A stretch of 64,000 bases of DNA, from positions 1,736,001 to 1,800,000 of the forward strand of contig NZ_CP118164.1 in NCBI RefSeq assembly GCF_028748185.1. Reading direction: 5' to 3'. Source of the DNA: Bremerella sp. P1 (GTDB taxonomy: Bacteria > Planctomycetota > Planctomycetia > Pirellulales > Pirellulaceae). A program made the position numbers and the translations under genes. Shown in pieces: positions 1-64,000 of this stretch (positions within the stretch are counted from its first letter, which is position 1; every line of letters starts with the position of its first letter). The notes under the pieces were generated by a model that did no database searches, was not told the origin of the DNA, and worked only from the letters and a program-made list of their open reading frames with translations.

Positions 1-5
1 ACGAG

Positions 6-2945
6 TTGCGTCAGTTGGCCTCGTCTTACAGTGCGGCCTGTCGCAGTGTGAATCAGCGTCTTCGTCGCTGTGGTGAGTTCTTGCGGTTGGGGCTCCGGTC
101 GGAAGCAATTCAGTTTGCCGAAGCAGAGCCGAATCTTTTGGAGCTAGTCACCCGGCTCGACTTTCCTGAGCGAGAAGCATGGGAAGAACTGGTCACGATG
201 TATCAGCTTCCCCGCATGGAGCCGCTTCTACTCGACATGGCGGAAATGCTGAATGAGGCCTATGCGGACCAGGAACCGTTGACAAAGCTTCTCACCACGC
301 ATCGCCTGATGGCACTGGCCAAGTCACCGCTAAAGCAACGTCTCGATGTCGTCCGGAAGTTGGCCGATCTCGATCTTCAGGCATCGTTCTGGGATGACGA
401 CGTTCGGGAAATGGAGAAGGCTCGTCTACATGAAATTAAAGTGGAAGCAAATGCTGCTAAATCCAAAGGAGACCATAGTCGGTTGAAGGATCTTCTGGTG
501 GAAGTCCAGGATTCGCAGTGGAGAAACGCACCGCCTCCCAGCTACGTCAAAAGCATTTCCGAGATGGCGGGGGCTGCTAATGAGAACTGGGCACGAAAAG
601 AGCTCGAGCAACTTGAGGCTGAGTTGAATGATGCGTTCGGAGCGTTAGACCTGCCCCGCGCGCAGCAGCTTCGAGATCAATGGGATATGCTGGCCCCTCA
701 GGCCGAACTGGCTCCGGACGATCCCATTTGGGAAAACAGTGGCCCCATCCTCGACTGGATTCGTGACGAAGAAGAACAACTGGCCAAGCAGCAGGCCTAT
801 GAGGATGCCGTTGGCTATCTAGAACTGGCCCTTGAAAAAGACCGAATCGATCTTCCTGATCTCGAACGACTTGGCCACGAGGTCAACAAATTCAATAAGG
901 GGTTGCCTGAGCCCCTGGCGACTCGGTATCGAAATCGCATTGCGAGCTTACAGTTTGCCGATACGCGACGACGAAACCTAATTATCGCTGGCGTTGCTCT
1001 CGGGATCATTCTGGTGATCGGCTCGATTGGCTTTTTGATTCAACGTCAATTGCGATCGTCCGAAATCATCGCCGTTGCCTCTACGGTCGAACAAATGATC
1101 GATAACGGTCAACTTGCGGACGCTCGGGCGATGGTCGACAAGCATTCGGACTTTCCGATTCACGAGTCGTGGCTTGCCGCACAGAAGAAGCTTGGGGACG
1201 CTGAGAAGACCGAACAAGATCGTCTGAGCCAAGTCCAAGGCCTGATTGCCTCGGCAGAATCGACGACTTCCCATAACCAGGCCGTGAAATACCTGGAGCA
1301 GGCTCGCGAAATTGCTCACACTTCGGAAGAGAAGTTGGCGATTGGCCGGCTGGAAATGGAGTGGGAAGAACATCGCCAGAACGAAGTTGCCGCACGCGAA
1401 GAAGCATTTCGCCAACTTGTTGACAAGGCTACCAATAAGCTAGAGCAGTCGGACAGTCTATTGGCAATGGTCGATCCAACCAACCAGGATACGAACAAGG
1501 ACCTGCAGCAACTTGATCAGTTATTGAAGGAAACGGATCAGGACCTTCAACAACTAAACAGTGCCAAGGGAATGGTTCGCTCTACTTCAAGTTCTCAAGT
1601 AAAGCTCCTGGAAACCCGGGCGACAGCGTTGAAAGACGCTCATAAAAAGCTTGAGCAGCAATCGAGTCTATTCGATGAAATGACTCGGCAAGCAGCGATC
1701 AGTTCCGAAGCGGCAAACTTCGAACAAGCATTAAGCGGTTACGACGAAGCGTTGAAAAACTATGTCACCTCATTTCCTAATGATCCCCGCTCTAGCGACT
1801 TCAAAAAGGTCGCAACCCACGCCAAGACTTGGAGCGGTGCGATGAAATGGCAACAGTTGTGGCATAGTTGGTCGGTGATCCCGCCCAGAGACCTACAAGA
1901 CGTTGTTGCTCAGATTGCCGAATGTGAAAAATTTCTCGACGATTTTCCCGAAGCGCCTTCAGCATCGGTAGCGAAGTCCTACCTGACCTACTTGAAATCA
2001 ATCCGAATGCGTGAAGAGTCTTCTGACGGGGATCGATCTGACGGCGCAAAATCTCAAATGGCGGCGTTGTTCGAAAACGCACTGCTCAGCAAGGTCTATC
2101 TCCTCGAACTCAAGGATGGAAAAAAATACTATTTGCTCGCTCCTCTGAAGAAGAAGCTGACGAACGCAGCTAGTACCGAAGTTGTTAACTTTCATCCCAT
2201 CACTGACTATTACAGCGCATTAGGTGGCAACGAATCGAAGGGAACCGGCAAGATTAAGCAGGTTGGTGAAATAAAGACCTTAACAACGAGCCTAGCTCCC
2301 CATGCAGTTATCGGCTCACGTGTCAAAGAGACCATTGACAATTGTTCGCTGAACGAATGGGATACCTACTGCCTGGGACTATGTAAGAGAATCCTGAGCG
2401 ACCCTGAGATTGACGACTTTTTGAAATACTTCTTATTACTTCGCACGGCCGAATTAGCGGGTGAAGGCAACGCACACCTGAAAGAAACTATGGCGTCGGT
2501 CATTCGGAAATTCCAGGATGACGAAATTGACCTGGCGGTTAATTGGATGGACCCGGAGAACGAAGCCGCTCAAACGGCCCGTGAGTTGGCAGCAGATGCA
2601 CTGAAAAGAGTCAATATTCAGGACTTTGAGTCCGCTTGGGATGAGTCCAAGAAGCAGACCGAACAGCTGACCAAACGAGTCCAATGCCCCATTTCAGTCG
2701 TTGGCCACCTCGAAAAGGACAAGAAGGGTAGTTGGAAGTGTCTCACTAGCTGGGAGCCCAAGGGAGACTACCAGTTGCAAGTGGTTGTACCAAGTGGCAC
2801 ATCACATACTTGGGCTTCTATTGGATCAGCCCGAGGAAATTCGATCACCTTGAATGGCCAACTTTCCGGGGCTCACGCTATCGAAGGTCAATTGATCTTC
2901 GCCATTCCCAAAGCCGCTGCCGACTTGGCATTCGCGAACAGGTAA
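6..2945 (+). CDS. large coiled-coil membrane protein, 5' end probably outside window
   Basis: The frame is open to the window edge and the first available start is a TTG at base 6, so the true N-terminus is probably upstream; 979 residues are visible. One clear membrane helix lies at about residues 323-345, followed by Arg-rich sequence. Both sides are Glu/Gln/Leu-rich and predict long helices or coiled coils, especially about 400-590. The last 100 residues look like a small beta-rich domain (WEPKGDYQLQVVVPSG). I recognise no named family. It lies 18 bases upstream of the GYF-domain gene and heads an operon with a proton-channel subunit and two TolR-like proteins. A scaffold or force-receiving partner of that channel is an inference from position and topology only. 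Confidence 0.75.
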   Translation: MRQLASSYSAACRSVNQRLRRCGEFLRLGLRSEAIQFAEAEPNLLELVTRLDFPEREAWEELVTMYQLPRMEPLLLDMAEMLNEAYADQEPLTKLLTTHRLMALAKSPLKQRLDVVRKLADLDLQASFWDDDVREMEKARLHEIKVEANAAKSKGDHSRLKDLLVEVQDSQWRNAPPPSYVKSISEMAGAANENWARKELEQLEAELNDAFGALDLPRAQQLRDQWDMLAPQAELAPDDPIWENSGPILDWIRDEEEQLAKQQAYEDAVGYLELALEKDRIDLPDLERLGHEVNKFNKGLPEPLATRYRNRIASLQFADTRRRNLIIAGVALGIILVIGSIGFLIQRQLRSSEIIAVASTVEQMIDNGQLADARAMVDKHSDFPIHESWLAAQKKLGDAEKTEQDRLSQVQGLIASAESTTSHNQAVKYLEQAREIAHTSEEKLAIGRLEMEWEEHRQNEVAAREEAFRQLVDKATNKLEQSDSLLAMVDPTNQDTNKDLQQLDQLLKETDQDLQQLNSAKGMVRSTSSSQVKLLETRATALKDAHKKLEQQSSLFDEMTRQAAISSEAANFEQALSGYDEALKNYVTSFPNDPRSSDFKKVATHAKTWSGAMKWQQLWHSWSVIPPRDLQDVVAQIAECEKFLDDFPEAPSASVAKSYLTYLKSIRMREESSDGDRSDGAKSQMAALFENALLSKVYLLELKDGKKYYLLAPLKKKLTNAASTEVVNFHPITDYYSALGGNESKGTGKIKQVGEIKTLTTSLAPHAVIGSRVKETIDNCSLNEWDTYCLGLCKRILSDPEIDDFLKYFLLLRTAELAGEGNAHLKETMASVIRKFQDDEIDLAVNWMDPENEAAQTARELAADALKRVNIQDFESAWDESKKQTEQLTKRVQCPISVVGHLEKDKKGSWKCLTSWEPKGDYQLQVVVPSGTSHTWASIGSARGNSITLNGQLSGAHAIEGQLIFAIPKAAADLAFANR

Positions 2946-2963
2946 ACACAAGAAGGCGATGAA

Positions 2964-3839
2964 ATGAGTCACGAGAATGGAACTGCGGAACCAACGCAAT
3001 ACTTTGTTCGCGCACGCGGCAAGGTCATGGGACCGTTCAGCCTGGAACGCCTCCAGACGATGCGAAGCCGCGGCCAGTTGAGCCGAATCCATGAGGTGTC
3101 TATCGACAAACAGAACTGGCAGACTGCCGCCAATTTTATGTCTTCCGCAATAGCGCCGGCAGACAATAACGCTTCGAATAATCATGAACTGGAGTTGCAG
3201 GAGAACGCACCTCAATCTTCAAGTGATTCCAGGCCGCCCGATCCATCTGGCAATAAGGCAGCCTGGTACTACCATGTCGCTGGTGAGATGAATGGCCCCA
3301 TCAGTATCATGGACCTCAGATCGCTCGTAAGCAGTCATCAACTGACCGCCGACGAACTGGTATGGAAAGAAGGTTTCGCAGATTGGCTCCCGATATCAGA
3401 AGTGCCGGAGCTCAAACACCTTACTGCCGGTGCGCAAGCTATCACTGGTTCATCACAGCCAATGATGCAAACGTCACCAGGTGTTTCGGTAAGCCAATCT
3501 TCGGCTCAGCACATGCCCCACCCGCGAACAAGTGGTTTGGCAATTACCGGGATCTCTCTTGGGGTACTAGGGCTATCATTCAGCGTCCTCAGCGGGGTGG
3601 CGCTCTTGTTAAGTTCCGTCGCGGTTTTACTCCTGGTTGGATTAGCACTGGCATTCGGCTTCTTAAGCATTTTCTCGATCATCTTCAGCGCCGTAGCGCT
3701 GAAGGATATCAGCCAATCACGCGGAAGCCTCACCGGCAAGGGCCTTGCAAACGCAGGCTTGACCACTGGAATCTTGGGAACCATTGGTTGGGCAATCTGG
3801 TTGTTCTACTTTATCGATATTACCCGCGTCCGTATCTAG
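2964..3839 (+). CDS. GYF-domain and DUF4190-like membrane protein
   Basis: A 291-residue protein. Two GYF_2-type domains are visible: residues about 12-60 (YFVRARGKVMGPFSLERL) and about 99-148 (WYYHVAGEMNGPISIMDL, then WKEGFADWLPI). After a Ser/Gln-rich linker, residues about 190-288 hold three or four hydrophobic helices resembling the DUF4190 membrane module (GLAITGISLGVLG, later GLANAGLTTGILG). GYF_2 domains are thought to bind proline-rich peptides, and in bacteria they are usually tethered to membrane modules like this one. It sits 18 bases after the coiled-coil gene and 13 bases before the channel gene, so it is probably co-transcribed and may be an adaptor in the same membrane assembly (inference). 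Confidence 0.85.
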   Translation: MSHENGTAEPTQYFVRARGKVMGPFSLERLQTMRSRGQLSRIHEVSIDKQNWQTAANFMSSAIAPADNNASNNHELELQENAPQSSSDSRPPDPSGNKAAWYYHVAGEMNGPISIMDLRSLVSSHQLTADELVWKEGFADWLPISEVPELKHLTAGAQAITGSSQPMMQTSPGVSVSQSSAQHMPHPRTSGLAITGISLGVLGLSFSVLSGVALLLSSVAVLLLVGLALAFGFLSIFSIIFSAVALKDISQSRGSLTGKGLANAGLTTGILGTIGWAIWLFYFIDITRVRI

Positions 3840-3852
3840 ACTGAAATCAAGC

Positions 3853-4749
3853 ATGGCCAGTGATACTCGCCCGGTGAATACAGATAGCTTCACCAATTCA
3901 ACTTCAGAGCTTTCTCCCATTTCTTGGGTACGGTCAGATCCCGAACAGCGTCTGGCGTTCCGCGGCGGACGTTTTACGCGAGTCAATACCTGGTGTGCGT
4001 TGTTGTTGGGAGTCATCTTCTCAACTTGCTTCTACACAGCGCTATACCTAATGCACAATTCGTATTTAGCGGTTACGTTTACGCAACGCGGTCCGATTCC
4101 GTATTGCATCGCGTTTTTCTTCTTTTGGTCGGTTGCAATTCTAATCTTGAAGTTTTTCAAGTTGCGACTTCAGCGACGCGCGTTGCAAATGGTCGTCGTT
4201 CCTGAGAATCCCGAGTTTGTATTATCACCGTTAACGGTCGACGACGTGATCGGTCGAATGTATCAAGTCGTCGATGACCCCAAGCACTTCACTCTACTTA
4301 ATCGTATTTATGTAGCCTTGGCCAATCTTCGGAATCTGGGTCGTGTAACAGACGTCGATGAGATCCTGGAGACCCAGGCTGGTAGCGATGAATCGGTGAT
4401 GGAGACGAGTTACTCGCTACTCCAAGGTTTTGTCTGGGCGATACCTGTTCTGGGATTCATTGGTACTGTCCAGGGCTTGTCGGCTGCCATTGGTGGATTT
4501 GGGAGTGTGCTTGCCACCACTGAAGAACTTAACCAGGTCAAGGATGCGCTAAAGGATGTCACAGGCGGTCTGTCTGTCGCATTCGAGACCACAATGCAGG
4601 GCCTGGTTGCGGCATTGATCGTTCAACTTCTGTTGACAGCAATCAAAAAGTCAGAGGAAGAGTTTCTAGATTCATGCAGTGAATACTGTGTGCGCAATGT
4701 CGTGAGCAGATTGCGTTTGATGCCCTACGAATCGCGAGAAGAGTCGTGA
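3853..4749 (+). CDS. MotA/TolQ/ExbB-family proton channel subunit
   Basis: Inner-membrane protein of 298 residues from the ATG at 3853; an upstream TTG would overlap the GYF gene and add no conserved sequence. Helices lie at about 47-67 and 81-102. A hairpin of two helices at about 188-218 and 240-264 carries the family signatures: IPVLGFIGTVQGLSAAIGGF matches the GxxGTVxG motif, and LSVAFETTMQGLVAAL matches the LxxALxTTxxGL motif of TolQ, ExbB and MotA. These proteins form pentamers around a dimer of single-helix partners and use ion flow to do mechanical work across the envelope. Two candidate partners follow directly. Its stop codon overlaps the next start (GTGA). Confidence 0.9.
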   Translation: MASDTRPVNTDSFTNSTSELSPISWVRSDPEQRLAFRGGRFTRVNTWCALLLGVIFSTCFYTALYLMHNSYLAVTFTQRGPIPYCIAFFFFWSVAILILKFFKLRLQRRALQMVVVPENPEFVLSPLTVDDVIGRMYQVVDDPKHFTLLNRIYVALANLRNLGRVTDVDEILETQAGSDESVMETSYSLLQGFVWAIPVLGFIGTVQGLSAAIGGFGSVLATTEELNQVKDALKDVTGGLSVAFETTMQGLVAALIVQLLLTAIKKSEEEFLDSCSEYCVRNVVSRLRLMPYESREES

Positions 4750-5585
4750 CTTCACGTAGAAACCGATCGGGACCGACTATCTCCCTCTTTGCGTTCCAGG
4801 ACATCATTACTTCAGTGAGTGGCATCATTATCGTGATGGTACTGCTCCTTAGTCTGGAACTCGTGGAACGTCCTGAGCAGGATTCCCAGAGGATTACTTC
4901 GTCCGTAGCTACGGATGTTGAGTCGGCGATAACCGAAGCGGAAGCGGAATTAGAGACACTGCAAGGTTCCGTTCAGGAGCTGAATACGCTTATCAGTAAT
5001 ATTGCCGAGACTTCTCCCTCTGAATTGCAGAATGAAATTGATTCCTTGCGTCGAAGGATCGATGAAAAGGAACAAGGCCTGAAACAATTACATGCTCAAG
5101 AAGAGCAATTGAAAGAGGAAAAGAAAGACGTTCTGGTACAACAATTCGATCGAAAAGACGAACGTGAAGAACTAGATAAGGTGACCCGAGAACTAGCGGA
5201 CCTTCAAACGCAACTCGAACAGGAAAGAGATGAGGATCGGCTCGTGTTTACGCTGCCGAAAGGATCCAAGAAGTCTGGATGGCTTGTTGTGGTTGATTCT
5301 GGCAGGATCGACACTGCCCCAATTGGCAGGGAAAGCCGACCGATCAGATTTACATCAAGTTCATCCGGATTCCTCGGCACCGACACTGCCGTCAATCAGT
5401 TCATGGAATGGGCAAGGGACAGGAATGCTTCATCGTCCTATTTTCTCGTGTTGGTACGCCCGAGTGGCGCATCCGCATTCGATCAACTTGAATCGCGACT
5501 GAGCCTTTCGGGTATCCAGTTCGGTTTTGATTTGATTGGCGAAAATCAATCGGTGCTTCACCCTGAGCGAGGAGCTGCCCCATAA
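4746..5585 (+). CDS. TolR/MotB-like coiled-coil stator protein, copy 1
   Basis: A 279-residue protein starting at a GTG that overlaps the stop of the channel gene, a typical translational-coupling arrangement. A short basic N-terminus (MTSRRNRSG) is followed by one membrane helix at about 17-38 that begins FQDIITSVSG. The Asp at residue 19 sits where TolR, ExbD and MotB carry their proton-binding Asp. Residues about 55-160 are a Glu/Gln/Leu-rich coiled coil. The C-terminal domain, about 165-275, ends in a TolR-like pattern (YFLVLVRPSGASAFDQLES, then GIQFGFDLI). No OmpA-type peptidoglycan-binding domain is visible. It is paralogous to the next gene. Assignment to the TolR/ExbD fold is by pattern, not alignment. 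Confidence 0.75.
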   Translation: MTSRRNRSGPTISLFAFQDIITSVSGIIIVMVLLLSLELVERPEQDSQRITSSVATDVESAITEAEAELETLQGSVQELNTLISNIAETSPSELQNEIDSLRRRIDEKEQGLKQLHAQEEQLKEEKKDVLVQQFDRKDEREELDKVTRELADLQTQLEQERDEDRLVFTLPKGSKKSGWLVVVDSGRIDTAPIGRESRPIRFTSSSSGFLGTDTAVNQFMEWARDRNASSSYFLVLVRPSGASAFDQLESRLSLSGIQFGFDLIGENQSVLHPERGAAP

Positions 5586-6503
5586 ATGCGACGTCGACGC
5601 CGCTCAAACTCAGCCGATAGCTTGGAACTGTTGCTGGACACTATCTGCAACACTTTCGGTGGGGTACTGTTCATCGCAATTCTGGTTGTCATCCTGCTCC
5701 GAATGACCGGTGAGAGCAACGAAGAAAAGCCTATTGAGTCCGTCGCACCTGAGCATTTTCAGGAGTTACAGAATCGCTTGACGTCCGTAACCCGAGAACT
5801 GAGCCTTCTACGAGAAAATCGAACCAGCCAACAACGTCTGGCAGAAAAGTTCGCCGAACAAGAGGTGCGTGATCAGATCATCACGCGAAATACACTCCAA
5901 GAAGAGTTTGCTGAACTTGAGCGAGAATACAATCAACAACTTGCAAGAAATTCGAGTCAAAGTCACGAGATCGAAAAAACAAGGTCCGAAAATCTTCAAA
6001 CGGACAAGGACCTGCAACAGGCCCAGGACGAGTTTGAAGATCTCCAGCGGAAGATAGTGGAAGAGAGAAAGTCACGTGTCCAGGAGATGCGATCTCCCGT
6101 AGTACGTTCATCAGGGTTTAAGAGTGAAGTCGGCGTGATCTTGCGGTACGGTCGAATGTACGTTTGGCATCGATATGGTCGAGGGGGTTCACGACTTGGC
6201 TTAAACACAGATGAATTCGTTGTTGTTGGATCACAGGGTACCTCAGTGATTACTCAGCCCATCCCAACTGCCGGCATCCCCCTTCGGGACGACGATTTAT
6301 CTCGGGGAAGGTTGCGTGAACGGCTTAGCCAATTCTCCCCCAGGTCAAACGTTATTGCCGTGATTGTGCGTCCAGATAGCTATCGTCAATTCAATGTTCT
6401 ACGAGACGTTTTGTTAGACGAAGGATTTGAATATCGCCTGATGCCAATGGATCAAAATGGAGAGGTAGCTGACCGTGGAGGATTTGGTGGAAAAGTCCAA
6501 TAG
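5586..6503 (+). CDS. TolR/MotB-like coiled-coil stator protein, copy 2
   Basis: A 305-residue protein whose ATG directly follows the TAA of copy 1. It has the same architecture: an Arg-rich N-terminus, one membrane helix at about 16-38 beginning LLLDTICNTFGGVLFI with Asp18 at the helix start, a coiled coil at about 55-165, and a C-terminal alpha/beta domain containing VIAVIVRPDSYRQFNVLRD then EGFEYRLMP. The C-terminal pattern parallels copy 1, but the overall sequence is well diverged, which fits a heterodimeric stator rather than a recent duplication. It is the last gene of the operon; a long stem-loop follows 55 bases later. Confidence 0.75.
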   Translation: MRRRRRSNSADSLELLLDTICNTFGGVLFIAILVVILLRMTGESNEEKPIESVAPEHFQELQNRLTSVTRELSLLRENRTSQQRLAEKFAEQEVRDQIITRNTLQEEFAELEREYNQQLARNSSQSHEIEKTRSENLQTDKDLQQAQDEFEDLQRKIVEERKSRVQEMRSPVVRSSGFKSEVGVILRYGRMYVWHRYGRGGSRLGLNTDEFVVVGSQGTSVITQPIPTAGIPLRDDDLSRGRLRERLSQFSPRSNVIAVIVRPDSYRQFNVLRDVLLDEGFEYRLMPMDQNGEVADRGGFGGKVQ

Positions 6504-6558
6504 CCCAACCCTCCATTCGACAACGTTCAAGACTCATCCGATCCTTAAAGCAGACAAC

Positions 6559-6614
6559 ACCATCAAGGTTTTTGCCAAATCCTCGGAAGAGAACCTCAAG
6601 CATACCTTGATGGT
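6559..6614 (+). terminator. long stem-loop after the channel operon
   Basis: Perfect 10-base arms ACCATCAAGG (6559-6568) and CCTTGATGGT (6605-6614) enclose a 36-base loop, followed by a T-rich stretch. This is the first structured element after the last operon gene. The loop is long for an intrinsic terminator, so transcript stabilisation is an alternative. Confidence 0.4.
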
Positions 6615-7191
6615 ATTATTCTTCCTCAAATCGTTTTCCCATAAAGAGTTGTGATTTTCGATCTAGGCTCATCGGATTCTCTCCCAAGAGACTTTCGCAG
6701 TCAAATCGCAGCAAGTTGTACCAGTAGGCTACTGGGAACCTTCGTTCGGTGGGCTTTTGAGAAAAACGCTCAGGACACGCCCTCCTGTGCTTATTGGCAA
6801 AATCCCGTTTGTATTAAACAGACCACACCTTTGCGCGGATTGGCCGTGCCTGAAGGATGAATCGCCATGGCAACTGGGGGCGAAGGGTAGCCGAACCGTC
6901 GTAGCTGAGCAGGTGGTACTGAAAACAGGGAGTGATCAGGTCTAGTGCGTCCTAAGTTCGCGACTGCATCACCCTTCCGAGCCTAATACCCTATTAACCC
7001 AGCGGTAATGTCTCTGCTAAATCGGTGATACAAACGCCAATTTGAGCGTTTGCGAGCCTAAGGCAAGATCGGCCGGGTTATGTCTCTACAAAACAGAGAC
7101 GATAGCGTAAAGAAAACGCGTCCTCGCAACTCGTTGCGAGTTCCTAGGATAAAACAACGCACTTCTATGCCTGCCTCAGCGTAACCCAGCT
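6615..7191. other. gene-free convergent spacer with three stem-loops
   Basis: No credible coding sequence was seen between the channel operon (+) and dgoA (minus). Three perfect short hairpins follow each other: CAAACGC/GCGTTTG at 7031-7052, GTCTCT/AGAGAC at 7082-7100, and CTCGCAAC/GTTGCGAG at 7123-7140. In addition TAACCCAGC near 6996 is nearly complementary to GCCGGGTTA at 7072-7080, so the first hairpin could be nested in a longer stem. They could be bidirectional terminators for the convergent genes or one structured RNA. Confidence 0.4.
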
Positions 7192-7854
7192 TTAGACCTG
7201 TTGAATCGCCGCTGCTCTGGCTTCATCGTAGGATGCCACGAAAAGCCGGGCCTGATTCCTTAGCCACTGCCAATTCTCGTCAGCAATTTGCTTCTTGTCG
7301 AAAAGAGGGCCACCTATCCCGAACGCCGTTGCTCCAGCGCTCAAGTAGTTTGGCAAATTGACTGTGGTAATACCTCCTGTCGGCATTAGACGGATCTTAG
7401 AGAAGGGACCAAGAACGCTCTTAAGATAGTCTGGCCCCAAAGCATTTGCAGGGAATATTTTGATGAAAGTTGCCCCGAAGTCCAACGCTCTTAAGATCTC
7501 GGTTGGAGTAATCGCTCCAACAAATATGGGGACATCGGCCTGCAATGCAACTTGAATTACCTCCCGGGTGACTGTAGGCGTTACCAAGAAGGATGCCCCG
7601 CTTTCGATCGCGGCTTCTGCCTGGGCTGCCTTGCAAACCGTTCCCGCTCCGACGTTGATTTGCATTGAAAAATCGGAACTCAATGCCCTGATCTGACTCA
7701 ATGCGTCAGGGGAATTCATTGTGACCTCGACTGTTGTAATGCCTTCGGTGGCGACAGATTCGACCGCAACTTGTGTTTGCGCCCATTCAAATCCACGTAA
7801 GATGCCTACAAGTGGTCGGTTCTCAAATAGTTGCCAATTAAACGATGTACTCAT
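7192..7854 (-). CDS. dgoA: 2-dehydro-3-deoxy-6-phosphogalactonate / KDPG-type aldolase
   Basis: A 220-residue class I aldolase cleaving a 2-keto-3-deoxy-6-phospho sugar acid to pyruvate and glyceraldehyde 3-phosphate. Family motifs: GITTVEVTMNSP with Glu43, VGAGTV at 68-73, FLVTPTV, ATFIKIFPA with Schiff-base Lys132, and MPTGGI. The NSP after the Glu motif is, from memory, typical of DgoA, whereas Eda-type enzymes tend to have TLR there. I chose the ATG at 7854. A TTG at 7938 overlaps the dgoK stop, but the added 28 residues look non-conserved and the family usually has 200-215 residues. It lies 80 bases downstream of the kinase that would make its substrate. Confidence 0.88.
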   Translation of the reverse strand: MSTSFNWQLFENRPLVGILRGFEWAQTQVAVESVATEGITTVEVTMNSPDALSQIRALSSDFSMQINVGAGTVCKAAQAEAAIESGASFLVTPTVTREVIQVALQADVPIFVGAITPTEILRALDFGATFIKIFPANALGPDYLKSVLGPFSKIRLMPTGGITTVNLPNYLSAGATAFGIGGPLFDKKQIADENWQWLRNQARLFVASYDEARAAAIQQV

Positions 7855-7934
7855 AGCAGCGTCTCGTAGTTTTAAATCAAGTTTGTTTTCAACGTGGGCA
7901 TCAAGGTCGGATGTTGAGGGGGGGCGAGCTTTCT

Positions 7935-8942
7935 TCAACCTTGCTTGAAAAGAAGCTTATTGTGCGATTGAATTGCGTACCATTGCCCGACCGCTGATAG
8001 TCGTTCAACATCGTCGATCACGATTTCGGTAGTCCGATCCGCTAGGCCTGCAATCTCCAGTGCCAATTGGTAAATAGGATTCAGCTTTTTACCTGCCCCC
8101 AGGATGATTTGTGACTCGCTCGCAACCTTAGACTTCAGCGACCATATCTCACTACCGATCAATTGCCCGCTCAGAAAAGCTTCACTGACAGAAGGCCTTT
8201 GACTGGCTGTCAGTTGCTTGACGCGCACCTGAAAAAGAGAATTTGTCAGGCTTGCATCTCTGGCAAGCCTGACACCCTCGCAAAATGCGTCGATCTTTTC
8301 TGGACTGGTCCAATTCAATTCCTCATTGCCGGTCGCCTCGGCACGTTTCAACGAACTATGCTTTCTCAACAATTGAAACAATTCGCCCGTCATGTAAGTA
8401 CGAAAATCCACCACGTTTCCATCCTTGACCAGAACGTGCTTGGAATGAGTACCTGGCAAAACAACCCAAGCAGTAAGGAAACTAGAGATCAACTCGCCAT
8501 AAAGCGAACCCAGTCCAACCAACTCGGTTTCCTCGCCCCGGAGAACGTCATTCTTCGCTTGTAGCCCTGATACGAGGTAAACCGGCTGGGTCAACTGCTC
8601 GACGTCGTCCAATCGGCAAACAACCAGCCCGCGCCCATCCATTTCGAATGGCGTACGAGCATAAGGAAGCTCTCGCCAGCCAATCGAAGAACTCGCCATA
8701 CCGGAAATGACCACGGGTACATGGTCAACATCAAACGGCACAGTTTGCGTAAGATCCAAAACATGTCGCCTTAGGGTGCTCTGAAAAAGGCGACAGCGAT
8801 CGTGGGGCCCCGAGACGCCTGCCAATTCGGCGACACCTTCGTTACTGGACCGCTCAGCGATAATCGTTCGAGTTTCAACTTCAACCAAACGAAGGCGAAA
8901 GTTTGTGGTGCCCCAATCACAGTTAAAAAAACAGAAATACAT
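7935..8942 (-). CDS. dgoK: 2-dehydro-3-deoxygalactonokinase
   Basis: A 335-residue cytoplasmic sugar-acid kinase. The N-terminal motif DWGTTNFRLRL is the phosphate-binding DWGTT signature of DgoK, followed by GVAELAG; later motifs include VISGMASSSIGW, the central VLPGTHSKHV, the helix YMTGELFQLL, and near the C-terminus IILGAGKKLNPIYQLAL. It phosphorylates 2-keto-3-deoxygalactonate, and possibly the gluconate epimer, at the 6 position, giving the substrate of the aldolase encoded next on the same strand. In this setting the likely source is unsaturated uronate released by polysaccharide lyases rather than free galactonate (inference). It lies 250 bases downstream of a sulfatase on the same strand. 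Confidence 0.88.
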   Translation of the reverse strand: MYFCFFNCDWGTTNFRLRLVEVETRTIIAERSSNEGVAELAGVSGPHDRCRLFQSTLRRHVLDLTQTVPFDVDHVPVVISGMASSSIGWRELPYARTPFEMDGRGLVVCRLDDVEQLTQPVYLVSGLQAKNDVLRGEETELVGLGSLYGELISSFLTAWVVLPGTHSKHVLVKDGNVVDFRTYMTGELFQLLRKHSSLKRAEATGNEELNWTSPEKIDAFCEGVRLARDASLTNSLFQVRVKQLTASQRPSVSEAFLSGQLIGSEIWSLKSKVASESQIILGAGKKLNPIYQLALEIAGLADRTTEIVIDDVERLSAVGQWYAIQSHNKLLFKQG

Positions 8943-9192
8943 TCAGACTCATTTTTTCAGGGATAACGACATGAAAACTTACTGGGACGACATCCATTTT
9001 TAGGGACTATTCACTGAATCAACCAAGCGACCAGGAGTCTCACACGTTGCCGTCAACGACGCTATGAGCAGTCAACTTGTTCTTCCAAGGGCAACCGTCT
9101 TCAAGGTATCAGTTCATCTTTGTGCCGTGAGAAATCGATACCAGCGTTTGCTGCACTTTGACTAGAACGCTGCAACGGAATCCCCAGATCTC

Positions 9193-10611
9193 TCACTCAA
9201 ACTTTGCCAGTACCGTGCTGGCAGGTTTCCATGCTTTCAAGCCTTTCAATAACTCGGCTGCTAGTTCCGATTTCTGTCTACTCAGATCTACGGACTCCGA
9301 GATATCGCTTTCGACATCGTACAGTTCGGTAACTCCGTTTTCTGGCCAATAGATGAGCTTGTATGGCCCGCGACGGATGGCCAACGAGGGGCGGTGCCCC
9401 AACGCATGATTCTGAGGAAAAGCCCAGTAGAAAGTCCGATTAAAACGCATGGTAGTTCCCTCAAACGTCTCGACAATACTAATCCCATCCATGTGCTGCT
9501 GGTTGCGTTTAGGCAGGCCTAGGATATCCATCATCGTGGGGTAGATATCGGTATTGATCGTCACCGTGGGGTTGGTGGTTCCAGGCGTCATATGGCCAGG
9601 CCACTTAACGATTAAAGGAACGCGGATGCCTCCTTCGAATAGGAAACCCTTTCCGAATCGATATGGGGCGGCCGTACTGACGCCCTTTCTGGAGGTGCAC
9701 ATGCTGCCTTGGTCGGAGGTCAGAACAACGATCGTATTGTCCGCAATCCCCAACTCATCCAGCTTTTGCATGATCCGACCGACACTATCGTCCAAGGCTT
9801 TGATCTGCCCAGCAAATTCAGGATTGCGTTGGGCTGGGACGGATTGGACCTTGTGTCCACCGCGGACGACTTCCTTCAGCGTCAGGTCAACCTGAGGCAT
9901 CGATTCGAGCTTTCTATTGAACGATTCCACATGCTCTTTTTTCCCTTGGGCATTCGAAATTGCTGGCTTGTGGACGTTGAAGTACGAGAAGTAAAGTAAG
10001 AACGGTTTGTCGCCGTTGCCGTCCAATAATTTGAGTGCTTTATCGGTCAGGGCATCCGTCAGGTAGTCGCCTGGTTTACCATCTTCCATATCGGGAACGT
10101 CGCACTTTTTGATATCGCTTTTGTAGGGAAAGTAGTAGTCCGATGGTTGACCTACTCCACAGCCGGCGATATTGACGTCGAACCCGTTGTCAAACACGGA
10201 ATTTGCATTTCCCATGTGCCATTTGCCGAGAAAGTACGTGGCGTATCCATGCTGCTGGAGAACCTTCGGCCATAACATCTCACCATTTCGCACTGCCCCC
10301 GTATTGGTGAGGAGATTCATCCGCGCTGGAAACTTGCCGGTGACAATTCCTGTGCGCGACGGTCCGCATGTCGGATGTGATGCATAGGCATTCGTAAAAC
10401 AAATGCCCTGGGATGCCAGTTGGTCGATATTGGGCGACTCATGAAATTCACTCCCGTAACAAGACAGGTCCTTGATTCCTAGATCATCCACTAGCAGAAA
10501 CACGATGTTCGGCTGACCAGGCTTGGCGGCAACAGCGGGGATTCCGGTCAGCAACACAGCGGTAACGGCAAGTGCTGACATCAACACAAGTCGTCGAGTG
10601 AGATTGATCAT
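9193..10611 (-). CDS. secreted sulfatase (family S1)
   Basis: A 472-residue alkaline-phosphatase-superfamily sulfatase. The signal peptide covers about residues 1-29 (LVLMSALAVTAVLLTG, cleavage near AVAA-KPG). The metal-binding start is NIVFLLVDDLG. The formylglycine motif is C82-G-P-S-R86, so Cys82 should be converted by a sulfatase-maturating enzyme not seen in this window. Further motifs are GKWHMGN near 130, HKPA, and VVLTSDQGS near 300. Length is normal. It would remove sulfate esters from carbohydrate in the periplasm or outside the cell; the substrate cannot be read from sequence. The nearest same-strand neighbours are dgoK/dgoA downstream. Confidence 0.92.
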   Translation of the reverse strand: MINLTRRLVLMSALAVTAVLLTGIPAVAAKPGQPNIVFLLVDDLGIKDLSCYGSEFHESPNIDQLASQGICFTNAYASHPTCGPSRTGIVTGKFPARMNLLTNTGAVRNGEMLWPKVLQQHGYATYFLGKWHMGNANSVFDNGFDVNIAGCGVGQPSDYYFPYKSDIKKCDVPDMEDGKPGDYLTDALTDKALKLLDGNGDKPFLLYFSYFNVHKPAISNAQGKKEHVESFNRKLESMPQVDLTLKEVVRGGHKVQSVPAQRNPEFAGQIKALDDSVGRIMQKLDELGIADNTIVVLTSDQGSMCTSRKGVSTAAPYRFGKGFLFEGGIRVPLIVKWPGHMTPGTTNPTVTINTDIYPTMMDILGLPKRNQQHMDGISIVETFEGTTMRFNRTFYWAFPQNHALGHRPSLAIRRGPYKLIYWPENGVTELYDVESDISESVDLSRQKSELAAELLKGLKAWKPASTVLAKFE

Positions 10612-10955
10612 GGAAGGAACACTTTCGATACGGACATTACCCCCTGGTAGTGCCTAGTCGACATCAAGAGCCCAGAAGAGAGTAAGGCGACAAGGATATG
10701 AAGTCTTGACCTAACATCGCCAGACATGTTGTCAGGACAATCGAGGCGATTTGAACGTTGTGAACGAATTGAAAGGGATGCCAATTTATGCCCGAACCTT
10801 TTCAAGCGAGATCGTTTCGGAGCTTGGCATGCAGGCGACTCTTACTCGAAGGTCGACGAAGCTCTATCTAAGCGTTACCGCGTCTACCAACAGGATCTTT
10901 TTCGTGCCACAATCAGGCGATATGGAGACGAGTTTTGACGTGACCAGAAATGACC
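10612..10955. other. intergenic stretch with a palindrome, no convincing gene
   Basis: Upstream region of the sulfatase. It holds the palindrome TTGTCAGGACAA at 10729-10740, the form of many repressor operators. Plus-strand frames after it have a weak resemblance to a GntR winged-helix segment, too weak to call. Confidence 0.3.
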
Positions 10956-11339
10956 TCAACTACCTTCCAGGGCAAAGTCAAATCTGTTTTCCCCATCTGC
11001 TTCAACCCTAACGACCATATCGGAGAAGCGGTTATACTTGGCTGGCACAGTTTCGATTTCTCCACGCTGAGACTCATTAGACTTTGAGATAACTACCTTG
11101 TAGCTTCCAGGCGCGGTACCTTCTCCGTTGATGTAAAACAATTCGTACATACCGTTCCCATTTGTCCGAGCGCTTGCATTGGTGTAACCACTTTCTTGGG
11201 GCACAAAAATAATATCGGCTCCTCCAAGTGGCTCCCCATCGAGCGTGACAATACCACTGACGGGTCTTAATTCATCGACGCCACATCCAATCTGCAAGCT
11301 GACAAGCAATAGGATTCCGAAACAGATAACGCTTTTCAT
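10956..11339 (-). CDS. transthyretin-like lipoprotein paired with DUF1559
   Basis: A 127-residue small exported protein. A lipoprotein signal ends at SLQIGC, so the Cys should be lipidated. It is followed by the PVSGIVTLDGEPLGGADIIFVP pattern of planctomycetal carboxypeptidase-regulatory/transthyretin-like proteins and by GMYELFYINGEGTAPGSYKVVIS. The ATG at 11339 is chosen because the lipoprotein signal starts there; an ATG at 11357 is also possible. It lies 140 bases downstream of a DUF1559 gene on the same strand, the standard planctomycetal pairing repeated at 43079-44587. Function unknown; presumably a cell-surface beta-sandwich. Confidence 0.8.
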   Translation of the reverse strand: MKSVICFGILLLVSLQIGCGVDELRPVSGIVTLDGEPLGGADIIFVPQESGYTNASARTNGNGMYELFYINGEGTAPGSYKVVISKSNESQRGEIETVPAKYNRFSDMVVRVEADGENRFDFALEGS

Positions 11340-11413
11340 TTGGGCTGTTCTAACCATTGATAAGATGTTGTCTTCGCGAATAGGTGGATTGTTCGTATAA
11401 GCCCCTAGACATC

Positions 11414-11449
11414 AATTCCGGGAGAAGGTTTGCGTCTCCTCCCGGAATT
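11414..11449 (-). promoter_or_regulatory. perfect stem-loop between DUF1559 and lipoprotein genes
   Basis: Arms AATTCCGGGAG (11414-11424) and CTCCCGGAATT (11439-11449) pair perfectly over 11 bases with a 14-base loop. No T-run follows on the minus strand, so a full terminator is unlikely. An attenuator or mRNA-processing element setting the ratio of the two products fits better (inference). Confidence 0.5.
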
Positions 11450-11479
11450 AACATCGTGAGAACAAATCAGACGTCTTCT

Positions 11480-12391
11480 TTAGTACCCGCCGATTACTTC
11501 CCCATCAGCGCGGTTGATCAGCATCATGAATGCTCCATCGGGCAAGTCATTCGAGCTTCCTAAGGCAATTGTTTCTGGTAAAAACCGAACACTTGCATCA
11601 CAAAACGCAAATACTGCTCCGCCAGGATGGCGACTCGAAAAGATCTCCGGATGGCAGTCGTTTACGTTAGGGCGGGTGCAATCCTTATTGATCGGTCTCC
11701 GTATATCTCCTCGGCGGAGTATCGAGCGACGCGATCTTCCCGTATTGCTGGAATATGGCGTCGGTCCAGCCCAAATCGGAAAAGCATCGTAAGAATCGTT
11801 GATCGATCCCTCCGCTTCCCCCACGAGAATGGTGTTACTGCTACCGTCAGTTATATCGCGAAATTTGATCTCACTGTTGTCATTGAAAATTCCACCGAAA
11901 TCCTTGCTTCCATTCCCGTAGCCTTGATTTCCGACGTAGTTCGATTTGCCGAAACCTTCGGGACTACGCTCAGGCAAGGTCGATGACGGGCAGTTGAATG
12001 CTTCGACAATGCTCTCTCCCTGGTCGACATGCACCGGTTGACCTTGCGGATTGATACTGTCATAGAGTGCTGATTGCTCGATAAAGGGCAATAGATGTGT
12101 AGCCCAGCCAAGCCGGTGCTTGGGATTCCCGTTTCCTGTAATGTAAAGGAAACCTGGTGGGAACCTTTGAAACGTATCGTGATAATTGTGCAACCCCAGT
12201 CCGATCTGCTTAAGGTTGTTCGTGCATTGATTTCGTCGGGCTGCTTCGCGAGCTTGCTGTACTGCTGGCAACAACAAAGCAATGAGCACTCCGATAATAG
12301 CGATCACGACGAGTAATTCGACGAGCGTGAAGCCGTAGCCCCTGTGCGTACTGCCTCGATGACAGACCATTTCAAAACTCCGTAAGATCAA
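11480..12391 (-). CDS. DUF1559 pseudopilin-like protein (H-X9-DG family)
   Basis: A 303-residue protein. A prepilin-type leader ends at GYG, followed by FTLVELLVVIAIIGVLIALL, the type IV pilin-like N-terminal helix with Glu at mature position 5. Then come PAVQQAREAARR and CTNNLKQIGLGLHNYHD, the hallmark start of planctomycetal DUF1559 proteins. The C-terminal HPGGAVFAFCDASVRFLPETI carries the family's H-and-D signature. These proteins are greatly expanded in planctomycetes and are suspected to form surface fibres or capture polysaccharides; no enzymatic role is known. A GACAC/GGAGA promoter-like element lies about 290 bases upstream. Confidence 0.9.
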   Translation of the reverse strand: MILRSFEMVCHRGSTHRGYGFTLVELLVVIAIIGVLIALLLPAVQQAREAARRNQCTNNLKQIGLGLHNYHDTFQRFPPGFLYITGNGNPKHRLGWATHLLPFIEQSALYDSINPQGQPVHVDQGESIVEAFNCPSSTLPERSPEGFGKSNYVGNQGYGNGSKDFGGIFNDNSEIKFRDITDGSSNTILVGEAEGSINDSYDAFPIWAGPTPYSSNTGRSRRSILRRGDIRRPINKDCTRPNVNDCHPEIFSSRHPGGAVFAFCDASVRFLPETIALGSSNDLPDGAFMMLINRADGEVIGGY

Positions 12392-13060
12392 AAGATAAGA
12401 GAGAATTAAGTACTACAAGAGATGCCTCTCTCTGTTCCTGTAGCCAAATCCTTTTTTGCATTTCCTTATCAGGATCTGCATCCTCGAGTGCGGGCCTTCT
12501 TAAAGGCCCGCGACCTATTATTTTCTTGTACTTACCATTTACCTTTCTAGCTGTGTAAGACGACCTGAAAACATTCGATTCCTGAGGCACGACCTGTCCC
12601 ATCTTTCGGGGTTGAGGCTAGCCTCGCGTCATCGTCACTCTGGAGCAATAAGATGAGTAACGAATGCACTACTACTATTCTCCAAACACTCAAGAAAGTG
12701 TCGTAGAAAAGCGGGCGTAAACGAAAGACTGCCAGAGTTCGCTGCGCGACATCATTTCTGACATGCCTGGAAATTATTCCATTGGGCTAATACCTCGCGC
12801 AGTTAACCATTCCCATGATGCAAGAGACGGCTGCTGAATTAGCATGTCAGTCGGCATTCGCTGTTGACTCACGTGTCGCAACTAGCTCGGGAGTGCCTGT
12901 GCCTGACAGGAGCTCCTATTAGGTATTCGATCAAACACATCGAAAGCAAGGTTTAGAATCCTGTCTCTGGCATGCCCCCCAAAAACTGGTACATGTGTTA
13001 GGAGAGTCTAGAGGCCAATTTCGGCCAAGGAGACTCCCGTGACCAAGAAGCGTCACTGAT
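12392..13060. other. long leader region of the DUF1559 gene
   Basis: No convincing gene. Nearest the DUF1559 start is a putative leader containing GGCCTTTAAGAAGGCCCG-like repeats near 12490-12510. The promoter-like element at 12679-12702 is the only clear signal. The segment around 12628-12710 resembles the regions upstream of both lyase genes (CTGGAGCAAT, CTATTCTCC, AAAGTGTC). Confidence 0.4.
12679..12702 (-). promoter_or_regulatory. GACAC/GGAGA promoter-like element, DUF1559 unit
   Basis: On the minus strand CTACGACACTTTC is followed, 14 bases after GACAC, by GGAGAATAG. It matches six other copies in the window except for a spacer shorter by one base. It points to the DUF1559 gene. Confidence 0.55.
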
Positions 13061-13097
13061 AAAGAGCCCGGCAGCAAGTTGCCGGGCTCTTTTTTTG
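13061..13097. terminator. strong hairpin terminator
   Basis: AAAGAGCCCGGC (13061-13072) and GCCGGGCTCTTT (13081-13092) form a 12-base stem with an 8-base loop, followed by a T-run on the + strand. It lies 27 bases beyond the stop of lyase 1, which is on the minus strand, so it may act in both directions. Confidence 0.75.
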
Positions 13098-13123
13098 ATT
13101 TCAATCAAGCTTGATCGGCTGGG

Positions 13124-15130
13124 TTAGTTTACTGGAACTTCCTCCCCTAGCGGCAGACGCGGCGTACCAGGTACGACGTCCTGATAGCGGGCGTCCCCGT
13201 ACCCAAACCGAAGTTCGTCGTAGTAGAACTCGAGTTTGGACATTTGTGGATCCATGACTTCTCGGCCGAGATAGTTGCCGCTTCCGTCATAGGCGTCGTA
13301 CAGATCCAGGTAGCCAGAGCTCTTCCATTCCGGCTTGTAGATGCCGAATTGCATATTCGGTTCACGAACGCAGTTGTAGCCTAGCGGACCGTCGTACCGA
13401 TAAACGGACTCGTCATTGCACCAGATTTCGAGGAAACCATCGCCATCCTGGTTGTAGTTCCACTTCCAGTGCAAGACAAAGTCATGCCATTGGCCACGTT
13501 TCATGGGAACCATGGAAGCGTACGACCGATTGGCTCGCATTGTGGCGATCCCCTCTTCTAATGTTTCGGGGACCACGTCGTCCCAAGTGTGCTGAATCGC
13601 GAACTGTCCCTTGTCCGTGCGAATGCACATCGATGGACTTGAGTGCAGGTTGGTACCACCGTTTCCACCACCGTGCCATTGAAAGTTCAGGCTATTGATT
13701 CGTGGCGCTGGGTCGGGAAAGTCCTCTGGCACGTAGATGCTGATCCCCATCCAGCGTTCAATCCCCTCAGGGGTTTTAGGGGCATAGTAAATCTTGGGAA
13801 CGACTTCGCTGCGATAGTTCGAAGGGTAGGCTTCGTTGCGGGGTACATATGTCCGCATTGCGTAGTTACCTTTACGACGGATTTGACGATAGGGTGCCGT
13901 GATGAAGTCGGTGACGCCATCGTTATAGCCGTAAATGTAAGCACCGGATGGATCATCAGAGTCAACGAGGTTGTTGCCGAAACCATCATTCCCCCAAGCG
14001 CTCAAGACGAAGTGCGTGTAGTCCCCGTTGTATGCTGGATTCGTTGGATTGGTATAGGGGTATTGGTAATTGATGAAGGTGCCGTCTTCCCAGTCTTGAA
14101 CGAATTTAAGCGCCGCCTTGTTCCGCCTTGGTGCGGTGGTGAACGGCAGACGTGGAGTGCCTGGCACGACATCTTGATACAGGGCCGTCTCGTCTCCCAC
14201 GCTGTAGTCGTCGAAGAGCAACTCTAGTTCCGTGATTGGCGGATCCACAGGCGCTGTGCCGTTGGGTTCTCCGTTTTGGTCGTACAGTTGAACCTTGTCA
14301 ACAAAGTTTGCATTTCTCCAGTCATTTCGATTGCAGCCGAAGATGACCCAGGGAGCTGTGCTGTAGTTGTAACCGAGCGGACCTTCGTAATAGTAAACGG
14401 AGATATCGTTATGCCAGATCTCCAGGAACCCGTCGCCACCGGAGTTGTAGTTCCACTTCACATGGAAGACAAAGTCGTTCCATTGGCCAGGAATGACTGG
14501 TACCAGTTCGGCGTTGCTTCGGTTTTCCTGCTGAATCTGAAAACCTTCCGCACTGCTGGCCGGGATCGTATCGTCCCAGGAATGGCTGATATGAAAAGAG
14601 CCATTCATGATTGTCAGTTTCAGGGGCCCCCCATTGTGAATGTTATGCCCGTTACCCAGCCAACGCACGACCTTCGTTTGGCTAGTTGTCGCTTGCCAAT
14701 TGGCTGGAACGTAAACACTGAAGGCAAACCAGCGTTCCAAACCATCGATTGGCAAAACCTCCTCTTCCCGCGTCTCGGCCAGTTCACTTCGGAAGGAACG
14801 CCACTCTCGGGGAACATAAGTGCTAACGCTGTATTGCCCTGATCGAGAAATCGTATCAGTTACTAAGAGGCGGTCATAAATTCCATCGTTGTAACCTGCC
14901 ATCAGGTCTTCATTACCAGGGGCGCCGGCAGTCCCCAAGTTCGCCCCATCGACATAGAGAAAGAAGGTCGAATAGTCGAGGTTCCCATTGGGAATCGGCT
15001 CGAGCAGGGTACCATTCTCAAACCCGGTGGAATAGAGAATAGCCGCTTGATTGCGGGTAACGCCTTGGGCCCCCACTGCCGTAACCAGGCAATGCAAGCA
15101 TGAGAGTGCCAGAAAAACACGATACAACAT
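13124..15130 (-). CDS. secreted two-domain polysaccharide lyase (heparin-lyase-I-like), copy 1
   Basis: 668 residues from the ATG at 15130 (GGAG nine bases upstream; signal peptide MLYRVFLALSCLHCLVTAVG). It contains two consecutive PF14099-like concanavalin-type lyase domains, about 25-325 and about 335-660. Each has RSEL/RSEV, GLERW or GIERW followed by a YVP strand, GQWNDFVFHVKWNYN or GQWHDFVLHWKWNYN, DGFLEIW, YEGPLGYN or YDGPLGYN, and a closing YQDVVPGTPRLP. The fold groups heparin lyase I (PL13) and glucuronan lyase (PL20), which cleave uronic-acid polysaccharides by beta-elimination. Substrate and lyase activity are inferred. It is half of a tandem duplication with 15790-17784. Confidence 0.82.
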   Translation of the reverse strand: MLYRVFLALSCLHCLVTAVGAQGVTRNQAAILYSTGFENGTLLEPIPNGNLDYSTFFLYVDGANLGTAGAPGNEDLMAGYNDGIYDRLLVTDTISRSGQYSVSTYVPREWRSFRSELAETREEEVLPIDGLERWFAFSVYVPANWQATTSQTKVVRWLGNGHNIHNGGPLKLTIMNGSFHISHSWDDTIPASSAEGFQIQQENRSNAELVPVIPGQWNDFVFHVKWNYNSGGDGFLEIWHNDISVYYYEGPLGYNYSTAPWVIFGCNRNDWRNANFVDKVQLYDQNGEPNGTAPVDPPITELELLFDDYSVGDETALYQDVVPGTPRLPFTTAPRRNKAALKFVQDWEDGTFINYQYPYTNPTNPAYNGDYTHFVLSAWGNDGFGNNLVDSDDPSGAYIYGYNDGVTDFITAPYRQIRRKGNYAMRTYVPRNEAYPSNYRSEVVPKIYYAPKTPEGIERWMGISIYVPEDFPDPAPRINSLNFQWHGGGNGGTNLHSSPSMCIRTDKGQFAIQHTWDDVVPETLEEGIATMRANRSYASMVPMKRGQWHDFVLHWKWNYNQDGDGFLEIWCNDESVYRYDGPLGYNCVREPNMQFGIYKPEWKSSGYLDLYDAYDGSGNYLGREVMDPQMSKLEFYYDELRFGYGDARYQDVVPGTPRLPLGEEVPVN
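13203..14248. repeat. 1,046-base near-perfect repeat, copy A (partner 15869-16914)
   Basis: The interior of lyase gene 1 matches lyase gene 2 at a constant offset of 2,666 bases with no difference found by eye, while both flanks differ at many positions. This points to recent gene conversion rather than simple recent duplication. Confidence 0.85.
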
Positions 15131-15466
15131 CGAATTTTGCTCCAAGAAAGAGATGAGAGATTAGAGATTAGAGAAACGGGGTTCAAGAGTTCGTATTAGC
15201 TGGGGACCCCTGAATGAAAGAGACACAAACACCAGGAAATGCACGCAGAGACGTGCGCGAATCCCGAAAACCTGATATCTAATACAAGGCCATTAATCTA
15301 CTCCTTATTAGTTCCTCAATATTCCCCAACAATACTTCAACATGTCGTTGTGTATTTCACAGGACATTGACCGACGACACACACGACTTACGTTCCCGTT
15401 TTGAGTTGATCCAAGTCATGCGTCACCCTGGAACAATGCTCCAAACAACACATGCTTTAGTACTAT

Positions 15467-15491
15467 TCTCCGGATGTGAACAAAAAGTGTC
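15467..15491 (-). promoter_or_regulatory. GACAC/GGAGA promoter-like element, lyase 1
   Basis: On the minus strand CATGACACTTTTTG is followed, exactly 15 bases after GACAC, by GGAGAATAGTACTAAAG. It points to lyase 1, leaving an unusually long leader of about 330 bases. Confidence 0.65.
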
Positions 15492-15731
15492 ATGAAATAA
15501 GCGTCAGAAAATTAGTCCGTCTGCTGACGCGTATAGAAAGACGGCGGAAACGACTGGGGCAAGCCCTGGCTAGCAATGCCCTGCTCCAAAAGAACAACCG
15601 AAGCTGTAGCCAACCAAAGGCATTCCAAGGTTGCCCCGAGAAACAATTACTGCGCCATCGAAAGCGAGAGCTAAAGAATCCTATCTCGCCAACTTGCCTT
15701 ACCGAATTGCCGATCCAATCAAACAAATGAA

Positions 15732-15765
15732 ACTTGTCCCCGACCTCAATCTGGCCGGGGCAAGT
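15732..15765 (-). terminator. hairpin downstream of lyase 2
   Basis: On the minus strand ACTTGCCCCGGCC pairs imperfectly with GGTCGGGGACAAGT and is followed by a T-rich stretch (TTTCATTTGTTT). It lies about 25 bases after the stop of lyase 2. Confidence 0.55.
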
Positions 15766-15789
15766 TGAATGGACCAATAAATCGCTCTG

Positions 15790-17784
15790 CTAATTCACCG
15801 GAGTTTGCTCTTCCAAAGGAAGTCGCGGCGTACCGGGTACGACGTCCTGGTAGCGGGCATCCCCGTATCCAAACCGAAGTTCGTCGTAGTAGAACTCGAG
15901 TTTGGACATTTGTGGATCCATGACTTCTCGGCCGAGATAGTTGCCGCTTCCGTCATAGGCGTCGTACAGATCCAGGTAGCCAGAGCTCTTCCATTCCGGC
16001 TTGTAGATGCCGAATTGCATATTCGGTTCACGAACGCAGTTGTAGCCTAGCGGACCGTCGTACCGATAAACGGACTCGTCATTGCACCAGATTTCGAGGA
16101 AACCATCGCCATCCTGGTTGTAGTTCCACTTCCAGTGCAAGACAAAGTCATGCCATTGGCCACGTTTCATGGGAACCATGGAAGCGTACGACCGATTGGC
16201 TCGCATTGTGGCGATCCCCTCTTCTAATGTTTCGGGGACCACGTCGTCCCAAGTGTGCTGAATCGCGAACTGTCCCTTGTCCGTGCGAATGCACATCGAT
16301 GGACTTGAGTGCAGGTTGGTACCACCGTTTCCACCACCGTGCCATTGAAAGTTCAGGCTATTGATTCGTGGCGCTGGGTCGGGAAAGTCCTCTGGCACGT
16401 AGATGCTGATCCCCATCCAGCGTTCAATCCCCTCAGGGGTTTTAGGGGCATAGTAAATCTTGGGAACGACTTCGCTGCGATAGTTCGAAGGGTAGGCTTC
16501 GTTGCGGGGTACATATGTCCGCATTGCGTAGTTACCTTTACGACGGATTTGACGATAGGGTGCCGTGATGAAGTCGGTGACGCCATCGTTATAGCCGTAA
16601 ATGTAAGCACCGGATGGATCATCAGAGTCAACGAGGTTGTTGCCGAAACCATCATTCCCCCAAGCGCTCAAGACGAAGTGCGTGTAGTCCCCGTTGTATG
16701 CTGGATTCGTTGGATTGGTATAGGGGTATTGGTAATTGATGAAGGTGCCGTCTTCCCAGTCTTGAACGAATTTAAGCGCCGCCTTGTTCCGCCTTGGTGC
16801 GGTGGTGAACGGCAGACGTGGAGTGCCTGGCACGACATCTTGATACAGGGCCGTCTCGTCTCCCACGCTGTAGTCGTCGAAGAGCAACTCTAGTTCCGTG
16901 ATTGGCGGATCCACGATCGCTGTGCCGTTGGGTTCTCCGTTTTGGTCGTACAGTTGAACCTCATCCTCGAATTGGGGATGACTCCAGGGCTCTCGATTGC
17001 AGCCGAAGACGAACCAGGGAGCTGTACTGAAGTTATAACCGAGCGGACCTTCGTAGAAGTAGACGGAGATGTCGTTATGCCAAATCTCCAGGAATCCGTC
17101 GCCACCGGAGTTGTAGTTCCATTTCACATGGAGGACAAAGTCGTTCCATTGGCCAGGAATGACCGGTACCAGTTCGGCGTTGCTTCGGTTTTCTGCCTGA
17201 AGCTGATAACCTTCCGCACTGCTGGCCGGGATCGTATCGTCCCAGGAATGGCTGATATGAAAGGAGCCATTTTGGGTTATCAGCTCCATGGGGCCCTTTT
17301 GGTGATCAATATCTCCATTTCCCAACCAACTGGCGACAAGGGTCTCGGTGGTGGTCGCTTGCCAGTTAGCCGGCACGTATACGCTGAAGGCGATCCAGCG
17401 TTCCAAACCGTCGATTGGCAAGACCTCCACATCCCGCGTCTCGGCCAGTTCACTTCGGTAGGAACTTCCCTGACGGGGAACATAACTACTGACGCTGTAT
17501 TGTCCTGATCGCGAGATCGTATCGGTCACCAAAATGCGGTACTTGTAACCCGTCATCAGGTTTTCATTACCTGGGGCGCCAGCGTCTCCGATTGAGCGAT
17601 TATCGACATAGAGATTGAAGGACGTATAGTCGAGGTCCCCATTGGGGATCGGCTCGACCAGGGTGCCATTCTCAAACCCGGTGGAATAGAGAATAGCCGC
17701 CTGATTGCGGGTAACGGTTTGGGCACCCACTGCCGTAACCAGGCAATGCAAGCATGAGAGTGCCAGAAAAACACGATACAACAT
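15790..17784 (-). CDS. secreted two-domain polysaccharide lyase (heparin-lyase-I-like), copy 2
   Basis: 664 residues from the ATG at 17784, which gives the same signal peptide as copy 1 (MLYRVFLALSCLHCL); longer starts would only add leader sequence. It has the same two PF14099-like domains. Domain 2 and the linker match copy 1 almost exactly because of the 1,046-base identical block. Domain 1 has diverged, for example SWLGNGDIDHQKGPMEL against RWLGNGHNIHNGGPLKL, and a shorter loop (GYKYRILV against GYNDGIYDRLLV). Divergence limited to domain 1 suggests it tunes substrate binding while domain 2 is kept identical (inference). The gene lies on the same strand upstream of copy 1, each with its own promoter-like element. 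Confidence 0.82.
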   Translation of the reverse strand: MLYRVFLALSCLHCLVTAVGAQTVTRNQAAILYSTGFENGTLVEPIPNGDLDYTSFNLYVDNRSIGDAGAPGNENLMTGYKYRILVTDTISRSGQYSVSSYVPRQGSSYRSELAETRDVEVLPIDGLERWIAFSVYVPANWQATTTETLVASWLGNGDIDHQKGPMELITQNGSFHISHSWDDTIPASSAEGYQLQAENRSNAELVPVIPGQWNDFVLHVKWNYNSGGDGFLEIWHNDISVYFYEGPLGYNFSTAPWFVFGCNREPWSHPQFEDEVQLYDQNGEPNGTAIVDPPITELELLFDDYSVGDETALYQDVVPGTPRLPFTTAPRRNKAALKFVQDWEDGTFINYQYPYTNPTNPAYNGDYTHFVLSAWGNDGFGNNLVDSDDPSGAYIYGYNDGVTDFITAPYRQIRRKGNYAMRTYVPRNEAYPSNYRSEVVPKIYYAPKTPEGIERWMGISIYVPEDFPDPAPRINSLNFQWHGGGNGGTNLHSSPSMCIRTDKGQFAIQHTWDDVVPETLEEGIATMRANRSYASMVPMKRGQWHDFVLHWKWNYNQDGDGFLEIWCNDESVYRYDGPLGYNCVREPNMQFGIYKPEWKSSGYLDLYDAYDGSGNYLGREVMDPQMSKLEFYYDELRFGYGDARYQDVVPGTPRLPLEEQTPVN
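15869..16914. repeat. 1,046-base near-perfect repeat, copy B (partner 13203-14248)
   Basis: Second copy of the identical block inside lyase gene 2. The boundaries are abrupt: flanking codons differ at 15868 and again from 16915 onward. Confidence 0.85.
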
Positions 17785-18513
17785 CGAATTTTGCTCCAAG
17801 AAAGAGATCAGAGAATAGAGATGAGAGAAACGCGGTTCAAGAGTCCATTTTCGCTGGGGACTCTTGAATGAAAGAGATACAAAGAAGAGGACATGCAGGA
17901 CTGACGTTCCCGTTTTGAGTTGATCCAAGTCATGCGTCACCCTGGAGCAATGCTCCACGTAAGACATCCTTTAGTTCTATTCTCCGACTGCGAACAAAAA
18001 GTGTCACAAAATAAGCGTCAGAAAATTAGTTCATCTCCTGACGTTTATAGAAGGACGGCGGAAACGACTGGGGCAAGCCCTGGCTAGTAATGTTCTGCTC
18101 CAAAAGAACAACCGAAGTTTTAGCCAACCAAAGGCATGCTGCCGTTGCCCTATCAGATATTCACTACTTCCCTCGGAGATCATCATGCCTTCGGGCGATA
18201 CCTTGGACAGTAAATCTGCCTCGCAACTTGAGTCAAAGAATGCCGAATCAGATGCCAGGGGCATTCCTTGTTGAGGCACGTGTCATAGATAGCCAAGCCA
18301 AGAGAATTCTGTACAAGACAACACCGTACACCGTTGCCCTCCACGCGTTGCTAACGCCCATGTACAGCCTCTAGTCGCGACGACTGTACCTTTTTCGAGA
18401 TGGCAATTTGGCTCGGGCAATTGTTCCCACAGAACAATTCACCGATAAGCGTCAGGTAATCTTTTCGATCAGAGGTTGTGGAACAAGAGTTTCGAACGAT
18501 AGATTTCCAGTGT
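17785..18513. other. leader of lyase 2 and downstream region of the symporter operon
   Basis: No convincing gene. It holds the duplicated regulatory DNA described for 15131-15789. Closer to the symporter stop is a perfect inverted repeat AATTGTTC/GAACAATT (18419-18439) with a five-base loop. A GTACAG/CTGTAC pair also lies at about 18361-18389. These are possible transcription-stop structures, but neither has a T-run. Confidence 0.4.
17981..18005 (-). promoter_or_regulatory. GACAC/GGAGA promoter-like element, lyase 2
   Basis: On the minus strand TTGTGACACTTTTTG is followed, exactly 15 bases after GACAC, by GGAGAATAGAACTAAAG. It points to lyase 2, with a leader of about 195 bases. Confidence 0.65.
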
Positions 18514-19965
18514 TCATGTTTCGTCATGCATTTCCATCTCGCGCCTTTCCGTAGCGAGGATTTCCAATGCTTCAGCATCGGTAACCGTTCGAGCGGGAGT
18601 GCTGAGACTTACCGCGACACCGGCGACGGTAGCGCAAATCAGCGATGGGATAATAGGGCCCCCCCAAAACGCTCCTAGCGAATCGCTATATTTAAACAGC
18701 ACCGTGCACCCCCCCCCTCCCAGAATTGCCGCAATTCCTCCCTGCCATGTGGCTCGAGGCCAGTATTTGCCCATTAAAGTGCAAACCACCAAGCCGCTCA
18801 TGACGAATGAAATCATGTCTTTGATGTATCGAATGATATCTTCCGCGGGCAAAGTAACTGCGAACGCTACAATCATGATCCCCAATAGCCCCCAGCGAGA
18901 ATTACGAACCATTTGACGACTATCGGGTCTCTTTCCGGTAAACATTTCGTAGACATCACGAAAGAGGATCGCAACCGCTGCAATGGCATCGGAACTAGCT
19001 GAAGACATCGTTGCGCTGAGCCCAGCAATGAGAACTACCATGCCGATAGTGGCTGGCATAAGGTCGTTCGCCATGTGCAAAAACGCGTGGTCATTGTTCT
19101 CAAGATTCGGATTTATCTGAAAGACGCATATTCCGATCAGCGCGGGAAGAAAGCAGAACATTAGATACAGGACACCGCTCAGATAGAAGCTTTTTCTTAC
19201 CGTTTCCGGGCCATCCGCCGAGTAAATTCTTTGTCGATAGGAAGGCGTTCCCAGAATTCCAACCAGAATTGCAACAGCCAGTGATATCGATGGCAACAGC
19301 TGTTCGCCACGCAGGAAGTCAAGGCTACCATTGGTCAAGTTACTGACATTAGCTGGCCCACCAACTTGGTAAACCGCGAACACAACCATGGCAATAAATC
19401 CGATGAACAGAATGATCGCCTGAATCGTGTCTGTCCAGACAACGGCCACGTAGCCCCCGATGATAACGTAGGTCCCGAACCCAAGGGCAAGAATGGCCTT
19501 GGCTACCACGGGGTCAATTTTTCCCACGTATTCCAGATAATAACTACCTCCCAGGATATGAGCCCCCAGCCAACCAATCGATGCCAGCAGCATAGAAATG
19601 GCGACTAGCCCTTTTATCCAACGATTCGCTCCGTAATAGAACGAGAGCTCTTCCGACATAGTCATGAAGTTGTACTTGCGAACATCAGCAAACAACTTTC
19701 CCAGCAATAACATTCCCAGCCCACCGCCAACTCCGAACATAGCACCACGCCAGCCGTTGGCATATCCTTGCCCAACTGCTCCTATGCTTGATCCTGTTCC
19801 GACCATGGTCGCAACCGTCGAACCCAAAACAAGAATTAGGGGAATCGAACGATTTCCCAGCAGAAAGTCTTCGCCTGAATTCTGCCGGCGTGAAATCCAG
19901 ACGCTCAGCCCAATCATCCCCAAGATGTAGAGCAGGAAAACAGAAAGGAATAGTGTCGGACTCAT
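18514..19965 (-). CDS. sodium:solute symporter (SSS family)
   Basis: A 483-residue integral membrane protein with about 13 helices, starting LFLSVFLLYILGMIGLSVWI. SSS features are RRQNSGEDFLLGNRSIP, the GSTVATMVGTGSSIGAVGQGYANGW segment in helix 2, and GLSATMSSASSDAIAAVAIL near residue 320, where the family carries its Na+-site Ser/Thr residues. Its start overlaps the RidA stop (ATGA), placing it last in the rpiR-deacylase-ridA-symporter operon. The likely substrate is an N-acylated or free D-amino acid, inferred from the neighbours. Confidence 0.88.
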   Translation of the reverse strand: MSPTLFLSVFLLYILGMIGLSVWISRRQNSGEDFLLGNRSIPLILVLGSTVATMVGTGSSIGAVGQGYANGWRGAMFGVGGGLGMLLLGKLFADVRKYNFMTMSEELSFYYGANRWIKGLVAISMLLASIGWLGAHILGGSYYLEYVGKIDPVVAKAILALGFGTYVIIGGYVAVVWTDTIQAIILFIGFIAMVVFAVYQVGGPANVSNLTNGSLDFLRGEQLLPSISLAVAILVGILGTPSYRQRIYSADGPETVRKSFYLSGVLYLMFCFLPALIGICVFQINPNLENNDHAFLHMANDLMPATIGMVVLIAGLSATMSSASSDAIAAVAILFRDVYEMFTGKRPDSRQMVRNSRWGLLGIMIVAFAVTLPAEDIIRYIKDMISFVMSGLVVCTLMGKYWPRATWQGGIAAILGGGGCTVLFKYSDSLGAFWGGPIIPSLICATVAGVAVSLSTPARTVTDAEALEILATERREMEMHDET

Positions 19966-20354
19966 GATGACCTTCGGTAACAGATACAGTCGATTTCAAT
20001 TTTGCAGTCGACCATCATCATGGCCTGAACACACGCACGAGCCGGAGCATGCGTTCCTCCGAAATACTCAGCGTAGACTTTATTGAATGACCAGAAATCT
20101 CGGGGATCATCTAACCACACACCGCAGCGCACAATATCTTGCTTGCCATAGCCGGCTTCGCTAACAATCGCGAGCATATTCTCGATTGCTTTGTGGGTTT
20201 GAGGGATGATCCCCCCCTCGATAATCTCACCGTTTTCCATGGCGACTTGGCCAGAAACAAATAGCCATCCATCTGCTTCAACGGCACGGGCAAAGGGCAA
20301 TACTTGGCCTCCTGCACCGATCTTCTTCTCGGTGCCATAACGAGTAATGCTCAT
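19962..20354 (-). CDS. ridA: RidA family imine/enamine deaminase
   Basis: A 130-residue YjgF/YER057c/UK114 protein. It starts with the usual TRYGTEKKIGAGGQVLPFARAVEADGW region followed by LFVSGQVAME. The C-terminal APARACVQAMMMVDCKIEIDCI matches the PARxCV...VEI signature, including the Arg that holds the substrate carboxylate. RidA proteins hydrolyse reactive enamine/imine intermediates made by PLP enzymes. A PLP enzyme of the D-threonine-aldolase type is encoded divergently from this operon, so the pairing makes metabolic sense. It lies 30 bases after the deacylase and overlaps the symporter by four bases. Confidence 0.88.
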   Translation of the reverse strand: MSITRYGTEKKIGAGGQVLPFARAVEADGWLFVSGQVAMENGEIIEGGIIPQTHKAIENMLAIVSEAGYGKQDIVRCGVWLDDPRDFWSFNKVYAEYFGGTHAPARACVQAMMMVDCKIEIDCICYRRSS

Positions 20355-20384
20355 AATCTGTTTCTTTCATAGCTAGAGAGAGAG

Positions 20385-21839
20385 TCAATTGGTCGAAGAA
20401 GAGTTTCGAATGTAGCGTCCGGCACGTTCTCCCGTCGTGTGTCCATGTCGAAAGGTGATCACCCCATTAACTAGGACATATTCAATCCCGATTGACTTCT
20501 GATTCGGCGATTCAAAAGTTGCTACGTCACGAATCTCAATAGGATCAAACACGACAATATCGGCAAAGTAACCTGACTTAAGCTCTCCCCGGTCACGCAA
20601 GTTGAATATCGAAGCAGGCAGCCCTGTCATCTTGTGAATCGCTCCGCGAAGTGGAAAGAGAGCTTCCTCGCGCGAGTATTTGCCCAGTACACGCGGGAAC
20701 GTACCAAAGAGCCGCGGATGAGGATGAGGGTCACATGGCAACCCATCCGATCCAATCATTACTTTTTCGTGACCAAGAATGGCCCGCATGTCTTGTTCGT
20801 CGATGGAGAAATAGACGGCACCGGCAGGCATGAGCCTCTGGGCAGCTTCCCGCTGGGATACTCCCCATTCTTGGGCAATTTGCGCCAGTAGCTTCTGTAC
20901 TTGCTCCGGATGCGGATCTGACCGTGTAATTAAGATATCGACTTGCTCGTCAACCTGATTCAAATCGAGATTGCTCGATCCTGCGTTGTAGGGATAGCAA
21001 TCCATATAGAGGTGGTCGTGGTAATGACTCGATTCGATCGCGGCCAAAACTTCGCCGCTTCTACCCCAATTCTTTGGACCTGCGCACTTCAGGTGGGAAA
21101 TAACAATCGGCAACTTGGCTTCTGAACCAATCGTTATAGACTCTTCTAAGGCCTCGAGAATTCCATCGAACTCATCTCGCATATGCGTCGCATAGATTCC
21201 CCCATACTTGGCAGCAACGCGAGCGAGTTGACTTACTTCGTCTGTCGTCGCAGCGAAGGCATTCTTATAAGCTAGGCCCGTACTCAAACCAATAGAGCCC
21301 TCCGCCATTGCCTTTTCTAATTCTTTTTGCATGGACGCCGTTTCACGTGTTGTCGCCGTGCGCGATAATTCCCCGACATGCTTGACTCTTAACGAAGTAT
21401 GACCAACCAACGCAGCAGTATTGACTGCTGGCCGCGCTGCCTCGACCATTTCGGCATACTGTCGAAATGATTCGAAGACGAAATCGCTTTTTTCACCTAG
21501 CAGATTTAAGGGCTCGGGCGGATCCTTCGCGAGTTGAAGAGGTGCAGCGCTGATTCCACAGTTACCCACGATCACGGTGGTAACGCCCTGGCTCACCTTG
21601 GGAAAGCAGTCCGGCTTCACAAGGACGACAATATCATCGTGCGTATGGACATCGATAAAGCCTGGACAAACCACTTTGCCCGCCACATTGATCACCAGCT
21701 TCGCTACCGCATTTCGGAGATCACCAACGGCTGCTATGCGATCGCCCAGAATACCGACATCACCTTCGAATGAGGGTGAATTGGCACCATCGACAATCAT
21801 CCCACCAGTTAGCAAAAGATCAAAAGTAGCATTCGCCAT
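20385..21839 (-). CDS. N-acyl-D-amino-acid deacylase (D-aminoacylase)
   Basis: A 484-residue amidohydrolase-superfamily enzyme that removes the acyl group from N-acyl-D-amino acids. The metal-binding HxH is in GFIDVHTHDD, and the Cys that serves as a zinc ligand in D-aminoacylases is in VIVGNCGISAAPL. Further signatures are STGLAYKNAFAAT, YATHMRDEFDG, VISHLKCAGPKNWG and MIGSDGLPCDPHPHPRLFGTFPRVL, the last with the catalytic Asp. Family length is 480-530, so it appears complete. There is no signal peptide, so it is cytoplasmic. It follows the regulator gene with a three-base gap. Acyl and amino-acid specificity are not readable here. Confidence 0.9.
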   Translation of the reverse strand: MANATFDLLLTGGMIVDGANSPSFEGDVGILGDRIAAVGDLRNAVAKLVINVAGKVVCPGFIDVHTHDDIVVLVKPDCFPKVSQGVTTVIVGNCGISAAPLQLAKDPPEPLNLLGEKSDFVFESFRQYAEMVEAARPAVNTAALVGHTSLRVKHVGELSRTATTRETASMQKELEKAMAEGSIGLSTGLAYKNAFAATTDEVSQLARVAAKYGGIYATHMRDEFDGILEALEESITIGSEAKLPIVISHLKCAGPKNWGRSGEVLAAIESSHYHDHLYMDCYPYNAGSSNLDLNQVDEQVDILITRSDPHPEQVQKLLAQIAQEWGVSQREAAQRLMPAGAVYFSIDEQDMRAILGHEKVMIGSDGLPCDPHPHPRLFGTFPRVLGKYSREEALFPLRGAIHKMTGLPASIFNLRDRGELKSGYFADIVVFDPIEIRDVATFESPNQKSIGIEYVLVNGVITFRHGHTTGERAGRYIRNSSSTN

Positions 21840-21842
21840 TGG

Positions 21843-22730
21843 TCAGTCACCTACGGGGAACCGCTTATCAGTGCCACGATGATCGTCCAGATTGTATTTG
21901 ATGCGACGAATTAGTTCCCGACTGACTTCGGTGCGTAGATTTGCCAAAGTCAAGGCAATCGCATCAATAACTGCGAGAATCGCATACCGGGAAGCAGTCG
22001 GACGGAAGATACCCTCCGGCTCATCAATGTGGACATGCAAATGCAGGTCACTCTCTCTGGCTAGTGAGGAGTCGCCCCTTGTGATGCTCACCAGCGTAGC
22101 GCCGTACTGCTTCGCGACCAATGCGTTTTCATTGATTTCAGGGATTTCACCAGTCGTGGAAACAATTAAGACTACGTCGTTTTCGTTAAGTGTTGAGGCA
22201 ATCATCCGCTGCATTGTGGTGTCATGAAAAACACGCACGTCGATTCCGAGACGAAACAACCGATACTCCACATCGGCAGACGCTACGGTTCCCCCACCGC
22301 CACCACCAAACACGACCAAACGCCGACATGTGTCGATAGCTTGAGCTACAGACTTCACGGTTTCAGCACACGTTTGATCTCTAACAACCTTTACAGCCTG
22401 GAAGATTCCATGGGCAACTTGCCCTATTGCTGTATCGTCGGATGAGTCGTTGAACCCCTCGATAAAGCGTTCGCCGATCGCAAAACTGCTAACCAAGGCG
22501 GTCTTAAGTTCGCGAACATTCTTACAGCCCACCCGTTTCGCAAAGCGAGAAATCGAGGCCTCACTGACCCCCGCACGCGCGGCCAACTCATTGATACTGG
22601 CTTTTCCAGCAAACCCGAGATCGCCCAAGATTACGTGCGCAACCTTCCTCTCCGAATCCCTAAGTTCGTGTTGGACCGCCTTTATCTTAGAAACAATATC
22701 TAGTGGGCGTTTGATTGACTCCACTCCCAT
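21843..22730 (-). CDS. MurR/RpiR-family transcriptional regulator
   Basis: A 295-residue DNA-binding regulator. The N-terminal HTH_6 domain covers about 10-85, with INELAARAGVSEASISRFAKRVGC as helix-turn-helix. A SIS sugar-isomerase-type ligand domain covers about 125-260 (RLVVFGGGGGGTVASADVEYRL, then VVLIVSTTGEIPEINENALVAKQYGATLVSITR). RpiR proteins usually sense phosphosugars or amino-sugar derivatives. It is the first gene of the operon and is divergent from the D-threonine-aldolase-type gene, so it probably controls both directions from the 519-base spacer (inference). Confidence 0.9.
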   Translation of the reverse strand: MGVESIKRPLDIVSKIKAVQHELRDSERKVAHVILGDLGFAGKASINELAARAGVSEASISRFAKRVGCKNVRELKTALVSSFAIGERFIEGFNDSSDDTAIGQVAHGIFQAVKVVRDQTCAETVKSVAQAIDTCRRLVVFGGGGGGTVASADVEYRLFRLGIDVRVFHDTTMQRMIASTLNENDVVLIVSTTGEIPEINENALVAKQYGATLVSITRGDSSLARESDLHLHVHIDEPEGIFRPTASRYAILAVIDAIALTLANLRTEVSRELIRRIKYNLDDHRGTDKRFPVGD

Positions 22731-23249
22731 TCTTATCGCTCAAAAAATACAGCAGCGAAACATCGCGGCAGATCTGCCGAGGCTGCACGAACAATCTTTA
22801 AGGCAGGGTCTTTAATCCCCGTAATAGTGCTGCTAGTTACGTCGTTTGTCACATATCTAACTTTTCTTCAGCGGCCGTTCTATGGAGGTTCAGCACGAAG
22901 ACCGAAAGTGTAGGTAGTAGAAGAGAGTCGAAAAGTTTCCACTGATTCCGATGTGTCCTAAATGTCGGAGTCTTGGCTTTTCAACCACAACTCCCTCCTA
23001 TCCTCGCAACTACCATGACAGGAATGCCAGCAAACCGAACGCCACCCAAACACCCGCTATGTTACAAAATAACATCGAAAATCAAAGGCAAAAACACCTC
23101 TCCAATTCACAAGACACCAAGACATGTTATAAAGTACCATGCCTTGATGCAAGAGTGGGATTTTGAATGAACTGCTTTCGCGATACGAGTCACTACAAAG
23201 GCTTCGCCAAGCAGTATCGACACGAACTAGCTCACCAGGAAGCGTTTGC
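22731..23249. other. divergent regulatory spacer, rpiR-type gene and PLP enzyme
   Basis: No gene seen. It must contain promoters for both directions and probably the regulator's operator, but I could not identify a convincing palindrome. AGGA at 23237-23240 is the probable ribosome-binding site of the gene at 23250. Confidence 0.4.
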
Positions 23250-24356
23250 ATGACTGATATGTTTTCAAGCTGGACCGCGCTTAAGGGACTCGAAGAAATT
23301 CCGTCTCCTGGTCTGCTTGTCGATGATACAATCGTTCGCGCAAACATCGATCGTATGATTTCAATTGTCGGTGGCCAGGCACATGTTGAGCGACTTAGAC
23401 CTCACGTCAAGACGCACAAGATGGGCGAAGTCATTAAGATACAAGTGGAACTAGGCATAAATAAGTTCAAGGCAGCAACACTGGCTGAGGCAGAAATGGC
23501 TGCCGAATTCGGTGCTATCGATGTACTGGTTGCACATCAGCCTGTCGGCCCAAAAATTGATCGATTAGCGAACATACGCTCACGTTATACCAGCACTAAA
23601 TTCTCCGCTGTTGTTGATGACATAGCTGTAGTTCAGTCGCTCGCTGCCCACCTCGGTTCCGCGCCCGAGCCATTTCCTCTGTACATCGACGTCGATTGTG
23701 GCATGGGCCGCACAGGGATTCCATTTGGTGCGCCCTTGCAACTGCTACGCGAGGCGATAGAGAGCACTCGTGGAGTTACGTTCGCTGGGCTCCATGTTTA
23801 TGACGGGCATCTGAGTTATTCGTCGCTACCAGAGCGTAAGCAAGGATGGCAGAGAATAGCCGACTTGATCGAACAGCACATTAGAACTTTCGGTGATACG
23901 AAGGTCGTTGGGGGCGGTTCACCTACGTTCGCGGCCTGGGCGTCCCATGAGACTTGGGAATGCAGCCCAGGTACTACTTTGTTGTGGGATATCGGTTATA
24001 GCCAGGCGTTTGAGGACCTGCCATTTAGGATTGCAGCGGCTTTAATCACGCGAGTGATCAGCAAGCCCGGAGTCAACAGACTTTGTCTTGATTTAGGACA
24101 CAAGGCAGTTGCCGCGGAACGCCCACTGGAAAGTCGCGTGTTCTTTCCAGCATTGCCCAATGCAAAAGCGATTTCACAAAGTGAGGAACACCTATTGCTC
24201 GATGTGTCACAGTCATCAGAAATTGCAGTTGGTGACGTATTGCTCGGCTTTCCATTTCATATTTGTCCAACCATCGCACTGCATGCGCACGCGCATCTAG
24301 TAAAGAACAGCATCGCGACACAGAAGCGATGGCGCGTAACCGCAAGAGATAGATAG
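23250..24356 (+). CDS. D-threonine aldolase / D-serine dehydratase-type PLP enzyme
   Basis: 368 residues from the ATG at 23250, which has AGGA nine bases upstream; a TTG at 23163 adds unconserved sequence. This is an alanine-racemase-fold type III PLP enzyme: PSPGLLVDDTIVRANIDRM, then RPHVKTHKM with the PLP-binding Lys54, VDCGMGRTGI, GLHVYDGHL, GGGSPTF, and the C-terminal FPFHICPTIALH, which supplies the metal-binding His in the D-threonine aldolase/D-serine dehydratase group. It either cleaves D-beta-hydroxy amino acids to glycine plus aldehyde or dehydrates D-serine; sequence does not decide. It is divergent from the N-acyl-D-amino-acid deacylase operon, whose product could be its substrate. 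Confidence 0.85.
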   Translation: MTDMFSSWTALKGLEEIPSPGLLVDDTIVRANIDRMISIVGGQAHVERLRPHVKTHKMGEVIKIQVELGINKFKAATLAEAEMAAEFGAIDVLVAHQPVGPKIDRLANIRSRYTSTKFSAVVDDIAVVQSLAAHLGSAPEPFPLYIDVDCGMGRTGIPFGAPLQLLREAIESTRGVTFAGLHVYDGHLSYSSLPERKQGWQRIADLIEQHIRTFGDTKVVGGGSPTFAAWASHETWECSPGTTLLWDIGYSQAFEDLPFRIAAALITRVISKPGVNRLCLDLGHKAVAAERPLESRVFFPALPNAKAISQSEEHLLLDVSQSSEIAVGDVLLGFPFHICPTIALHAHAHLVKNSIATQKRWRVTARDR

Positions 24357-24704
24357 GATCGCAAACCATTTTTCGCGAACACCATCCCTGCTTAACCGTA
24401 CAGATGTAATGGATCGAAGTGAAAAGAAGCTGCGGTGCAATGAGAGGTGTCTGCTTCCGGTGCAACTGAAAGAGGTACCCAGCGAGCTTTACATGCAATA
24501 AGTGGCAAAACGAGGCAAGGATCGCTCTGATGATCTACCTATCCGGTGCGAAACACTTGATTTTTCCGTCGTGGTCTTCCCTTCGCCTGGGAAGCTATGC
24601 TAATGCTGACTTTTGTTGCCCCTTTCTTCGTCAACGACAAACGTAAGCTCGTATCGTACGTTCTACCGAGCAGGGATCGTCTCCTTTCTGATGATCTTGC
24701 CATC
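24357..24704. other. gene-free stretch
   Basis: No coding sequence, repeat or clear regulatory site recognised between the PLP enzyme and the lipoprotein fragment. Confidence 0.4.
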
Positions 24705-24881
24705 CTATTTATCAGTCCACTCGGTTAAGATGAAAATCATATGCGGCCCGACCACAGCTCCATCGTGCCCTTGTATTGAATTCAAATGGAATCTGTCTTC
24801 AGCGTTTGTCACCCCAATTGATGGAAGGCCATTATTGGTGGAGTTTCCTATGGACAAGAACATTACCTTGGCATCGGCCAT
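24705..24881 (-). pseudogene. fragment of a transthyretin-like lipoprotein gene
   Basis: A minus-strand frame of 58 codons reads MADAKVMFLSIGNSTNNGLP, then IGVTNAEDRFHLNSIQGHDG and AVVGPHMIFI before a TAG. This is the middle of the planctomycetal lipoprotein family (usual pattern ADAKVMF, GxTDAxGRFxL, DGAVVGxHxVxI), but the lipoprotein signal and the first strand are missing. The open frame extends only about 14 codons upstream before a stop. I read it as a decayed remnant of a DUF1559-linked lipoprotein gene; a short expressed protein is possible. Confidence 0.45.
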
Positions 24882-25010
24882 GGCGATTTCGCGCGAGAGA
24901 GGAACGTATCGCCCCCGGATTGCTCACTAGACCCCACTACGGCGAGAGTAACGACACCTATTCATTCGCAGCTTACAGGCGCAAAGGAACGCAATCCCCT
25001 AGCAGAAAAG

Positions 25011-25520
25011 TCATTGGGAGGATGTTGACTCGGCTGAAACATCAAGGTGAATGAGTGCCACCTTGGATGGATTATTCCGCTCTTGGGTGAAGAGCACAGG
25101 CTCATGATCTACTAGGCCTATGGAATAGTGAACGCCAAGATTGGTCAGCTCACCCAACAACTCCTGGTCACCTATTCGCTGGAAAATGAGCTGCGTTTTG
25201 CGAATTACTTTTTCTGAATTAACAATATGAGCAGTGGCGTCCCCCTGTTGCTCTGACTTGCCCTTTCGTCTTACTGTTTCACCCGTCAATTCTGAAGGAC
25301 GCAACTTAGCCACCTCCCTTTGAAACCGGAAAGAGTTGGGAAGCATTGCAGTTCCAGCAAATATGAAACACATCACGATCGCAAGGTTTCTTACCCTCCT
25401 CTTATAGCGTCTTCGCTGTACGATAATGGGCATGGCATCCAAAAGCTGCGCTTCGATCTCAACTTTCCGCCTGTTTACATCCTCGGACAATCGTGGACCA
25501 TCGCTTTTAGAAGTTGTCAT
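25011..25520 (-). CDS. membrane-anchored anti-sigma-like protein
   Basis: A 169-residue protein with a basic cytoplasmic N-terminus (about 1-45), one membrane helix at about 47-63 (LAIVMCFIFAGTAMLP) and an extracytoplasmic C-terminal part of about 100 residues with no recognised domain. Its start overlaps the end of the ECF sigma gene by 14 bases, the classic layout of a sigma factor and its membrane anti-sigma partner. No zinc-binding HxxxCxxC motif is visible, so it is not a ZAS-type anti-sigma. The role is inferred from position and topology. Confidence 0.65.
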   Translation of the reverse strand: MTTSKSDGPRLSEDVNRRKVEIEAQLLDAMPIIVQRRRYKRRVRNLAIVMCFIFAGTAMLPNSFRFQREVAKLRPSELTGETVRRKGKSEQQGDATAHIVNSEKVIRKTQLIFQRIGDQELLGELTNLGVHYSIGLVDHEPVLFTQERNNPSKVALIHLDVSAESTSSQ

Positions 25521-26151
25521 GAAATGCTCTGTTTGCTCTTATCCTAAGTCGTTTAATTGCTCGCCGAATGCGACCGTCCACTGCACCCGTTGCCAAGCCA
25601 AGCCTTTCGCCAATACGTGCTAGAGACCAACCCATCCGATAGCGAAATGACACAATTTGACGCAGTTCTTCAGGGAGTTCTTGCAATTCTTCTTCGATCC
25701 ATTGGAGGCGTTCCCAGTCATCCTCGCACTGTCGAAGATCTCCTTCCCGTGAAATATCCAACAAATCCATGAACACCTCCCGACTACGAGCCTGCTTTCG
25801 CAGGTAATCGTAGGTAACTGTTTTAGCAACGGTCCTGGACCAGGCTAAAACCGCCGACCTATTATTTAGCGGCCTAATCGAACCGAGAACTTTGATCATG
25901 GCCGTTTGCAGGATATCAAGTGATGTAGCATCATCCCTTCCAGACCGCTGCTTGATTGTCTGAAGCATCGGTTCAAAGACAAGATCATAAAATATACGGA
26001 AGGAACGCTCATCACCTTCGGCCAGTCGCGAGGTGATGAGCGTCCAGTCCAGGTTGTCCTCATTCGTAGAACCAGACGAATGAGGACAACTATGATTCTC
26101 TTTTGTGGCAGCTGCTAATTTTGTCAATGCTACTACACCTACCAAGGGCAT
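25507..26151 (-). CDS. ECF-type RNA polymerase sigma factor
   Basis: 214 residues from the ATG at 26151; a GTG two codons earlier is possible. The region 2 pattern covers about 45-115 (FRIFYDLVFEPMLQTIKQRSGRD, then DILQTAMIKVLGSIRPLNN and AWSRTVAKTVTYDYLRKQ). Region 4 covers about 150-205 (LQELPEELRQIVSFRYRMGW, then ARIGERLGLATGAVDGRIRRA). The N-terminal 35 residues are not conserved in type. It directs RNA polymerase to a set of promoters that cannot be read from this gene. Its partner anti-sigma-like protein follows with an overlap. Confidence 0.85.
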   Translation of the reverse strand: MPLVGVVALTKLAAATKENHSCPHSSGSTNEDNLDWTLITSRLAEGDERSFRIFYDLVFEPMLQTIKQRSGRDDATSLDILQTAMIKVLGSIRPLNNRSAVLAWSRTVAKTVTYDYLRKQARSREVFMDLLDISREGDLRQCEDDWERLQWIEEELQELPEELRQIVSFRYRMGWSLARIGERLGLATGAVDGRIRRAIKRLRIRANRAFHDNF

Positions 26152-26311
26152 CTGCACTCTCTACATCTAGCGAGTTTAGACACTGCGAAGAATGCTTCAC
26201 TCTACCACTAGGCAAGAAGACGACAGATCTCCCCGGGCCAACTTGTCACTCGTATATAGTCTGATGCTCCAGGACAATCCTAGCCTGTCGTCCATCACCC
26301 TGTTTCAAGAA

Positions 26312-26962
26312 CTAGGAATCTTCCGAATGGCTTTGTTCAAGCAGATGAACATGCTCCGATTCAACAGACGCCGACATTTGCTTAACGCATTCCTTAGCAA
26401 GATTGATATCTGAAGCACTCCCCTCTAAGAAGAGAAGACCAGATCCTTCATGAAACTTGACATTCAGAGGAGTATTGGAATCTCGTAGCTGGATACCCAT
26501 TTCGATCGATTCCAATAAACTCATCATCGCCGATTCCCCTGCCAAGAGAATTGGTTTTATGTTGACGACCTCTACCGTCTTAGCTGGCGATGATGGAGAG
26601 TGAATCGTGATCACATCAGAATCTAACCCGTGTTTAATCTCAACTGGCGTTACTAGCCGGATTAGCTCGAAGGCACCGACATCCGTTGTTCTCAACTGAA
26701 TTTCAGGCATTTCGACATATTGAGCGTCTTCCGTTAACGCAATGGAATTTATGACTTTGCTTTCTGGGAATCCAATTCGCAAGTATTCAAGATATTTAGC
26801 CAGCGTGCCCCCAGTAAATTGAAGTGAAATTGCCTGTTCCTGATCAATTACCTCACCAGTTGCTTGATTATCTTTTTCGCCTTGCGTACCATCCATGCCC
26901 CAGACATGACAAGTCGGAGCACACATCAACACTAGTGACAAATAAAACAAGACTCGCATCAT
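26312..26962 (-). CDS. exported protein with secretin N-domain-like repeats
   Basis: 216 residues. A signal peptide at about 1-22 (VLFYLSLVLMCAPTCHVWG) is followed by two alpha/beta stretches: about 48-110 (ISLQFTGGTLAKYLEYLRIG, later VGAFELIRLVTPVEI) and about 125-200 (VEVVNIKPILLAGESAMMSLLESIEMG, later GLLFLEGSASDINLAKECVKQM). The second resembles the N1/STN repeat of secretins such as GspD, where a short domain ends with an IxxAxxxIxxL-type helix. There is no secretin pore domain, so it is a free periplasmic protein. It lies 161 bases upstream of the ECF sigma gene on the same strand, possibly its signal-input partner (inference). Confidence 0.6.
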   Translation of the reverse strand: MMRVLFYLSLVLMCAPTCHVWGMDGTQGEKDNQATGEVIDQEQAISLQFTGGTLAKYLEYLRIGFPESKVINSIALTEDAQYVEMPEIQLRTTDVGAFELIRLVTPVEIKHGLDSDVITIHSPSSPAKTVEVVNIKPILLAGESAMMSLLESIEMGIQLRDSNTPLNVKFHEGSGLLFLEGSASDINLAKECVKQMSASVESEHVHLLEQSHSEDS

Positions 26963-27367
26963 ACTTCTCCTTTGAAGAAATCAATTTCAGTCGATCAACA
27001 ATTGACCGATGGACATGTACTTAACGAGCTGTTCGAGCATTTTTCGCGCGAAAAAAGCTCACATTGAAAGAATTGAACCTAAACAATCGCTTAAGTCGTT
27101 ACCTTTGATGAGCATGAAACACCTGAAGACTTACGCATTACAAACAAAAATTATCACATAGGTATTCTCTAACAGTTTCTCGTGAATGACTCAACACTTG
27201 CCGTGACAGACTCAAGCACACACTGCCGCTATACGTCCATATGCCCATCGTTTCCCAAGTATGCTGAAGCGATTACATCTCACACGGATTCTGCCGCGAT
27301 TCACGATTTCACAGTCACATCGCTGTAAGCTTCAGCGGCCTTATGCGTTCGGCCTCAAGATCAGTAA
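26963..27367. other. intergenic stretch
   Basis: No gene seen. It lies upstream of the secretin-N-like gene and downstream of the sulfatase at 27368. AT-rich tracts near 27030-27180 probably include the promoter for the leftward genes. No GACAC/GGAGA element was found. Confidence 0.4.
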
Positions 27368-28912
27368 TTACCGACTGACGTCTTTCAGACACGGCAGAAA
27401 GTCAATGAAGTGACCATTGTCAAATCCCGATTGTGTACCACTCAATTCCTTTGCCGCTTTCATCCGCAGCTCATTCAGCAACGGTTCATACTCCGGTAGC
27501 AACGCCAAATTGCGCAACTCCTCTGGATCTTCTGCCAGGTTGTAGATCTCTTCGAATGCCTCATCGCCAGTGTAGGTTGCATACTTATAGTGGCCACTGC
27601 GAATCATCACCCACATGGGCATTTGATCGTTCGTGCTCGCTTCACGGTTTCTTCTCACGACTCCCCTGGGAATATCTTCTGCGAAGTGAGTACGCGTGTT
27701 GGTTAACAGCAGAACGTCTCGTTTCAACTCGGCATCTGGGTCTTCCAACACTGGTAAAAGACTTTCACCATCCATGCTTGGAAGTGCTTGGATACCACCC
27801 AACGCATGGAGCGTCTGGACGATATCCGTTCCACCAACAGGTATCCCACAAACCTCCCCGGCCGGGAACCGACGAGGAAAGCGAAAGATCAATGGAGACG
27901 CTAAAGTGTCGTCATAGGGTGCGTTCTTTTTCTTGACGTGACCGTGATGCCCCATGCCTAGCCCCTGATCCGATGCGAAGATGAAAACCGTGTCTTCCAG
28001 CTGCCCCGTTTCCTGGAGAGCCTTTTCCAGACGCCCTACGCTTTCATCAATAGATAAGATGCACTCGTTATAACGCAGGATCAATTCTTGAACCGTACTT
28101 GTTTTCGGTGATGGCAGCTTGCGCACGTAGTTTGGCTTACCTTCGCGCGGAACCGCAAAGCTGCGGGGCAATTCGATACCAGAAACGCCGCTAAAAAACC
28201 CCTGATGCCTCTTAGCCGGTGTTTGCGGCGAGTGCGGACTCGAATAGCAAAGCCAGAGGTACCACGGTTGATCGCTCTCAGCTCGCTCTTCGATATAGTT
28301 GATGGCAAAATCCGTATACCGATCAACGCTGTAGCCGTTCAGCTCTATCGGATCATTGCCGTTGATGCTTACCTTTTGGTCGTAGTAGTAAGCGTTCACC
28401 ATTCTCTTGTGCCAGTAGACCGCATAGTCCCAGTCAATGCCAACGGCCGGCATACGCGAGTAGATGTGCCATTTTCCGATCATCGCTGTGTGATAACCGG
28501 ACTCCCGAAGACGTTGAACCCAAAAAGGATGGTGACGTATCTCTCGATTCAGATCATCTCCTTGCAGGGCGATGCCTCCAAAGTTCCCCCGAGCGGAGTG
28601 GGGAAGATTTCCCGTTAGCTGGCTGATTCTTGAAGGCACGCAGAACGTTGCCATGTAAACCGATTCAAACCTCACCCCTTCCCTGGCCAATGCGTCGATG
28701 TTTGGTGTCCGTACCCAAGGACGAGATTCAGGGTAACAGCTGACGGTTCGTGTACTCTGATCGTCCGTGAATACATAAAGAATATTTGGACGTTCCTTCG
28801 CCCATGAGCGAGATCCAGACAAAAACACAACAATCAGCATCAATGCCGGCAAAGTCAATTGCGAATGCAAACATCTCTTGCGCGAGGACAAGTCAAAAGC
28901 AATTCTCGGCAT
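27368..28912 (-). CDS. secreted sulfatase (family S1)
   Basis: 514 residues. The signal sequence has a long N-region and hydrophobic core at about 20-34 (LPALMLIVVFLSG), with cleavage near SWA-KE. Metal-binding motif is NILYVFTDDQ; formylglycine motif is C91-V-P-S-R95; then GKWHIYS, SPHSPQTPAKRHQG, VFIFASDQGLGMGHHGHVKKK and a C-terminal YNLAEDPEELRNLA, typical of carbohydrate sulfatases. It is divergently transcribed from the sigma/FecR/sulfatase-lyase operon. A GACAC/GGAGA element points at it from 29067-29091, on the other strand of the palindrome that feeds the sigma operon, so both directions are probably co-controlled. Confidence 0.92.
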   Translation of the reverse strand: MPRIAFDLSSRKRCLHSQLTLPALMLIVVFLSGSRSWAKERPNILYVFTDDQSTRTVSCYPESRPWVRTPNIDALAREGVRFESVYMATFCVPSRISQLTGNLPHSARGNFGGIALQGDDLNREIRHHPFWVQRLRESGYHTAMIGKWHIYSRMPAVGIDWDYAVYWHKRMVNAYYYDQKVSINGNDPIELNGYSVDRYTDFAINYIEERAESDQPWYLWLCYSSPHSPQTPAKRHQGFFSGVSGIELPRSFAVPREGKPNYVRKLPSPKTSTVQELILRYNECILSIDESVGRLEKALQETGQLEDTVFIFASDQGLGMGHHGHVKKKNAPYDDTLASPLIFRFPRRFPAGEVCGIPVGGTDIVQTLHALGGIQALPSMDGESLLPVLEDPDAELKRDVLLLTNTRTHFAEDIPRGVVRRNREASTNDQMPMWVMIRSGHYKYATYTGDEAFEEIYNLAEDPEELRNLALLPEYEPLLNELRMKAAKELSGTQSGFDNGHFIDFLPCLKDVSR

Positions 28913-29066
28913 TCAGTGGGCCTCGATAGTTCAAAAAAAGCACTTTGCAATTACCACCATTGGCGGGATTGCACCCAACATCGAAACAACACCCCCATCA
29001 AGTAACAGCGAAAAGTACGTTTCATACCCTCCTATTTGTCCCGACAGCGTTGGTGCTATTAGAATT

Positions 29067-29091
29067 TCTCCAAGACTCATCGAAAAGTGTC
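29067..29091 (-). promoter_or_regulatory. GACAC/GGAGA promoter-like element, sulfatase at 27368
   Basis: On the minus strand TGCGACACTTTTCG is followed, 15 bases after GACAC, by GGAGAAATTC. It points to the sulfatase with a leader of about 155 bases. Confidence 0.65.
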
Positions 29092-29109
29092 GCATTTAGC
29101 GACACTTTT
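29083..29109. promoter_or_regulatory. 27-base palindrome joining two divergent promoters
   Basis: AAAAGTGTCGC (29083-29093) and GCGACACTTTT (29099-29109) are perfect 11-base arms around ATTTA. Each arm is the upstream box of one of two divergent GACAC/GGAGA elements. The position between two divergent gene starts argues against a terminator. Confidence 0.7.
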
Positions 29110-29125
29110 TAGCCTCTCGAGGAGA
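29101..29125 (+). promoter_or_regulatory. GACAC/GGAGA promoter-like element, sigma operon
   Basis: AGCGACACTTTTTAG is followed, 15 bases after GACAC, by GGAGATGTTAAG. It lies 55 bases before the ATG of the ECF sigma gene, a normal promoter distance. Confidence 0.7.
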
Positions 29126-29180
29126 TGTTAAGTAGGCAGCGGAATTATTGAGGCCAATCCCCCTATCTTGATGAAATATC

Positions 29181-29714
29181 ATGACAGCTACGCCGTCTCC
29201 CCCCTCTGATGTATTCATCCAGCAACTCACCGGGAGCCAGTCTTCACTGCGGGCAATCATCATGGCTTCGCTAGGAAATCATGCAGATTGCGAAGATGTT
29301 CTCCAAGCGACGAATCTGGTGATTTGGAAGAAGGCTTCCGAGTTCGACCCGACGCGCCCCTTTCTTGCCTGGGCCTCTGGAATCGCGCGAATCGAGGTGC
29401 TGACATTCATTCGCGATCGAAAACGTGACCGACTTGCTTTTCGTGAGGATGTCGCTGAGTTGCTTATTGATGTCGCCGAGGTGGCTGCGGAATCGATTCC
29501 ACAACGACAAATCGCACTCCGCCATTGCTTACAACAGTTACCCATGGAAAGTCGTGAACTGCTAAATCTCAAGTACGTTCGTAGCCAATCCACAAAACAG
29601 CTTTCCGCCGCAACAGGCCGTTCACTGGACGGAGTAAAGAGCGTTTTAGTGCGCATTCGGAGATTGCTGAGCGAGTGTGTTGAAAACAAAACCAAAGCGA
29701 TGCCCGAAGCGTGA
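29181..29714 (+). CDS. ECF-type sigma factor, planctomycete/verrucomicrobial type
   Basis: 177 residues. Region 2 covers about 12-75 (FIQQLTGSQSSLRAIIMASLG, then CEDVLQATNLVIWKKASEFDP and PFLAWASGIARIEVLTFIRDRKRD). Region 4 covers about 110-165 (ALRHCLQQLPMESRELLNLKY, then STKQLSAATGRSLDGVKSVLVRIRRLL). It is followed after 12 bases by a FecR-type transmembrane gene, so sigma and signal transducer are coupled. The promoter-like element ahead of it is shared with six other units in the window; autoregulation is usual for ECF factors, so this is the best candidate to read that element (inference). It is about 37 residues shorter than the sigma factor at 25507. Confidence 0.88.
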   Translation: MTATPSPPSDVFIQQLTGSQSSLRAIIMASLGNHADCEDVLQATNLVIWKKASEFDPTRPFLAWASGIARIEVLTFIRDRKRDRLAFREDVAELLIDVAEVAAESIPQRQIALRHCLQQLPMESRELLNLKYVRSQSTKQLSAATGRSLDGVKSVLVRIRRLLSECVENKTKAMPEA

Positions 29715-29726
29715 GAGCGTACTGGT

Positions 29727-31385
29727 ATGAATGAACAACATCAACTTATCGAACAACTGGATCACTGGCTCTTAAAAGTCAGTGAAGGCACTGCAACCCC
29801 CGAAGAAACACATCACTTCAATGAACTGCTCGCAAGTAACGCGAGTCTGCGAGAATACGCTGCCAAGCGTCTCATTGATGACTCGTTGTTAGTAGAACAT
29901 CTTCGAGAGTCGGCGGCTGAGTCGATCCTTCGTGGTCAATCGGTGCTGCCTGGTGAAGGCACAGAAACACAGCAAACGAGATCGCGTTTCTACCTGCCGA
30001 TGTGGTCCGTGGTTTCGTTGGCTATCGCAGTTAGCATTCTCCTGATCTTGACATTGCCACAGATGTTTGACGGCACAGGCGCCAAGAATTCCTCGAGCCC
30101 TGTTGATGTAGCTGAAAACAGTGATTCCGAAGATGGGGCGTCTTTATTTCCAACGCTCGACGCTGATGCCGTTGCCACTCTTACCCGAGCAGTCGATGTG
30201 CAATGGGCCGAGGGACAGTCACCTTTGCATATTGATGCGAGCCTTCGCCCGAAGAGAATTCGACTGAACGAAGGCCTGATTCAGTTGGAATTTTTCAGTG
30301 GTGCCACCGTTGTTGTCGAAGGTCCGGCCGAGTTTGTCATTGAGTCTGCCTTACGATGTCGACTGCTGTTCGGAAAAGTACGGGCGGATGTTCCCATGCA
30401 GGCCCGCGGCTTCACCATCGCCCACAACTCACTTGATGCCGTTGATCTAGGCACCGAGTTTGCAATGCGCGTGGAAAAATCAGGAAATGGTGAGATCCAT
30501 GTCCTTGAAGGTGACGTTTCGCTACGAACGCGTGATGGTAAGGAGAAACGCAAACTGAAAGTTGGTGAGGCCGTAAGCTATGATGCGGACGGAGTACTGA
30601 CTACCCGAGGAGCGGAAAGCGATTCGTTCGTCGGAATTGAAAAGCTCAGGGAATTAGACAGGGAGCGACGAGATCATCGATTTCAGCGATGGCTTAAGCA
30701 ACGAGATCAATGGGCAAACGATCCCGATGTCGTCCTGTATTATGACTTCCAGCAAGCAAATCAGGACAATCGCAGGCTACTCAGTGCTATCAATGGAGCT
30801 TCCGAGTCGGAGGATGGCGCCATCATCGGATGCCAATGGAGACAGGGTCGTTTTGCGGGAAAGTACGGCCTGGAATTCAAGCGAATCAGTGATCGGGTGC
30901 GAGTCAATGTTCCGGGAGAATTTGACTCATTGAGCATGGTTGTCTGGCTTCGTATCGAAGGAGCCGATCGTTGGTATAACTCCCTCCTGCTGACCGACGG
31001 ATGGGACAAAGGTGAACCGCACTGGCAGATCACTCACGAGGGAAAGCTTCAATTGGGCGTCCAGGGAGGCGGAAATTATAACGGCCCGGTGGTTGTTAAA
31101 CCGAGTCATCTCGGTCACTGGGTACAGCTTGCCACGGTCTATGACCACAAGAGAGGAGTAATCGACTTTTATCGTAATGGCGTGCTCACCAGAACTTCCC
31201 AGATAAGGGACACCACAGTCTTGCGGATCGGCGATGCGGAAATAGGAAATTGGAGGACACCCAAGTCAGGTGACCTAAATATCCGTAGCCTGAACGGCCT
31301 GATCGATGAAATTGCGGTCTTCTCACGACCGCTCACTTCAGAAGAGATCTTATCCGCATTCAATGCAGGCAATCCCGATCAATAG
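29727..31385 (+). CDS. FecR-domain transmembrane protein with C-terminal LamG domain
   Basis: 552 residues. The N-terminal cytoplasmic part (about 1-88) has the anti-sigma-like pattern LDHWLLKVSEGTATPEETHHFNELL. One membrane helix lies at about 93-113 (WSVVSLAIAVSILLILTLPQ). A FecR domain covers about 190-290 (LEFFSGATVVVEGPAEFVIES, GFTIAHNSLDAVDLGTEFAM, IHVLEGDVSLRT). A LamG/concanavalin-type jellyroll covers about 340-550 (SMVVWLRIEGADRWYNSLLLTD, then GHWVQLATVYDHKRG and GLIDEIAVFSRPLTSEEI). The outer LamG domain could bind a carbohydrate and signal to the sigma factor encoded just upstream; this is inference from domain order. Confidence 0.88.
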   Translation: MNEQHQLIEQLDHWLLKVSEGTATPEETHHFNELLASNASLREYAAKRLIDDSLLVEHLRESAAESILRGQSVLPGEGTETQQTRSRFYLPMWSVVSLAIAVSILLILTLPQMFDGTGAKNSSSPVDVAENSDSEDGASLFPTLDADAVATLTRAVDVQWAEGQSPLHIDASLRPKRIRLNEGLIQLEFFSGATVVVEGPAEFVIESALRCRLLFGKVRADVPMQARGFTIAHNSLDAVDLGTEFAMRVEKSGNGEIHVLEGDVSLRTRDGKEKRKLKVGEAVSYDADGVLTTRGAESDSFVGIEKLRELDRERRDHRFQRWLKQRDQWANDPDVVLYYDFQQANQDNRRLLSAINGASESEDGAIIGCQWRQGRFAGKYGLEFKRISDRVRVNVPGEFDSLSMVVWLRIEGADRWYNSLLLTDGWDKGEPHWQITHEGKLQLGVQGGGNYNGPVVVKPSHLGHWVQLATVYDHKRGVIDFYRNGVLTRTSQIRDTTVLRIGDAEIGNWRTPKSGDLNIRSLNGLIDEIAVFSRPLTSEEILSAFNAGNPDQ

Positions 31386-31518
31386 GCGGCCCTACAGAGG
31401 ACGCCACCTGCGTCACCTACAGGTCGACCAGCTTGCGTGAATTTTTCCCCCACCATGAATCGTTTCAAGCCGAAGCTTGCTTACTCGCCCCTGATACTTC
31501 CACCACGCGATTTCACTC

Positions 31519-33876
31519 ATGAAGTTTCCCTGCCTGATACTTTTGGCCTACTTAATCCTTCTGCCGACTACCGCCACGCTTGCAGCCGCGGGAGAACAGC
31601 GCCCCAACGTATTGTTCATCGCAATTGACGACTTGAACGATTGGGTTGGCTTCCTAGGAGGACATCCCCAGGCACTGACGCCGAACATGGACCGACTTGC
31701 GGCTCGCGGCATCGTTTTCACAAATGCCCACTGCGTTTCGCCGGCATGTAATCCCTCACGAGCGGCTGTCTTCACAGGCCAAATGCCATGGCGAACCCAG
31801 GTATGGTCGAACAAGAGTCCTAAATTATTTGACTTACATAAAAACATCCCGGTTCTACCAGATTCATTTCGCGAGGCGGGTTATGCGACTTTTGGGACTG
31901 GGAAACTGATGCACTCGGGAGATTCCGCCAACAAGCGACTATTCGAGCACTCATTTGCCACAGAACAGCGTTGGAGCCCGCTTACAAGAGAGCAAGCACG
32001 CTATACAAAACATGAGCTTCCGTCCAAAGGAACGAAGCAGCCAAGACATCTTGTCCAGTTTGGTGAACAACAAATTGTACTACCACTCAATGGTATGCCC
32101 TCGGATCGTAATCCTGATTCAACCGAGGGTGAATCATTTGACTGGGGTCCGTTTGACGTTCCAGATTCTGCGATGGGCGATGCGCAGATAACAAGCTGGG
32201 CTATTGAGCAACTCAGCTCAAGTGTTCAGAAACAAGGTCCCCCCTTCTTCATGGGCGTTGGTTACTATCGACCACACATACCACTTTTTGCTCCGGCCAA
32301 ATACTTCGAGCGCTTTAATGATGCCCCAGTCAAGTTGCCAGTTGTCAGGCGCAATGACTTAGACGATCTTAGTAGTACGGCGAAACGCTGGGCACTCGAA
32401 CCTGTCACTGCAGGCAAGCATGATACAGTAATCAAACACGACCAATGGCATGCCGCGGTGAAAGCCTACCTGGCAAGCACGACGTTTGTGGATGCCCAGA
32501 TCGGACGTCTTGTCGATGCGCTCGATGCCGGGGAATTTGGCGACAATACGTTGATTGTCGTTTGGAGCGACCATGGCTGGCACCTGGGCGAGAAGCAACA
32601 CTGGGGTAAGTGGACCGGCTGGGAGCGATCAACTCGAGTCCCCTTAATCATTATTCCCCCGAAACGACTTTCCGAGAGGTTCGCCAAGCCTGGTTCACGC
32701 TGTGCAGTTCCAGTTAGCCTGCTCGACATCTACCCAACACTGTTAGAACTGTGTGATTTGAAGCCCTCACAAGAACTCGATGGTGAAAGCCTTGTTCCCC
32801 TTTTGCATCGGCCCGATCGCAACTCTGATCGAGTTGCTTATACCTCTTTCAATTTAGGAAACATTTCGATTCGGGATAGGCGATGGCGACTTATTCGCTA
32901 TGCAGATGGTCATCATGAATTGTACGACCTGGAGAAAGACCCCCACGAGTTAACCAATCTGGCAGGCGACATCAAATATGAAAAGGTGATCAAACAGCTT
33001 GAACGTGAGATTCCAGTCGAAGCCTTACCCAAAGCTGAACAACACGAATTCCAGCGACTCAAGAGCCGAGTACGTCGATTCTACGCGGATCTGGTCTATG
33101 ATCACTGTTCGCCGCTCCTGTTTCACACGGACTTCTCATCTCTAGACTTCAAAGATCTATCCATCTCGGAAGACGACCACTATTCCATCGCCGAGGCCTT
33201 GCCTGAACGCTTGGAGATTGTTGATGCCCCTTTAATAGACCGCTACATTAAGGCAGCCAAGTTCACGGTCCCCTTTGCAAACGGAGCGTTTCGTAGCGAG
33301 TTGTCCCTTCCTCACGAGAAAGGGTTTCAGGAGCGGTGGTACGCCGCAAGTATTTTTATTCCCTCAGACTGGGAACAAGACCTCGGGGGCGGAGATGACA
33401 TTGTAATGCAGTGGCATGCAATCCCCGGAAACTGGAAAGCCACCTACCCCAATGTGGCGTTAAGCGTTAAAGGAGATCAGTGGTATCTCCGACGTAGTTT
33501 CGGGTCGCCCCAGACAAAGCCAACTCGCGAGTCCGAATGTCTTGGCGATGTCAATAAAGGAAAGTGGACGCGGTGGATATTCCATATTGATTGGTCGCCC
33601 GAGAAGGACGGAGTAATCGAGGCATGGAAAGATGAACTGAAAATATTGGAACTGACGGGGCCTAATGTCTACGGCACGATCGGCGTCGACTATACACCCT
33701 ACATGAAATTCGGAATCTATCACCCATCCTGGAAACACGCTCAGCCAGTCACCGACTCCACTCAAGCAGTTGGTCACACAGTCTACTTCACTGATATTTC
33801 TGTTGGAAGCAAACGCGCAAACTTACTCAGCCTTCAACCAATTCCATCCACCGCCACTGAATCCACAGAACGATAG
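31519..33876 (+). CDS. sulfatase fused to a heparin-lyase-like domain
   Basis: 785 residues with a signal peptide at about 1-24. Residues about 28-520 form an iduronate-2-sulfatase-type sulfatase: NVLFIAIDDLNDWVGFLGGH, formylglycine motif C77-N-P-S-R81, GKLMHSG, YYRPHIPLFAP, VVWSDHGWHLGEK and YDLEKDPHELTNLAG. Residues about 535-770 form a PF14099-like lyase jellyroll: FRSELSLPHEKGFQERWYAA, IFIPSDWEQD, VMQWHAIPGNW, GKWTRWIFHIDWSPEKDGVIE and YMKFGIYHPSW. The lyase domain has the same architecture as those of the tandem lyases at 13124 and 15790. A single exported protein that desulfates and cleaves one polysaccharide is the natural reading. It lies 133 bases after the FecR/LamG gene. Confidence 0.88.
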   Translation: MKFPCLILLAYLILLPTTATLAAAGEQRPNVLFIAIDDLNDWVGFLGGHPQALTPNMDRLAARGIVFTNAHCVSPACNPSRAAVFTGQMPWRTQVWSNKSPKLFDLHKNIPVLPDSFREAGYATFGTGKLMHSGDSANKRLFEHSFATEQRWSPLTREQARYTKHELPSKGTKQPRHLVQFGEQQIVLPLNGMPSDRNPDSTEGESFDWGPFDVPDSAMGDAQITSWAIEQLSSSVQKQGPPFFMGVGYYRPHIPLFAPAKYFERFNDAPVKLPVVRRNDLDDLSSTAKRWALEPVTAGKHDTVIKHDQWHAAVKAYLASTTFVDAQIGRLVDALDAGEFGDNTLIVVWSDHGWHLGEKQHWGKWTGWERSTRVPLIIIPPKRLSERFAKPGSRCAVPVSLLDIYPTLLELCDLKPSQELDGESLVPLLHRPDRNSDRVAYTSFNLGNISIRDRRWRLIRYADGHHELYDLEKDPHELTNLAGDIKYEKVIKQLEREIPVEALPKAEQHEFQRLKSRVRRFYADLVYDHCSPLLFHTDFSSLDFKDLSISEDDHYSIAEALPERLEIVDAPLIDRYIKAAKFTVPFANGAFRSELSLPHEKGFQERWYAASIFIPSDWEQDLGGGDDIVMQWHAIPGNWKATYPNVALSVKGDQWYLRRSFGSPQTKPTRESECLGDVNKGKWTRWIFHIDWSPEKDGVIEAWKDELKILELTGPNVYGTIGVDYTPYMKFGIYHPSWKHAQPVTDSTQAVGHTVYFTDISVGSKRANLLSLQPIPSTATESTER

Positions 33877-34201
33877 CCACCCCATTAAGCCCCACTCCTC
33901 GCTGGGACGGGTCCACCCGGAACTCCAGGAGCATCGCACCGCTATCGCCAAGTCACTGACTAGTGACAATTGTCATCTGAAGATCTATGCCAGGAACGTA
34001 AAGGACACGATCGACTCGTTTTTTCTAGGAATCGGAAATCTACTCGTAGCGGTTGTCGCGGTGACTATTCCGGTACTGTTCGCAAGATCGCTCTATCAGA
34101 AAAAGGTGTTCATTCGACTTTGACCCCGGAAGTGCCTAACAACCTGTCCGTTTGTAGATTGCGGACATATAAATCCAACCACTGGACTGAAAGCGAACAA
34201 G
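33877..34201. other. intergenic stretch upstream of the first DUF1592 gene
   Basis: No convincing gene. A short inverted repeat TGTCCG/CGGACA (34145-34167) lies about 35 bases before the next ATG and could be an operator. No GACAC/GGAGA element here. Confidence 0.35.
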
Positions 34202-36205
34202 ATGCAACGACAAATATCACGAGCCAATGAGACCTCCTATTGGATTTTGGTGTTCTTGATCGCAAACCTTCTCATCGATGGGCTTTCTTGCCGTCTCAAG
34301 GCCAACGAAATTCACTTGCAGCCATATTTCAATCAGTACTGTGTGCGATGTCATGGATCCGAAGAAGCAAATGGCGAAATCAATTTAGACCACTTCATGA
34401 GCACGTCGACAGATAACCTGGAGACATTGCAGGCAGCTATGGAGGCGGTGGAAGAAAGGAGGATGCCTCCCGAAGACGAAGCGCAACTGAATGATAAAGA
34501 CAGGGACACCTTTCTCTCCCTTTTAAAGGCCCAGCTATCACAAGTAACTGAGCGACCAGGTCACTTCCGAATCCGAAAGCTCTCCGCGCAAGAATATCGC
34601 AATACCATGCGTTCGCTCTTCGGATTTGAACTTGAAGAAGCATTTATTAAGACGCATGAGTCACTCTCTGAGAAATCACTCATTCTTAAGCTTATGCCGC
34701 CAGACCCACCAGGCGCCAGTGGTTTTACTAACGATACGCGGGGGCACAGAATGACTAGCGTTGCCTGGGATCGTTACGTGTACATTGCAGACCTCGCCGT
34801 CTACCAACTGTTAAAGTCGCCCAAACGCAGGGAACAACTTGAGACTTTCACAGGCCCAATTGGTGACGATGGAATGACGCCCCATCAAGCCCAACAGTTA
34901 CTGCGTGAGTTCCTAGTTCGCGCTTGGCGGAGGGATATTCCAGAAGATGTCGTTACAGACTTTCTCTCTTCTACCCAAGGCAAGACAGGCGACGACCTGA
35001 TAGATGCAGTTGCCACCGAAATGCAAACGATTCTTAACTCGCCTCAGTTTCTATATCGCGGAGTCTTGGTTGAACCTGTCCCTGGGAAAATCGTACCAGT
35101 TGATCCTTTTGAGCTTGCCGAGCGACTGAGCTACTTCCTTTGGGCTGATATGCCCGACGAGGAGTTGCTTGAAGTAGCTCGCTCCCAAGAACTCTTAAAA
35201 GAAGATGTATACCAAAAACAAATCGATCGGATGCTCGATTCCCCAAAGGCGAGGAGTTTAACTGAAGATTTCGCAAAGCAGTGGCTCAAAATTGGTGAAA
35301 TTTATAAGTCCGACAAGCGGCCTTATATCGCTAACGCGTTGCAAGACCAACCTTACGACTTCATCAACTCGCTCATATCAGATGATCGACCACTAATGGA
35401 ATTGATCGATTCAGAGACAACTTTCGTCAATTTCCATTTGCGAAATTACTATGCCAAGGACATGGATCAACTGGAAAAGTATCGATCAGCTGAGGGTATC
35501 GAGAAAGAAACTCTTCCCCTTCAGAAGATACGTCTCGAGAATACGCCGGGGCGTGGGGGCCTACTGACCATGCCAGGCGTTCTCGCTATGAATCGAGGGC
35601 CAATCATGCGCGGAGTATGGATGCTAGAACGCATTGTCGGTGATCACCTGGGCGAACCGCCTCCAAATGTCGAGCCGGTGAAGCAGAAGCTAGGGGATAA
35701 GCGGTCATTCCGCGAGAAGTTTGCCGAGCATCGATCTAATTCGACTTGTGCGGTGTGTCATAACCGGATCGATGCTCTTGGTTTCGCACTCCAGGCATAT
35801 GACGAAGAAGGTGCCTATTTTCTGGCAGACGATTACGAAACACAGCAAAGACGAAGAAGACCAGCAAACGCCTCATCGCTTTTGCCCTCACCTGAGGAAC
35901 TCGACTCTTCGGGACGATTACCATCCGGTGAGCAGTTTCGCAGTTTTGATGAACTTAAAAACATCTTGACTGGGTCATACCGAGAGCGGATTGTCCGAAA
36001 CATCGTATGCCAAATGACAAGCTACGCTTTATGCCGTCCAGTCGAATTGCACGATCAACCGACGATCGATCGTCTGACAAGTAATCTCTCAGACCCCAAC
36101 GCGACATGGCGTGATTTAATCCACGGCGTAGCCACAAGCCTTCCTTTCAAACAAGCTTGCTTCCCGTTAGAACCAGGAGATACGACCAATGTTCACTCCG
36201 ATTAA
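34202..36205 (+). CDS. DUF1592/DUF1588-type exported protein with CxxCH motifs, pair 1
   Basis: 667 residues. A leader helix at about 12-28 is followed by the planctomycetal cytochrome-like module with C47-V-R-C50-H51. Then come DUF1587-like (FRIRKLSAQEYRNTMRSLFG), DUF1592-like (VDPFELAERLSYFLWADMPD, later FAKQWLKIGEIY), and DUF1588-like sequence (RGGLLTMPGVLAMNRGPIMRGVWMLERI, with a second CAVCH near 515). The C-terminus resembles DUF1585. The CxxCH motifs suggest covalent haem, but DUF1592 biochemistry is unknown to me. It overlaps the following DUF1552 gene by 17 bases, the standard gene pair in planctomycetes. Confidence 0.88.
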   Translation: MQRQISRANETSYWILVFLIANLLIDGLSCRLKANEIHLQPYFNQYCVRCHGSEEANGEINLDHFMSTSTDNLETLQAAMEAVEERRMPPEDEAQLNDKDRDTFLSLLKAQLSQVTERPGHFRIRKLSAQEYRNTMRSLFGFELEEAFIKTHESLSEKSLILKLMPPDPPGASGFTNDTRGHRMTSVAWDRYVYIADLAVYQLLKSPKRREQLETFTGPIGDDGMTPHQAQQLLREFLVRAWRRDIPEDVVTDFLSSTQGKTGDDLIDAVATEMQTILNSPQFLYRGVLVEPVPGKIVPVDPFELAERLSYFLWADMPDEELLEVARSQELLKEDVYQKQIDRMLDSPKARSLTEDFAKQWLKIGEIYKSDKRPYIANALQDQPYDFINSLISDDRPLMELIDSETTFVNFHLRNYYAKDMDQLEKYRSAEGIEKETLPLQKIRLENTPGRGGLLTMPGVLAMNRGPIMRGVWMLERIVGDHLGEPPPNVEPVKQKLGDKRSFREKFAEHRSNSTCAVCHNRIDALGFALQAYDEEGAYFLADDYETQQRRRRPANASSLLPSPEELDSSGRLPSGEQFRSFDELKNILTGSYRERIVRNIVCQMTSYALCRPVELHDQPTIDRLTSNLSDPNATWRDLIHGVATSLPFKQACFPLEPGDTTNVHSD

Positions 36206-37784
36206 GCGTCGAACATTTCTTAAGAGTGCTGCCGGTGCTCTTATTCCACTTCCATTTCTCAACGCGATGGAGGCGTCGGCAGATCCGGGACCTCAGGGTA
36301 AGCCACCTCAGCGATTTGTTGCCCTATTCAAGCCCAATGGAGTTCACCCTCCTTCCTGGAACATCGCAGGAGGAGCGGAGTTTGATTTCAAGATGGCGCC
36401 TATGATGATGCCATTTTCGAAACATCGTGATGATTTAATTCTGCTTGATAGCATCGGAGACAGCGGGTTTTCATCCCATCAAGCTTCCGCTCAACGTTTC
36501 TTGTCGGGGAGGTACCGCAGCGGGGGAAGTACGTCGGCAGACAATCGGTCAATTGATCAAATAATAGCCGATAGAATAGGTACGCAGACACGCCAGAAGT
36601 CTTTGGAATTGACAACTGAAGGCCTTTTTAATGAACGCATCGAATGTAGCTATATTTCTTACGACAAATCCGGTAGCCCTTTGCCTCGTGATAGCGATCC
36701 GCAATTAATCTTTGATCGATTATTTCGCGATCCCTTGGTCAATCCCAAGAAGCGTCAGCAAATGGTCAGTTTGCTCGATCGTGTGGGAGAGCAAACACGC
36801 TCTCTGGAACGTCGTGTTGGTCGAGAAGATCGACAGACACTTGAGGCTTACCTAACAGTCCTGAGAGAGACGGAAAAACGGATCACAAAACTTTCGAAAG
36901 AACCGATTCCGCGATTTGATTTCGCAAAGTTCGAACGCCCTGCCATCCCAGCTGATATCAACGAGCAGGTCGAATCAATGTTAGATCTCATTGTCCTATC
37001 GCTCTGGACAGATTCTACCCGGTGTGTGTCCTACATGCTGGGGAACACAAACAGTCGAATGGTGTTTGACTTCCTAGGGGTCAAAAAGCAGCATCATTAT
37101 CTTTCCCATTTCTACCGAAATTTCAGCCGTGAGAATCTAGAGGACTTGTATAAAGTTTGCTTGTGGCACATGGAAAAGTTCGACTATCTGCTAACTCGCA
37201 TGAAGTCCTTTTCTGATCACAACGGCACCTTGCTGGATCACTCGGTTGTCTTATTCGGTTCTGGAATGGGCCACAGCGATTCGCACACAGCTCAGCGCAT
37301 TCCTACCGTTCTAGCCGGGCAATGTGGTGGGAAACTGAAGACCGGCCGGTATCTGCGTCACGACCGAAATCAGAACCCTAGAAGTTTGCATCGCTCACTT
37401 TTGCAACTTTTCGATTGCGATACGACTGTCATTCAGGACCCTAGCCTTCGTGGCCTTGATGGAAATTCCTTTGATTCGTACTCAGAACCTCATTTTGATA
37501 GCTGGTCGAGAATTAAGAACGACCAAATTGAGGCACAAGGTCGATTGAGGCTTTCAGAGAACCTTGCGGAAGCGAACCTTTACTTTCTCGATATCTCAGG
37601 ACAGCCATCAGTAGAGATCAAAGTCACTTTTAAGAACATGCAGAATTTACAGATGCCCTTCTATTGCGGTAGTCCTGTGCGACTAAGGGGAACAGGCCGC
37701 AAGGAGGGACATAGAATCGTGATCACTTCTCTAAGTACACTGGATCCCCTTACGATCAATGGACGTGAGAACAGACCCAAGTAA
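36189..37784 (+). CDS. DUF1552 protein with twin-arginine leader, pair 1
   Basis: 531 residues. The leader KRRTFLKSAAGALIPLPFL matches the Tat motif, so the folded protein is probably exported. The body has the DUF1552 pattern: FVALFKPNGVHPPSWNIAGG, the region with SHQASAQRFLSGRY, RQTLEAYLTVLRETEKRI, LLDHSVVLFGSGMGHSDSH and TVLAGQCGGKLKTGRYL. The family resembles DUF1501/sulfatase-like alkaline phosphatase folds, but no reaction is established. About 90 C-terminal residues (about 440-531) extend beyond the other DUF1552 copy in this window. It is translationally coupled to the DUF1592 gene. Confidence 0.88.
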   Translation: MFTPIKRRTFLKSAAGALIPLPFLNAMEASADPGPQGKPPQRFVALFKPNGVHPPSWNIAGGAEFDFKMAPMMMPFSKHRDDLILLDSIGDSGFSSHQASAQRFLSGRYRSGGSTSADNRSIDQIIADRIGTQTRQKSLELTTEGLFNERIECSYISYDKSGSPLPRDSDPQLIFDRLFRDPLVNPKKRQQMVSLLDRVGEQTRSLERRVGREDRQTLEAYLTVLRETEKRITKLSKEPIPRFDFAKFERPAIPADINEQVESMLDLIVLSLWTDSTRCVSYMLGNTNSRMVFDFLGVKKQHHYLSHFYRNFSRENLEDLYKVCLWHMEKFDYLLTRMKSFSDHNGTLLDHSVVLFGSGMGHSDSHTAQRIPTVLAGQCGGKLKTGRYLRHDRNQNPRSLHRSLLQLFDCDTTVIQDPSLRGLDGNSFDSYSEPHFDSWSRIKNDQIEAQGRLRLSENLAEANLYFLDISGQPSVEIKVTFKNMQNLQMPFYCGSPVRLRGTGRKEGHRIVITSLSTLDPLTINGRENRPK

Positions 37785-37805
37785 ACCGGCTGTTTAAGCC
37801 GGTTT
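37783..37805 (+). terminator. hairpin at the end of DUF1592/DUF1552 pair 1
   Basis: AAACCGGC (37783-37790) and GCCGGTTT (37798-37805) form a perfect 8-base stem with a 7-base loop, overlapping the stop codon. The following T-run is short, so termination may be partial. Confidence 0.55.
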
Positions 37806-38110
37806 CGATTGTCTAGCTGTATAAGTACTTTGACATGGCACCCGAATAGTGCAGGGCGCCTGTGATGACGACTGCTCGTCGAAGGTTCTTGCAAGAGAGC
37901 AATCGAAGCCAGCGTGTAGATTTCACATGACTACGAGCCCAAGTCCCTGGCCTACCAAGCTGGCTTGGAGGCATAGTCAATTACGAAAAGACCATCGTAT
38001 GATAAGTGGACACAAAGAGGCCGTGGTCTGATTGGCATTCCGTTATCGTCTACAGATGTTCGAGATAGATACGGCCACTCAAGTGACTCGATTGAACTTT
38101 CCACCACTTT
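37806..38110. other. gene-free convergent spacer
   Basis: No coding sequence or clear site recognised between the DUF1552 gene (+) and the DUF1080 gene (minus). Confidence 0.4.
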
Positions 38111-38785
38111 TCATGGCAAACGCTTGATGACGATATTCCGGAATGCGACAGGATCCCTATGACCGGCAAGCCCCAAATGCCCTTCTCGGCGGTCCTTACC
38201 TGGGTGCTCCTTGTCGTTCATAAACTCCTTTACCTGTGAGAGATCGCCATCAAGGATCACCGTGCCGTTGAGCTCTACTTTAATGCGTGATCCCGTGACA
38301 GTAATTTCCTGAAAGTTCCACTGCCCCACCGGACGTAGGAAGCCTGTCTTGGCAGCGATCATGCCATAGGCCGAGCCATGAACTTGCCGTGCGTCAATCT
38401 CGGCGTACTTGGGATGTTGATTGTCAAGAATCTGGATCTCACACATTCCCGCGGACGAAGGAAGGCCCGAACCGGGATAGCGAATTGCAACTCCGTTGTT
38501 ACCGCCTGGAGGAAGCTTGAATTCCATCCGAACGACGAAGTTCCCAAACACTTCACGGCTGTAAAGTGTTCCCGACTTACCTGGCTTGCAGCGCAACGTA
38601 CCATCAAGAACTACGTACTCGTCGACGGCGCCCGACCAGCCAGCTAAATCCTTGCCATTGAAGAGCGGTGTGAATTGATCGCTATCGCTCGCCAAGTCAC
38701 CCGCATTTACGACTATTGGGAATTGCCAAGGCGCGCCTAACACAGCCATCCATACTACGAATCTGAAGAATTGCGGGGCTTTCAA
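38111..38785 (-). CDS. DUF1080 (3-keto-disaccharide hydrolase-like) exported protein
   Basis: 224 residues with signal sequence FFRFVVWMAVLGAPW and cleavage near VNA-GD. DUF1080 features: FTPLFNGKDLAGWSG at 40-55, then DGTLRCKPGKSGTLYSREVFGNF, LPPGGNNGVAIRYPG, CEIQILDN and QWNFQEITVTGSRIKVELNG, ending in LGLAGHRDPVAFRNIVIK. This concanavalin-like family acts on or binds carbohydrate; some members hydrolyse 3-keto-glycosides. The start is a TTG with AGGA seven bases upstream; an ATG at 38749 would cut into the signal sequence. It is divergent from the second DUF1592/DUF1552 unit and has its own GACAC/GGAGA element. Confidence 0.85.
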   Translation of the reverse strand: MKAPQFFRFVVWMAVLGAPWQFPIVVNAGDLASDSDQFTPLFNGKDLAGWSGAVDEYVVLDGTLRCKPGKSGTLYSREVFGNFVVRMEFKLPPGGNNGVAIRYPGSGLPSSAGMCEIQILDNQHPKYAEIDARQVHGSAYGMIAAKTGFLRPVGQWNFQEITVTGSRIKVELNGTVILDGDLSQVKEFMNDKEHPGKDRREGHLGLAGHRDPVAFRNIVIKRLP

Positions 38786-38890
38786 TGTATTGTCCTATAT
38801 GCACGACTCGTTACGAAAAATCATCGTGGTAGAGTTAGCTGCCAGTTCATATCAATAGTGACATGGGTTGAGCAAAGCTCATTTAACGAA

Positions 38891-38915
38891 TCTCCACACC
38901 TGAAGGAAATGTGTC
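38891..38915 (-). promoter_or_regulatory. GACAC/GGAGA promoter-like element, DUF1080 gene
   Basis: On the minus strand TTGTGACACATTTCC is followed, 15 bases after GACAC, by GGAGATTCG. It lies about 105 bases before the DUF1080 start. Confidence 0.6.
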
Positions 38916-38953
38916 ACAATTTCACCGATTTAGAACTTATTGAATCGAACTGC

Positions 38954-38978
38954 GACACTTCTGCTCGCGTTTGGGAGA
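38954..38978 (+). promoter_or_regulatory. GACAC/GGAGA promoter-like element, DUF1592 pair 2
   Basis: TGCGACACTTCTGC is followed, 15 bases after GACAC, by GGAGATTACTC. It points to the gene at 39179, with a leader of about 200 bases. Confidence 0.6.
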
Positions 38979-39178
38979 TTACTCAATAGGTAGTTTTTTA
39001 TTGGCCTTTGGCAAGGACCACGCCCGGCCTTCCAACGACTTGTGGTGAGATTCGACTCACATGACGTTACTTTGGGTACGCCTGCGAAAGGAAGTGCGTT
39101 CAGGCTAATTGTAAGACCGCTCTTCTCTATCATCGCGCATGACTTTTTCACCATTCTGATCGGCATTTTTTAACCCGC

Positions 39179-41659
39179 ATGACTCTTTCCTCAGACATGG
39201 CAGTTTCCGATTCCTCAGACATGGCAATTTCCGAAAACACGATTGACCGACATCAATATCACGCGATTCCATACGGCGCCTCGCTCGCAATATGCGTGGC
39301 TTTACTCCTGACATACGGTCAGACGCCTGCGTTTGGTCAAAACAGCGAAACCTCCCCTATTAAACGGTTTTTTGAAGCGAACTGCTTCGACTGCCACTCC
39401 GGCTCATCTACCGAAGGAGGCCTTGACCTGGAAGTCCTATCTCTCGATCTGGGACGTCCTGAAGTGTTCGAACTATGGACGAAGATCCACGACCGGGTGG
39501 AGTCTGGTGATATGCCACCAAGAGATTTCGACCAACCCAATGCCGCCGCTAGGGAGTCGTTCTTAGAAATGGTGAATTCGGGAATCTCCTCTTTCCAAGC
39601 AAACATTTATTACAAATATGGGCGTGTTCGTGGACGTCGCTTGAACCGCAAGCAAGTCGAAAGCTCCCTGCATGACTTGTTGGGCATAGATATTCCGCTA
39701 GTTCCCTACTTGCTAGTGGACGGGGAGTCGAAAGGGTTTTCAACGGTCGTCGATGGACAGGAGATGTCAGATTTTCATTTGAGTGCTCATTTGAAAACAT
39801 TGAATATTGCCTTAGACGAAGCCTTTCGACGGGCATTAACCTCGGAAGAGAAGATCGGAATTCTTCTTGGGCCTGAGGAGATCGGTGCTAGAGGTGGAAC
39901 GTTTAATGAACCAACCATGTGGGAAGGAAAAGCCGTTGCTTGGTCGGCCCCGCTAAATATGCGCCTTTATGGAGTGATCCCTGCGACCCGTGTTTCATCC
40001 GCCGGCTGGTACGAATGTACGGTACGCGTTTCAACAATCAATCCGCCGGAGTCCGGTGGAGTATGGACGGCGATTCGAAGTAGTGCGGGAGGCATCGATC
40101 AAACCTATCGCAATTATGCACTTGTAGAAGCCGAGCCAAAGAGCAAGACGGTCCGATTTACAGCTTGGATCCCTGAAGGGCACAAGCTGGTAATTCGCCC
40201 ATGTGATCGAAGCATTCGACAAGAGCGCATAACTGGCGCTAAAAAGCTAATCTATCCGGATCAAGTTGGTAAGCTTGGCCTCGCAGGTGTCTCGATTGAA
40301 TCGATAACTATGCGTAAAGTTTACATCCGTGATGACAAGCAAGTTCGCAAGAATCTATTCGGCGATCTGCCAATTCGTATTACCAGAGGCAGTGATAGAC
40401 CTTTTCGGGTCATCAGTACTTCGCCCGAAAGGGACGCGCATCGGTTGATTTCAGAATTCGCCCGCCATGCTCATCGGAGGCCACTTACCGATGAAGAAAT
40501 AGCACCATTCGTAGCTGAGGTCGATGCATCCTTTGAAAAAGGTGAAGACTTAGTGACAGCACTGCGTCGCGGCTACTTGGCCATATTGAGTTCACCACGA
40601 TTCTTGTACTTCGTGGAAACTCCCGGTCAGCTCGATGACTATGAATTAGCAACACGACTAAGCTACTTCCTGACCAATAGTACTCCTGACGAAACCCTGC
40701 TTCGCTTGGCGGAATCCGGCCAACTGCGAGATATCAACGTACTGAGGATGCAGATCCAGCGTCTTCTCGAGGAAGACGGTCTGAACGGTTTCGTCAATAA
40801 TTTTGCTGCCGAATGGCTTGATCTGGATCAGTTCAATTTTACCACGCCTGACCTCGCAGACTTTCCTACCTATGATCCGATTGTCGAACAGTCTTTGCTC
40901 TCAGAGACAGAATCCTTTCTTGTGAAGTTGTTTCGCGATAACCTGAGCGTTACGAACTTGGTAGATTCCGAATTCGCCATGGTGAATAGCCGCTTGGCAA
41001 AATACTACAACATCGAAAATGTAAGCGGCGATGAAATTAGACCCGTAGAGCTGCCTCCTAACTCTCCTCGAGGTGGCCTATTGACTCAGGGAGCCATCTT
41101 GAAGGTAACGAGTGACGGTAAAACAACCTCACCTGTTATACGTGGAGTCTGGATTTCTGAACGACTAATGGGCGTTCATATACCACCCCCATCGGCGGCT
41201 GTTCCCGCGATTGAACCCGATACCCGTGGTGCAACAACCATTCGTGAGCAACTAATTAAGCATCGCTCAGACAGCGCCTGCGCGGCGTGTCATAGTAAGA
41301 TTGATCCACCAGGATTCGTATTGGAAAGCTTCGATGCGGCTGGCGGGTTTCGTACCCACTACAAGATCGGTCGTGGATCTCGGAAAAAACAAGGACAGCT
41401 CGTTCAAACCGCTTATTACCTCCCAGGCGGAAAGAGATTTAAGGACATAAACGACTTCAAACGGATACTTGCAGAAGAGCCAGAAATGCTGGCACGTAAT
41501 CTCATCGAAAAACTGCTTGTATACGGAACAGGAAACCCGATTGAGTTTGCTGATCGCCCTGTGATCGACGACCTCGTCGAGCGTTCGAAATCAGTCGATT
41601 ACGGAATCTATTCCATACTCGAGCTTGTCATTGCAAGCCCTCTATTTCTCCATAAATAG
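39179..41659 (+). CDS. DUF1592/DUF1588-type exported protein with CxxCH motifs, pair 2
   Basis: 826 residues. The N-terminus is odd: an in-frame 24-base repeat encodes SDMAVSDS then SDMAISEN, giving three possible ATG starts (39179, 39197, 39221). The membrane/signal helix at about 33-48 follows. The cytochrome-like motif is C69-F-D-C72-H73. Then come DUF1587-like (RGRRLNRKQVESSLHDLLGID), a long insert at about 230-400, DUF1592-like (LDDYELATRLSYFLTNSTPD, FAAEWLDLDQFNFT), DUF1588-like (RGGLLTQGAILKV, VIRGVWISERLMG) and a second CAACH. It is longer than the pair-1 protein mainly through the central insert. The DUF1552 gene follows after 55 bases. Confidence 0.86.
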   Translation: MTLSSDMAVSDSSDMAISENTIDRHQYHAIPYGASLAICVALLLTYGQTPAFGQNSETSPIKRFFEANCFDCHSGSSTEGGLDLEVLSLDLGRPEVFELWTKIHDRVESGDMPPRDFDQPNAAARESFLEMVNSGISSFQANIYYKYGRVRGRRLNRKQVESSLHDLLGIDIPLVPYLLVDGESKGFSTVVDGQEMSDFHLSAHLKTLNIALDEAFRRALTSEEKIGILLGPEEIGARGGTFNEPTMWEGKAVAWSAPLNMRLYGVIPATRVSSAGWYECTVRVSTINPPESGGVWTAIRSSAGGIDQTYRNYALVEAEPKSKTVRFTAWIPEGHKLVIRPCDRSIRQERITGAKKLIYPDQVGKLGLAGVSIESITMRKVYIRDDKQVRKNLFGDLPIRITRGSDRPFRVISTSPERDAHRLISEFARHAHRRPLTDEEIAPFVAEVDASFEKGEDLVTALRRGYLAILSSPRFLYFVETPGQLDDYELATRLSYFLTNSTPDETLLRLAESGQLRDINVLRMQIQRLLEEDGLNGFVNNFAAEWLDLDQFNFTTPDLADFPTYDPIVEQSLLSETESFLVKLFRDNLSVTNLVDSEFAMVNSRLAKYYNIENVSGDEIRPVELPPNSPRGGLLTQGAILKVTSDGKTTSPVIRGVWISERLMGVHIPPPSAAVPAIEPDTRGATTIREQLIKHRSDSACAACHSKIDPPGFVLESFDAAGGFRTHYKIGRGSRKKQGQLVQTAYYLPGGKRFKDINDFKRILAEEPEMLARNLIEKLLVYGTGNPIEFADRPVIDDLVERSKSVDYGIYSILELVIASPLFLHK

Positions 41660-41714
41660 CCCAATCTTTCCCTTGCCTATTCCTGCCATTGCTCCATTTG
41701 AAAAAGGCGAAACC

Positions 41715-42992
41715 ATGCCACCTCGCAAAGTCTACTTCAACTTTCGTCGAAAACTCGATCGCCGCACGCTCTTGCGTGGGGCTGGAGTGGCCATGGCCCT
41801 GCCGTGGCTTAGTGCGATGGAGAACACGTTTGGTGCAAGTCAGTCGACAAATGTGCCAAGGCGTTTTGTTGCCTTCTCTCAGCCTTATAGTTTTCTCCCT
41901 GGCAACTTTTTCCCAGAGGGCGAAGGGGTCAACTATACCCCCTCGCGGTACCTGCAGGAGATGAGAGAAATCCGCGATGAATTCACGGTTATATCAGGCT
42001 GTTATCATCCCGGCGTATTCGGCGGCCATTTCTCGGAAGCCAGTTTGCTTTCTGCAGCGCCTTTCCAAGTCAATGGTGTGACGCGCAAAACGATTTCTAT
42101 CGACCAGCTACTAGCGTCGCAACTTGGAAGTGCGACCAGGCTTCAATCGCTAGTCTTGTCATGCAATGGGACGCAGAGTTCCTCGGTTACGTCAAACGGC
42201 GCCATGGTTCCTGCTGAATCCTCAGCCTCCAAGATTTTCCACGAACTATTCGTAGACGATACACCAGCCGAACGTAGTCGCAAGTTGCAACAACTCCAGC
42301 ATCAGAAAAGTGTGCTGGATCGCGTCTCTGAAGATGCCAAATCCTTGGCTCGCAAACTAGGAGCTGGCGATCGTAATCAACTGGAAGCCTATTTCTACAG
42401 CGTCCGAGAATTGGAAAAACGTATCCATAACATGGAAACGTGGGTAGATGCATCGAAACCCAAAGTCACCATGGCCGCACCAAGTAAAACTCCTGGAGAA
42501 CTTGAACAGTTCCGCACTATGTGCGACCTGATGCGTCTAGCCCTAGAAACCGACTCAACGCGTTTTGCGGTCTTGAGTATTGGATTTGGAAAAGGAGTCC
42601 CAGATTTCCCAGGGATAAGTGAGAGGTACCACAATTTGACGCATCATGGAAAAAATGCAGAGAACCTGAAGCAATTGGCTCTTATCGAAACAGAAATTAT
42701 TCGTACCTTCACTCAGTTTGTATCTTCATTGAAAAAGACGCAGGGCAGTCATGGTCCCTTACTCGATTCGACGTCCACGCTTCTACTTAGCAACCTCGGC
42801 AACGCCGCGTCGCACAGCGTCCGCGACCTACCTGTACTATTAGCCGGCGGTGGTTTCAAGCACGGGCAGCACATCAAACAAAACAACTATCCGCTAGCCA
42901 ATCTGTTCTTGTCGATTGCTCAACGAACGGGCCTCGAGATTGATTCTTTTGGTTCAAGCACCGGCACCATGCAAGGGCTCGAACCAGTCTAG
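41715..42992 (+). CDS. DUF1552 protein with twin-arginine leader, pair 2
   Basis: 425 residues from the ATG at 41715, which has AGGCGA just upstream; an upstream in-frame start at 41625 would overlap the DUF1592 gene with unconserved sequence. The Tat leader is LDRRTLLRGAGVAMALPWL. DUF1552 pattern: RFVAFSQPYSFLPGNFFPEG, GHFSEASLLSAAPF, RNQLEAYFYSVRELEKRI, LLDSTSTLLLSNLGNAASHS and VLLAGGGFKHGQHI. It lacks the roughly 90-residue C-terminal extension of the first DUF1552 protein. Probably co-exported with, or acting beside, the DUF1592 partner. Confidence 0.88.
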   Translation: MPPRKVYFNFRRKLDRRTLLRGAGVAMALPWLSAMENTFGASQSTNVPRRFVAFSQPYSFLPGNFFPEGEGVNYTPSRYLQEMREIRDEFTVISGCYHPGVFGGHFSEASLLSAAPFQVNGVTRKTISIDQLLASQLGSATRLQSLVLSCNGTQSSSVTSNGAMVPAESSASKIFHELFVDDTPAERSRKLQQLQHQKSVLDRVSEDAKSLARKLGAGDRNQLEAYFYSVRELEKRIHNMETWVDASKPKVTMAAPSKTPGELEQFRTMCDLMRLALETDSTRFAVLSIGFGKGVPDFPGISERYHNLTHHGKNAENLKQLALIETEIIRTFTQFVSSLKKTQGSHGPLLDSTSTLLLSNLGNAASHSVRDLPVLLAGGGFKHGQHIKQNNYPLANLFLSIAQRTGLEIDSFGSSTGTMQGLEPV

Positions 42993-43078
42993 ATTCCAAG
43001 ATGGAAGATAGACTGCCACAGAACATCCAAGTTTAATTTGTTCATATTTTTCTCCTCATTTACAAACTGGAGTTAGCC

Positions 43079-44086
43079 ATGAGACGACTGAAGGATTCAG
43101 GTTTTACCCTCGTCGAACTGTTAGTTGTGATCGCGATCATTGGTGTGCTGATCGCATTGCTACTGCCTGCCGTACAGCAAGCACGCGAAGCGGCTCGCCG
43201 AATGCAGTGCACCAATAATGAAAAACAGCTTGGCCTAGCATTACATAACTTCCACGACACCTTCGGCGAGTTTCCTGCTTGCTACGGGTTCAACGATCAT
43301 GCCAACTCCGGTAGCTGGAAGAAGGCGTGGGGCTGGGGTGCTCGGCTTCTTGCTTTCTTGGAACAACAGAATTTGCACGATACCTTGGGTATCTCGACCC
43401 GAGAGTTTGAACAAGCCATGTCTGGTGGAGATTCTTCCAGTTGGCCAGTGGACCAGGTAGCAGCAATGCGAACTCCGATCGAAGGCTTTATTTGCCCTAG
43501 CGATCCCGCGCCCGACGTCATCAATACTACGGCCGACTTCCTACACTCAAACGGCCCTGACGATAAAAAGCCAGCTATCAGCAATTACGTCAGTGTCATG
43601 GGGTACTACTACGCAAACTGGTACGGTGGAAACAGTGTGCCAGATGTCCATGGTTTTGGAAATCCACAGCGAGGCATTCGCATGGCCGACATCATCGACG
43701 GTACCAGTAATACATTTGCGGTTGGCGAACGCGACTATCCTCACCAAGCTGGCTACTGGGTGGGTGTTGGATCAACCAATAGTGAAGAAGCCTGGTCAGC
43801 TCCGAAAGTTGTGGGCCGAACGGTCGGATTGAAGTTGAATCACCCGATTAATTCTGGGCGATATTACTTGGCATTCGCAAGTCAGCATCCTGGTGGTGCC
43901 AACTTCCTGTATGCCGACGGAAGCGTCCACTTCATTCCAGAAACAATCGATTCTCGTGAAGGCTACGAGCTGAATGGAAGTGCGGCCTATTGGGGAACGT
44001 CTTACGATCAGCTCGACAAGTCGAGCGTCGGTATCTATCAAAAACTGGGCATGCGTGACGACGGCCAAACCCTGGGGCAGCAATAG
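43079..44086 (+). CDS. DUF1559 pseudopilin-like protein
   Basis: 335 residues. Prepilin leader MRRLKDSG precedes FTLVELLVVIAIIGVLIALL, then PAVQQAREAARRMQCTNNEKQLGLALHNFHD. C-terminal HPGGANFLYADGSVHFIPETI carries the H-and-DG signature. It lies 86 bases after the DUF1552 gene on the same strand, so it may be read from the same element at 38954. It is followed by a lipoprotein gene, repeating the arrangement at 10956-12391. Role unknown; surface fibre or polysaccharide capture is the usual speculation. Confidence 0.9.
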   Translation: MRRLKDSGFTLVELLVVIAIIGVLIALLLPAVQQAREAARRMQCTNNEKQLGLALHNFHDTFGEFPACYGFNDHANSGSWKKAWGWGARLLAFLEQQNLHDTLGISTREFEQAMSGGDSSSWPVDQVAAMRTPIEGFICPSDPAPDVINTTADFLHSNGPDDKKPAISNYVSVMGYYYANWYGGNSVPDVHGFGNPQRGIRMADIIDGTSNTFAVGERDYPHQAGYWVGVGSTNSEEAWSAPKVVGRTVGLKLNHPINSGRYYLAFASQHPGGANFLYADGSVHFIPETIDSREGYELNGSAAYWGTSYDQLDKSSVGIYQKLGMRDDGQTLGQQ

Positions 44087-44134
44087 CGTTGCCATTTCCA
44101 CACACACTTTTCTGATTGTAAGAGATATCACATC

Positions 44135-44587
44135 ATGAACATCTTACGATTTTTCCATTTGTTCGAGGGATTCACCATAACCGCGATCGTCGTTTTCAGT
44201 GGCGTTGGGTGCAGCAACGGTGGTCTTTCCACATTAACCGGAACGGTAACCATCGATGGCAAGCCGGCTCCCCAAGGCGTATCGCTTCAATTCTCGCCTA
44301 CTGGCGAAGGCGCATCGCCTTCGTTTGCTTCGACCGATGCCAGCGGCAAGTACGAAGCGGCCTTTACCGCAAATCGAAAAGGAATCATGCCAGGCGAGCA
44401 TCTCGTCAAGCTAATCCCCAGTTCGATTGATCTGCCAATGCCGAAACTCGGCCTAAATGGTCGCCCGATCGGTCCACCGCCGAAGTCGCCGCTGGAAGAC
44501 CTACCGAACGAATACTATCGCCAGATCGAGACCATCCAAATCGGGCCTGGTAGCAATACGTACGACTTTGATTTGGAGTCGGAGTAG
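44135..44587 (+). CDS. transthyretin-like lipoprotein paired with DUF1559
   Basis: 150 residues. The lipoprotein signal has a hydrophobic core ending FSGVGC. The body has LTGTVTIDGKPAPQGVSLQFSP, then FASTDASGKYEAAFTANRKGI and MPGEHLVKLIP, the carboxypeptidase-regulatory/transthyretin-like pattern. The C-terminus reads LPNEYYRQIETIQIGPG then TYDFDLESE, matching the usual family end, so the insertion of a transposase directly after the stop has not truncated it visibly. It is 48 bases after the DUF1559 gene. Confidence 0.82.
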   Translation: MNILRFFHLFEGFTITAIVVFSGVGCSNGGLSTLTGTVTIDGKPAPQGVSLQFSPTGEGASPSFASTDASGKYEAAFTANRKGIMPGEHLVKLIPSSIDLPMPKLGLNGRPIGPPPKSPLEDLPNEYYRQIETIQIGPGSNTYDFDLESE

Positions 44588-44589
44588 GC

Positions 44590-45308
44590 CGATCAAGAGT
44601 TCGAACATGTCGCGTCGTTGGTACATTTCTTCATCGAACGCAATGAACCGGGCGTCTCCGTCTTCGATTCATTTGCTCGGAATGATCGGCAAGATGCCGG
44701 TCTCGACCAGGTACTCTTCGATCCGCTCGGCTCGGTACCTTTTGTCGCCAGCCAGAAAAATAGGCTTGATGATTCAATCCGATTCATCGCCCGCACTTCG
44801 TATGTTTCCAGAAGCTCGTGCAAGCAACTGTACTCGCGGGCTTGGCATGGCGAAAGAACCGCATGTAGCGGACGCCCGAGAGAGTCGCCTAGCAAGTGTA
44901 CTTTGGTGCTAAAACCGCCACGACTACGGTCTAAGCCTTTAAAACTAGTCATGTCATCTGCCCCCTTTCATGGCTCCGGCGGCACACATGGGGGCTCGTA
45001 CCTTCATTCCATCGCCGTACCACAATTGGTCGTCAATCGCACCAGTATCCACGTGGGCGGCCCGCAGTAGATCAAGGTTTTCGTCGAGCGTACTGTCTTG
45101 ATTCCAGGCCGTGAACAAGTCGTAGAGCGTGCCCCACTTGCAAAACTCCTCCGGCAAGTCGCGCTAGGGAGCCACGGTCATGATGATCCACAGAATGCCA
45201 TCGACGATCATCCGTTGATTAACTCGCGAGATCGGCCAGTGCGAGCAGGGGCGGAAAGATGCCAGCAATTAATTCCCATTGATCATCGGAAAGACGATGG
45301 AGTGCCAT
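44590..45308 (-). pseudogene. decayed IS5-family transposase
   Basis: Three minus-strand pieces in different frames together give a transposase. The N-terminus from an ATG at 45308 reads MALHRLSDDQWELIAGIFPP, then needs a frameshift to reach VNQRMIVDGILWIIMTVAP and a stop. The middle at 45157-44954 reads EEFCKWGTLYDLFTAWNQDS, later IDDQLWYGDGMKVRAP. The next piece from 44952 reads GLDRSRGGFSTKVHLLGDSLG, the DDE-transposase GRSRGG signature, then shifts frame again near 44770. The expected C-terminal end is missing beyond 44590, three bases from the stop of the lipoprotein gene. At least two frameshifts, one stop and a 3' truncation mean it is inactive. Confidence 0.85.
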
Positions 45309-45497
45309 GAGAGACCTCCGTGCGCTGAAAAGAAGAAGTGCCTTTCAACGATTGGGATTCACGAAATGAAAGTCAAATTACCGTTTTCTGACACAGCATA
45401 AATATTGTCGAAACTGCAACAAAGCTTAATCTCCAGTAACACGGCTCGCATCGAAAGCGAGCTGCGTTAGCACATTTGCTTCAAAGGCGGGAACGAA

Positions 45498-46247
45498 ATG
45501 ATCTCTGACTCTTGTCTCCGAGAGTGTCTCGATATGATCTCTTTCAATGCTAACGCTCGTAAACTATTTGATGTCTTGCCTGGGGTCAGCTTCTTTATTA
45601 AAGATCAAAATGGTCGGCTAATTTACTGCAATTCCGAGCATCGCCATGGACTATTTCGCTATGGTGATCCGTCAGAGATTTATGGGAGAGGAAACTATGA
45701 TTTCTTTCCTCCAACACTCGCGTCGACATTCTCTGCAGATGATCGGGATGTGCTCAACACAGGCAGAGCAATCTGGGAACGTGTCGAGCTCAATATCACC
45801 AAAACTGGAGTACTTGCTTGGTTTTGCACGTCCAAAATTGCGGCGAAAGATCACAACGGCAATGTGATTGGGATCATCGGTGTCTGTCGAAAACTCGACA
45901 AAGCCGATAAGAGATTAGAAGACTTCGATCTTCTGCTGCCTGCTATTGAATATATCGAGAAGCATCAGACAGAGCCAATTCAGGTCAGTTCTCTTGCCAA
46001 ATGCTGTGGAATGGCATTGACGACGTTTCGCCGCGAATTCAAATTGCTCTTCCGAATAACACCTGTCAAATTCCTGACACGCCTTCGCCTGCACCATGCA
46101 TGTACAATGCTGAACTCTCGAACTCGTTCGGTTGGGGAGATAGCTCTGTGCTGTGGGTTCAACGACCAAAACTACTTCACTCGCCAGTTCCGTCAAGTGT
46201 TTGGTATGACACCGACGGAATTTCGTGAACATCATGGACGGCATTGA
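45498..46247 (+). CDS. AraC-family regulator with N-terminal PAS domain
   Basis: 249 residues. A PAS-type sensor covers about 20-135 (LPGVSFFIKDQNGRLIYCNSE, FFPPTLASTFSADDRDVLNTG, IIGVCRKLDKADK). The AraC DNA-binding domain covers about 148-247, with its two helix-turn-helices in IQVSSLAKCCGMALTTFRREF and SVGEIALCCGFNDQNYFTRQF, then FGMTPTEFREH. The PAS ligand is unknown. It is 288 bases upstream of the alpha-galactosidase gene on the same strand and probably controls it (inference). The AraC domain appears intact. Confidence 0.88.
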   Translation: MISDSCLRECLDMISFNANARKLFDVLPGVSFFIKDQNGRLIYCNSEHRHGLFRYGDPSEIYGRGNYDFFPPTLASTFSADDRDVLNTGRAIWERVELNITKTGVLAWFCTSKIAAKDHNGNVIGIIGVCRKLDKADKRLEDFDLLLPAIEYIEKHQTEPIQVSSLAKCCGMALTTFRREFKLLFRITPVKFLTRLRLHHACTMLNSRTRSVGEIALCCGFNDQNYFTRQFRQVFGMTPTEFREHHGRH

Positions 46248-46483
46248 GAACAAATCTACGTTTACAACTTGGCTTTCACGGCCGGCAAAGCCTCGAAGAC
46301 GATCGCCCCGCTTCATCTTGACCAACTCTTTGGTGCGATTGTGCTAACAGGTTCATTGCTCTGTGCGAGTTAAGCACTACCCATAGCGTTAATCTGATTA
46401 CATGCTAACACTGGATTTAGCCATACTGATCGGAATCAATAGTTCACTCTCTCGTTGATAGACTTCTCATCATTCTATTCATA

Positions 46484-46496
46484 TTGTGACACTTAA
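46484..46496 (+). promoter_or_regulatory. isolated TGTGACACTT box before the alpha-galactosidase
   Basis: TTGTGACACTTAA matches the upstream half of the GACAC/GGAGA element, but the base positions where GGAGA is expected read TACTT. It lies about 45 bases before the ATG at 46536. It may be a weak or differently regulated site, or chance. Confidence 0.3.
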
Positions 46497-46535
46497 CTCT
46501 TTGCCGTTACTTTGAATTTCTCTTTGAAGGCTTCC

Positions 46536-48863
46536 ATGATGCTGTTACTTGTACGATTAGGTATATTCATCTGCTGCGTGCAATACTTTACGCTGGGCAT
46601 TGAACGAGTTGCTTACTCCGAAGACACCATTGAGAATGAGTTTGCCACCTTGAAGAGAAGCGAAGACACTCTCATATTCAAACCCAAGAACGATGACCGT
46701 TTGTGTTCTGCTGCTATCAAGCTACCTGGTCGCCTGCATGACGCAGAAGTCAATATTACAACTAACGAGGCCTGGGGAAGCGGCAAGCACTGGAAGATAC
46801 GTCATGGAAACCAACTATCAGTTGTGACTCTGTTCGATGAGTGCCCTTTCGTCTTTGTGGAAACCAATATTTCCAATGCAGACGAGACTGTCACCACCAT
46901 TGACCAGTTACACACTCTCCGAATTCACCTTGATTTGAATGAGAATGTCGAGGTACTCAATACGCTGGGAACACACGGACTGAGAAGTGCTGCTAAAGAA
47001 GCGCACAGCTATGCCTACTGCGCCGTCGTTGAACCCGAAAGTCGCAATGGCTTTATCACTGGATGGCTTACTCAAGACCACGGTGTAGGACTTCTTCATG
47101 CCCAAGATGTATCGACAGGAGTTGAGCTAAATGCAACTCTGGATTTTGGGCATATCTCCGTTGGCCCTGGCAAGACTCGCAAAGCTGACACACTTGTCTT
47201 GGGATATTTTGAAGACGCCCGTAAAGGCTTGGAAGATTACGCCTCGGCAATAGCACGCAACTATGATATTCAGCTTCCGCCGCAGCCCAATGTTTATTGC
47301 ACCTGGTACCACAAGACCATCCATGGCAGTGGTAGCTCCACACACGAGATGCTTGCTCAAAATGCTCGTTATGCCAAAGATCAGCTTAAGCCATTCGGAC
47401 TTGGGGTAATGCAGATCGATGACCAATGGCAGACCGATCACTCAGTTGAGATTCCACACGGAGCACCCAAAGGAGTTCGCCACGGCCCATTTAAGCTCTT
47501 CAAGTTGGCACGTTCTGACCACTTTCCAAAAGGGATGGAAGCCATTGCGAGCGAATTGTCAGAACAAGGATTTACGCCAGGGATTTGGTTTACGCCCTTC
47601 TCCGGGACCTACGGAAATCCAAACTTTACTGAAGAACTCTTCGTCCGTAGCAAGGAAACCGGCAAGCCTATCGCCGGTGACACGTGGTCGGGCTCATGTA
47701 TCGACATCACCCATCCTTCGGGTGAGGAGTTTCTCCGACAAAGGTTTCGCCGACTTCACAACTGGGGATATCGCTACTTTAAACTAGATGGTTTACATAG
47801 CGGCACACCAAGTCGCAATATTTACCAAACCCGCGAATTCAAAGGAGAGACATTTGTACCAGACGCCCAACTGCACAACCCAGAACTGACCTTTATCGAG
47901 GCATATCGCCGTGGGCTAAGTATCGTAAGAGAAGAGGCACCCGATACATTTTTGCTAGGATGTTGTGCCGTACAGAACATGGTGTGCTTCGCTCCAGCAT
48001 TTGGGAAACTTGATGCGATGAGAGTCGGCCCAGACAACGGCGGAGCGGCAAACGGAAGCTGGGGTTCCGTTCTTAAAGCTCCCAAATTTGCTGGCAACTA
48101 TTGGTTTCTTCATCGTCGCGTTTGGTACAATGACCCGGACCCATTCTACGTGCGCGAGTCTGCACCATTGTCTCACGTTCAATGCATGGCATCGTTTCTC
48201 GCTGTAAGTGGCATGATGAATACGACGAGCATGCAGTATGCCGAACTGCCTGCAGAGCGTTTGGACGTGATAAAGCGAACCCTCCCTTCACACGAGCTGT
48301 TTGTCCGTCCGGTCGACGTACTTGAACGCGATACACCTGCCTGGTGGGTTGTCCGAAACGATGAACTCACTATCGTTGGAGCCTTCAATTGGAACCAAAG
48401 AGACAAAGTCGTTCTCGAGGAAACGCTCGAGAACATAGGCCTTGATTCTTCGGGCAACTACGAAGTCTACGACTATTGGGCCAACAAGTATTTGGGAACC
48501 GTGAGACGCAAGGTTAAGTCAGAACTTCTACCGACTCACTGCCAAGTATTGGCGTTACGCAAGTCGAAGGAATATCCGCAAGTCATCTCGACTTCTCGCC
48601 ACATTACTCAGGGATTAATGGATCTACAAAGGCAGTCCTGGAATGCCGACACTTTTGAGTTGACAGGGGAGAGTATTGTTGTGGGAGGGGACCCGTACGA
48701 GCTACGTATTGTCTGCCCTGAGGGTCTCGACCTATACGCGGCTGAAGCAGGCAACGGTGAAGCAACGGTGGTCAATGCCTCCCAGGATGATCGGCTAGTT
48801 CGAGTTACAATTTCGTCTCCATCAACTAGCGAATTGAAATGGACCGTTAAATTCACGAAATAG
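46536..48863 (+). CDS. exported alpha-galactosidase-like glycosidase (GH36 / clan GH-D)
   Basis: 775 residues from the ATG at 46536, with GAAGG just upstream; a TTG at 46512 is less likely. N-terminal signal helix is LLLVRLGIFICCVQYFTLG. A beta-rich N-domain is followed by a (beta/alpha)8 barrel: NVYCTWYHKTIHGSG, GVMQIDDQWQTD, GIWFTPFSG, YRYFKLDGL with nucleophile Asp418, and DAMRVGPDNGG with acid/base Asp500. The C-terminal beta domain starts near 620. Members of this clan hydrolyse alpha-galactosides. A strong terminator follows, so it is a single transcription unit behind the PAS-AraC regulator. Its substrate may be an algal or plant galactoside (inference). Confidence 0.85.
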   Translation: MMLLLVRLGIFICCVQYFTLGIERVAYSEDTIENEFATLKRSEDTLIFKPKNDDRLCSAAIKLPGRLHDAEVNITTNEAWGSGKHWKIRHGNQLSVVTLFDECPFVFVETNISNADETVTTIDQLHTLRIHLDLNENVEVLNTLGTHGLRSAAKEAHSYAYCAVVEPESRNGFITGWLTQDHGVGLLHAQDVSTGVELNATLDFGHISVGPGKTRKADTLVLGYFEDARKGLEDYASAIARNYDIQLPPQPNVYCTWYHKTIHGSGSSTHEMLAQNARYAKDQLKPFGLGVMQIDDQWQTDHSVEIPHGAPKGVRHGPFKLFKLARSDHFPKGMEAIASELSEQGFTPGIWFTPFSGTYGNPNFTEELFVRSKETGKPIAGDTWSGSCIDITHPSGEEFLRQRFRRLHNWGYRYFKLDGLHSGTPSRNIYQTREFKGETFVPDAQLHNPELTFIEAYRRGLSIVREEAPDTFLLGCCAVQNMVCFAPAFGKLDAMRVGPDNGGAANGSWGSVLKAPKFAGNYWFLHRRVWYNDPDPFYVRESAPLSHVQCMASFLAVSGMMNTTSMQYAELPAERLDVIKRTLPSHELFVRPVDVLERDTPAWWVVRNDELTIVGAFNWNQRDKVVLEETLENIGLDSSGNYEVYDYWANKYLGTVRRKVKSELLPTHCQVLALRKSKEYPQVISTSRHITQGLMDLQRQSWNADTFELTGESIVVGGDPYELRIVCPEGLDLYAAEAGNGEATVVNASQDDRLVRVTISSPSTSELKWTVKFTK

Positions 48864-48917
48864 CTTAGACCATAGAAGAGTCATCTGGCGATGCCTCTTT
48901 GCCAATGATTCTTCGGG

Positions 48918-48956
48918 CGACGATATTTCACTTTCAGGAAGTATCGTCGTTTTTTT
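48918..48956 (+). terminator. intrinsic terminator after the alpha-galactosidase
   Basis: CGACGATA (48918-48925) and TATCGTCG (48942-48949) form an 8-base stem, followed directly by seven T. Confidence 0.8.
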
Positions 48957-49330
48957 GTGCTACGATTGCTACCCGCCGCCAAACTAGCTGGGTGGCACGT
49001 TCGACTTCGACTCGCCAAGTGCCCAATGCACTCTCATACCTCACTAAGAGCGAATGCCAGATACGGATGTTGCCCGGGACTTCCCGTCGTAAACACTCAT
49101 CTATCGCTATTTTACCGAGTGGACGCGGTTGAAGGGGGCAGGTCAGCGCTAGGTGCACAAAACGAGCCGAGCTTGGCTCATTACGACTTGTTCCATTGCG
49201 TTGATCATTTTGATTCACGATACGACAGCTAACAGTTACTTCGCGCTTAACCAATGACCTGAATGCGCGGGTAAAACTAGTCTTAATGTCAAATACTCTA
49301 TGTACTCTTCCGCACCAATGGCTGATAGCT
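48957..49330. other. gene-free boundary between the alpha-galactosidase and the recombinase island
   Basis: No credible gene. It contains a small GAGCC/GGCTC hairpin near 49163-49178. If the island to the right is mobile, its left attachment site should lie here, but I could not match any direct repeat to the right side. Confidence 0.4.
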
Positions 49331-49365
49331 AAGAAAAAGTCGCCCAGCCCCTTGTGGGGCTAGGC
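49331..49365 (-). terminator. intrinsic terminator of the island's leftward genes
   Basis: On the minus strand GCCTAGCCCC pairs with GGGGCTGGGC (one mismatch, four-base loop), followed by a T-run. It lies 24 bases after the stop of the 58-residue gene. Confidence 0.75.
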
Positions 49366-49388
49366 TTCGAGGAAAACCAGAACCGCTA

Positions 49389-49565
49389 TTACAGTCCTAC
49401 TGCGTCCATCTCATCCCAATCAATGAAAAGTGGTTCGCGGACATCAGGTTCTGGATCAAAATTAGCATCCGCAGGATCCGCCAAGGTAAATCCCCGATGG
49501 CGAATCTCAGACAGACTTTCGCCCGTTGCCTCAGCCACAGCTTGATCAAATTCATTCGGGTACAT
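49389..49565 (-). CDS. 58-residue acidic hypothetical protein
   Basis: ATG at 49565, TAA at 49389. The protein reads MYPNEFDQAVAEATGESLSE, then IRHRGFTLADP and an acidic tail ending EPLFIDWDEMDAVGL. It has ordered codon use, a terminator right behind it, and lies at the end of the co-directional island. The opening resembles small proteins seen beside Ycf46/DUF1257 genes in planctomycetes, from memory only. It is strongly acidic with no membrane segment. Function unknown; possibly a small partner of the ATPase. Confidence 0.6.
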   Translation of the reverse strand: MYPNEFDQAVAEATGESLSEIRHRGFTLADPADANFDPEPDVREPLFIDWDEMDAVGL

Positions 49566-49668
49566 CGATTATTGCCCTTTCAGCACAAGGTTAAATCGAT
49601 CGCCCCACTACGAGGCGATCGTGAATTTAGACACAATCACCTCGCGTTCCTAGCGAAGTAGAAGCCGA

Positions 49669-49920
49669 CTATTCTCTTCGATTCGCAGTCAGCCAATTCC
49701 GTTTAAGCCAACAGGCCTCCGCGTCAATTGCTTGCGATCTTTCGAAAAACGGGCCTAGAATGGGACCGTCTACTGGCGTGAGATCCGCCATCCAATTTCC
49801 CTCCGTTGTGGGTTCTACATGAGAACCTCGTTCAATCGTGACGTCTCCTAAGGAAGCGAGCGAAATCCGTTCTCCGTAGACGCAGCGGATACCACCCGAC
49901 ACTTCGATCAACAATTCCAT
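49669..49920 (-). CDS. 83-residue hypothetical protein
   Basis: Starts MELLIEVSGGIRCVYGERISL, followed by SLGDVTIERGSHVEPTTEGNW and MADLTPVDGPILGPF, then a helical ending with EACWLKRNWL. There is no signal peptide or membrane helix. It begins 11 bases after the coiled-coil gene on the same strand, indicating co-transcription. No family recognised. Confidence 0.65.
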   Translation of the reverse strand: MELLIEVSGGIRCVYGERISLASLGDVTIERGSHVEPTTEGNWMADLTPVDGPILGPFFERSQAIDAEACWLKRNWLTANRRE

Positions 49921-49931
49921 GGTAGAAATCC

Positions 49932-50882
49932 TTACTTTGGTCGCCGCAAGATATTCCGCCGCGGTCGATCGATAAGAAGCTGATCAAGCGATGAATTTAC
50001 TTCGGCCAACTGATCTGAGATTTGACGCCGGACATCCGCATGATCGCGGAGCGCCTGGGGCTCAACGCCTTGGACGACTTGTTTGGCTCGGTCCACAAGC
50101 TCATCCAGTTCTCCATTAGATTGGATATTGAGACGCCGAAATCGCTCGAAGAACTCGTTAAGGTTGGTTACCGCACTATCACGGAAGATTTTTGGCCGCC
50201 CATCAGACTCACCGCGCAGACGTTCCGACAGATGGGCCACTAGATCTGAGAGTTCTTGCATGAAGCCGGCTTCAGCTAGCTGAACTGCTTCTTCAAACCG
50301 TGCCTGCACGCGGAGGCATTCCTGTTCGTACAGCTCCGGGTCTAGCTGTCGCAGATAGTTGGGGGGCTCAATGTTGGGATGATCCCACGTCATCTGAAAA
50401 AGGCCAGCCAAGTGATGCGGATAGTCTTTTTCATCGAAGAGACTGCCGAGTCGTTCCCGGGCCGCGTCTCTCAAAGTTTCGTACTGCATCTCGAGTTGAT
50501 GCACCGCTTCAGACAGATCCTGTCGATACGCGGCCAAGCGAGTGTTAACCCGTGCCACATCGTCTTCACGGACCAAGCGAACACCGGCTTCTGGATATGC
50601 AAGCGATATCCCATGGAAATAGGTTGTCGCTTGACCACGAATCGAAGTAACGGCGCGGAATGATGGATCATTGGTGTCGATCAGCTTTTTTCCAGCGCTC
50701 AGAAATTTCCCTTCGGCTCCAAAAGCGCTGGCCGCCTGACTCTTCTGCTCACGGCTTAGCGACTTGCGGGTGCCGAACCAGGAATAGGACAACCGCATCG
50801 GCACCATTTTTGTGCGTAGGCGTTGAGACGCTCTCTGATGAGGTAAGGTGGCCGTGTGACTTTCAATCGTGCTTGTACTCAT
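49932..50882 (-). CDS. coiled-coil hypothetical protein of the Ycf46 island
   Basis: 316 residues from the ATG at 50882, which has AGGAG eight bases upstream; a longer start at 50921 would run through a hairpin. It is mostly helical: about 90-170 (AGVRLVREDDVARVNTRLAAY, then LEMQYETLRDAARERLGSLF) and about 205-310. No transmembrane segment. The central FDEKDYPHHLAGLFQMTWDHP and PNYLRQLDPELYEQ are distinctive. I know no function; its place directly after the AAA ATPase suggests a partner or substrate. Confidence 0.75.
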   Translation of the reverse strand: MSTSTIESHTATLPHQRASQRLRTKMVPMRLSYSWFGTRKSLSREQKSQAASAFGAEGKFLSAGKKLIDTNDPSFRAVTSIRGQATTYFHGISLAYPEAGVRLVREDDVARVNTRLAAYRQDLSEAVHQLEMQYETLRDAARERLGSLFDEKDYPHHLAGLFQMTWDHPNIEPPNYLRQLDPELYEQECLRVQARFEEAVQLAEAGFMQELSDLVAHLSERLRGESDGRPKIFRDSAVTNLNEFFERFRRLNIQSNGELDELVDRAKQVVQGVEPQALRDHADVRRQISDQLAEVNSSLDQLLIDRPRRNILRRPK

Positions 50883-50908
50883 GAATGAACTCCTGCCATA
50901 AAAAGTTA

Positions 50909-50942
50909 AGAGCCTCCCCATCGAAAATGATGAGGAGGCTCT
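50909..50942 (-). terminator. attenuator-like hairpin between ATPase and coiled-coil genes
   Basis: Arms AGAGCCTCC (50909-50917) and GGAGGCTCT (50934-50942) are perfect over 9 bases; on the minus strand a T-rich tract (TTAACTTTTT) follows. It sits between two co-directional genes, so it probably reduces rather than ends transcription. Confidence 0.6.
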
Positions 50943-50971
50943 GCAATAAATAAGTTGGGTCCAAAGAATTT

Positions 50972-52450
50972 CTAATTCAGTTGTGGGTTTGCTGGCCCCC
51001 TTCGCTGAGCGGATGTCTCAAAGCGGTAAATACCGTCCTTGCTGGCACTCAGACAGCGACCGCTGGCAAACTCTCTCAATTTCCGAATTGACTCAGCTGA
51101 CGTTTTTGCCACGGGGACGACGTATTGAGCAGCTTCCGCGAGCGATACTCGCAATAGGCAGGCCAGACGACAAGCCGATTTGATTTCGGCACCGGTCCAA
51201 TCTTGGTCATCTGGCAAGGTTTGTTCACCATCGATTTGAAACAACTCCTTGTAAAGTTGCCAAATACGATCTTTCTCCTCTCGACTCGGTAAATCGACAA
51301 AGAACACTGCATCGAACCGTTCTGATCTTGCAAACTCCGGTGGCAACCGTTCGATCGAATTGCTTGTGCAAACCACGAAACTGTTGGATGAGCGATCATT
51401 CATCCAGGTCAGAAATGTCCCGAAAGCCCTTGCCGCTACGCCCGAGTCGCTCTGGCCACTCCCCCCTGCTCCGGCAAGATTTTTTTCAATTTCATCAAGC
51501 ATAACAATGCATGGCCCTGTGCTATCGATCACCTGCAAAGCCTGACGAATTCTTCGTTCGGTTTCCCCAACGAGACTGCCGAATAAACTACCTACATCTA
51601 AGACTAATGTTGGGCGATTCGTTTCCCGACCGAGGCATCGGCAAAACTGGCTCTTTCCCGCTCCAGGCGGCGATAAGAGCAAGACTCCCCGTGGCTGGCG
51701 TAGTGGGTCCCCTCGATCCGCCTGCTCCAAGATTCTCTTGGTAAAACGTTTCAGTGCGTCGAGACCTTCAAGCGAACTGAAGTCTTCCTTACCTCGATAC
51801 AGCGTAAGGCCCGCCGACTTCTTTAGTTCCTGAGCTTTTTGCGTCCAGAGAATCTCAGGTGTTAGCCTTCCTTCCTGCACAATTGACAGGCTAAAGGCGG
51901 CTTCAGCTTGATACCGCGTCAGACCGGCCGCGGCATCCAAGATTTCTTCGAATGCTTCCCCCTCGGGCAGTTCTCCTTCCTCGGTAGCAACCTCGCGAGC
52001 AATTTCAGCCAGTTGATCACGTTGAGGCAGCGAGTGCTCGATCTGGACGAACATCTTCTCCAGCTCGACTGGAATCTCACAAACCGGGGAAAGGATCACG
52101 ACGAACGTACGATTTCGCTTCCCGAGTGACATTTGATCTGAAAGAGCCTGAACAACTTCCGCTCCACGAACGAAGAAATGAAAGTTCGACAAGACAACGA
52201 TGGACGTCCCTCCCGGTACGGCCAGTGATGGGATCGCCTGAATCGCACTAAGTGGATCCGTAGCAGAAATACTGGTATTTCCCTCTGCCGCACTAATCCC
52301 TTGGTTGATATTCCATGTCGACAACTTCCAATCTTGCTGTCGACAAAGCTGGCCCATTTCCATCAGGACCTCATCTGGTTCGTGACTTTGAACCCAGATA
52401 CCTGCGAAACACGCCTCGATGTGCTCCGACAATTGTTCCGTAAGCGACAT
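50972..52450 (-). CDS. Ycf46-like AAA+ ATPase
   Basis: 492 residues from the ATG at 52450 (AGGAG upstream, 31 bases after the DUF2997 stop). The N-terminal half, about 1-230, is the Ycf46-type inactive domain (ACFAGIWVQSHEPDEVLMEM, IVVLSNFHFF, FVVILSPVCEIPVELEK). The AAA+ core covers about 230-450: RGVLLLSPPGAGKSQ with Walker A Lys266, LVGETERRIRQAL, CIVMLDEIEKNLAG as Walker B, TFLTWMNDRSSNSFVVCTSN and ERFDAVFFVDLP with the Arg finger region. Ycf46 is found in algal chloroplasts and cyanobacteria, often with Ycf35 (DUF1257), as here. The substrate is unknown. Confidence 0.9.
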   Translation of the reverse strand: MSLTEQLSEHIEACFAGIWVQSHEPDEVLMEMGQLCRQQDWKLSTWNINQGISAAEGNTSISATDPLSAIQAIPSLAVPGGTSIVVLSNFHFFVRGAEVVQALSDQMSLGKRNRTFVVILSPVCEIPVELEKMFVQIEHSLPQRDQLAEIAREVATEEGELPEGEAFEEILDAAAGLTRYQAEAAFSLSIVQEGRLTPEILWTQKAQELKKSAGLTLYRGKEDFSSLEGLDALKRFTKRILEQADRGDPLRQPRGVLLLSPPGAGKSQFCRCLGRETNRPTLVLDVGSLFGSLVGETERRIRQALQVIDSTGPCIVMLDEIEKNLAGAGGSGQSDSGVAARAFGTFLTWMNDRSSNSFVVCTSNSIERLPPEFARSERFDAVFFVDLPSREEKDRIWQLYKELFQIDGEQTLPDDQDWTGAEIKSACRLACLLRVSLAEAAQYVVPVAKTSAESIRKLREFASGRCLSASKDGIYRFETSAQRRGPANPQLN

Positions 52451-52481
52451 GACCTGTTTGCTCCTATGTGACAGTAATCGA

Positions 52482-52673
52482 TCAGTTCGATTGTTGCTGT
52501 TGGCGAGACGTTGTCGCTTGAGAGTAAAACTCTGGCTTGACGAGAGTTTCGGTACGCTCTCCGATGGCTTCTTCCAGAAAAGCGCTTGCTTCTCGACATG
52601 TGCGTCCCACGAATCCAAGTGTTTCGATCTTGGAATCACCTTCAGAAGAGAATGTGATTTCTATTGTTCTCAC
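52482..52673 (-). CDS. DUF2997 protein
   Basis: 63 residues: MRTIEITFSSEGDSKIETLG, then FVGRTCREASAFLEEAIGER. This is the DUF2997 pattern: a short strand, a GF.G..C motif, and a helix starting C..A..FLE.A. It overlaps the DUF1257 stop by four bases (ATGA). DUF2997, DUF1257 and Ycf46-type ATPase genes form a recurring trio, which supports a common complex or pathway of unknown function. Confidence 0.85.
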   Translation of the reverse strand: MRTIEITFSSEGDSKIETLGFVGRTCREASAFLEEAIGERTETLVKPEFYSQATTSRQQQQSN

Positions 52674-53038
52674 GCTGTACCTCCTACCTGAATGGACAGT
52701 CGGATGCTTCCATCTTGTAACTGGCGTTCCGAAGTTGAGTAGCCTTTTTTTCGAGCTTCCAGCTTCGCTTTTTCGACGCCATACGCCTGGATCAACCGGT
52801 TCAGTTCCGCTCGCTCACCCCAGCGGCCTCCGTAGTCGTCAAAATCAACTTTTCCGCTTTCGACATCGAAAACGGCGTCGTAACGCCAGCCGGGAAGTGA
52901 TACTCGCCATCCTGTAGCAGAACCATCAAAGAACTTAGCAGTGCCATAGGTTGGTTCTGGCAATTGCAGACGCTGGGTGGCAAGTCCCAATGCGGCAACG
53001 TCTTTGACTCGGGTTTTAACCTGGACAACATGTGACAT
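52670..53038 (-). CDS. DUF1257 (Ycf35-like) protein
   Basis: 122 residues starting MSHVVQVKTRVKDVAALGLA, then GWRVSLPGWRYDAVFDVESGK, VDFDDYGGRWGERAELNRL and IQAYGVEKAKLEARKKGY. This matches Ycf35/DUF1257, known from red-algal chloroplasts and cyanobacteria. AAGGAG lies just before the ATG. Cytosolic, with no signal or membrane segment. It is the first of the DUF1257-DUF2997-Ycf46 trio and begins 11 bases after the lipoprotein gene. Confidence 0.88.
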   Translation of the reverse strand: MSHVVQVKTRVKDVAALGLATQRLQLPEPTYGTAKFFDGSATGWRVSLPGWRYDAVFDVESGKVDFDDYGGRWGERAELNRLIQAYGVEKAKLEARKKGYSTSERQLQDGSIRLSIQVGGTA

Positions 53039-53049
53039 ATTCTTGCTCC

Positions 53050-53619
53050 TTAATCTGCCGTTTCTGTTGGCGAATTGGCATTAGGTGAATCGAGTTTCTG
53101 GATCTGATTACAAGACGAGGGACCTTGTCTTGGCAGCAACAGTGGTTGGCTCGCGACGACATCATTGAGAAACACTTCGGCGATTTCGGTATCATCACCA
53201 GTGCTTTGAGGTCGACTCAGTAAGTACAAACACAAGACAAGCGGCAACGTGCAAACCACGACACTGCTGCACGTCAGCATGGTCGCGGCGATGAGTGAAT
53301 CATGCTGTCGCTGAGTTGCCAACGCTTTCCGATCCTCCTCCAAGCGATCGCGTTGTTGTCCAATCTCAGTTCGTTCTTGTTGGACTTCCCGATGAAGTGC
53401 GACCCATGCTTCGCGAGCATGGGCATCTGCGGTCACCAGATCATTCGAGCCGTTCGCAACTTCCTTTTGAAGCTCGACCATCAGCCGACGTTGCTCCTCC
53501 TGACTCAGGTTATGCCGCTCGGCCATTTCGGCCAGTTTTCGATACTCGTCTTCATCGCACCCGCAGAACAGCGATAGAACGAGCAAAGGCAGTAGCCTAG
53601 TGACGATGGTGTGTTTCAT
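53050..53619 (-). CDS. lipoprotein-like coiled-coil membrane protein
   Basis: 189 residues. The signal segment LLPLLVLSLFCGC ends in a lipobox-like Cys, followed by a charged helical stretch at about 25-105 (Glu/Arg/Gln-rich coiled coil), a hydrophobic helix at about 112-135 (MLTCSSVVVCTLPLVLCLYLL), and a polar tail. The two hydrophobic segments give a protein anchored at both ends of its helix. No family recognised. It lies between the 50-residue membrane gene, which overlaps it, and the DUF1257 gene. Confidence 0.7.
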   Translation of the reverse strand: MKHTIVTRLLPLLVLSLFCGCDEDEYRKLAEMAERHNLSQEEQRRLMVELQKEVANGSNDLVTADAHAREAWVALHREVQQERTEIGQQRDRLEEDRKALATQRQHDSLIAATMLTCSSVVVCTLPLVLCLYLLSRPQSTGDDTEIAEVFLNDVVASQPLLLPRQGPSSCNQIQKLDSPNANSPTETAD

Positions 53620-53749
53620 CGTTCTTCAAACGCTCCACAAGACGGCGAAGAATTTGACGAAGCGCGATAACGAGCCGTCTCTCTCGAATGAGCGCTACGA
53701 TCGCGAAAAGTAGCGTGATCGATGTCAAAGCAATGACCAAACTGGACAT
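53597..53749 (-). CDS. 50-residue single-helix membrane protein
   Basis: ATG at 53749, TAG ending at 53597. An AAAGGAG ribosome-binding site lies 8 bases before the start. The sequence begins MSSLVIALTSITLLFAIVAL, one membrane helix, then a strongly basic amphipathic helix (IRERRLVIALRQILRRLVER). Its end overlaps the start of the following lipoprotein gene by 23 bases, suggesting translational coupling. A membrane adaptor or small toxin-like peptide are both possible; no family recognised. Confidence 0.65.
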   Translation of the reverse strand: MSSLVIALTSITLLFAIVALIRERRLVIALRQILRRLVERLKNDETHHRH

Positions 53750-53811
53750 GAATAAAACTCCTTTTCTCCTGGTAAATGGGATCGACTAGAAAACCGAGGG
53801 CTAAATCCTCC

Positions 53812-53994
53812 TCAGTTCTTATGACACGGTTTGGACGTTTTTTTAGCTCTTGGTTGGTTACTGGCGTCTGTTTTGGTCTCCTGCAGAAGTCGTTTCGCAA
53901 CGCATCGCGCGAGGATGCTAGTGAACTCATGCTGAGCTCGTGCAACTTGCTCAACGAAGGACTTGTCAGCATCAGAATCCGTTTTTGGAGGCAT
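53812..53994 (-). CDS. 60-residue charged hypothetical protein
   Basis: ATG at 53994 with AGGGA nine bases upstream. It reads MPPKTDSDADKSFVEQVARA, then QHEFTSILARCVAKRLLQET and a basic Lys/Arg tail (KKTSKPCHKN). It is helical in the middle with no membrane segment. It sits first in the leftward small-gene group, just after the recombinase terminator. Function unknown; a small DNA- or protein-binding factor is possible from its charge pattern only. Confidence 0.55.
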   Translation of the reverse strand: MPPKTDSDADKSFVEQVARAQHEFTSILARCVAKRLLQETKTDASNQPRAKKTSKPCHKN

Positions 53995-54024
53995 GATTGA
54001 ATTCCCTGATTGTGGTCGGCGCAT

Positions 54025-54055
54025 AAAAAAGCCCATGACCAATAAGGACATGGGC
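54025..54055 (-). terminator. intrinsic terminator of the recombinase gene
   Basis: On the minus strand GCCCATG and CATGGGC pair perfectly around an 11-base loop and are followed by six T. It separates the recombinase from the small-gene/Ycf46 group, so the latter needs its own promoter. Confidence 0.85.
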
Positions 54056-54099
54056 AGAGGGTAGTCAGAGCGTGTTAGGGCGACTGATGACAGCTAGAT

Positions 54100-56028
54100 C
54101 TAGCTGCCAGTATCATAGGGTTGAAATTTGAAGCGAGGATGCAAGTGCCGTCGCATACGCCCCAAATCAGTTGGTGCTTCCGTCACAGGAACGTATGGAT
54201 CCTTCAGGCCCAAGGTGTCCATCGTATCCTGCAGTGTCAAAGCATTTTGGACCACAGGCTGCGTGATATCCAGTTGGGCGGCGATATCCCTTTGATACAT
54301 GCCCTTACTACGAAGTTCGACAACCTGTTCACGGCACAACTCACGCTGGACTGGCTCAAAGAGATCCACCTCCAGCGTTTGAGTCATGACCTCTCGAGCC
54401 AACGAAAACTCATTCAACCCAGGAAACAATGGACAAAGATTAAGCTCAAACGTTGCTCGAACAACGATCGCTCCACCATCGCAGAGTCGCACCGGATGAG
54501 CCTCAATACGCGGAACTAGCGTTCGCATCACACGACTCAATCGGTAAGGACAATCGAGACCTTTTGTGATGGCATCCATAGCGAGTTCACGCACCTTATC
54601 GGAAGATGGGAGCTTGGGCACCAAGCTGCGATGTGCGTCAAGTTCTTGCATCTCAAAACTCGCCTCATCCAGTTGCTTCTCGGTTTCCGCGATCTCTTTC
54701 ATTAAGGCCTCTGAGTGGTTGCCACTCTTCACGAACTTAATCAGGTTGCCCATCTCACGGTTAAGCTTGTCGATCCGCTTTTGGATCTGCTTTTTCTCAG
54801 AGTCTCGTGCGTCGGTAAACGCCCGTGACTCTTCAATGACCTGGCTTTGAAGGTTTTCGGTGAAGCCCGGTAGCGCTTCGATGGCTTGAAACACGGCGGC
54901 AAGGATCTTCTCGGAAGCCAAATTTCCGTCGAAGGTTGCACCTTGCCAACATTTATATTCCTTAGCGCCTTTACAGACCAAGCGATCAACTTGACCATGA
55001 CCGCCCCATCGCATCGGGTGCCCACAAACGGCACAAAACACTTGTTGACCAGGAAAGCGAGTTCGCTTTTTGGGAACCATCGCCCTTGGGTCGCGGCCGT
55101 CCACCTTCTTTCGCCGATAAGCCGCGTTCTTTTTATCAAGGAACCGAATCAGAGCGTCGTATCGATGAGTTTCGACGAATGCCAAATGAGGGCAATAACG
55201 CTCAAGCAGCTCATCCGGAGCTGCCTTGATCGATTTGCGTCGTCCAGTCTTGTTGATACGTTTTGACTTCACGCGATTTCGAACACGAACGCCCTTCAAC
55301 AGCGGGTTATAAACCAGGTTTCTAAGCGTTGAAACAGTCCAGCGATTCGAGCTGACATACTTCCCGGTTGGAATCTTCTCAGCATTCAACCAATCAACGA
55401 CTTCAGAATAGCTCACTCCGTTCTCGAGCCGAGAGAAAATCTCCTCGATAATTGGCTCGGCCGCAGGATCTTTAGTGACTTCTTGATCAGAGGCCCCAGG
55501 ATGCGGTTTGATATATCCATACGGCAAACACTGGACGACCAAGCCCTGCATGTGCCGGCTCCGAAGAGTTCGCCGAATTCGCTTGCCGGTATCTGCATTC
55601 GAAATTTCGTGATGCATGGAGGCAAAGCTGATCTTCAGTTTCCAGTCGTCAACGAGCGTATCAATATGGTCGTTGATCGCGATAACTCGCGTATCGTTGT
55701 CGATGGCCATTTCCAAAAAGTCATGGACGCGATGACGCCGACAAATTCGCCCAACGTCTTCCACAATCAGAAAATCATACTTGTTCGATTCAATCGCGGT
55801 CTCGAGGTCTCGCAATTCCTGACGATCAAGTAGTTCTCCACTTCCCTGACTTTCAATGACGCGGACATTGGTTTGTCCGCTAACATTGCTGTCGGCCCAC
55901 TGACGGCAAAGCGTTTCCTGATCGCTCAGGCTACGTGGATCTTGGTGCTCCGTACTGATACGTGCCACGATGAGAACCTGATAGACCACCCCATTCTTTG
56001 GTGGCAGTCCAGCATTCGAAGTCAACAT
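54100..56028 (-). CDS. large serine recombinase
   Basis: 642 residues from the ATG at 56028 (AGGAG nine bases upstream; earlier in-frame start unlikely). The resolvase catalytic domain covers about 15-155, with VYQVLIVARISTEHQDPRS placing the nucleophile at Ser25, and FLIVEDVGRICRR. The recombinase domain covers about 180-300 (GKRIRRTLRSRHMQGLVVQCL, PYGYIKPHPG). A zinc ribbon (CAVCGHPMRWGGHGQVDRLVC, later CWQG) is followed by a coiled coil at about 420-500, the large-serine-integrase layout. Near the C-terminus QRDIAAQLDITQPVVQNAL looks like an extra helix-turn-helix. It would integrate and excise an element at att sites; those sites were not found. Confidence 0.9.
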   Translation of the reverse strand: MLTSNAGLPPKNGVVYQVLIVARISTEHQDPRSLSDQETLCRQWADSNVSGQTNVRVIESQGSGELLDRQELRDLETAIESNKYDFLIVEDVGRICRRHRVHDFLEMAIDNDTRVIAINDHIDTLVDDWKLKISFASMHHEISNADTGKRIRRTLRSRHMQGLVVQCLPYGYIKPHPGASDQEVTKDPAAEPIIEEIFSRLENGVSYSEVVDWLNAEKIPTGKYVSSNRWTVSTLRNLVYNPLLKGVRVRNRVKSKRINKTGRRKSIKAAPDELLERYCPHLAFVETHRYDALIRFLDKKNAAYRRKKVDGRDPRAMVPKKRTRFPGQQVFCAVCGHPMRWGGHGQVDRLVCKGAKEYKCWQGATFDGNLASEKILAAVFQAIEALPGFTENLQSQVIEESRAFTDARDSEKKQIQKRIDKLNREMGNLIKFVKSGNHSEALMKEIAETEKQLDEASFEMQELDAHRSLVPKLPSSDKVRELAMDAITKGLDCPYRLSRVMRTLVPRIEAHPVRLCDGGAIVVRATFELNLCPLFPGLNEFSLAREVMTQTLEVDLFEPVQRELCREQVVELRSKGMYQRDIAAQLDITQPVVQNALTLQDTMDTLGLKDPYVPVTEAPTDLGRMRRHLHPRFKFQPYDTGS

Positions 56029-56244
56029 AAACGACACTCCTAGCGACCGTTGGCCTAAAAGGCCCCTCCGTCGAGAGCGCGAAAATGAGTTTCGTCGATT
56101 AGCTATTGAAGAGTTGTCTAGGACTCGCAAGTCTCAAAGAACATATCCTCTGTGAATTCAATGCTTTGCGACAAAACAAGCCCAAGCAGGCTGCTCCTCG
56201 CGAAGTCGTTAGGAAATGTCAATCGCCGGTCACCCCGACCTTCT

Positions 56245-56284
56245 AAAGCCTTGCAGGAAAATGACTTGCGAGGCTTTTCTTTTT
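56245..56284 (+). terminator. hairpin with T-tract beside the ABC ATPase gene
   Basis: AAAGCCTTGCAGG pairs with CTTGCGAGGCTTT (13 bases with two wobbles, loop of about 7) and is followed by TTTTCTTTTT on the + strand. It lies just beyond the stop of the minus-strand ABC gene and upstream of the recombinase; it may have served a rightward gene lost on island insertion. Confidence 0.55.
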
Positions 56285-56298
56285 GGCCAGGCGGCCGC

Positions 56299-57201
56299 TT
56301 ATGACGACGCCGCGACGGCATCTTTGTCGTGGTCTTTCCAGAAGGTGATGTACTTCTGATGATCCCTCTGGTAGCTCGGGCTGAAGACGGCCTGGATCAG
56401 TTCTTCTTTTTGCTCGACGAATGCCCCGATGTCTTTCGGTTGATCCGGCGTGAAAATGGGAGCTGGTCGGTCGTAGACGATGGTCGCTCCGTTTTCTCCA
56501 TCGGCGTGGTACTGCGATAGGCCAACGACGCGATCACTTACGAAAAGTGCTTCATTCAGTTCGTGGGTGACGATGATCACCGTGTAAGGTGGAACGCGAT
56601 TTTCCTGTCGGGCACGCACATTCTCTTCATACAATTGCAATAACATCAGTTGCAGTTCTTCGCGTGTCGCCTCATCCAATGCCCCAAATGGTTCGTCGAG
56701 CAAGAGTACGCTCGGTTGCATGATCAAGGCCTGGGCGATGGCCACACGTTGCCGCATCCCGCCAGACATCTGGGATGGGTATTGGTCCCTTGCCGGCAGC
56801 AAGTTGACCTTCTCCAGGAATTCATCCGCTTGCTGCAAATGTTGTTGGCGTAGCTTTCGCCAATTGAGATAGTTAAACCAGCGATAAGGGGTCGAAGTTT
56901 GATCCAGCATGAGACCAAACGCTACATTCTGGCGAGCCGTTAAGAATTCGTACAAACTGTAGTGCTGGTAGACGATTCCCACGTCGCGTGTTGGTCGGTC
57001 GACCAGCTCGCCACCAACTTCCACACGGCCTTCGGTTGACGGATGCGTTCCGAGGATTGCTCGCAGAAGTGTTGATTTGCCGCAGCCACTGGGCCCAACC
57101 AACGCGACAACCTGCCCTGCACCGACGCGAAGGTTGACGTGGTTGAGGACCTTCTTGGGACCATACGAGTGCGAGACGTCGAGGATTTCCAGATTAGCCA
57201 T
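56299..57201 (-). CDS. ABC importer ATPase, nitrate/sulfonate/taurine type
   Basis: 300 residues. Walker A is LVGPSGCGKSTLL at 34-46, Q-loop VGIVYQHYSLYEFL, signature MSGGMRQRVAIAQAL, Walker B VLLLDEPFGALD, and switch His in IIVTHELNEAL. The C-terminal about 60 residues (FSPSYQRDHQKYITFWKDHD) extend past the nucleotide-binding core. GPSGCGKST and DEPFGALD are typical of the NitT/TauT/SsuB group. No permease gene is in the window. It is divergent from the Rieske operon, whose products include two periplasmic binding proteins, so they probably form one uptake system (inference). Confidence 0.9.
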   Translation of the reverse strand: MANLEILDVSHSYGPKKVLNHVNLRVGAGQVVALVGPSGCGKSTLLRAILGTHPSTEGRVEVGGELVDRPTRDVGIVYQHYSLYEFLTARQNVAFGLMLDQTSTPYRWFNYLNWRKLRQQHLQQADEFLEKVNLLPARDQYPSQMSGGMRQRVAIAQALIMQPSVLLLDEPFGALDEATREELQLMLLQLYEENVRARQENRVPPYTVIIVTHELNEALFVSDRVVGLSQYHADGENGATIVYDRPAPIFTPDQPKDIGAFVEQKEELIQAVFSPSYQRDHQKYITFWKDHDKDAVAASS

Positions 57202-57303
57202 GCCAACGATTCAAGAAAGGTGCTCGGTTATCGAATAGGATTCACAGCAATTATCAACTCTGCGAGGCGCTCAAGCCAGTAGTCGAAAGCTTAACCATTT
57301 CTC

Positions 57304-58422
57304 ATGTCTACCCCCAGCGAATCTCAGTCCAAGTTTTACTTCGATCCGACCTTGCCTATCGAAGCCGCGCCGACGCCACCGTCGACCTGGTATACCGATC
57401 CCAAGTTTTTCGAACTCGAGAAGAAGCATGTGTTCGAAAAGTCGTGGATCGTGGTCGGTCGTACGGATCAGTTGCCTGATCCGGGATGCTACTTTACCGG
57501 TGACCTGGTAGGTAATCCTTATGTCGTACTTCGTGACGACGACGGAAATCTTAGGGCGATGCATAACGTTTGTCGACATCACGCGGCCGTCGTGGCCCAA
57601 GAGTCGGGACGGGCGTGTGAGCTTGTCTGTCCTTACCATGGCTGGACGTACCACTTAGACGGCAAGCTGAAGAAAGCTCCGCACATGGGGCGTGTCGAGA
57701 ACTTTGATCGTCAAGAATTCTCGCTCCCACCGATGAGCGTCCGCGAGTGGGGACCATTCATTCTGCTTGATCTGGACGGGCCTCTGGGTGGAGAAAACAA
57801 TCCGCGGAACCTGGAATCGGACATCGGCAAGATGATCGAACCACTCGAGTGCCTTGGTTTCGAGCACATGAAGTGGATCCACCGAAAAGTCTATACACTG
57901 AACTGCAACTGGAAGGCATTTGTCGACAACTCGCTCGATGGAGGCTACCACGTTTCCTACGCGCACGAACAGTTGGCCGAGGGGCTCGACTTCGGCGGCT
58001 ATCGGACGGAATTGTTCGAACGCGCCTCCATTCAAATCTGCGAGTCGAGCGGCAAGGACCAGCGTCTGGGAGAACAGGTCGCCTATGCGTGGCTCTACCC
58101 CAACTTCTTCATCAATCGTTACGGGCGAATGATGGATACCAATTTGGTTATTCCGCTGTCCGTGGATCGATGCCAGGTCGTATTCGATTTTTACGCGGAC
58201 TATGATGATGTCGACGAGTGGAATGCGAAGCGGACAATTCGCAAGTCGATCGCTCAGAGTCATGCCATTCAGGAAGAAGACATCGAGATCTGTGAGTCGA
58301 GTCAACGAGGACTCCAATCGATTTCTTTTGATCGCGGTCGATACTCGTCGAAGCTAGAGCAATCGGTTCACGCGTTTCACAAAATCCTGTGGGGCGATAT
58401 CCAGGATGATTTAACTCCATGA
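57304..58422 (+). CDS. Rieske non-haem iron oxygenase, alpha subunit type
   Basis: 372 residues. The Rieske [2Fe-2S] motif is CRHHAAVV then CPYHGW (Cys and His pairs at about 90-115). The catalytic mononuclear iron site is in KAFVDNSLDGGYHVSYAH, with Asp, His and His at about 205-220, and a later Asp near 330 (EDIEICES). Overall it resembles aromatic-ring-hydroxylating and choline/carnitine/glycine-betaine monooxygenase alpha subunits. A dedicated reductase is not visible. It is the first gene of the + operon and overlaps the AAA gene start (ATGA). The substrate may be a quaternary amine or other small molecule taken up by the adjacent transporter (inference). Confidence 0.88.
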   Translation: MSTPSESQSKFYFDPTLPIEAAPTPPSTWYTDPKFFELEKKHVFEKSWIVVGRTDQLPDPGCYFTGDLVGNPYVVLRDDDGNLRAMHNVCRHHAAVVAQESGRACELVCPYHGWTYHLDGKLKKAPHMGRVENFDRQEFSLPPMSVREWGPFILLDLDGPLGGENNPRNLESDIGKMIEPLECLGFEHMKWIHRKVYTLNCNWKAFVDNSLDGGYHVSYAHEQLAEGLDFGGYRTELFERASIQICESSGKDQRLGEQVAYAWLYPNFFINRYGRMMDTNLVIPLSVDRCQVVFDFYADYDDVDEWNAKRTIRKSIAQSHAIQEEDIEICESSQRGLQSISFDRGRYSSKLEQSVHAFHKILWGDIQDDLTP

Positions 58423-60194
58423 GCACGTCTCCTCCTTTCTTTACCCAACTGGCTCGGCTGCTTAACTCCGGCCAGACGCGCAGTGTGCTCGTTTGCGGCA
58501 ACATCTACGATTTGCAATGGGATGGTTCTTCCTACGTTCCCCTCAATCCATTTCTTTTGGAGAAGACGCAAACGTCTGGCCTGCTGCAATTGGTCTACGA
58601 GCTGAACGGCCCCGTTCGCATGAACAAGGAAGCCCATAGCAAGCTCCGCGGTGCCTGGGTGGAGTGGAAGACCGGTGTCGATGCCAACACGCTCGCACTA
58701 AGAGAACTCCATCAGAAAGGTTCCAGTCTCGAGTTCTACCAGGATGAATTCGATCGGAATCTGCGCGAGTCAACCGGCAATCCTACGCTGGCACTCGAGT
58801 TTCTTCGTCAACTGACGATCTGTTCGAGGGCCGCCTTGCGTGAGAACTTGCTGATCATCGTCGAAGCGGCCGACATGCTGCTGCCAGAAGCAGGCAGTCT
58901 GGCAGCGCTGAACGACCGTCAACTGCATCGGATCAGCATCGTTCACGACTGGTTCGGAGATCCAGAGTTCATCGATGGATCGGATTCGGTCCTGCTGATG
59001 GCCGAGTCGCGTACGCTCGTGCATAGCCGTGTCTCGCGGATGCCATCGGTACTAAGCATCGATGTCCCCGCGCCCACGAAAGAGGAGCGGATCGAATTCA
59101 TCACGCGCTACATCGACCAGAAGCAGCCGGCACCCAAGCTTTGGTCGACGCCAGAGGCCTTGGGAGAATGCACGGCTGGTTTGTCGCTACAGGTACTGCG
59201 GCAGTTATTAGCCGGCGCCGCCTACACCGGCCAACAGCTCACTGCTGACGGCGTCTTCGAGAAGGTAGAAGACTACATCCGAACTCAGTTAGGGGACGAT
59301 GTCGTTGACTTCAAAAAGCCTGGCCATAGCCTTGACGATGTTATTGGGTTCACCAAGCTAAAAGACTTCTTGCGGCGCGAGTTAATTCCGCGTTTCAAAG
59401 CCAAGGGCAACAAGGCACTGCCAGGTGCAGCAGTCGCCGGGGCGATCGGTAGCGGTAAAACGTTTATCTTCGAGGCCGTTGCCGCCGAACTCGACCTTCC
59501 AGTGCTGGTCTTGAAAAACATTCGCAGTAAGTGGTTCGGCCAGACGGATGTCATCTTCGAGCGTCTTCGCCGTATGCTGGATGCCCTGGAAAAAGTCGTC
59601 ATCTTCGTCGATGAAGCAGACACCCAGTTTGGCCGTGTCGACTCCAACGCTCACGATACCGAACGCCGCTTGACCGGCAAGATCCAAGCGATGATGAGCG
59701 ACCCGCAGTTGCGTGGACGAGTCTTATGGCTACTGATGACGGCCAGAATTCACCTGCTGTCCCCAGACATTCGTCGTCCCGGACGCGTGGGGGATTTGAT
59801 CATTCCGGTACTAGATCCTCGAGAGGACGATCGTACGGCTTTCGTTCATTGGGTACTCTCCTCAGTCAAGCTGGAAGGTGCCCAGACGCCGCCGGTAGAG
59901 AATCTGGCGCGTGAATTGGACGAAGAATTGCTTCCCCCGGACTATTCCGCTGCGGCATTTGCCTCGCTTCGATCGCTGCTACAGGCCCTAGAGCCCAAGA
60001 AATGGGAGGAGGTCCAGGCCGCTATCTACGACCAGATCTCCCCAGATATCGGTGCAACCCGGGAGTACCAAACCCTGCAGGCGCTCGTCAATTGCACGCG
60101 CCGCTCGCTACTTCCCGAACCAGACGTTACGGATGAAGACCGCTCTGCCTGGGAGCGGCGAATTCGCGAACTTGAGCTGCAAGGCATTCGCTAG
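58419..60194 (+). CDS. AAA+ ATPase with Ycf46-like layout
   Basis: 591 residues. The N-terminal region (about 1-270) has the FTQLARLLNSGQTRSVLVCGNI then ALREFVR-type inactive-domain character (LIIVEAADMLLP, SVLLMAESRTLVHSRVSRMP). The AAA+ core starts about 300: GAAVAGAIGSGKTF with Walker A at about 340-347, VVIFVDEADTQFG as Walker B at about 393-401, VLWLLMTARIHLLSPDIRRPGRVGDL. The architecture parallels the Ycf46-like ATPase at 50972, though the sequences differ. It overlaps the Rieske gene by four bases, implying a close functional link, perhaps assembly or remodelling of the oxygenase or the transporter (inference). Confidence 0.85.
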   Translation: MSTSPPFFTQLARLLNSGQTRSVLVCGNIYDLQWDGSSYVPLNPFLLEKTQTSGLLQLVYELNGPVRMNKEAHSKLRGAWVEWKTGVDANTLALRELHQKGSSLEFYQDEFDRNLRESTGNPTLALEFLRQLTICSRAALRENLLIIVEAADMLLPEAGSLAALNDRQLHRISIVHDWFGDPEFIDGSDSVLLMAESRTLVHSRVSRMPSVLSIDVPAPTKEERIEFITRYIDQKQPAPKLWSTPEALGECTAGLSLQVLRQLLAGAAYTGQQLTADGVFEKVEDYIRTQLGDDVVDFKKPGHSLDDVIGFTKLKDFLRRELIPRFKAKGNKALPGAAVAGAIGSGKTFIFEAVAAELDLPVLVLKNIRSKWFGQTDVIFERLRRMLDALEKVVIFVDEADTQFGRVDSNAHDTERRLTGKIQAMMSDPQLRGRVLWLLMTARIHLLSPDIRRPGRVGDLIIPVLDPREDDRTAFVHWVLSSVKLEGAQTPPVENLARELDEELLPPDYSAAAFASLRSLLQALEPKKWEEVQAAIYDQISPDIGATREYQTLQALVNCTRRSLLPEPDVTDEDRSAWERRIRELELQGIR

Positions 60195-60321
60195 TTGGGT
60201 CGCGTGCGGCGATCCATTAAATTAAATGGGAGCGGTTGCATGCAATCTCTTCAAATTCCGACCAATATTCTCGCGACTGAGACGAACACTCTGGTGAGTA
60301 AACCATAACGGAGAAGGTTCT

Positions 60322-62160
60322 ATGTTCGGCAAGGTAAGTTGGCTCCTCGCTCTGTGCGTCCTATTCACGACATCTAATGTCCACTCCCAAGAGTTGTTTT
60401 CTGGGATTACCGGGCCGCTGGATGTCAAAGAGGTACAGAATTCCGGCCCGGTAAACGTTCCCTACATTACTTGGGGCGGTGATGCCGCGACGTTTTATGC
60501 CAATGGCGGCTTGGATACCACGCCGGATTCGATCTATGGGAAGAGCGGCCTGAAGCTCAAATTGACGGCCGGCGATGACTTCGTCCAACAGGTAAAAGAT
60601 TACATGGGCGGCAAGTCGCCCTATCTGCGTGGCACTTTCCGAATGCTGGGTCAAGCCAGCGAAGTGATTGGCAGCGACCCACGCACCAAGCCGGTCATCA
60701 TCATGCAGCTCTCCTGGAGTGCTGGTGACCATATTGTCTCTCGCAAAGAACTGAAGACGCTCAACGACCTGAAGCGTGAAGGAAAGAAGGTCAAAATCGC
60801 TTGCCAGCAAGGCGGCCCGCATGTCGGTCTGCTGTACGACGCCCTTGCTGCCGCTCAACTAACCAATGAAGACGTTGAGATCGTCTTCGTCAAAGACCTG
60901 ACGGGGCCTGATGGCGCGGCTGAAAAGTTCCGCACCGATTCCTCCATTGATGCCTGCTGCGTGATCACGCCTGACATGATTGGCCTGACTGGTGGCGTTG
61001 ATTCAGCAGGAACGGGTGCCGAGGGAACCGTCGAAGGTGCCCACGTGCTGGTCTCGACACAAAACATGACGCGATCGATCGCCGACGTCTATGCCGTGCG
61101 TAGCGATTGGTACAAGTCACACCGTGAAGAGGTCGAGAAATTCGTCGCCGGCTACCTGAAAGGGACCGTTGAGGTCAAAAAGATGCGAGACGATTTCGAG
61201 AAGACTCAGCGGATGTCTTCCGAATACCGTCAGTTGTTGACCAGTTGCCAGAAGATCTTCGGCGAAGAAGTCTTGCCAACACTCGAGGTGGACGCCCACG
61301 GATTACTCTTGGACTGTAACTTCGTCGGTCTGCCTGGCCAGATCGCCTTTTTTAATCAATCAGGCAACCTGAGCGGCTTTCAACCAAAGCTCACGGCAGC
61401 GCTCGACCTGGCAACCAAGTGGGGCTATGCCAAGACACGCAAAGGCTTCGATCCTGCCGGTTTCGACTATAAGAAGATCGCCTCGATGGCAGGTGTCGAG
61501 TACGTCGAACCACAGCGCATCGTCAAAGGCGAAAGCATCACGGCGTTCCCCGGGGACGACTTAGACAGCGACACGATCGTCAGCTTCACGATTTCATTCG
61601 AGCCCAACCAAACCGATTTCTCGGTCGACCGTTACGGCTCGGAGTTTGACCGCGCACTACAAGCGGCCAGTACCTTCGGCGGCGCTGCCGTGGTCATCCG
61701 CGGTCATGCGGATCCCACGAAAACTCTCGTGCAGCTTCTTACCGTCGGTATGAAGAAGGGATTGATCGTTCGTACGGGTCAAAAGGGCCAGTATAAGTAC
61801 TACTTGAAAACGCAAAACGGAAACCAAGAGCTGGATCTGAATCAAACGCCTGCGATGGTCAAGCTGATCGAATCGGGCGCATTTGAAGGTGCCTCTGACA
61901 GCCCACTCCAGACGATGCAGGCCGCTTTGAATCTCTCGTTAGCACGAGCTGAGCAGGTCAAGCAATCGATCACGCAATATGCGGAACAGCGAGGAGTGAA
62001 TGTTAACCTATCGCAGCTCCAACCCCTTGGAGCCGGGATCTCGGACCCGGTGATCTCGAAGCCTTCCAGCATTGCGGAGGCCAAGCAGAATATGCGCGTC
62101 GAATTCCGTATTGTGAAGGTGAACCCCGAAGATCTCAGTGAGACAGACTTCGACTTTTAA
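60322..62160 (+). CDS. periplasmic substrate-binding protein fused to OmpA-like domain
   Basis: 612 residues. Signal peptide about 1-22 (WLLALCVLFTTSNVHSQ). A periplasmic-binding-protein region of the NitT/TauT type covers about 45-390 (VPYITWGGDAATFYANGGLD, LMQLSWSAGDHIVSRKELK, VKIACQQGGPHVGLLYDALA). An OmpA/MotB C-terminal domain covers about 420-605 (SFTISFEPNQTDFSVDRYG, VIRGHADPTK, LSLARAEQVKQSITQYAEQRG, RVEFRIVKV), which binds peptidoglycan in its family. A solute receptor tethered to the cell wall is unusual. It lies 127 bases after the AAA gene. Confidence 0.85.
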   Translation: MFGKVSWLLALCVLFTTSNVHSQELFSGITGPLDVKEVQNSGPVNVPYITWGGDAATFYANGGLDTTPDSIYGKSGLKLKLTAGDDFVQQVKDYMGGKSPYLRGTFRMLGQASEVIGSDPRTKPVIIMQLSWSAGDHIVSRKELKTLNDLKREGKKVKIACQQGGPHVGLLYDALAAAQLTNEDVEIVFVKDLTGPDGAAEKFRTDSSIDACCVITPDMIGLTGGVDSAGTGAEGTVEGAHVLVSTQNMTRSIADVYAVRSDWYKSHREEVEKFVAGYLKGTVEVKKMRDDFEKTQRMSSEYRQLLTSCQKIFGEEVLPTLEVDAHGLLLDCNFVGLPGQIAFFNQSGNLSGFQPKLTAALDLATKWGYAKTRKGFDPAGFDYKKIASMAGVEYVEPQRIVKGESITAFPGDDLDSDTIVSFTISFEPNQTDFSVDRYGSEFDRALQAASTFGGAAVVIRGHADPTKTLVQLLTVGMKKGLIVRTGQKGQYKYYLKTQNGNQELDLNQTPAMVKLIESGAFEGASDSPLQTMQAALNLSLARAEQVKQSITQYAEQRGVNVNLSQLQPLGAGISDPVISKPSSIAEAKQNMRVEFRIVKVNPEDLSETDFDF

Positions 62161-62209
62161 TCGGGCGATGTTCGCAAGGAAATGGGAAGCTTATTGAGGG
62201 AGAATCGCC

Positions 62210-63136
62210 ATGTCGCGTCTATTGATGTCTGTGTGCGTGGGCTTAATGCTCACCATCGGTACAAGTACATTGCATGCCAGCAGGCAATTGAATGTTGTCG
62301 TGATTCTCGACAACTCAGGCTCGATGAAGGGCATGATGAACAGAAGCGAGTCCAAGATTGACGCGGCCAAGTCGGCGCTAATGCAGGTCCTTGATAAGTC
62401 TCCCGCAACTTCCCAAGTAGGGGTCCTGTTACTCAATCCAGGTCCTCAGGGAGATTGGTTGATCCCCCTTGGGCCCATCGATCGGGCCAATCTCCAACGC
62501 TCGGTCGCATCGCTCGACGCGGACGGCAACACTCCCCTGGGGGCCAAAATGAAGGTCGCAGCCGATGCTCTGCTGCAGCTGCGCGAGGCCAATCGCTACG
62601 GCACCTATAAGATGCTGATCGTTTCTGATGGTGAGGCAAGCGATCCTGATCTGGTCCAGCAGTATCTGCCGTCAATTCAGGCCCGAGGCATTTTGATCGA
62701 CGTGATCGGTGTCAACATGGCGCAAAAGCATAGCCTGGCAACTCAGACCAGCACCTACCGCAATGCGAATGATCCGAATTCCCTGGCCAAGGCAATTGGC
62801 GATGTCGTTCTCGGTGAAAGTTCGGCAAGTCCAGATGATGCCGCCGGTCAAACCGACTTCGAAGTACTCGCTGCCCTGCCCGATCAGGTGGCGATGGCAT
62901 CTCTGGCTGCGTTGACCGCCGCCAGCAACGATCCGATCGAGAAATCGCAAGATTGGGTTCCTGACGAAAGCTCGACTTCAAGCCACGGCTCATCGGCTCC
63001 AGCGAATTCAGGCCACCGCTCGCCGCCACCGCCCAAGGACAAATCGCCTATCTCGATGTTTCAGATCCTCGTATTCATTTTTATTTTTGCCGCGATAGCC
63101 CGAGCTGTATTCGCTAATCTAAAATCGAAGCGATAG
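62210..63136 (+). CDS. exported von Willebrand factor A domain protein
   Basis: 308 residues. A signal peptide at about 1-23 is followed by a VWA domain at about 26-195 with MIDAS motif DNSGSMKG, then GNTPLGAKM and VSDGEAS. A proline/serine-rich linker precedes a C-terminal membrane helix at about 283-303 (MFQILVFIFIFAAIARAVFA). The MIDAS suggests metal-dependent protein binding, so it probably holds a partner in the periplasm while anchored to the inner membrane. It starts 49 bases after the OmpA-fused binding protein. Confidence 0.88.
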   Translation: MSRLLMSVCVGLMLTIGTSTLHASRQLNVVVILDNSGSMKGMMNRSESKIDAAKSALMQVLDKSPATSQVGVLLLNPGPQGDWLIPLGPIDRANLQRSVASLDADGNTPLGAKMKVAADALLQLREANRYGTYKMLIVSDGEASDPDLVQQYLPSIQARGILIDVIGVNMAQKHSLATQTSTYRNANDPNSLAKAIGDVVLGESSASPDDAAGQTDFEVLAALPDQVAMASLAALTAASNDPIEKSQDWVPDESSTSSHGSSAPANSGHRSPPPPKDKSPISMFQILVFIFIFAAIARAVFANLKSKR

Positions 63137-63193
63137 CAATTACCATAAGACCAAGTCGCTTCCCTATTCCGTCAATAAGCCAGGAGATTCTAC

Positions 63194-64000
63194 GTGTCGA
63201 AAGCCAAGCTGCTTGTCGCTAGTCTGGTTTGGCTGTTTCTATTCGCGGCAGCCGTGTTGTGTTGGAAGTTATTCCTTGCACCGGTCGTCGAAGTATCTCA
63301 GCAAGAGCAAGAACGCATCGCCGCCGAGAAGGCTCGCCAAGAGCGGGAAGAGATGCTGCGGCGGGGCGGGTCGGATAGCCACTACAAGACCCAGGTGAAG
63401 ATCGCGTTGGACGGCTTCAGTGGCTACGCCGTCTTTCGGTCGCCTGAGTTCCAAGAGGAACTCCGCCAGAAAGGGATCAAGCTCGACCTGGAGGATGATG
63501 GAGCCGATTATCCCAAGCGGCTTGCTGCTCTCAAAGATGGCTCGACCGACATGGCCGTCTTCACGATCGACGCATTGGTTAAAGCGTCGGCCCAGGCGGA
63601 GGACTTGCCGGCAACGATTGTGGCAATCGTTGATGAGACCGTAGGAGCGGATGCGATTGTTACTTATCGCGATACATTTCCGAACGTCGATGCTCTGAAT
63701 ACGCCTGAGACCAAGTTCGTTCTCACGCCCGACTCGCCCAGCGAGACTTTGGCCCGGGTCGTACAGTCGCGGTTCGAGCTCGATCAGTTAAGCGAAGACC
63801 CGTTTATCCGAGTTAAAGACGCTTCGGCGGTGTTCGAGAGATACAACGCGGCGAAACCCGGCGACAAGTTGGCCTATGTCTTGTGGGAACCGTACGTGAC
63901 GCAGATGCTCAAGAATGATCGCGTCCACGTCGTGGTCGATAGTTCCCGCTTCCCGTCGGCGATTGTCGATGTCCTGGTGGCCAGTGATGACTTCGTGGCC
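63194..64000 (+). CDS. membrane-anchored periplasmic binding protein, 3' end outside window
   Basis: The frame starts with GTG at 63194, after AGGAG near 63182-63186, and remains open to the window end (269 codons seen). The N-terminal helix LLVASLVWLFLFAAAVLCW is followed by a short charged coil and then a binding-protein fold: VKIALDGFSGYAVFRSPEFQ, KDGSTDMAVFTIDALVKA, IVAIVDETVGADAIVTYRD, FVLTPDSPSETLARVV and YVLWEPYVTQMLKND. It resembles the substrate-binding part of the OmpA-fused protein at 60322, so the operon carries two receptors. A permease may follow beyond the window. Confidence 0.8.
   Translation, partial: MSKAKLLVASLVWLFLFAAAVLCWKLFLAPVVEVSQQEQERIAAEKARQEREEMLRRGGSDSHYKTQVKIALDGFSGYAVFRSPEFQEELRQKGIKLDLEDDGADYPKRLAALKDGSTDMAVFTIDALVKASAQAEDLPATIVAIVDETVGADAIVTYRDTFPNVDALNTPETKFVLTPDSPSETLARVVQSRFELDQLSEDPFIRVKDASAVFERYNAAKPGDKLAYVLWEPYVTQMLKNDRVHVVVDSSRFPSAIVDVLVASDDFVA

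What the first reader, a model, noticed from the sequence alone, without database searches (positions are those of the whole stretch)
12679..38978. A seven-copy composite promoter that may define an ECF sigma regulon for polysaccharide use
Seen directly: seven intergenic sites have GACAC followed by GGAGA, with exactly 15 bases between in six and 14 in the seventh. Positions are 12679-12702 (-), 15467-15491 (-), 17981-18005 (-), 29067-29091 (-), 29101-29125 (+), 38891-38915 (-), 38954-38978 (+). Every copy points to the adjacent gene start. Extended consensus is TGYGACACTTT then GGAGAWW. Spacing and layout fit -35/-10 boxes of an alternative sigma factor. One copy sits 55 bases before the ECF sigma gene at 29181, as expected for autoregulation. 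The others precede both lyases, a sulfatase, a DUF1559 unit, a DUF1080 gene and a DUF1592/DUF1552 unit.
Basis: partly seen in the sequence, partly recalled or inferred. Interest (0 to 1): 0.82.

Follow-up and report, generated by a model that had tools for sequence, protein, structure and literature searches.

The report
Private sigma-factor promoter in one cluster
Seven copies of one two-part promoter, all in a single sugar-degrading gene cluster of a planctomycete bacterium, look like the private switch of the cluster's own sigma factor, and many relatives of that sigma factor carry a similar switch whose letters differ in step with the protein.

Summary
All seven GACAC-N15-GGAGA sites (one is N14) are at the stated coordinates; an eighth exact copy (48648) lies inside a coding ORF. 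Of nine exact N15 copies in the 6.96-Mb genome, seven are in this window (six reported ones and 48648) and the other two lie inside long open frames. So this is no genome-wide polysaccharide regulon; it looks like a private regulon of one roughly 30-kb cluster.

The sigma-promoter reading is strongly supported by comparison. The sigma gene (29181; TIGR02989) has relatives in five other genomes (45-57% identity) with GACAC-N15-GGAGA before their own sigma gene. Further relatives keep the spacing with other letters (GCCAC/GGCAG, GACAC/GGACA, GTAAC/GGTAA). The letters go with two protein positions, 154 and 72, but kinship alone could explain that. In four relatives their own sigma's letters also precede a neighbouring DUF1559 gene.

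Best explanation: an autoregulated ECF sigma with a membrane FecR-LamG partner, probably a carbohydrate-sensing anti-sigma, switching on lyases, sulfatases, DUF1559 and DUF1592/DUF1552 genes. No expression data were available. New variant of a known kind.

The parts
12679..12702 (-). promoter element GACAC-N14-GGAGA before DUF1559 gene 11480-12370 (start inferred)
   Evidence: 26.4 bits, 24.6 when left out of the matrix
15467..15491 (-). promoter element (N15) before lyase gene 13124-15130 (start inferred)
17981..18005 (-). promoter element (N15) before lyase gene 15790-17784 (start inferred)
29067..29091 (-). promoter element (N15) before sulfatase gene 27368-28912; back to back with 29101
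29101..29125 (+). proposed autoregulatory promoter element (N15), 55 bases before the sigma gene
   Evidence: copies before orthologous sigma genes
38891..38915 (-). promoter element (N15) before DUF1080 (3keto-disac_hyd) gene 38111-38785
38954..38978 (+). promoter element (N15) before DUF1592/DUF1552/DUF1559 genes 39179-44086
29181..29714 (+). ECF sigma factor, TIGR02989 (Sig-70_gvs1), 177 aa
   Evidence: Pfam Sigma70_r2 and r4_2; TIGR02989 141.2 bits, cut-off 124.55
29727..31385 (+). membrane protein: helical part 1-69, TM about 87-114, FecR-like, LamG; proposed anti-sigma and sensor
31519..33876 (+). sulfatase fused to polysaccharide lyase (PF00884 + PF14099)
   Evidence: the same pair of domains in one protein of L060
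34202..37784 (+). DUF1592-type cytochrome protein and DUF1552 protein, possibly read from the sigma operon
   Evidence: co-transcription inferred from order only
11480..12370 (-). DUF1559 pseudopilin-like protein
13124..15130 (-). polysaccharide lyase (PF14099)
15790..17784 (-). polysaccharide lyase (PF14099), similar to the former
27368..28912 (-). sulfatase
38111..38785 (-). DUF1080 / 3-keto-disaccharide hydrolase domain protein
39179..44086 (+). DUF1592, DUF1552 and DUF1559 genes in one direction
48648..48672 (+). weak eighth match inside a coding ORF; probably chance

Best explanation
The seven elements are promoters read by the ECF sigma factor encoded at 29181 (-35 GACAC, 15 bases, -10 GGAGAWW). 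The sigma gene is one of its own targets, so released sigma amplifies itself and turns on the six other units of the cluster. Next to it, 29727 encodes a single-pass membrane protein with an N-terminal helical part, a FecR-like domain and a concanavalin-A-like LamG domain. I infer that its N-terminal part lies in the cytoplasm and holds the sigma until the LamG domain meets a polysaccharide or fragment outside. SHOWN by sequence: the elements, their confinement to the cluster at full strength, their presence before orthologous sigma genes, the fixed spacing, and the association of letters with two protein positions. INFERRED: binding, transcription start, anti-sigma action, topology, the inducing sugar.
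For: Confinement: GACACTTT-N11..13-GGAGA has 7 genome hits, 6 in the window, one of them 48648. GACACTTTN12GGAGAW over 396 genomes of the order gives 18 hits in 15 genomes, and only this genome has more than one (4). A weight matrix scores the seven sites 22.8-28.3 bits (17.9-26.7 when each is left out); the best in 400 kb from elsewhere in this genome scores 14.3.

Footprints: GACAC-N15-GGAGA precedes the sigma gene in G474 (57%), L060/G534 (55%), G047 (54%), G101 (50%) and G619 (45%).

Spacing: [CA]AC-Nk-GG..A upstream of 31 relatives at >=40% identity: k=15 in 17, 3.7 expected, z 7.6; no other k from 8 to 24 above z 1.8; 39 relatives under 40% show no peak at 15.

Letters and protein: K153-[S/C]154 has G[AC]CAC-N15-GG in 19 of 21, others in 1 of 63; K-V154 has GTAAC-N15/16-GGTA in 16 of 19, others in 0 of 65.

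Second gene: G042, G130, G082 and G619 carry their own sigma's letters also before a divergent DUF1559 gene.

Cluster orthology: L060 has sigma, FecR-LamG, DUF1592, the sulfatase-lyase fusion and a sulfatase.
Against: No expression, 5'-end or binding data. The patterns and residue classes were chosen after looking at part of the same sequences. On the sigma tree the -35 third base changes 3 times and the -10 base once, with three rows assigned by hand; one supported independent pair each, so the link to residues 154 and 72 is not significant once kinship is counted. Residue 154 itself changes 10 times by letter. E72 or Q72 alone does not predict an element: 19 of 38 with E72 and 18 of 34 with Q72 have none of the two patterns. 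Among relatives at >=40%, L038, L040, L043, L086, L087, L095 and L102 have no convincing element; L101 has GACCC. The sites of L093 and L099, among the 19, lie 246 and 212 bases upstream and may be chance. Of the 16 other clusters read, 10 show only the sigma's own site. Among 11 sigma paralogs of this genome only one has a clear element, and no cluster shows recurrence like the window's. Three of the seven sites are copies by duplication.
Confidence: 0.87

Rival explanations
1. The element is the operator of an ordinary DNA-binding regulator in the cluster (RpiR-type 21843, or AraC-type 45498), not a promoter.
For: Both regulators lie in the same stretch; two short boxes at fixed spacing can be an operator.
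Against: The element is not palindromic, points at the gene in all seven cases, and recurs before sigma genes of other families with spacing kept and letters that go with the sigma protein. The RpiR operon 18514-22730 has no copy.
Confidence: 0.04
2. The element is read by the second ECF sigma gene of the cluster (25510-26157).
For: It is an ECF sigma with a neighbouring one-TM protein, about 3 kb from 29181.
Against: It has no copy of the element upstream and is below the TIGR02989 cut-off (55.5 against 124.55 bits). In relatives the element sits directly before close relatives of 29181.
Confidence: 0.03
3. The copies are left over from duplication of one upstream region and mark ancestry, not regulation.
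For: The leaders of 12679, 15467 and 17981 are homologous.
Against: The other four sites share little beyond the boxes and their edges, and the boxes recur in other families.
Confidence: 0.02
4. A genome-wide polysaccharide regulon of the sigma.
For: Target genes are lyases, sulfatases and DUF1592 genes. One-mismatch hits exceed the control, 302 against 219.
Against: Only 2 exact N15 copies outside the window, both inside open frames of 650 and 789 codons. The one-mismatch excess was not followed up; the matrix was run on 400 kb of the rest of the genome only.
Confidence: 0.04

Closest known systems
TIGR02989 (Sig-70_gvs1) ECF sigma factors of the Rhodopirellula/Verrucomicrobium family
   Same: Sequence membership met above the curated cut-off; a FecR-type membrane protein next door, as in the relatives read.
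   Different: No promoter for this family turned up in the library searched. The window's locus has seven target promoters; the 16 other clusters read show one to three N15 hits.
Autoregulated ECF sigma with class I (membrane) anti-sigma, as reviewed in PMC8103513 (passages read)
   Same: Sigma and membrane partner in tandem, promoter before its own gene, -35 ending in AC.
   Different: The passages give AAC / CGT as the early hallmark boxes; here CAC / GGAGA.
SigI factors of Clostridium thermocellum (PMC4711584, abstract and section list read)
   Same: Works alike: several alternative sigmas activated by extracellular polysaccharides, each with its own promoter letters, targeting itself and polysaccharide-degrading genes.
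   Different: SigI is another sigma type (recalled); its targets have scattered gene numbers, here they lie in one cluster. A sugar-binding anti-sigma (RsgI) is recalled, not read.
FecI/FecR systems
   Same: FecR-like domain in the partner (22.1 bits, just under the Pfam cut-off of 24; above it in L060).
   Different: FecI-type sigmas are described as an exception to autoregulation (PMC8103513); here the footprint argues for it. A TonB receptor was not searched for.
Rhodopirellula baltica RB10049-RB10051 (PMC2754498, section 12 and passages read)
   Same: An ECF sigma proposed as regulator of a nearby DUF1553/DUF1549 protein.
   Different: A proposal cited from earlier work; the section names no promoter element for it.

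Membership tests
TIGR02989 Sig-70_gvs1 | score above curated cut-off 124.55 bits | tested here: met
   141.2 bits; 5 of 6 relatives tested also met it, L063 just missed (122.9)
ECF sigma factor (group IV) | sigma regions 2 and 4 as the only sigma domains | tested here: met
   PF04542 and PF08281, 177 aa
ECF sigma factor (group IV) | early hallmark boxes AAC (-35) and CGT (-10); dropped from the definition later (PMC8103513) | tested here: not met
   CAC and GGAGA in all seven sites; not a defining feature in the later classification
ECF with class I anti-sigma | membrane partner encoded directly downstream | tested here: met
   29727 starts 12 bases after the sigma gene; one TM segment 87-105 by hydropathy, helix 93-114 in the model
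ECF with class I anti-sigma | partner's cytoplasmic domain binds and inhibits the sigma | not testable with these tools
   needs a binding assay; membrane orientation is inferred
Autoregulated ECF | own promoter element before the sigma gene, kept in orthologs | tested here: met
   sequence evidence only
FecI-like | no autoregulation; TonB receptor as signal input | tested here: inconclusive
   footprint argues for autoregulation; TonB receptor not searched for
ECF group number of the 2021 re-classification | match to a group model | not testable with these tools
   paper not held, models not at hand

The most novel reading that the evidence does not exclude
A large branch of the TIGR02989 sigma family is a natural set of mutually private sigma-promoter pairs. 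The geometry is frozen (xxxAC-N15-GG), the -35 third base is set by residue 154 (S/C/T to C, V to A, M to G) and the -10 third base by residue 72 (E to A/C, Q to T), each on its own. Each locus carries its sigma, membrane partner and promoters as a portable unit that can enter a new genome without cross-talk. The window's cluster is such a unit, enlarged to seven promoters partly by copying a promoter-plus-leader cassette.
Probability: 0.45. Interest if true: 0.72.

Novelty: new variant of a known kind. Interest (0 to 1): 0.6.

Why it matters
Planctomycetes carry many ECF sigma factors (37 in Rhodopirellula baltica, PMC2754498; 24 matches to this sigma in this genome) and many sulfatases (recalled), with little known about their control. 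This gives a concrete promoter for one sigma subfamily, a candidate rule for reading relatives' promoters from the protein, and a testable regulon for polysaccharide breakdown. DUF1559 and DUF1592/DUF1552 proteins are placed under the same switch. The family could also supply orthogonal sigma-promoter pairs.

Tried and rejected
Genome-wide regulon: not supported. The one-mismatch excess (302 against 219 control) was left unexplained.

GGAGA as a Shine-Dalgarno sequence: rejected; it ends 55 to about 340 bases before the likely start codons.

48648 as an eighth promoter: probably chance. It lies in the 3' end of an ORF and lacks WW after GGAGA. A hairpin with a T run follows at about 48918-48957, so a 3' small RNA is conceivable; not pursued.

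Other sigma paralogs of this genome as parallel cases: ten 40-kb stretches holding 11 of the 23 other matches were scanned; one of the 11 has an internal stop. One (4539557) has GTAAC-N15-GGTAAAT. One stretch (5177684) has five exact recurrences of TCGAG-N15-CTCGA, a palindrome-like pair with 11 hits within one mismatch as counted there, which I took as composition. None looks like the window's. The other 12 were not looked at.

Avoidance of the element elsewhere (2 exact N15 outside the window, 80 hits outside over 13 spacings): weak, not claimed.

Plasmids: relatives of the sigma only below 60% identity, best rows 29-34%. Rfam on the window: no match. Solved structures by sequence for lyase and FecR-LamG: none at E <= 0.01. 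By fold, model residues 332-551 are a concanavalin-A-like jelly roll; matches to that fold in toxins and other proteins say nothing on function. The helices at the N-terminus were not tested by fold. Region 4 alone against PDB gave no useful template. Equating residues 153-154 with R171/S172 of E. coli sigma-E is recalled, not tested.

One search printed minus-strand loci in the wrong direction; one search repeats it correctly, and one search is not used.
Full report
WHAT IS THERE. The window is bases 1736001-1800000 of a 6.96-Mb single-contig genome; that it is a planctomycete is inferred from its gene families and nearest named relatives. Six have 15 bases between GACAC and GGAGA, one has 14. 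Counting 48648, N15 occurs seven times, N14 once, and no other spacing between 8 and 22 occurs. Composition predicts 0.125 N15 copies. A weight matrix from the seven sites and three orthologous sites scores the seven at 22.8-28.3 bits (17.9-26.7 when each is left out). The next site, 48648, scores 16.4; the best in 400 kb from elsewhere in the genome, all around sigma paralogs, scores 14.3. Three of the seven (before DUF1559 and both lyases) share about 100 bases of leader and look like copies, so at most five are independent.

WHERE ELSE IN THE GENOME. Exact N14-16 hits number 29 genome-wide, 27 for the reversed control; 8 of the 29 are in the window. Of the 21 outside, 18 lie inside open frames of 200 codons or more, the other three in frames of 109-167 codons. 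Over spacings 9-21 there are 88 hits, 80 for the reversed control, 8 in the window; N15 has seven in the window and two elsewhere. Over 396 genomes of the order, GACACTTTN12GGAGAW has 18 hits in 15 genomes and only this genome has more than one, four. With one mismatch allowed this genome has 302 hits against 219 control (the list of places is capped), an excess I did not resolve. At full strength the element is confined to one cluster.

THE CLUSTER. Units with a site: DUF1559 (11480), two PF14099 lyases (13124, 15790), a sulfatase (27368), the sigma gene with the genes that follow it in one direction (29727 FecR-LamG, 31519 sulfatase-lyase fusion, 34202 DUF1592, 36189 DUF1552), DUF1080 (38111), and DUF1592-DUF1552-DUF1559 (39179-44086). 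Units without: transporter-amidohydrolase-RpiR operon 18514-22730, D-serine dehydratase-like 23163, second ECF sigma 25510, AraC-type 45498, ORF 46512. The sigma is TIGR02989 (141.2 bits, cut-off 124.55).

RELATIVES. Sigma relatives came from searches of 60, 396 and 397 genomes (partly the same genomes) and one scan of named genomes. The best outside matches are 57, 55, 54, 50 and 50% identical. Four of these five carry GACAC-N15-GGAGA 60-153 bases before the aligned start of the sigma (G474, G534/L060, G047, G101); the fifth, G042, has GCCAC-N15-GGCAG. G619 (45%) also has GACAC-N15-GGAGA. L089 and L088 (48, 44%) have GCCAC with GGAGA; relatives at 41-45% have GACAC with GGCGA, GGCAA, GGACA, GGACT or GGCCT; another subgroup has GTAAC-N15-GGTAA. 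Spacing test on 70 relatives: for the 31 at >=40% identity, [CA]AC-Nk-GG..A peaks only at k=15 (17 of 31, 3.7 expected, z 7.6), and the two looser patterns agree (z 4.1 and 4.8); for the 39 below 40% there is no peak at 15. The patterns were chosen after reading some of these sequences, and the relatives are not independent.

LETTERS GO WITH THE PROTEIN. On 84 relatives, after dropping three duplicate contigs (L061, L062, L162; near-identical L166/L167 and L069/L070 kept), two patterns picked from earlier calls were applied to all without regard to the protein. K153-[S/C]154 goes with G[AC]CAC-N15-GG in 19 of 21, against 1 of 63 others. K-V154 goes with GTAAC-N15/16-GGTA in 16 of 19, against 0 of 65 others. 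All 16 GTAAC/GGTA cases have Q72, and 19 of the 20 CAC cases have E72; but 19 of 38 with E72 and 18 of 34 with Q72 have neither pattern. Two of the 19, L093 and L099, have their site 246 and 212 bases upstream and may be chance. Single cases outside the two patterns: L063, a Verrucomicrobiota MAG with V154 and E72, reads GTAAC-N15-GGAGTCA (by eye); L047 (V154, E72) reads TTAAC-N15-GGCATTT; L169 (T154, Q72) reads GTCAC-N15-GGTAAAG; L034, L172 and L175 (M154, T72) read GTGAC-N16-GGAATAA (by eye). These mixed cases suggest that the two boxes are set separately. Against it: on the tree the -35 third base changes three times and the -10 base once, residue 154 changes ten times by letter, L169, L063 and L047 were assigned by hand, and each independent-pair test has one supported pair, so kinship alone could explain the association with these residues. 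Among relatives at >=40%, L038, L040, L043, L086, L087, L095 and L102 show no convincing element and L101 has GACCC.

THE SAME LETTERS AT A SECOND GENE. G042, G130 and G082 carry a second copy in their own sigma's letters, pointing away from the sigma gene to a DUF1559 gene. G619 does too. In G042 and G619 the copy lies inside the ORF as called but before its N-methylation motif, so before the likely true start. G042 and G130 are one genus. G474 has a second copy at the beginning of a DUF1592 ORF. In G101 a DUF1559 gene follows sigma and FecR-LamG in the same direction. Of the 16 clusters read besides the window (8 to 80 kb each), 10 show only the sigma's own N15 site; further hits in G042 (90558), G273 (12799) and G474 (240244, inside an ORF) were not assessed or look like chance. 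Off-spacing hits occur too, up to five per cluster. So sigma, FecR-LamG and DUF1559 may be the old core; the seven-site regulon of the window is an enlargement.

ORTHOLOGOUS CLUSTER. L060 has sigma, FecR-LamG, DUF1592, a sulfatase-lyase fusion and a sulfatase. In 98 relatives (10 candidates scored per genome, E <= 1e-100) the listed matches to the fusion protein cover the sulfatase part only. None of the eight other species of the genus has a match at that threshold, and no listed sigma match there exceeds 40% identity. The cluster's GC (8-50 kb) is 0.499, against a mean of 0.545 and a minimum of 0.505 in 20 blocks elsewhere (these blocks surround sigma paralogs). The left flank is equally low in GC (0.49-0.52), so no island border is defined there. 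This fits acquisition but does not prove it.

WHAT IS KNOWN. PMC8103513 (passages) states that ECF factors were first described with AAC/CGT boxes, tandem anti-sigma and autoregulation, and that a residue-to-base code and promoter predictions exist. The papers it cites for this (its references 50 and 56) were not held, so I cannot say whether they already list this promoter. Searches of the open library, of which I saw listings and the passages cited, showed no promoter for TIGR02989. The SigI system (PMC4711584, abstract) works alike.

Noticed in passing
48648-48672 and about 48918-48957: An eighth GACAC-N15-GGAGA inside the 3' end of ORF 46512-48863, followed by a hairpin with a T run; could start a 3' small RNA, more likely chance.
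   Followed up: partly
25014-26157: A second ECF sigma gene (below the gvs1 cut-off) overlapping a gene for a one-TM protein, with no copy of the element.
   Followed up: partly
12372-18080: The promoters of DUF1559 and of the two lyases share about 100 bases of leader: perhaps a promoter-plus-leader cassette copied to new genes.
   Followed up: partly
8000-50000, 54100-56130: Possible island: lower GC than 20 blocks elsewhere, no close sigma or fusion enzyme in eight congeners, a serine recombinase ORF nearby.
   Followed up: partly
31519-33876: Sulfatase fused to a PF14099 lyase; among the sequences read here the same pair was seen only in L060.
   Followed up: partly
L034, L172, L175: A third specificity by eye: GTGAC-N16-GGAATAA before sigma genes with K153-M154 and T72.
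   Followed up: no
G000, whole genome: GACAC-N15-GGAGA with one mismatch: 302 hits against 219 for the reversed control.
   Followed up: no
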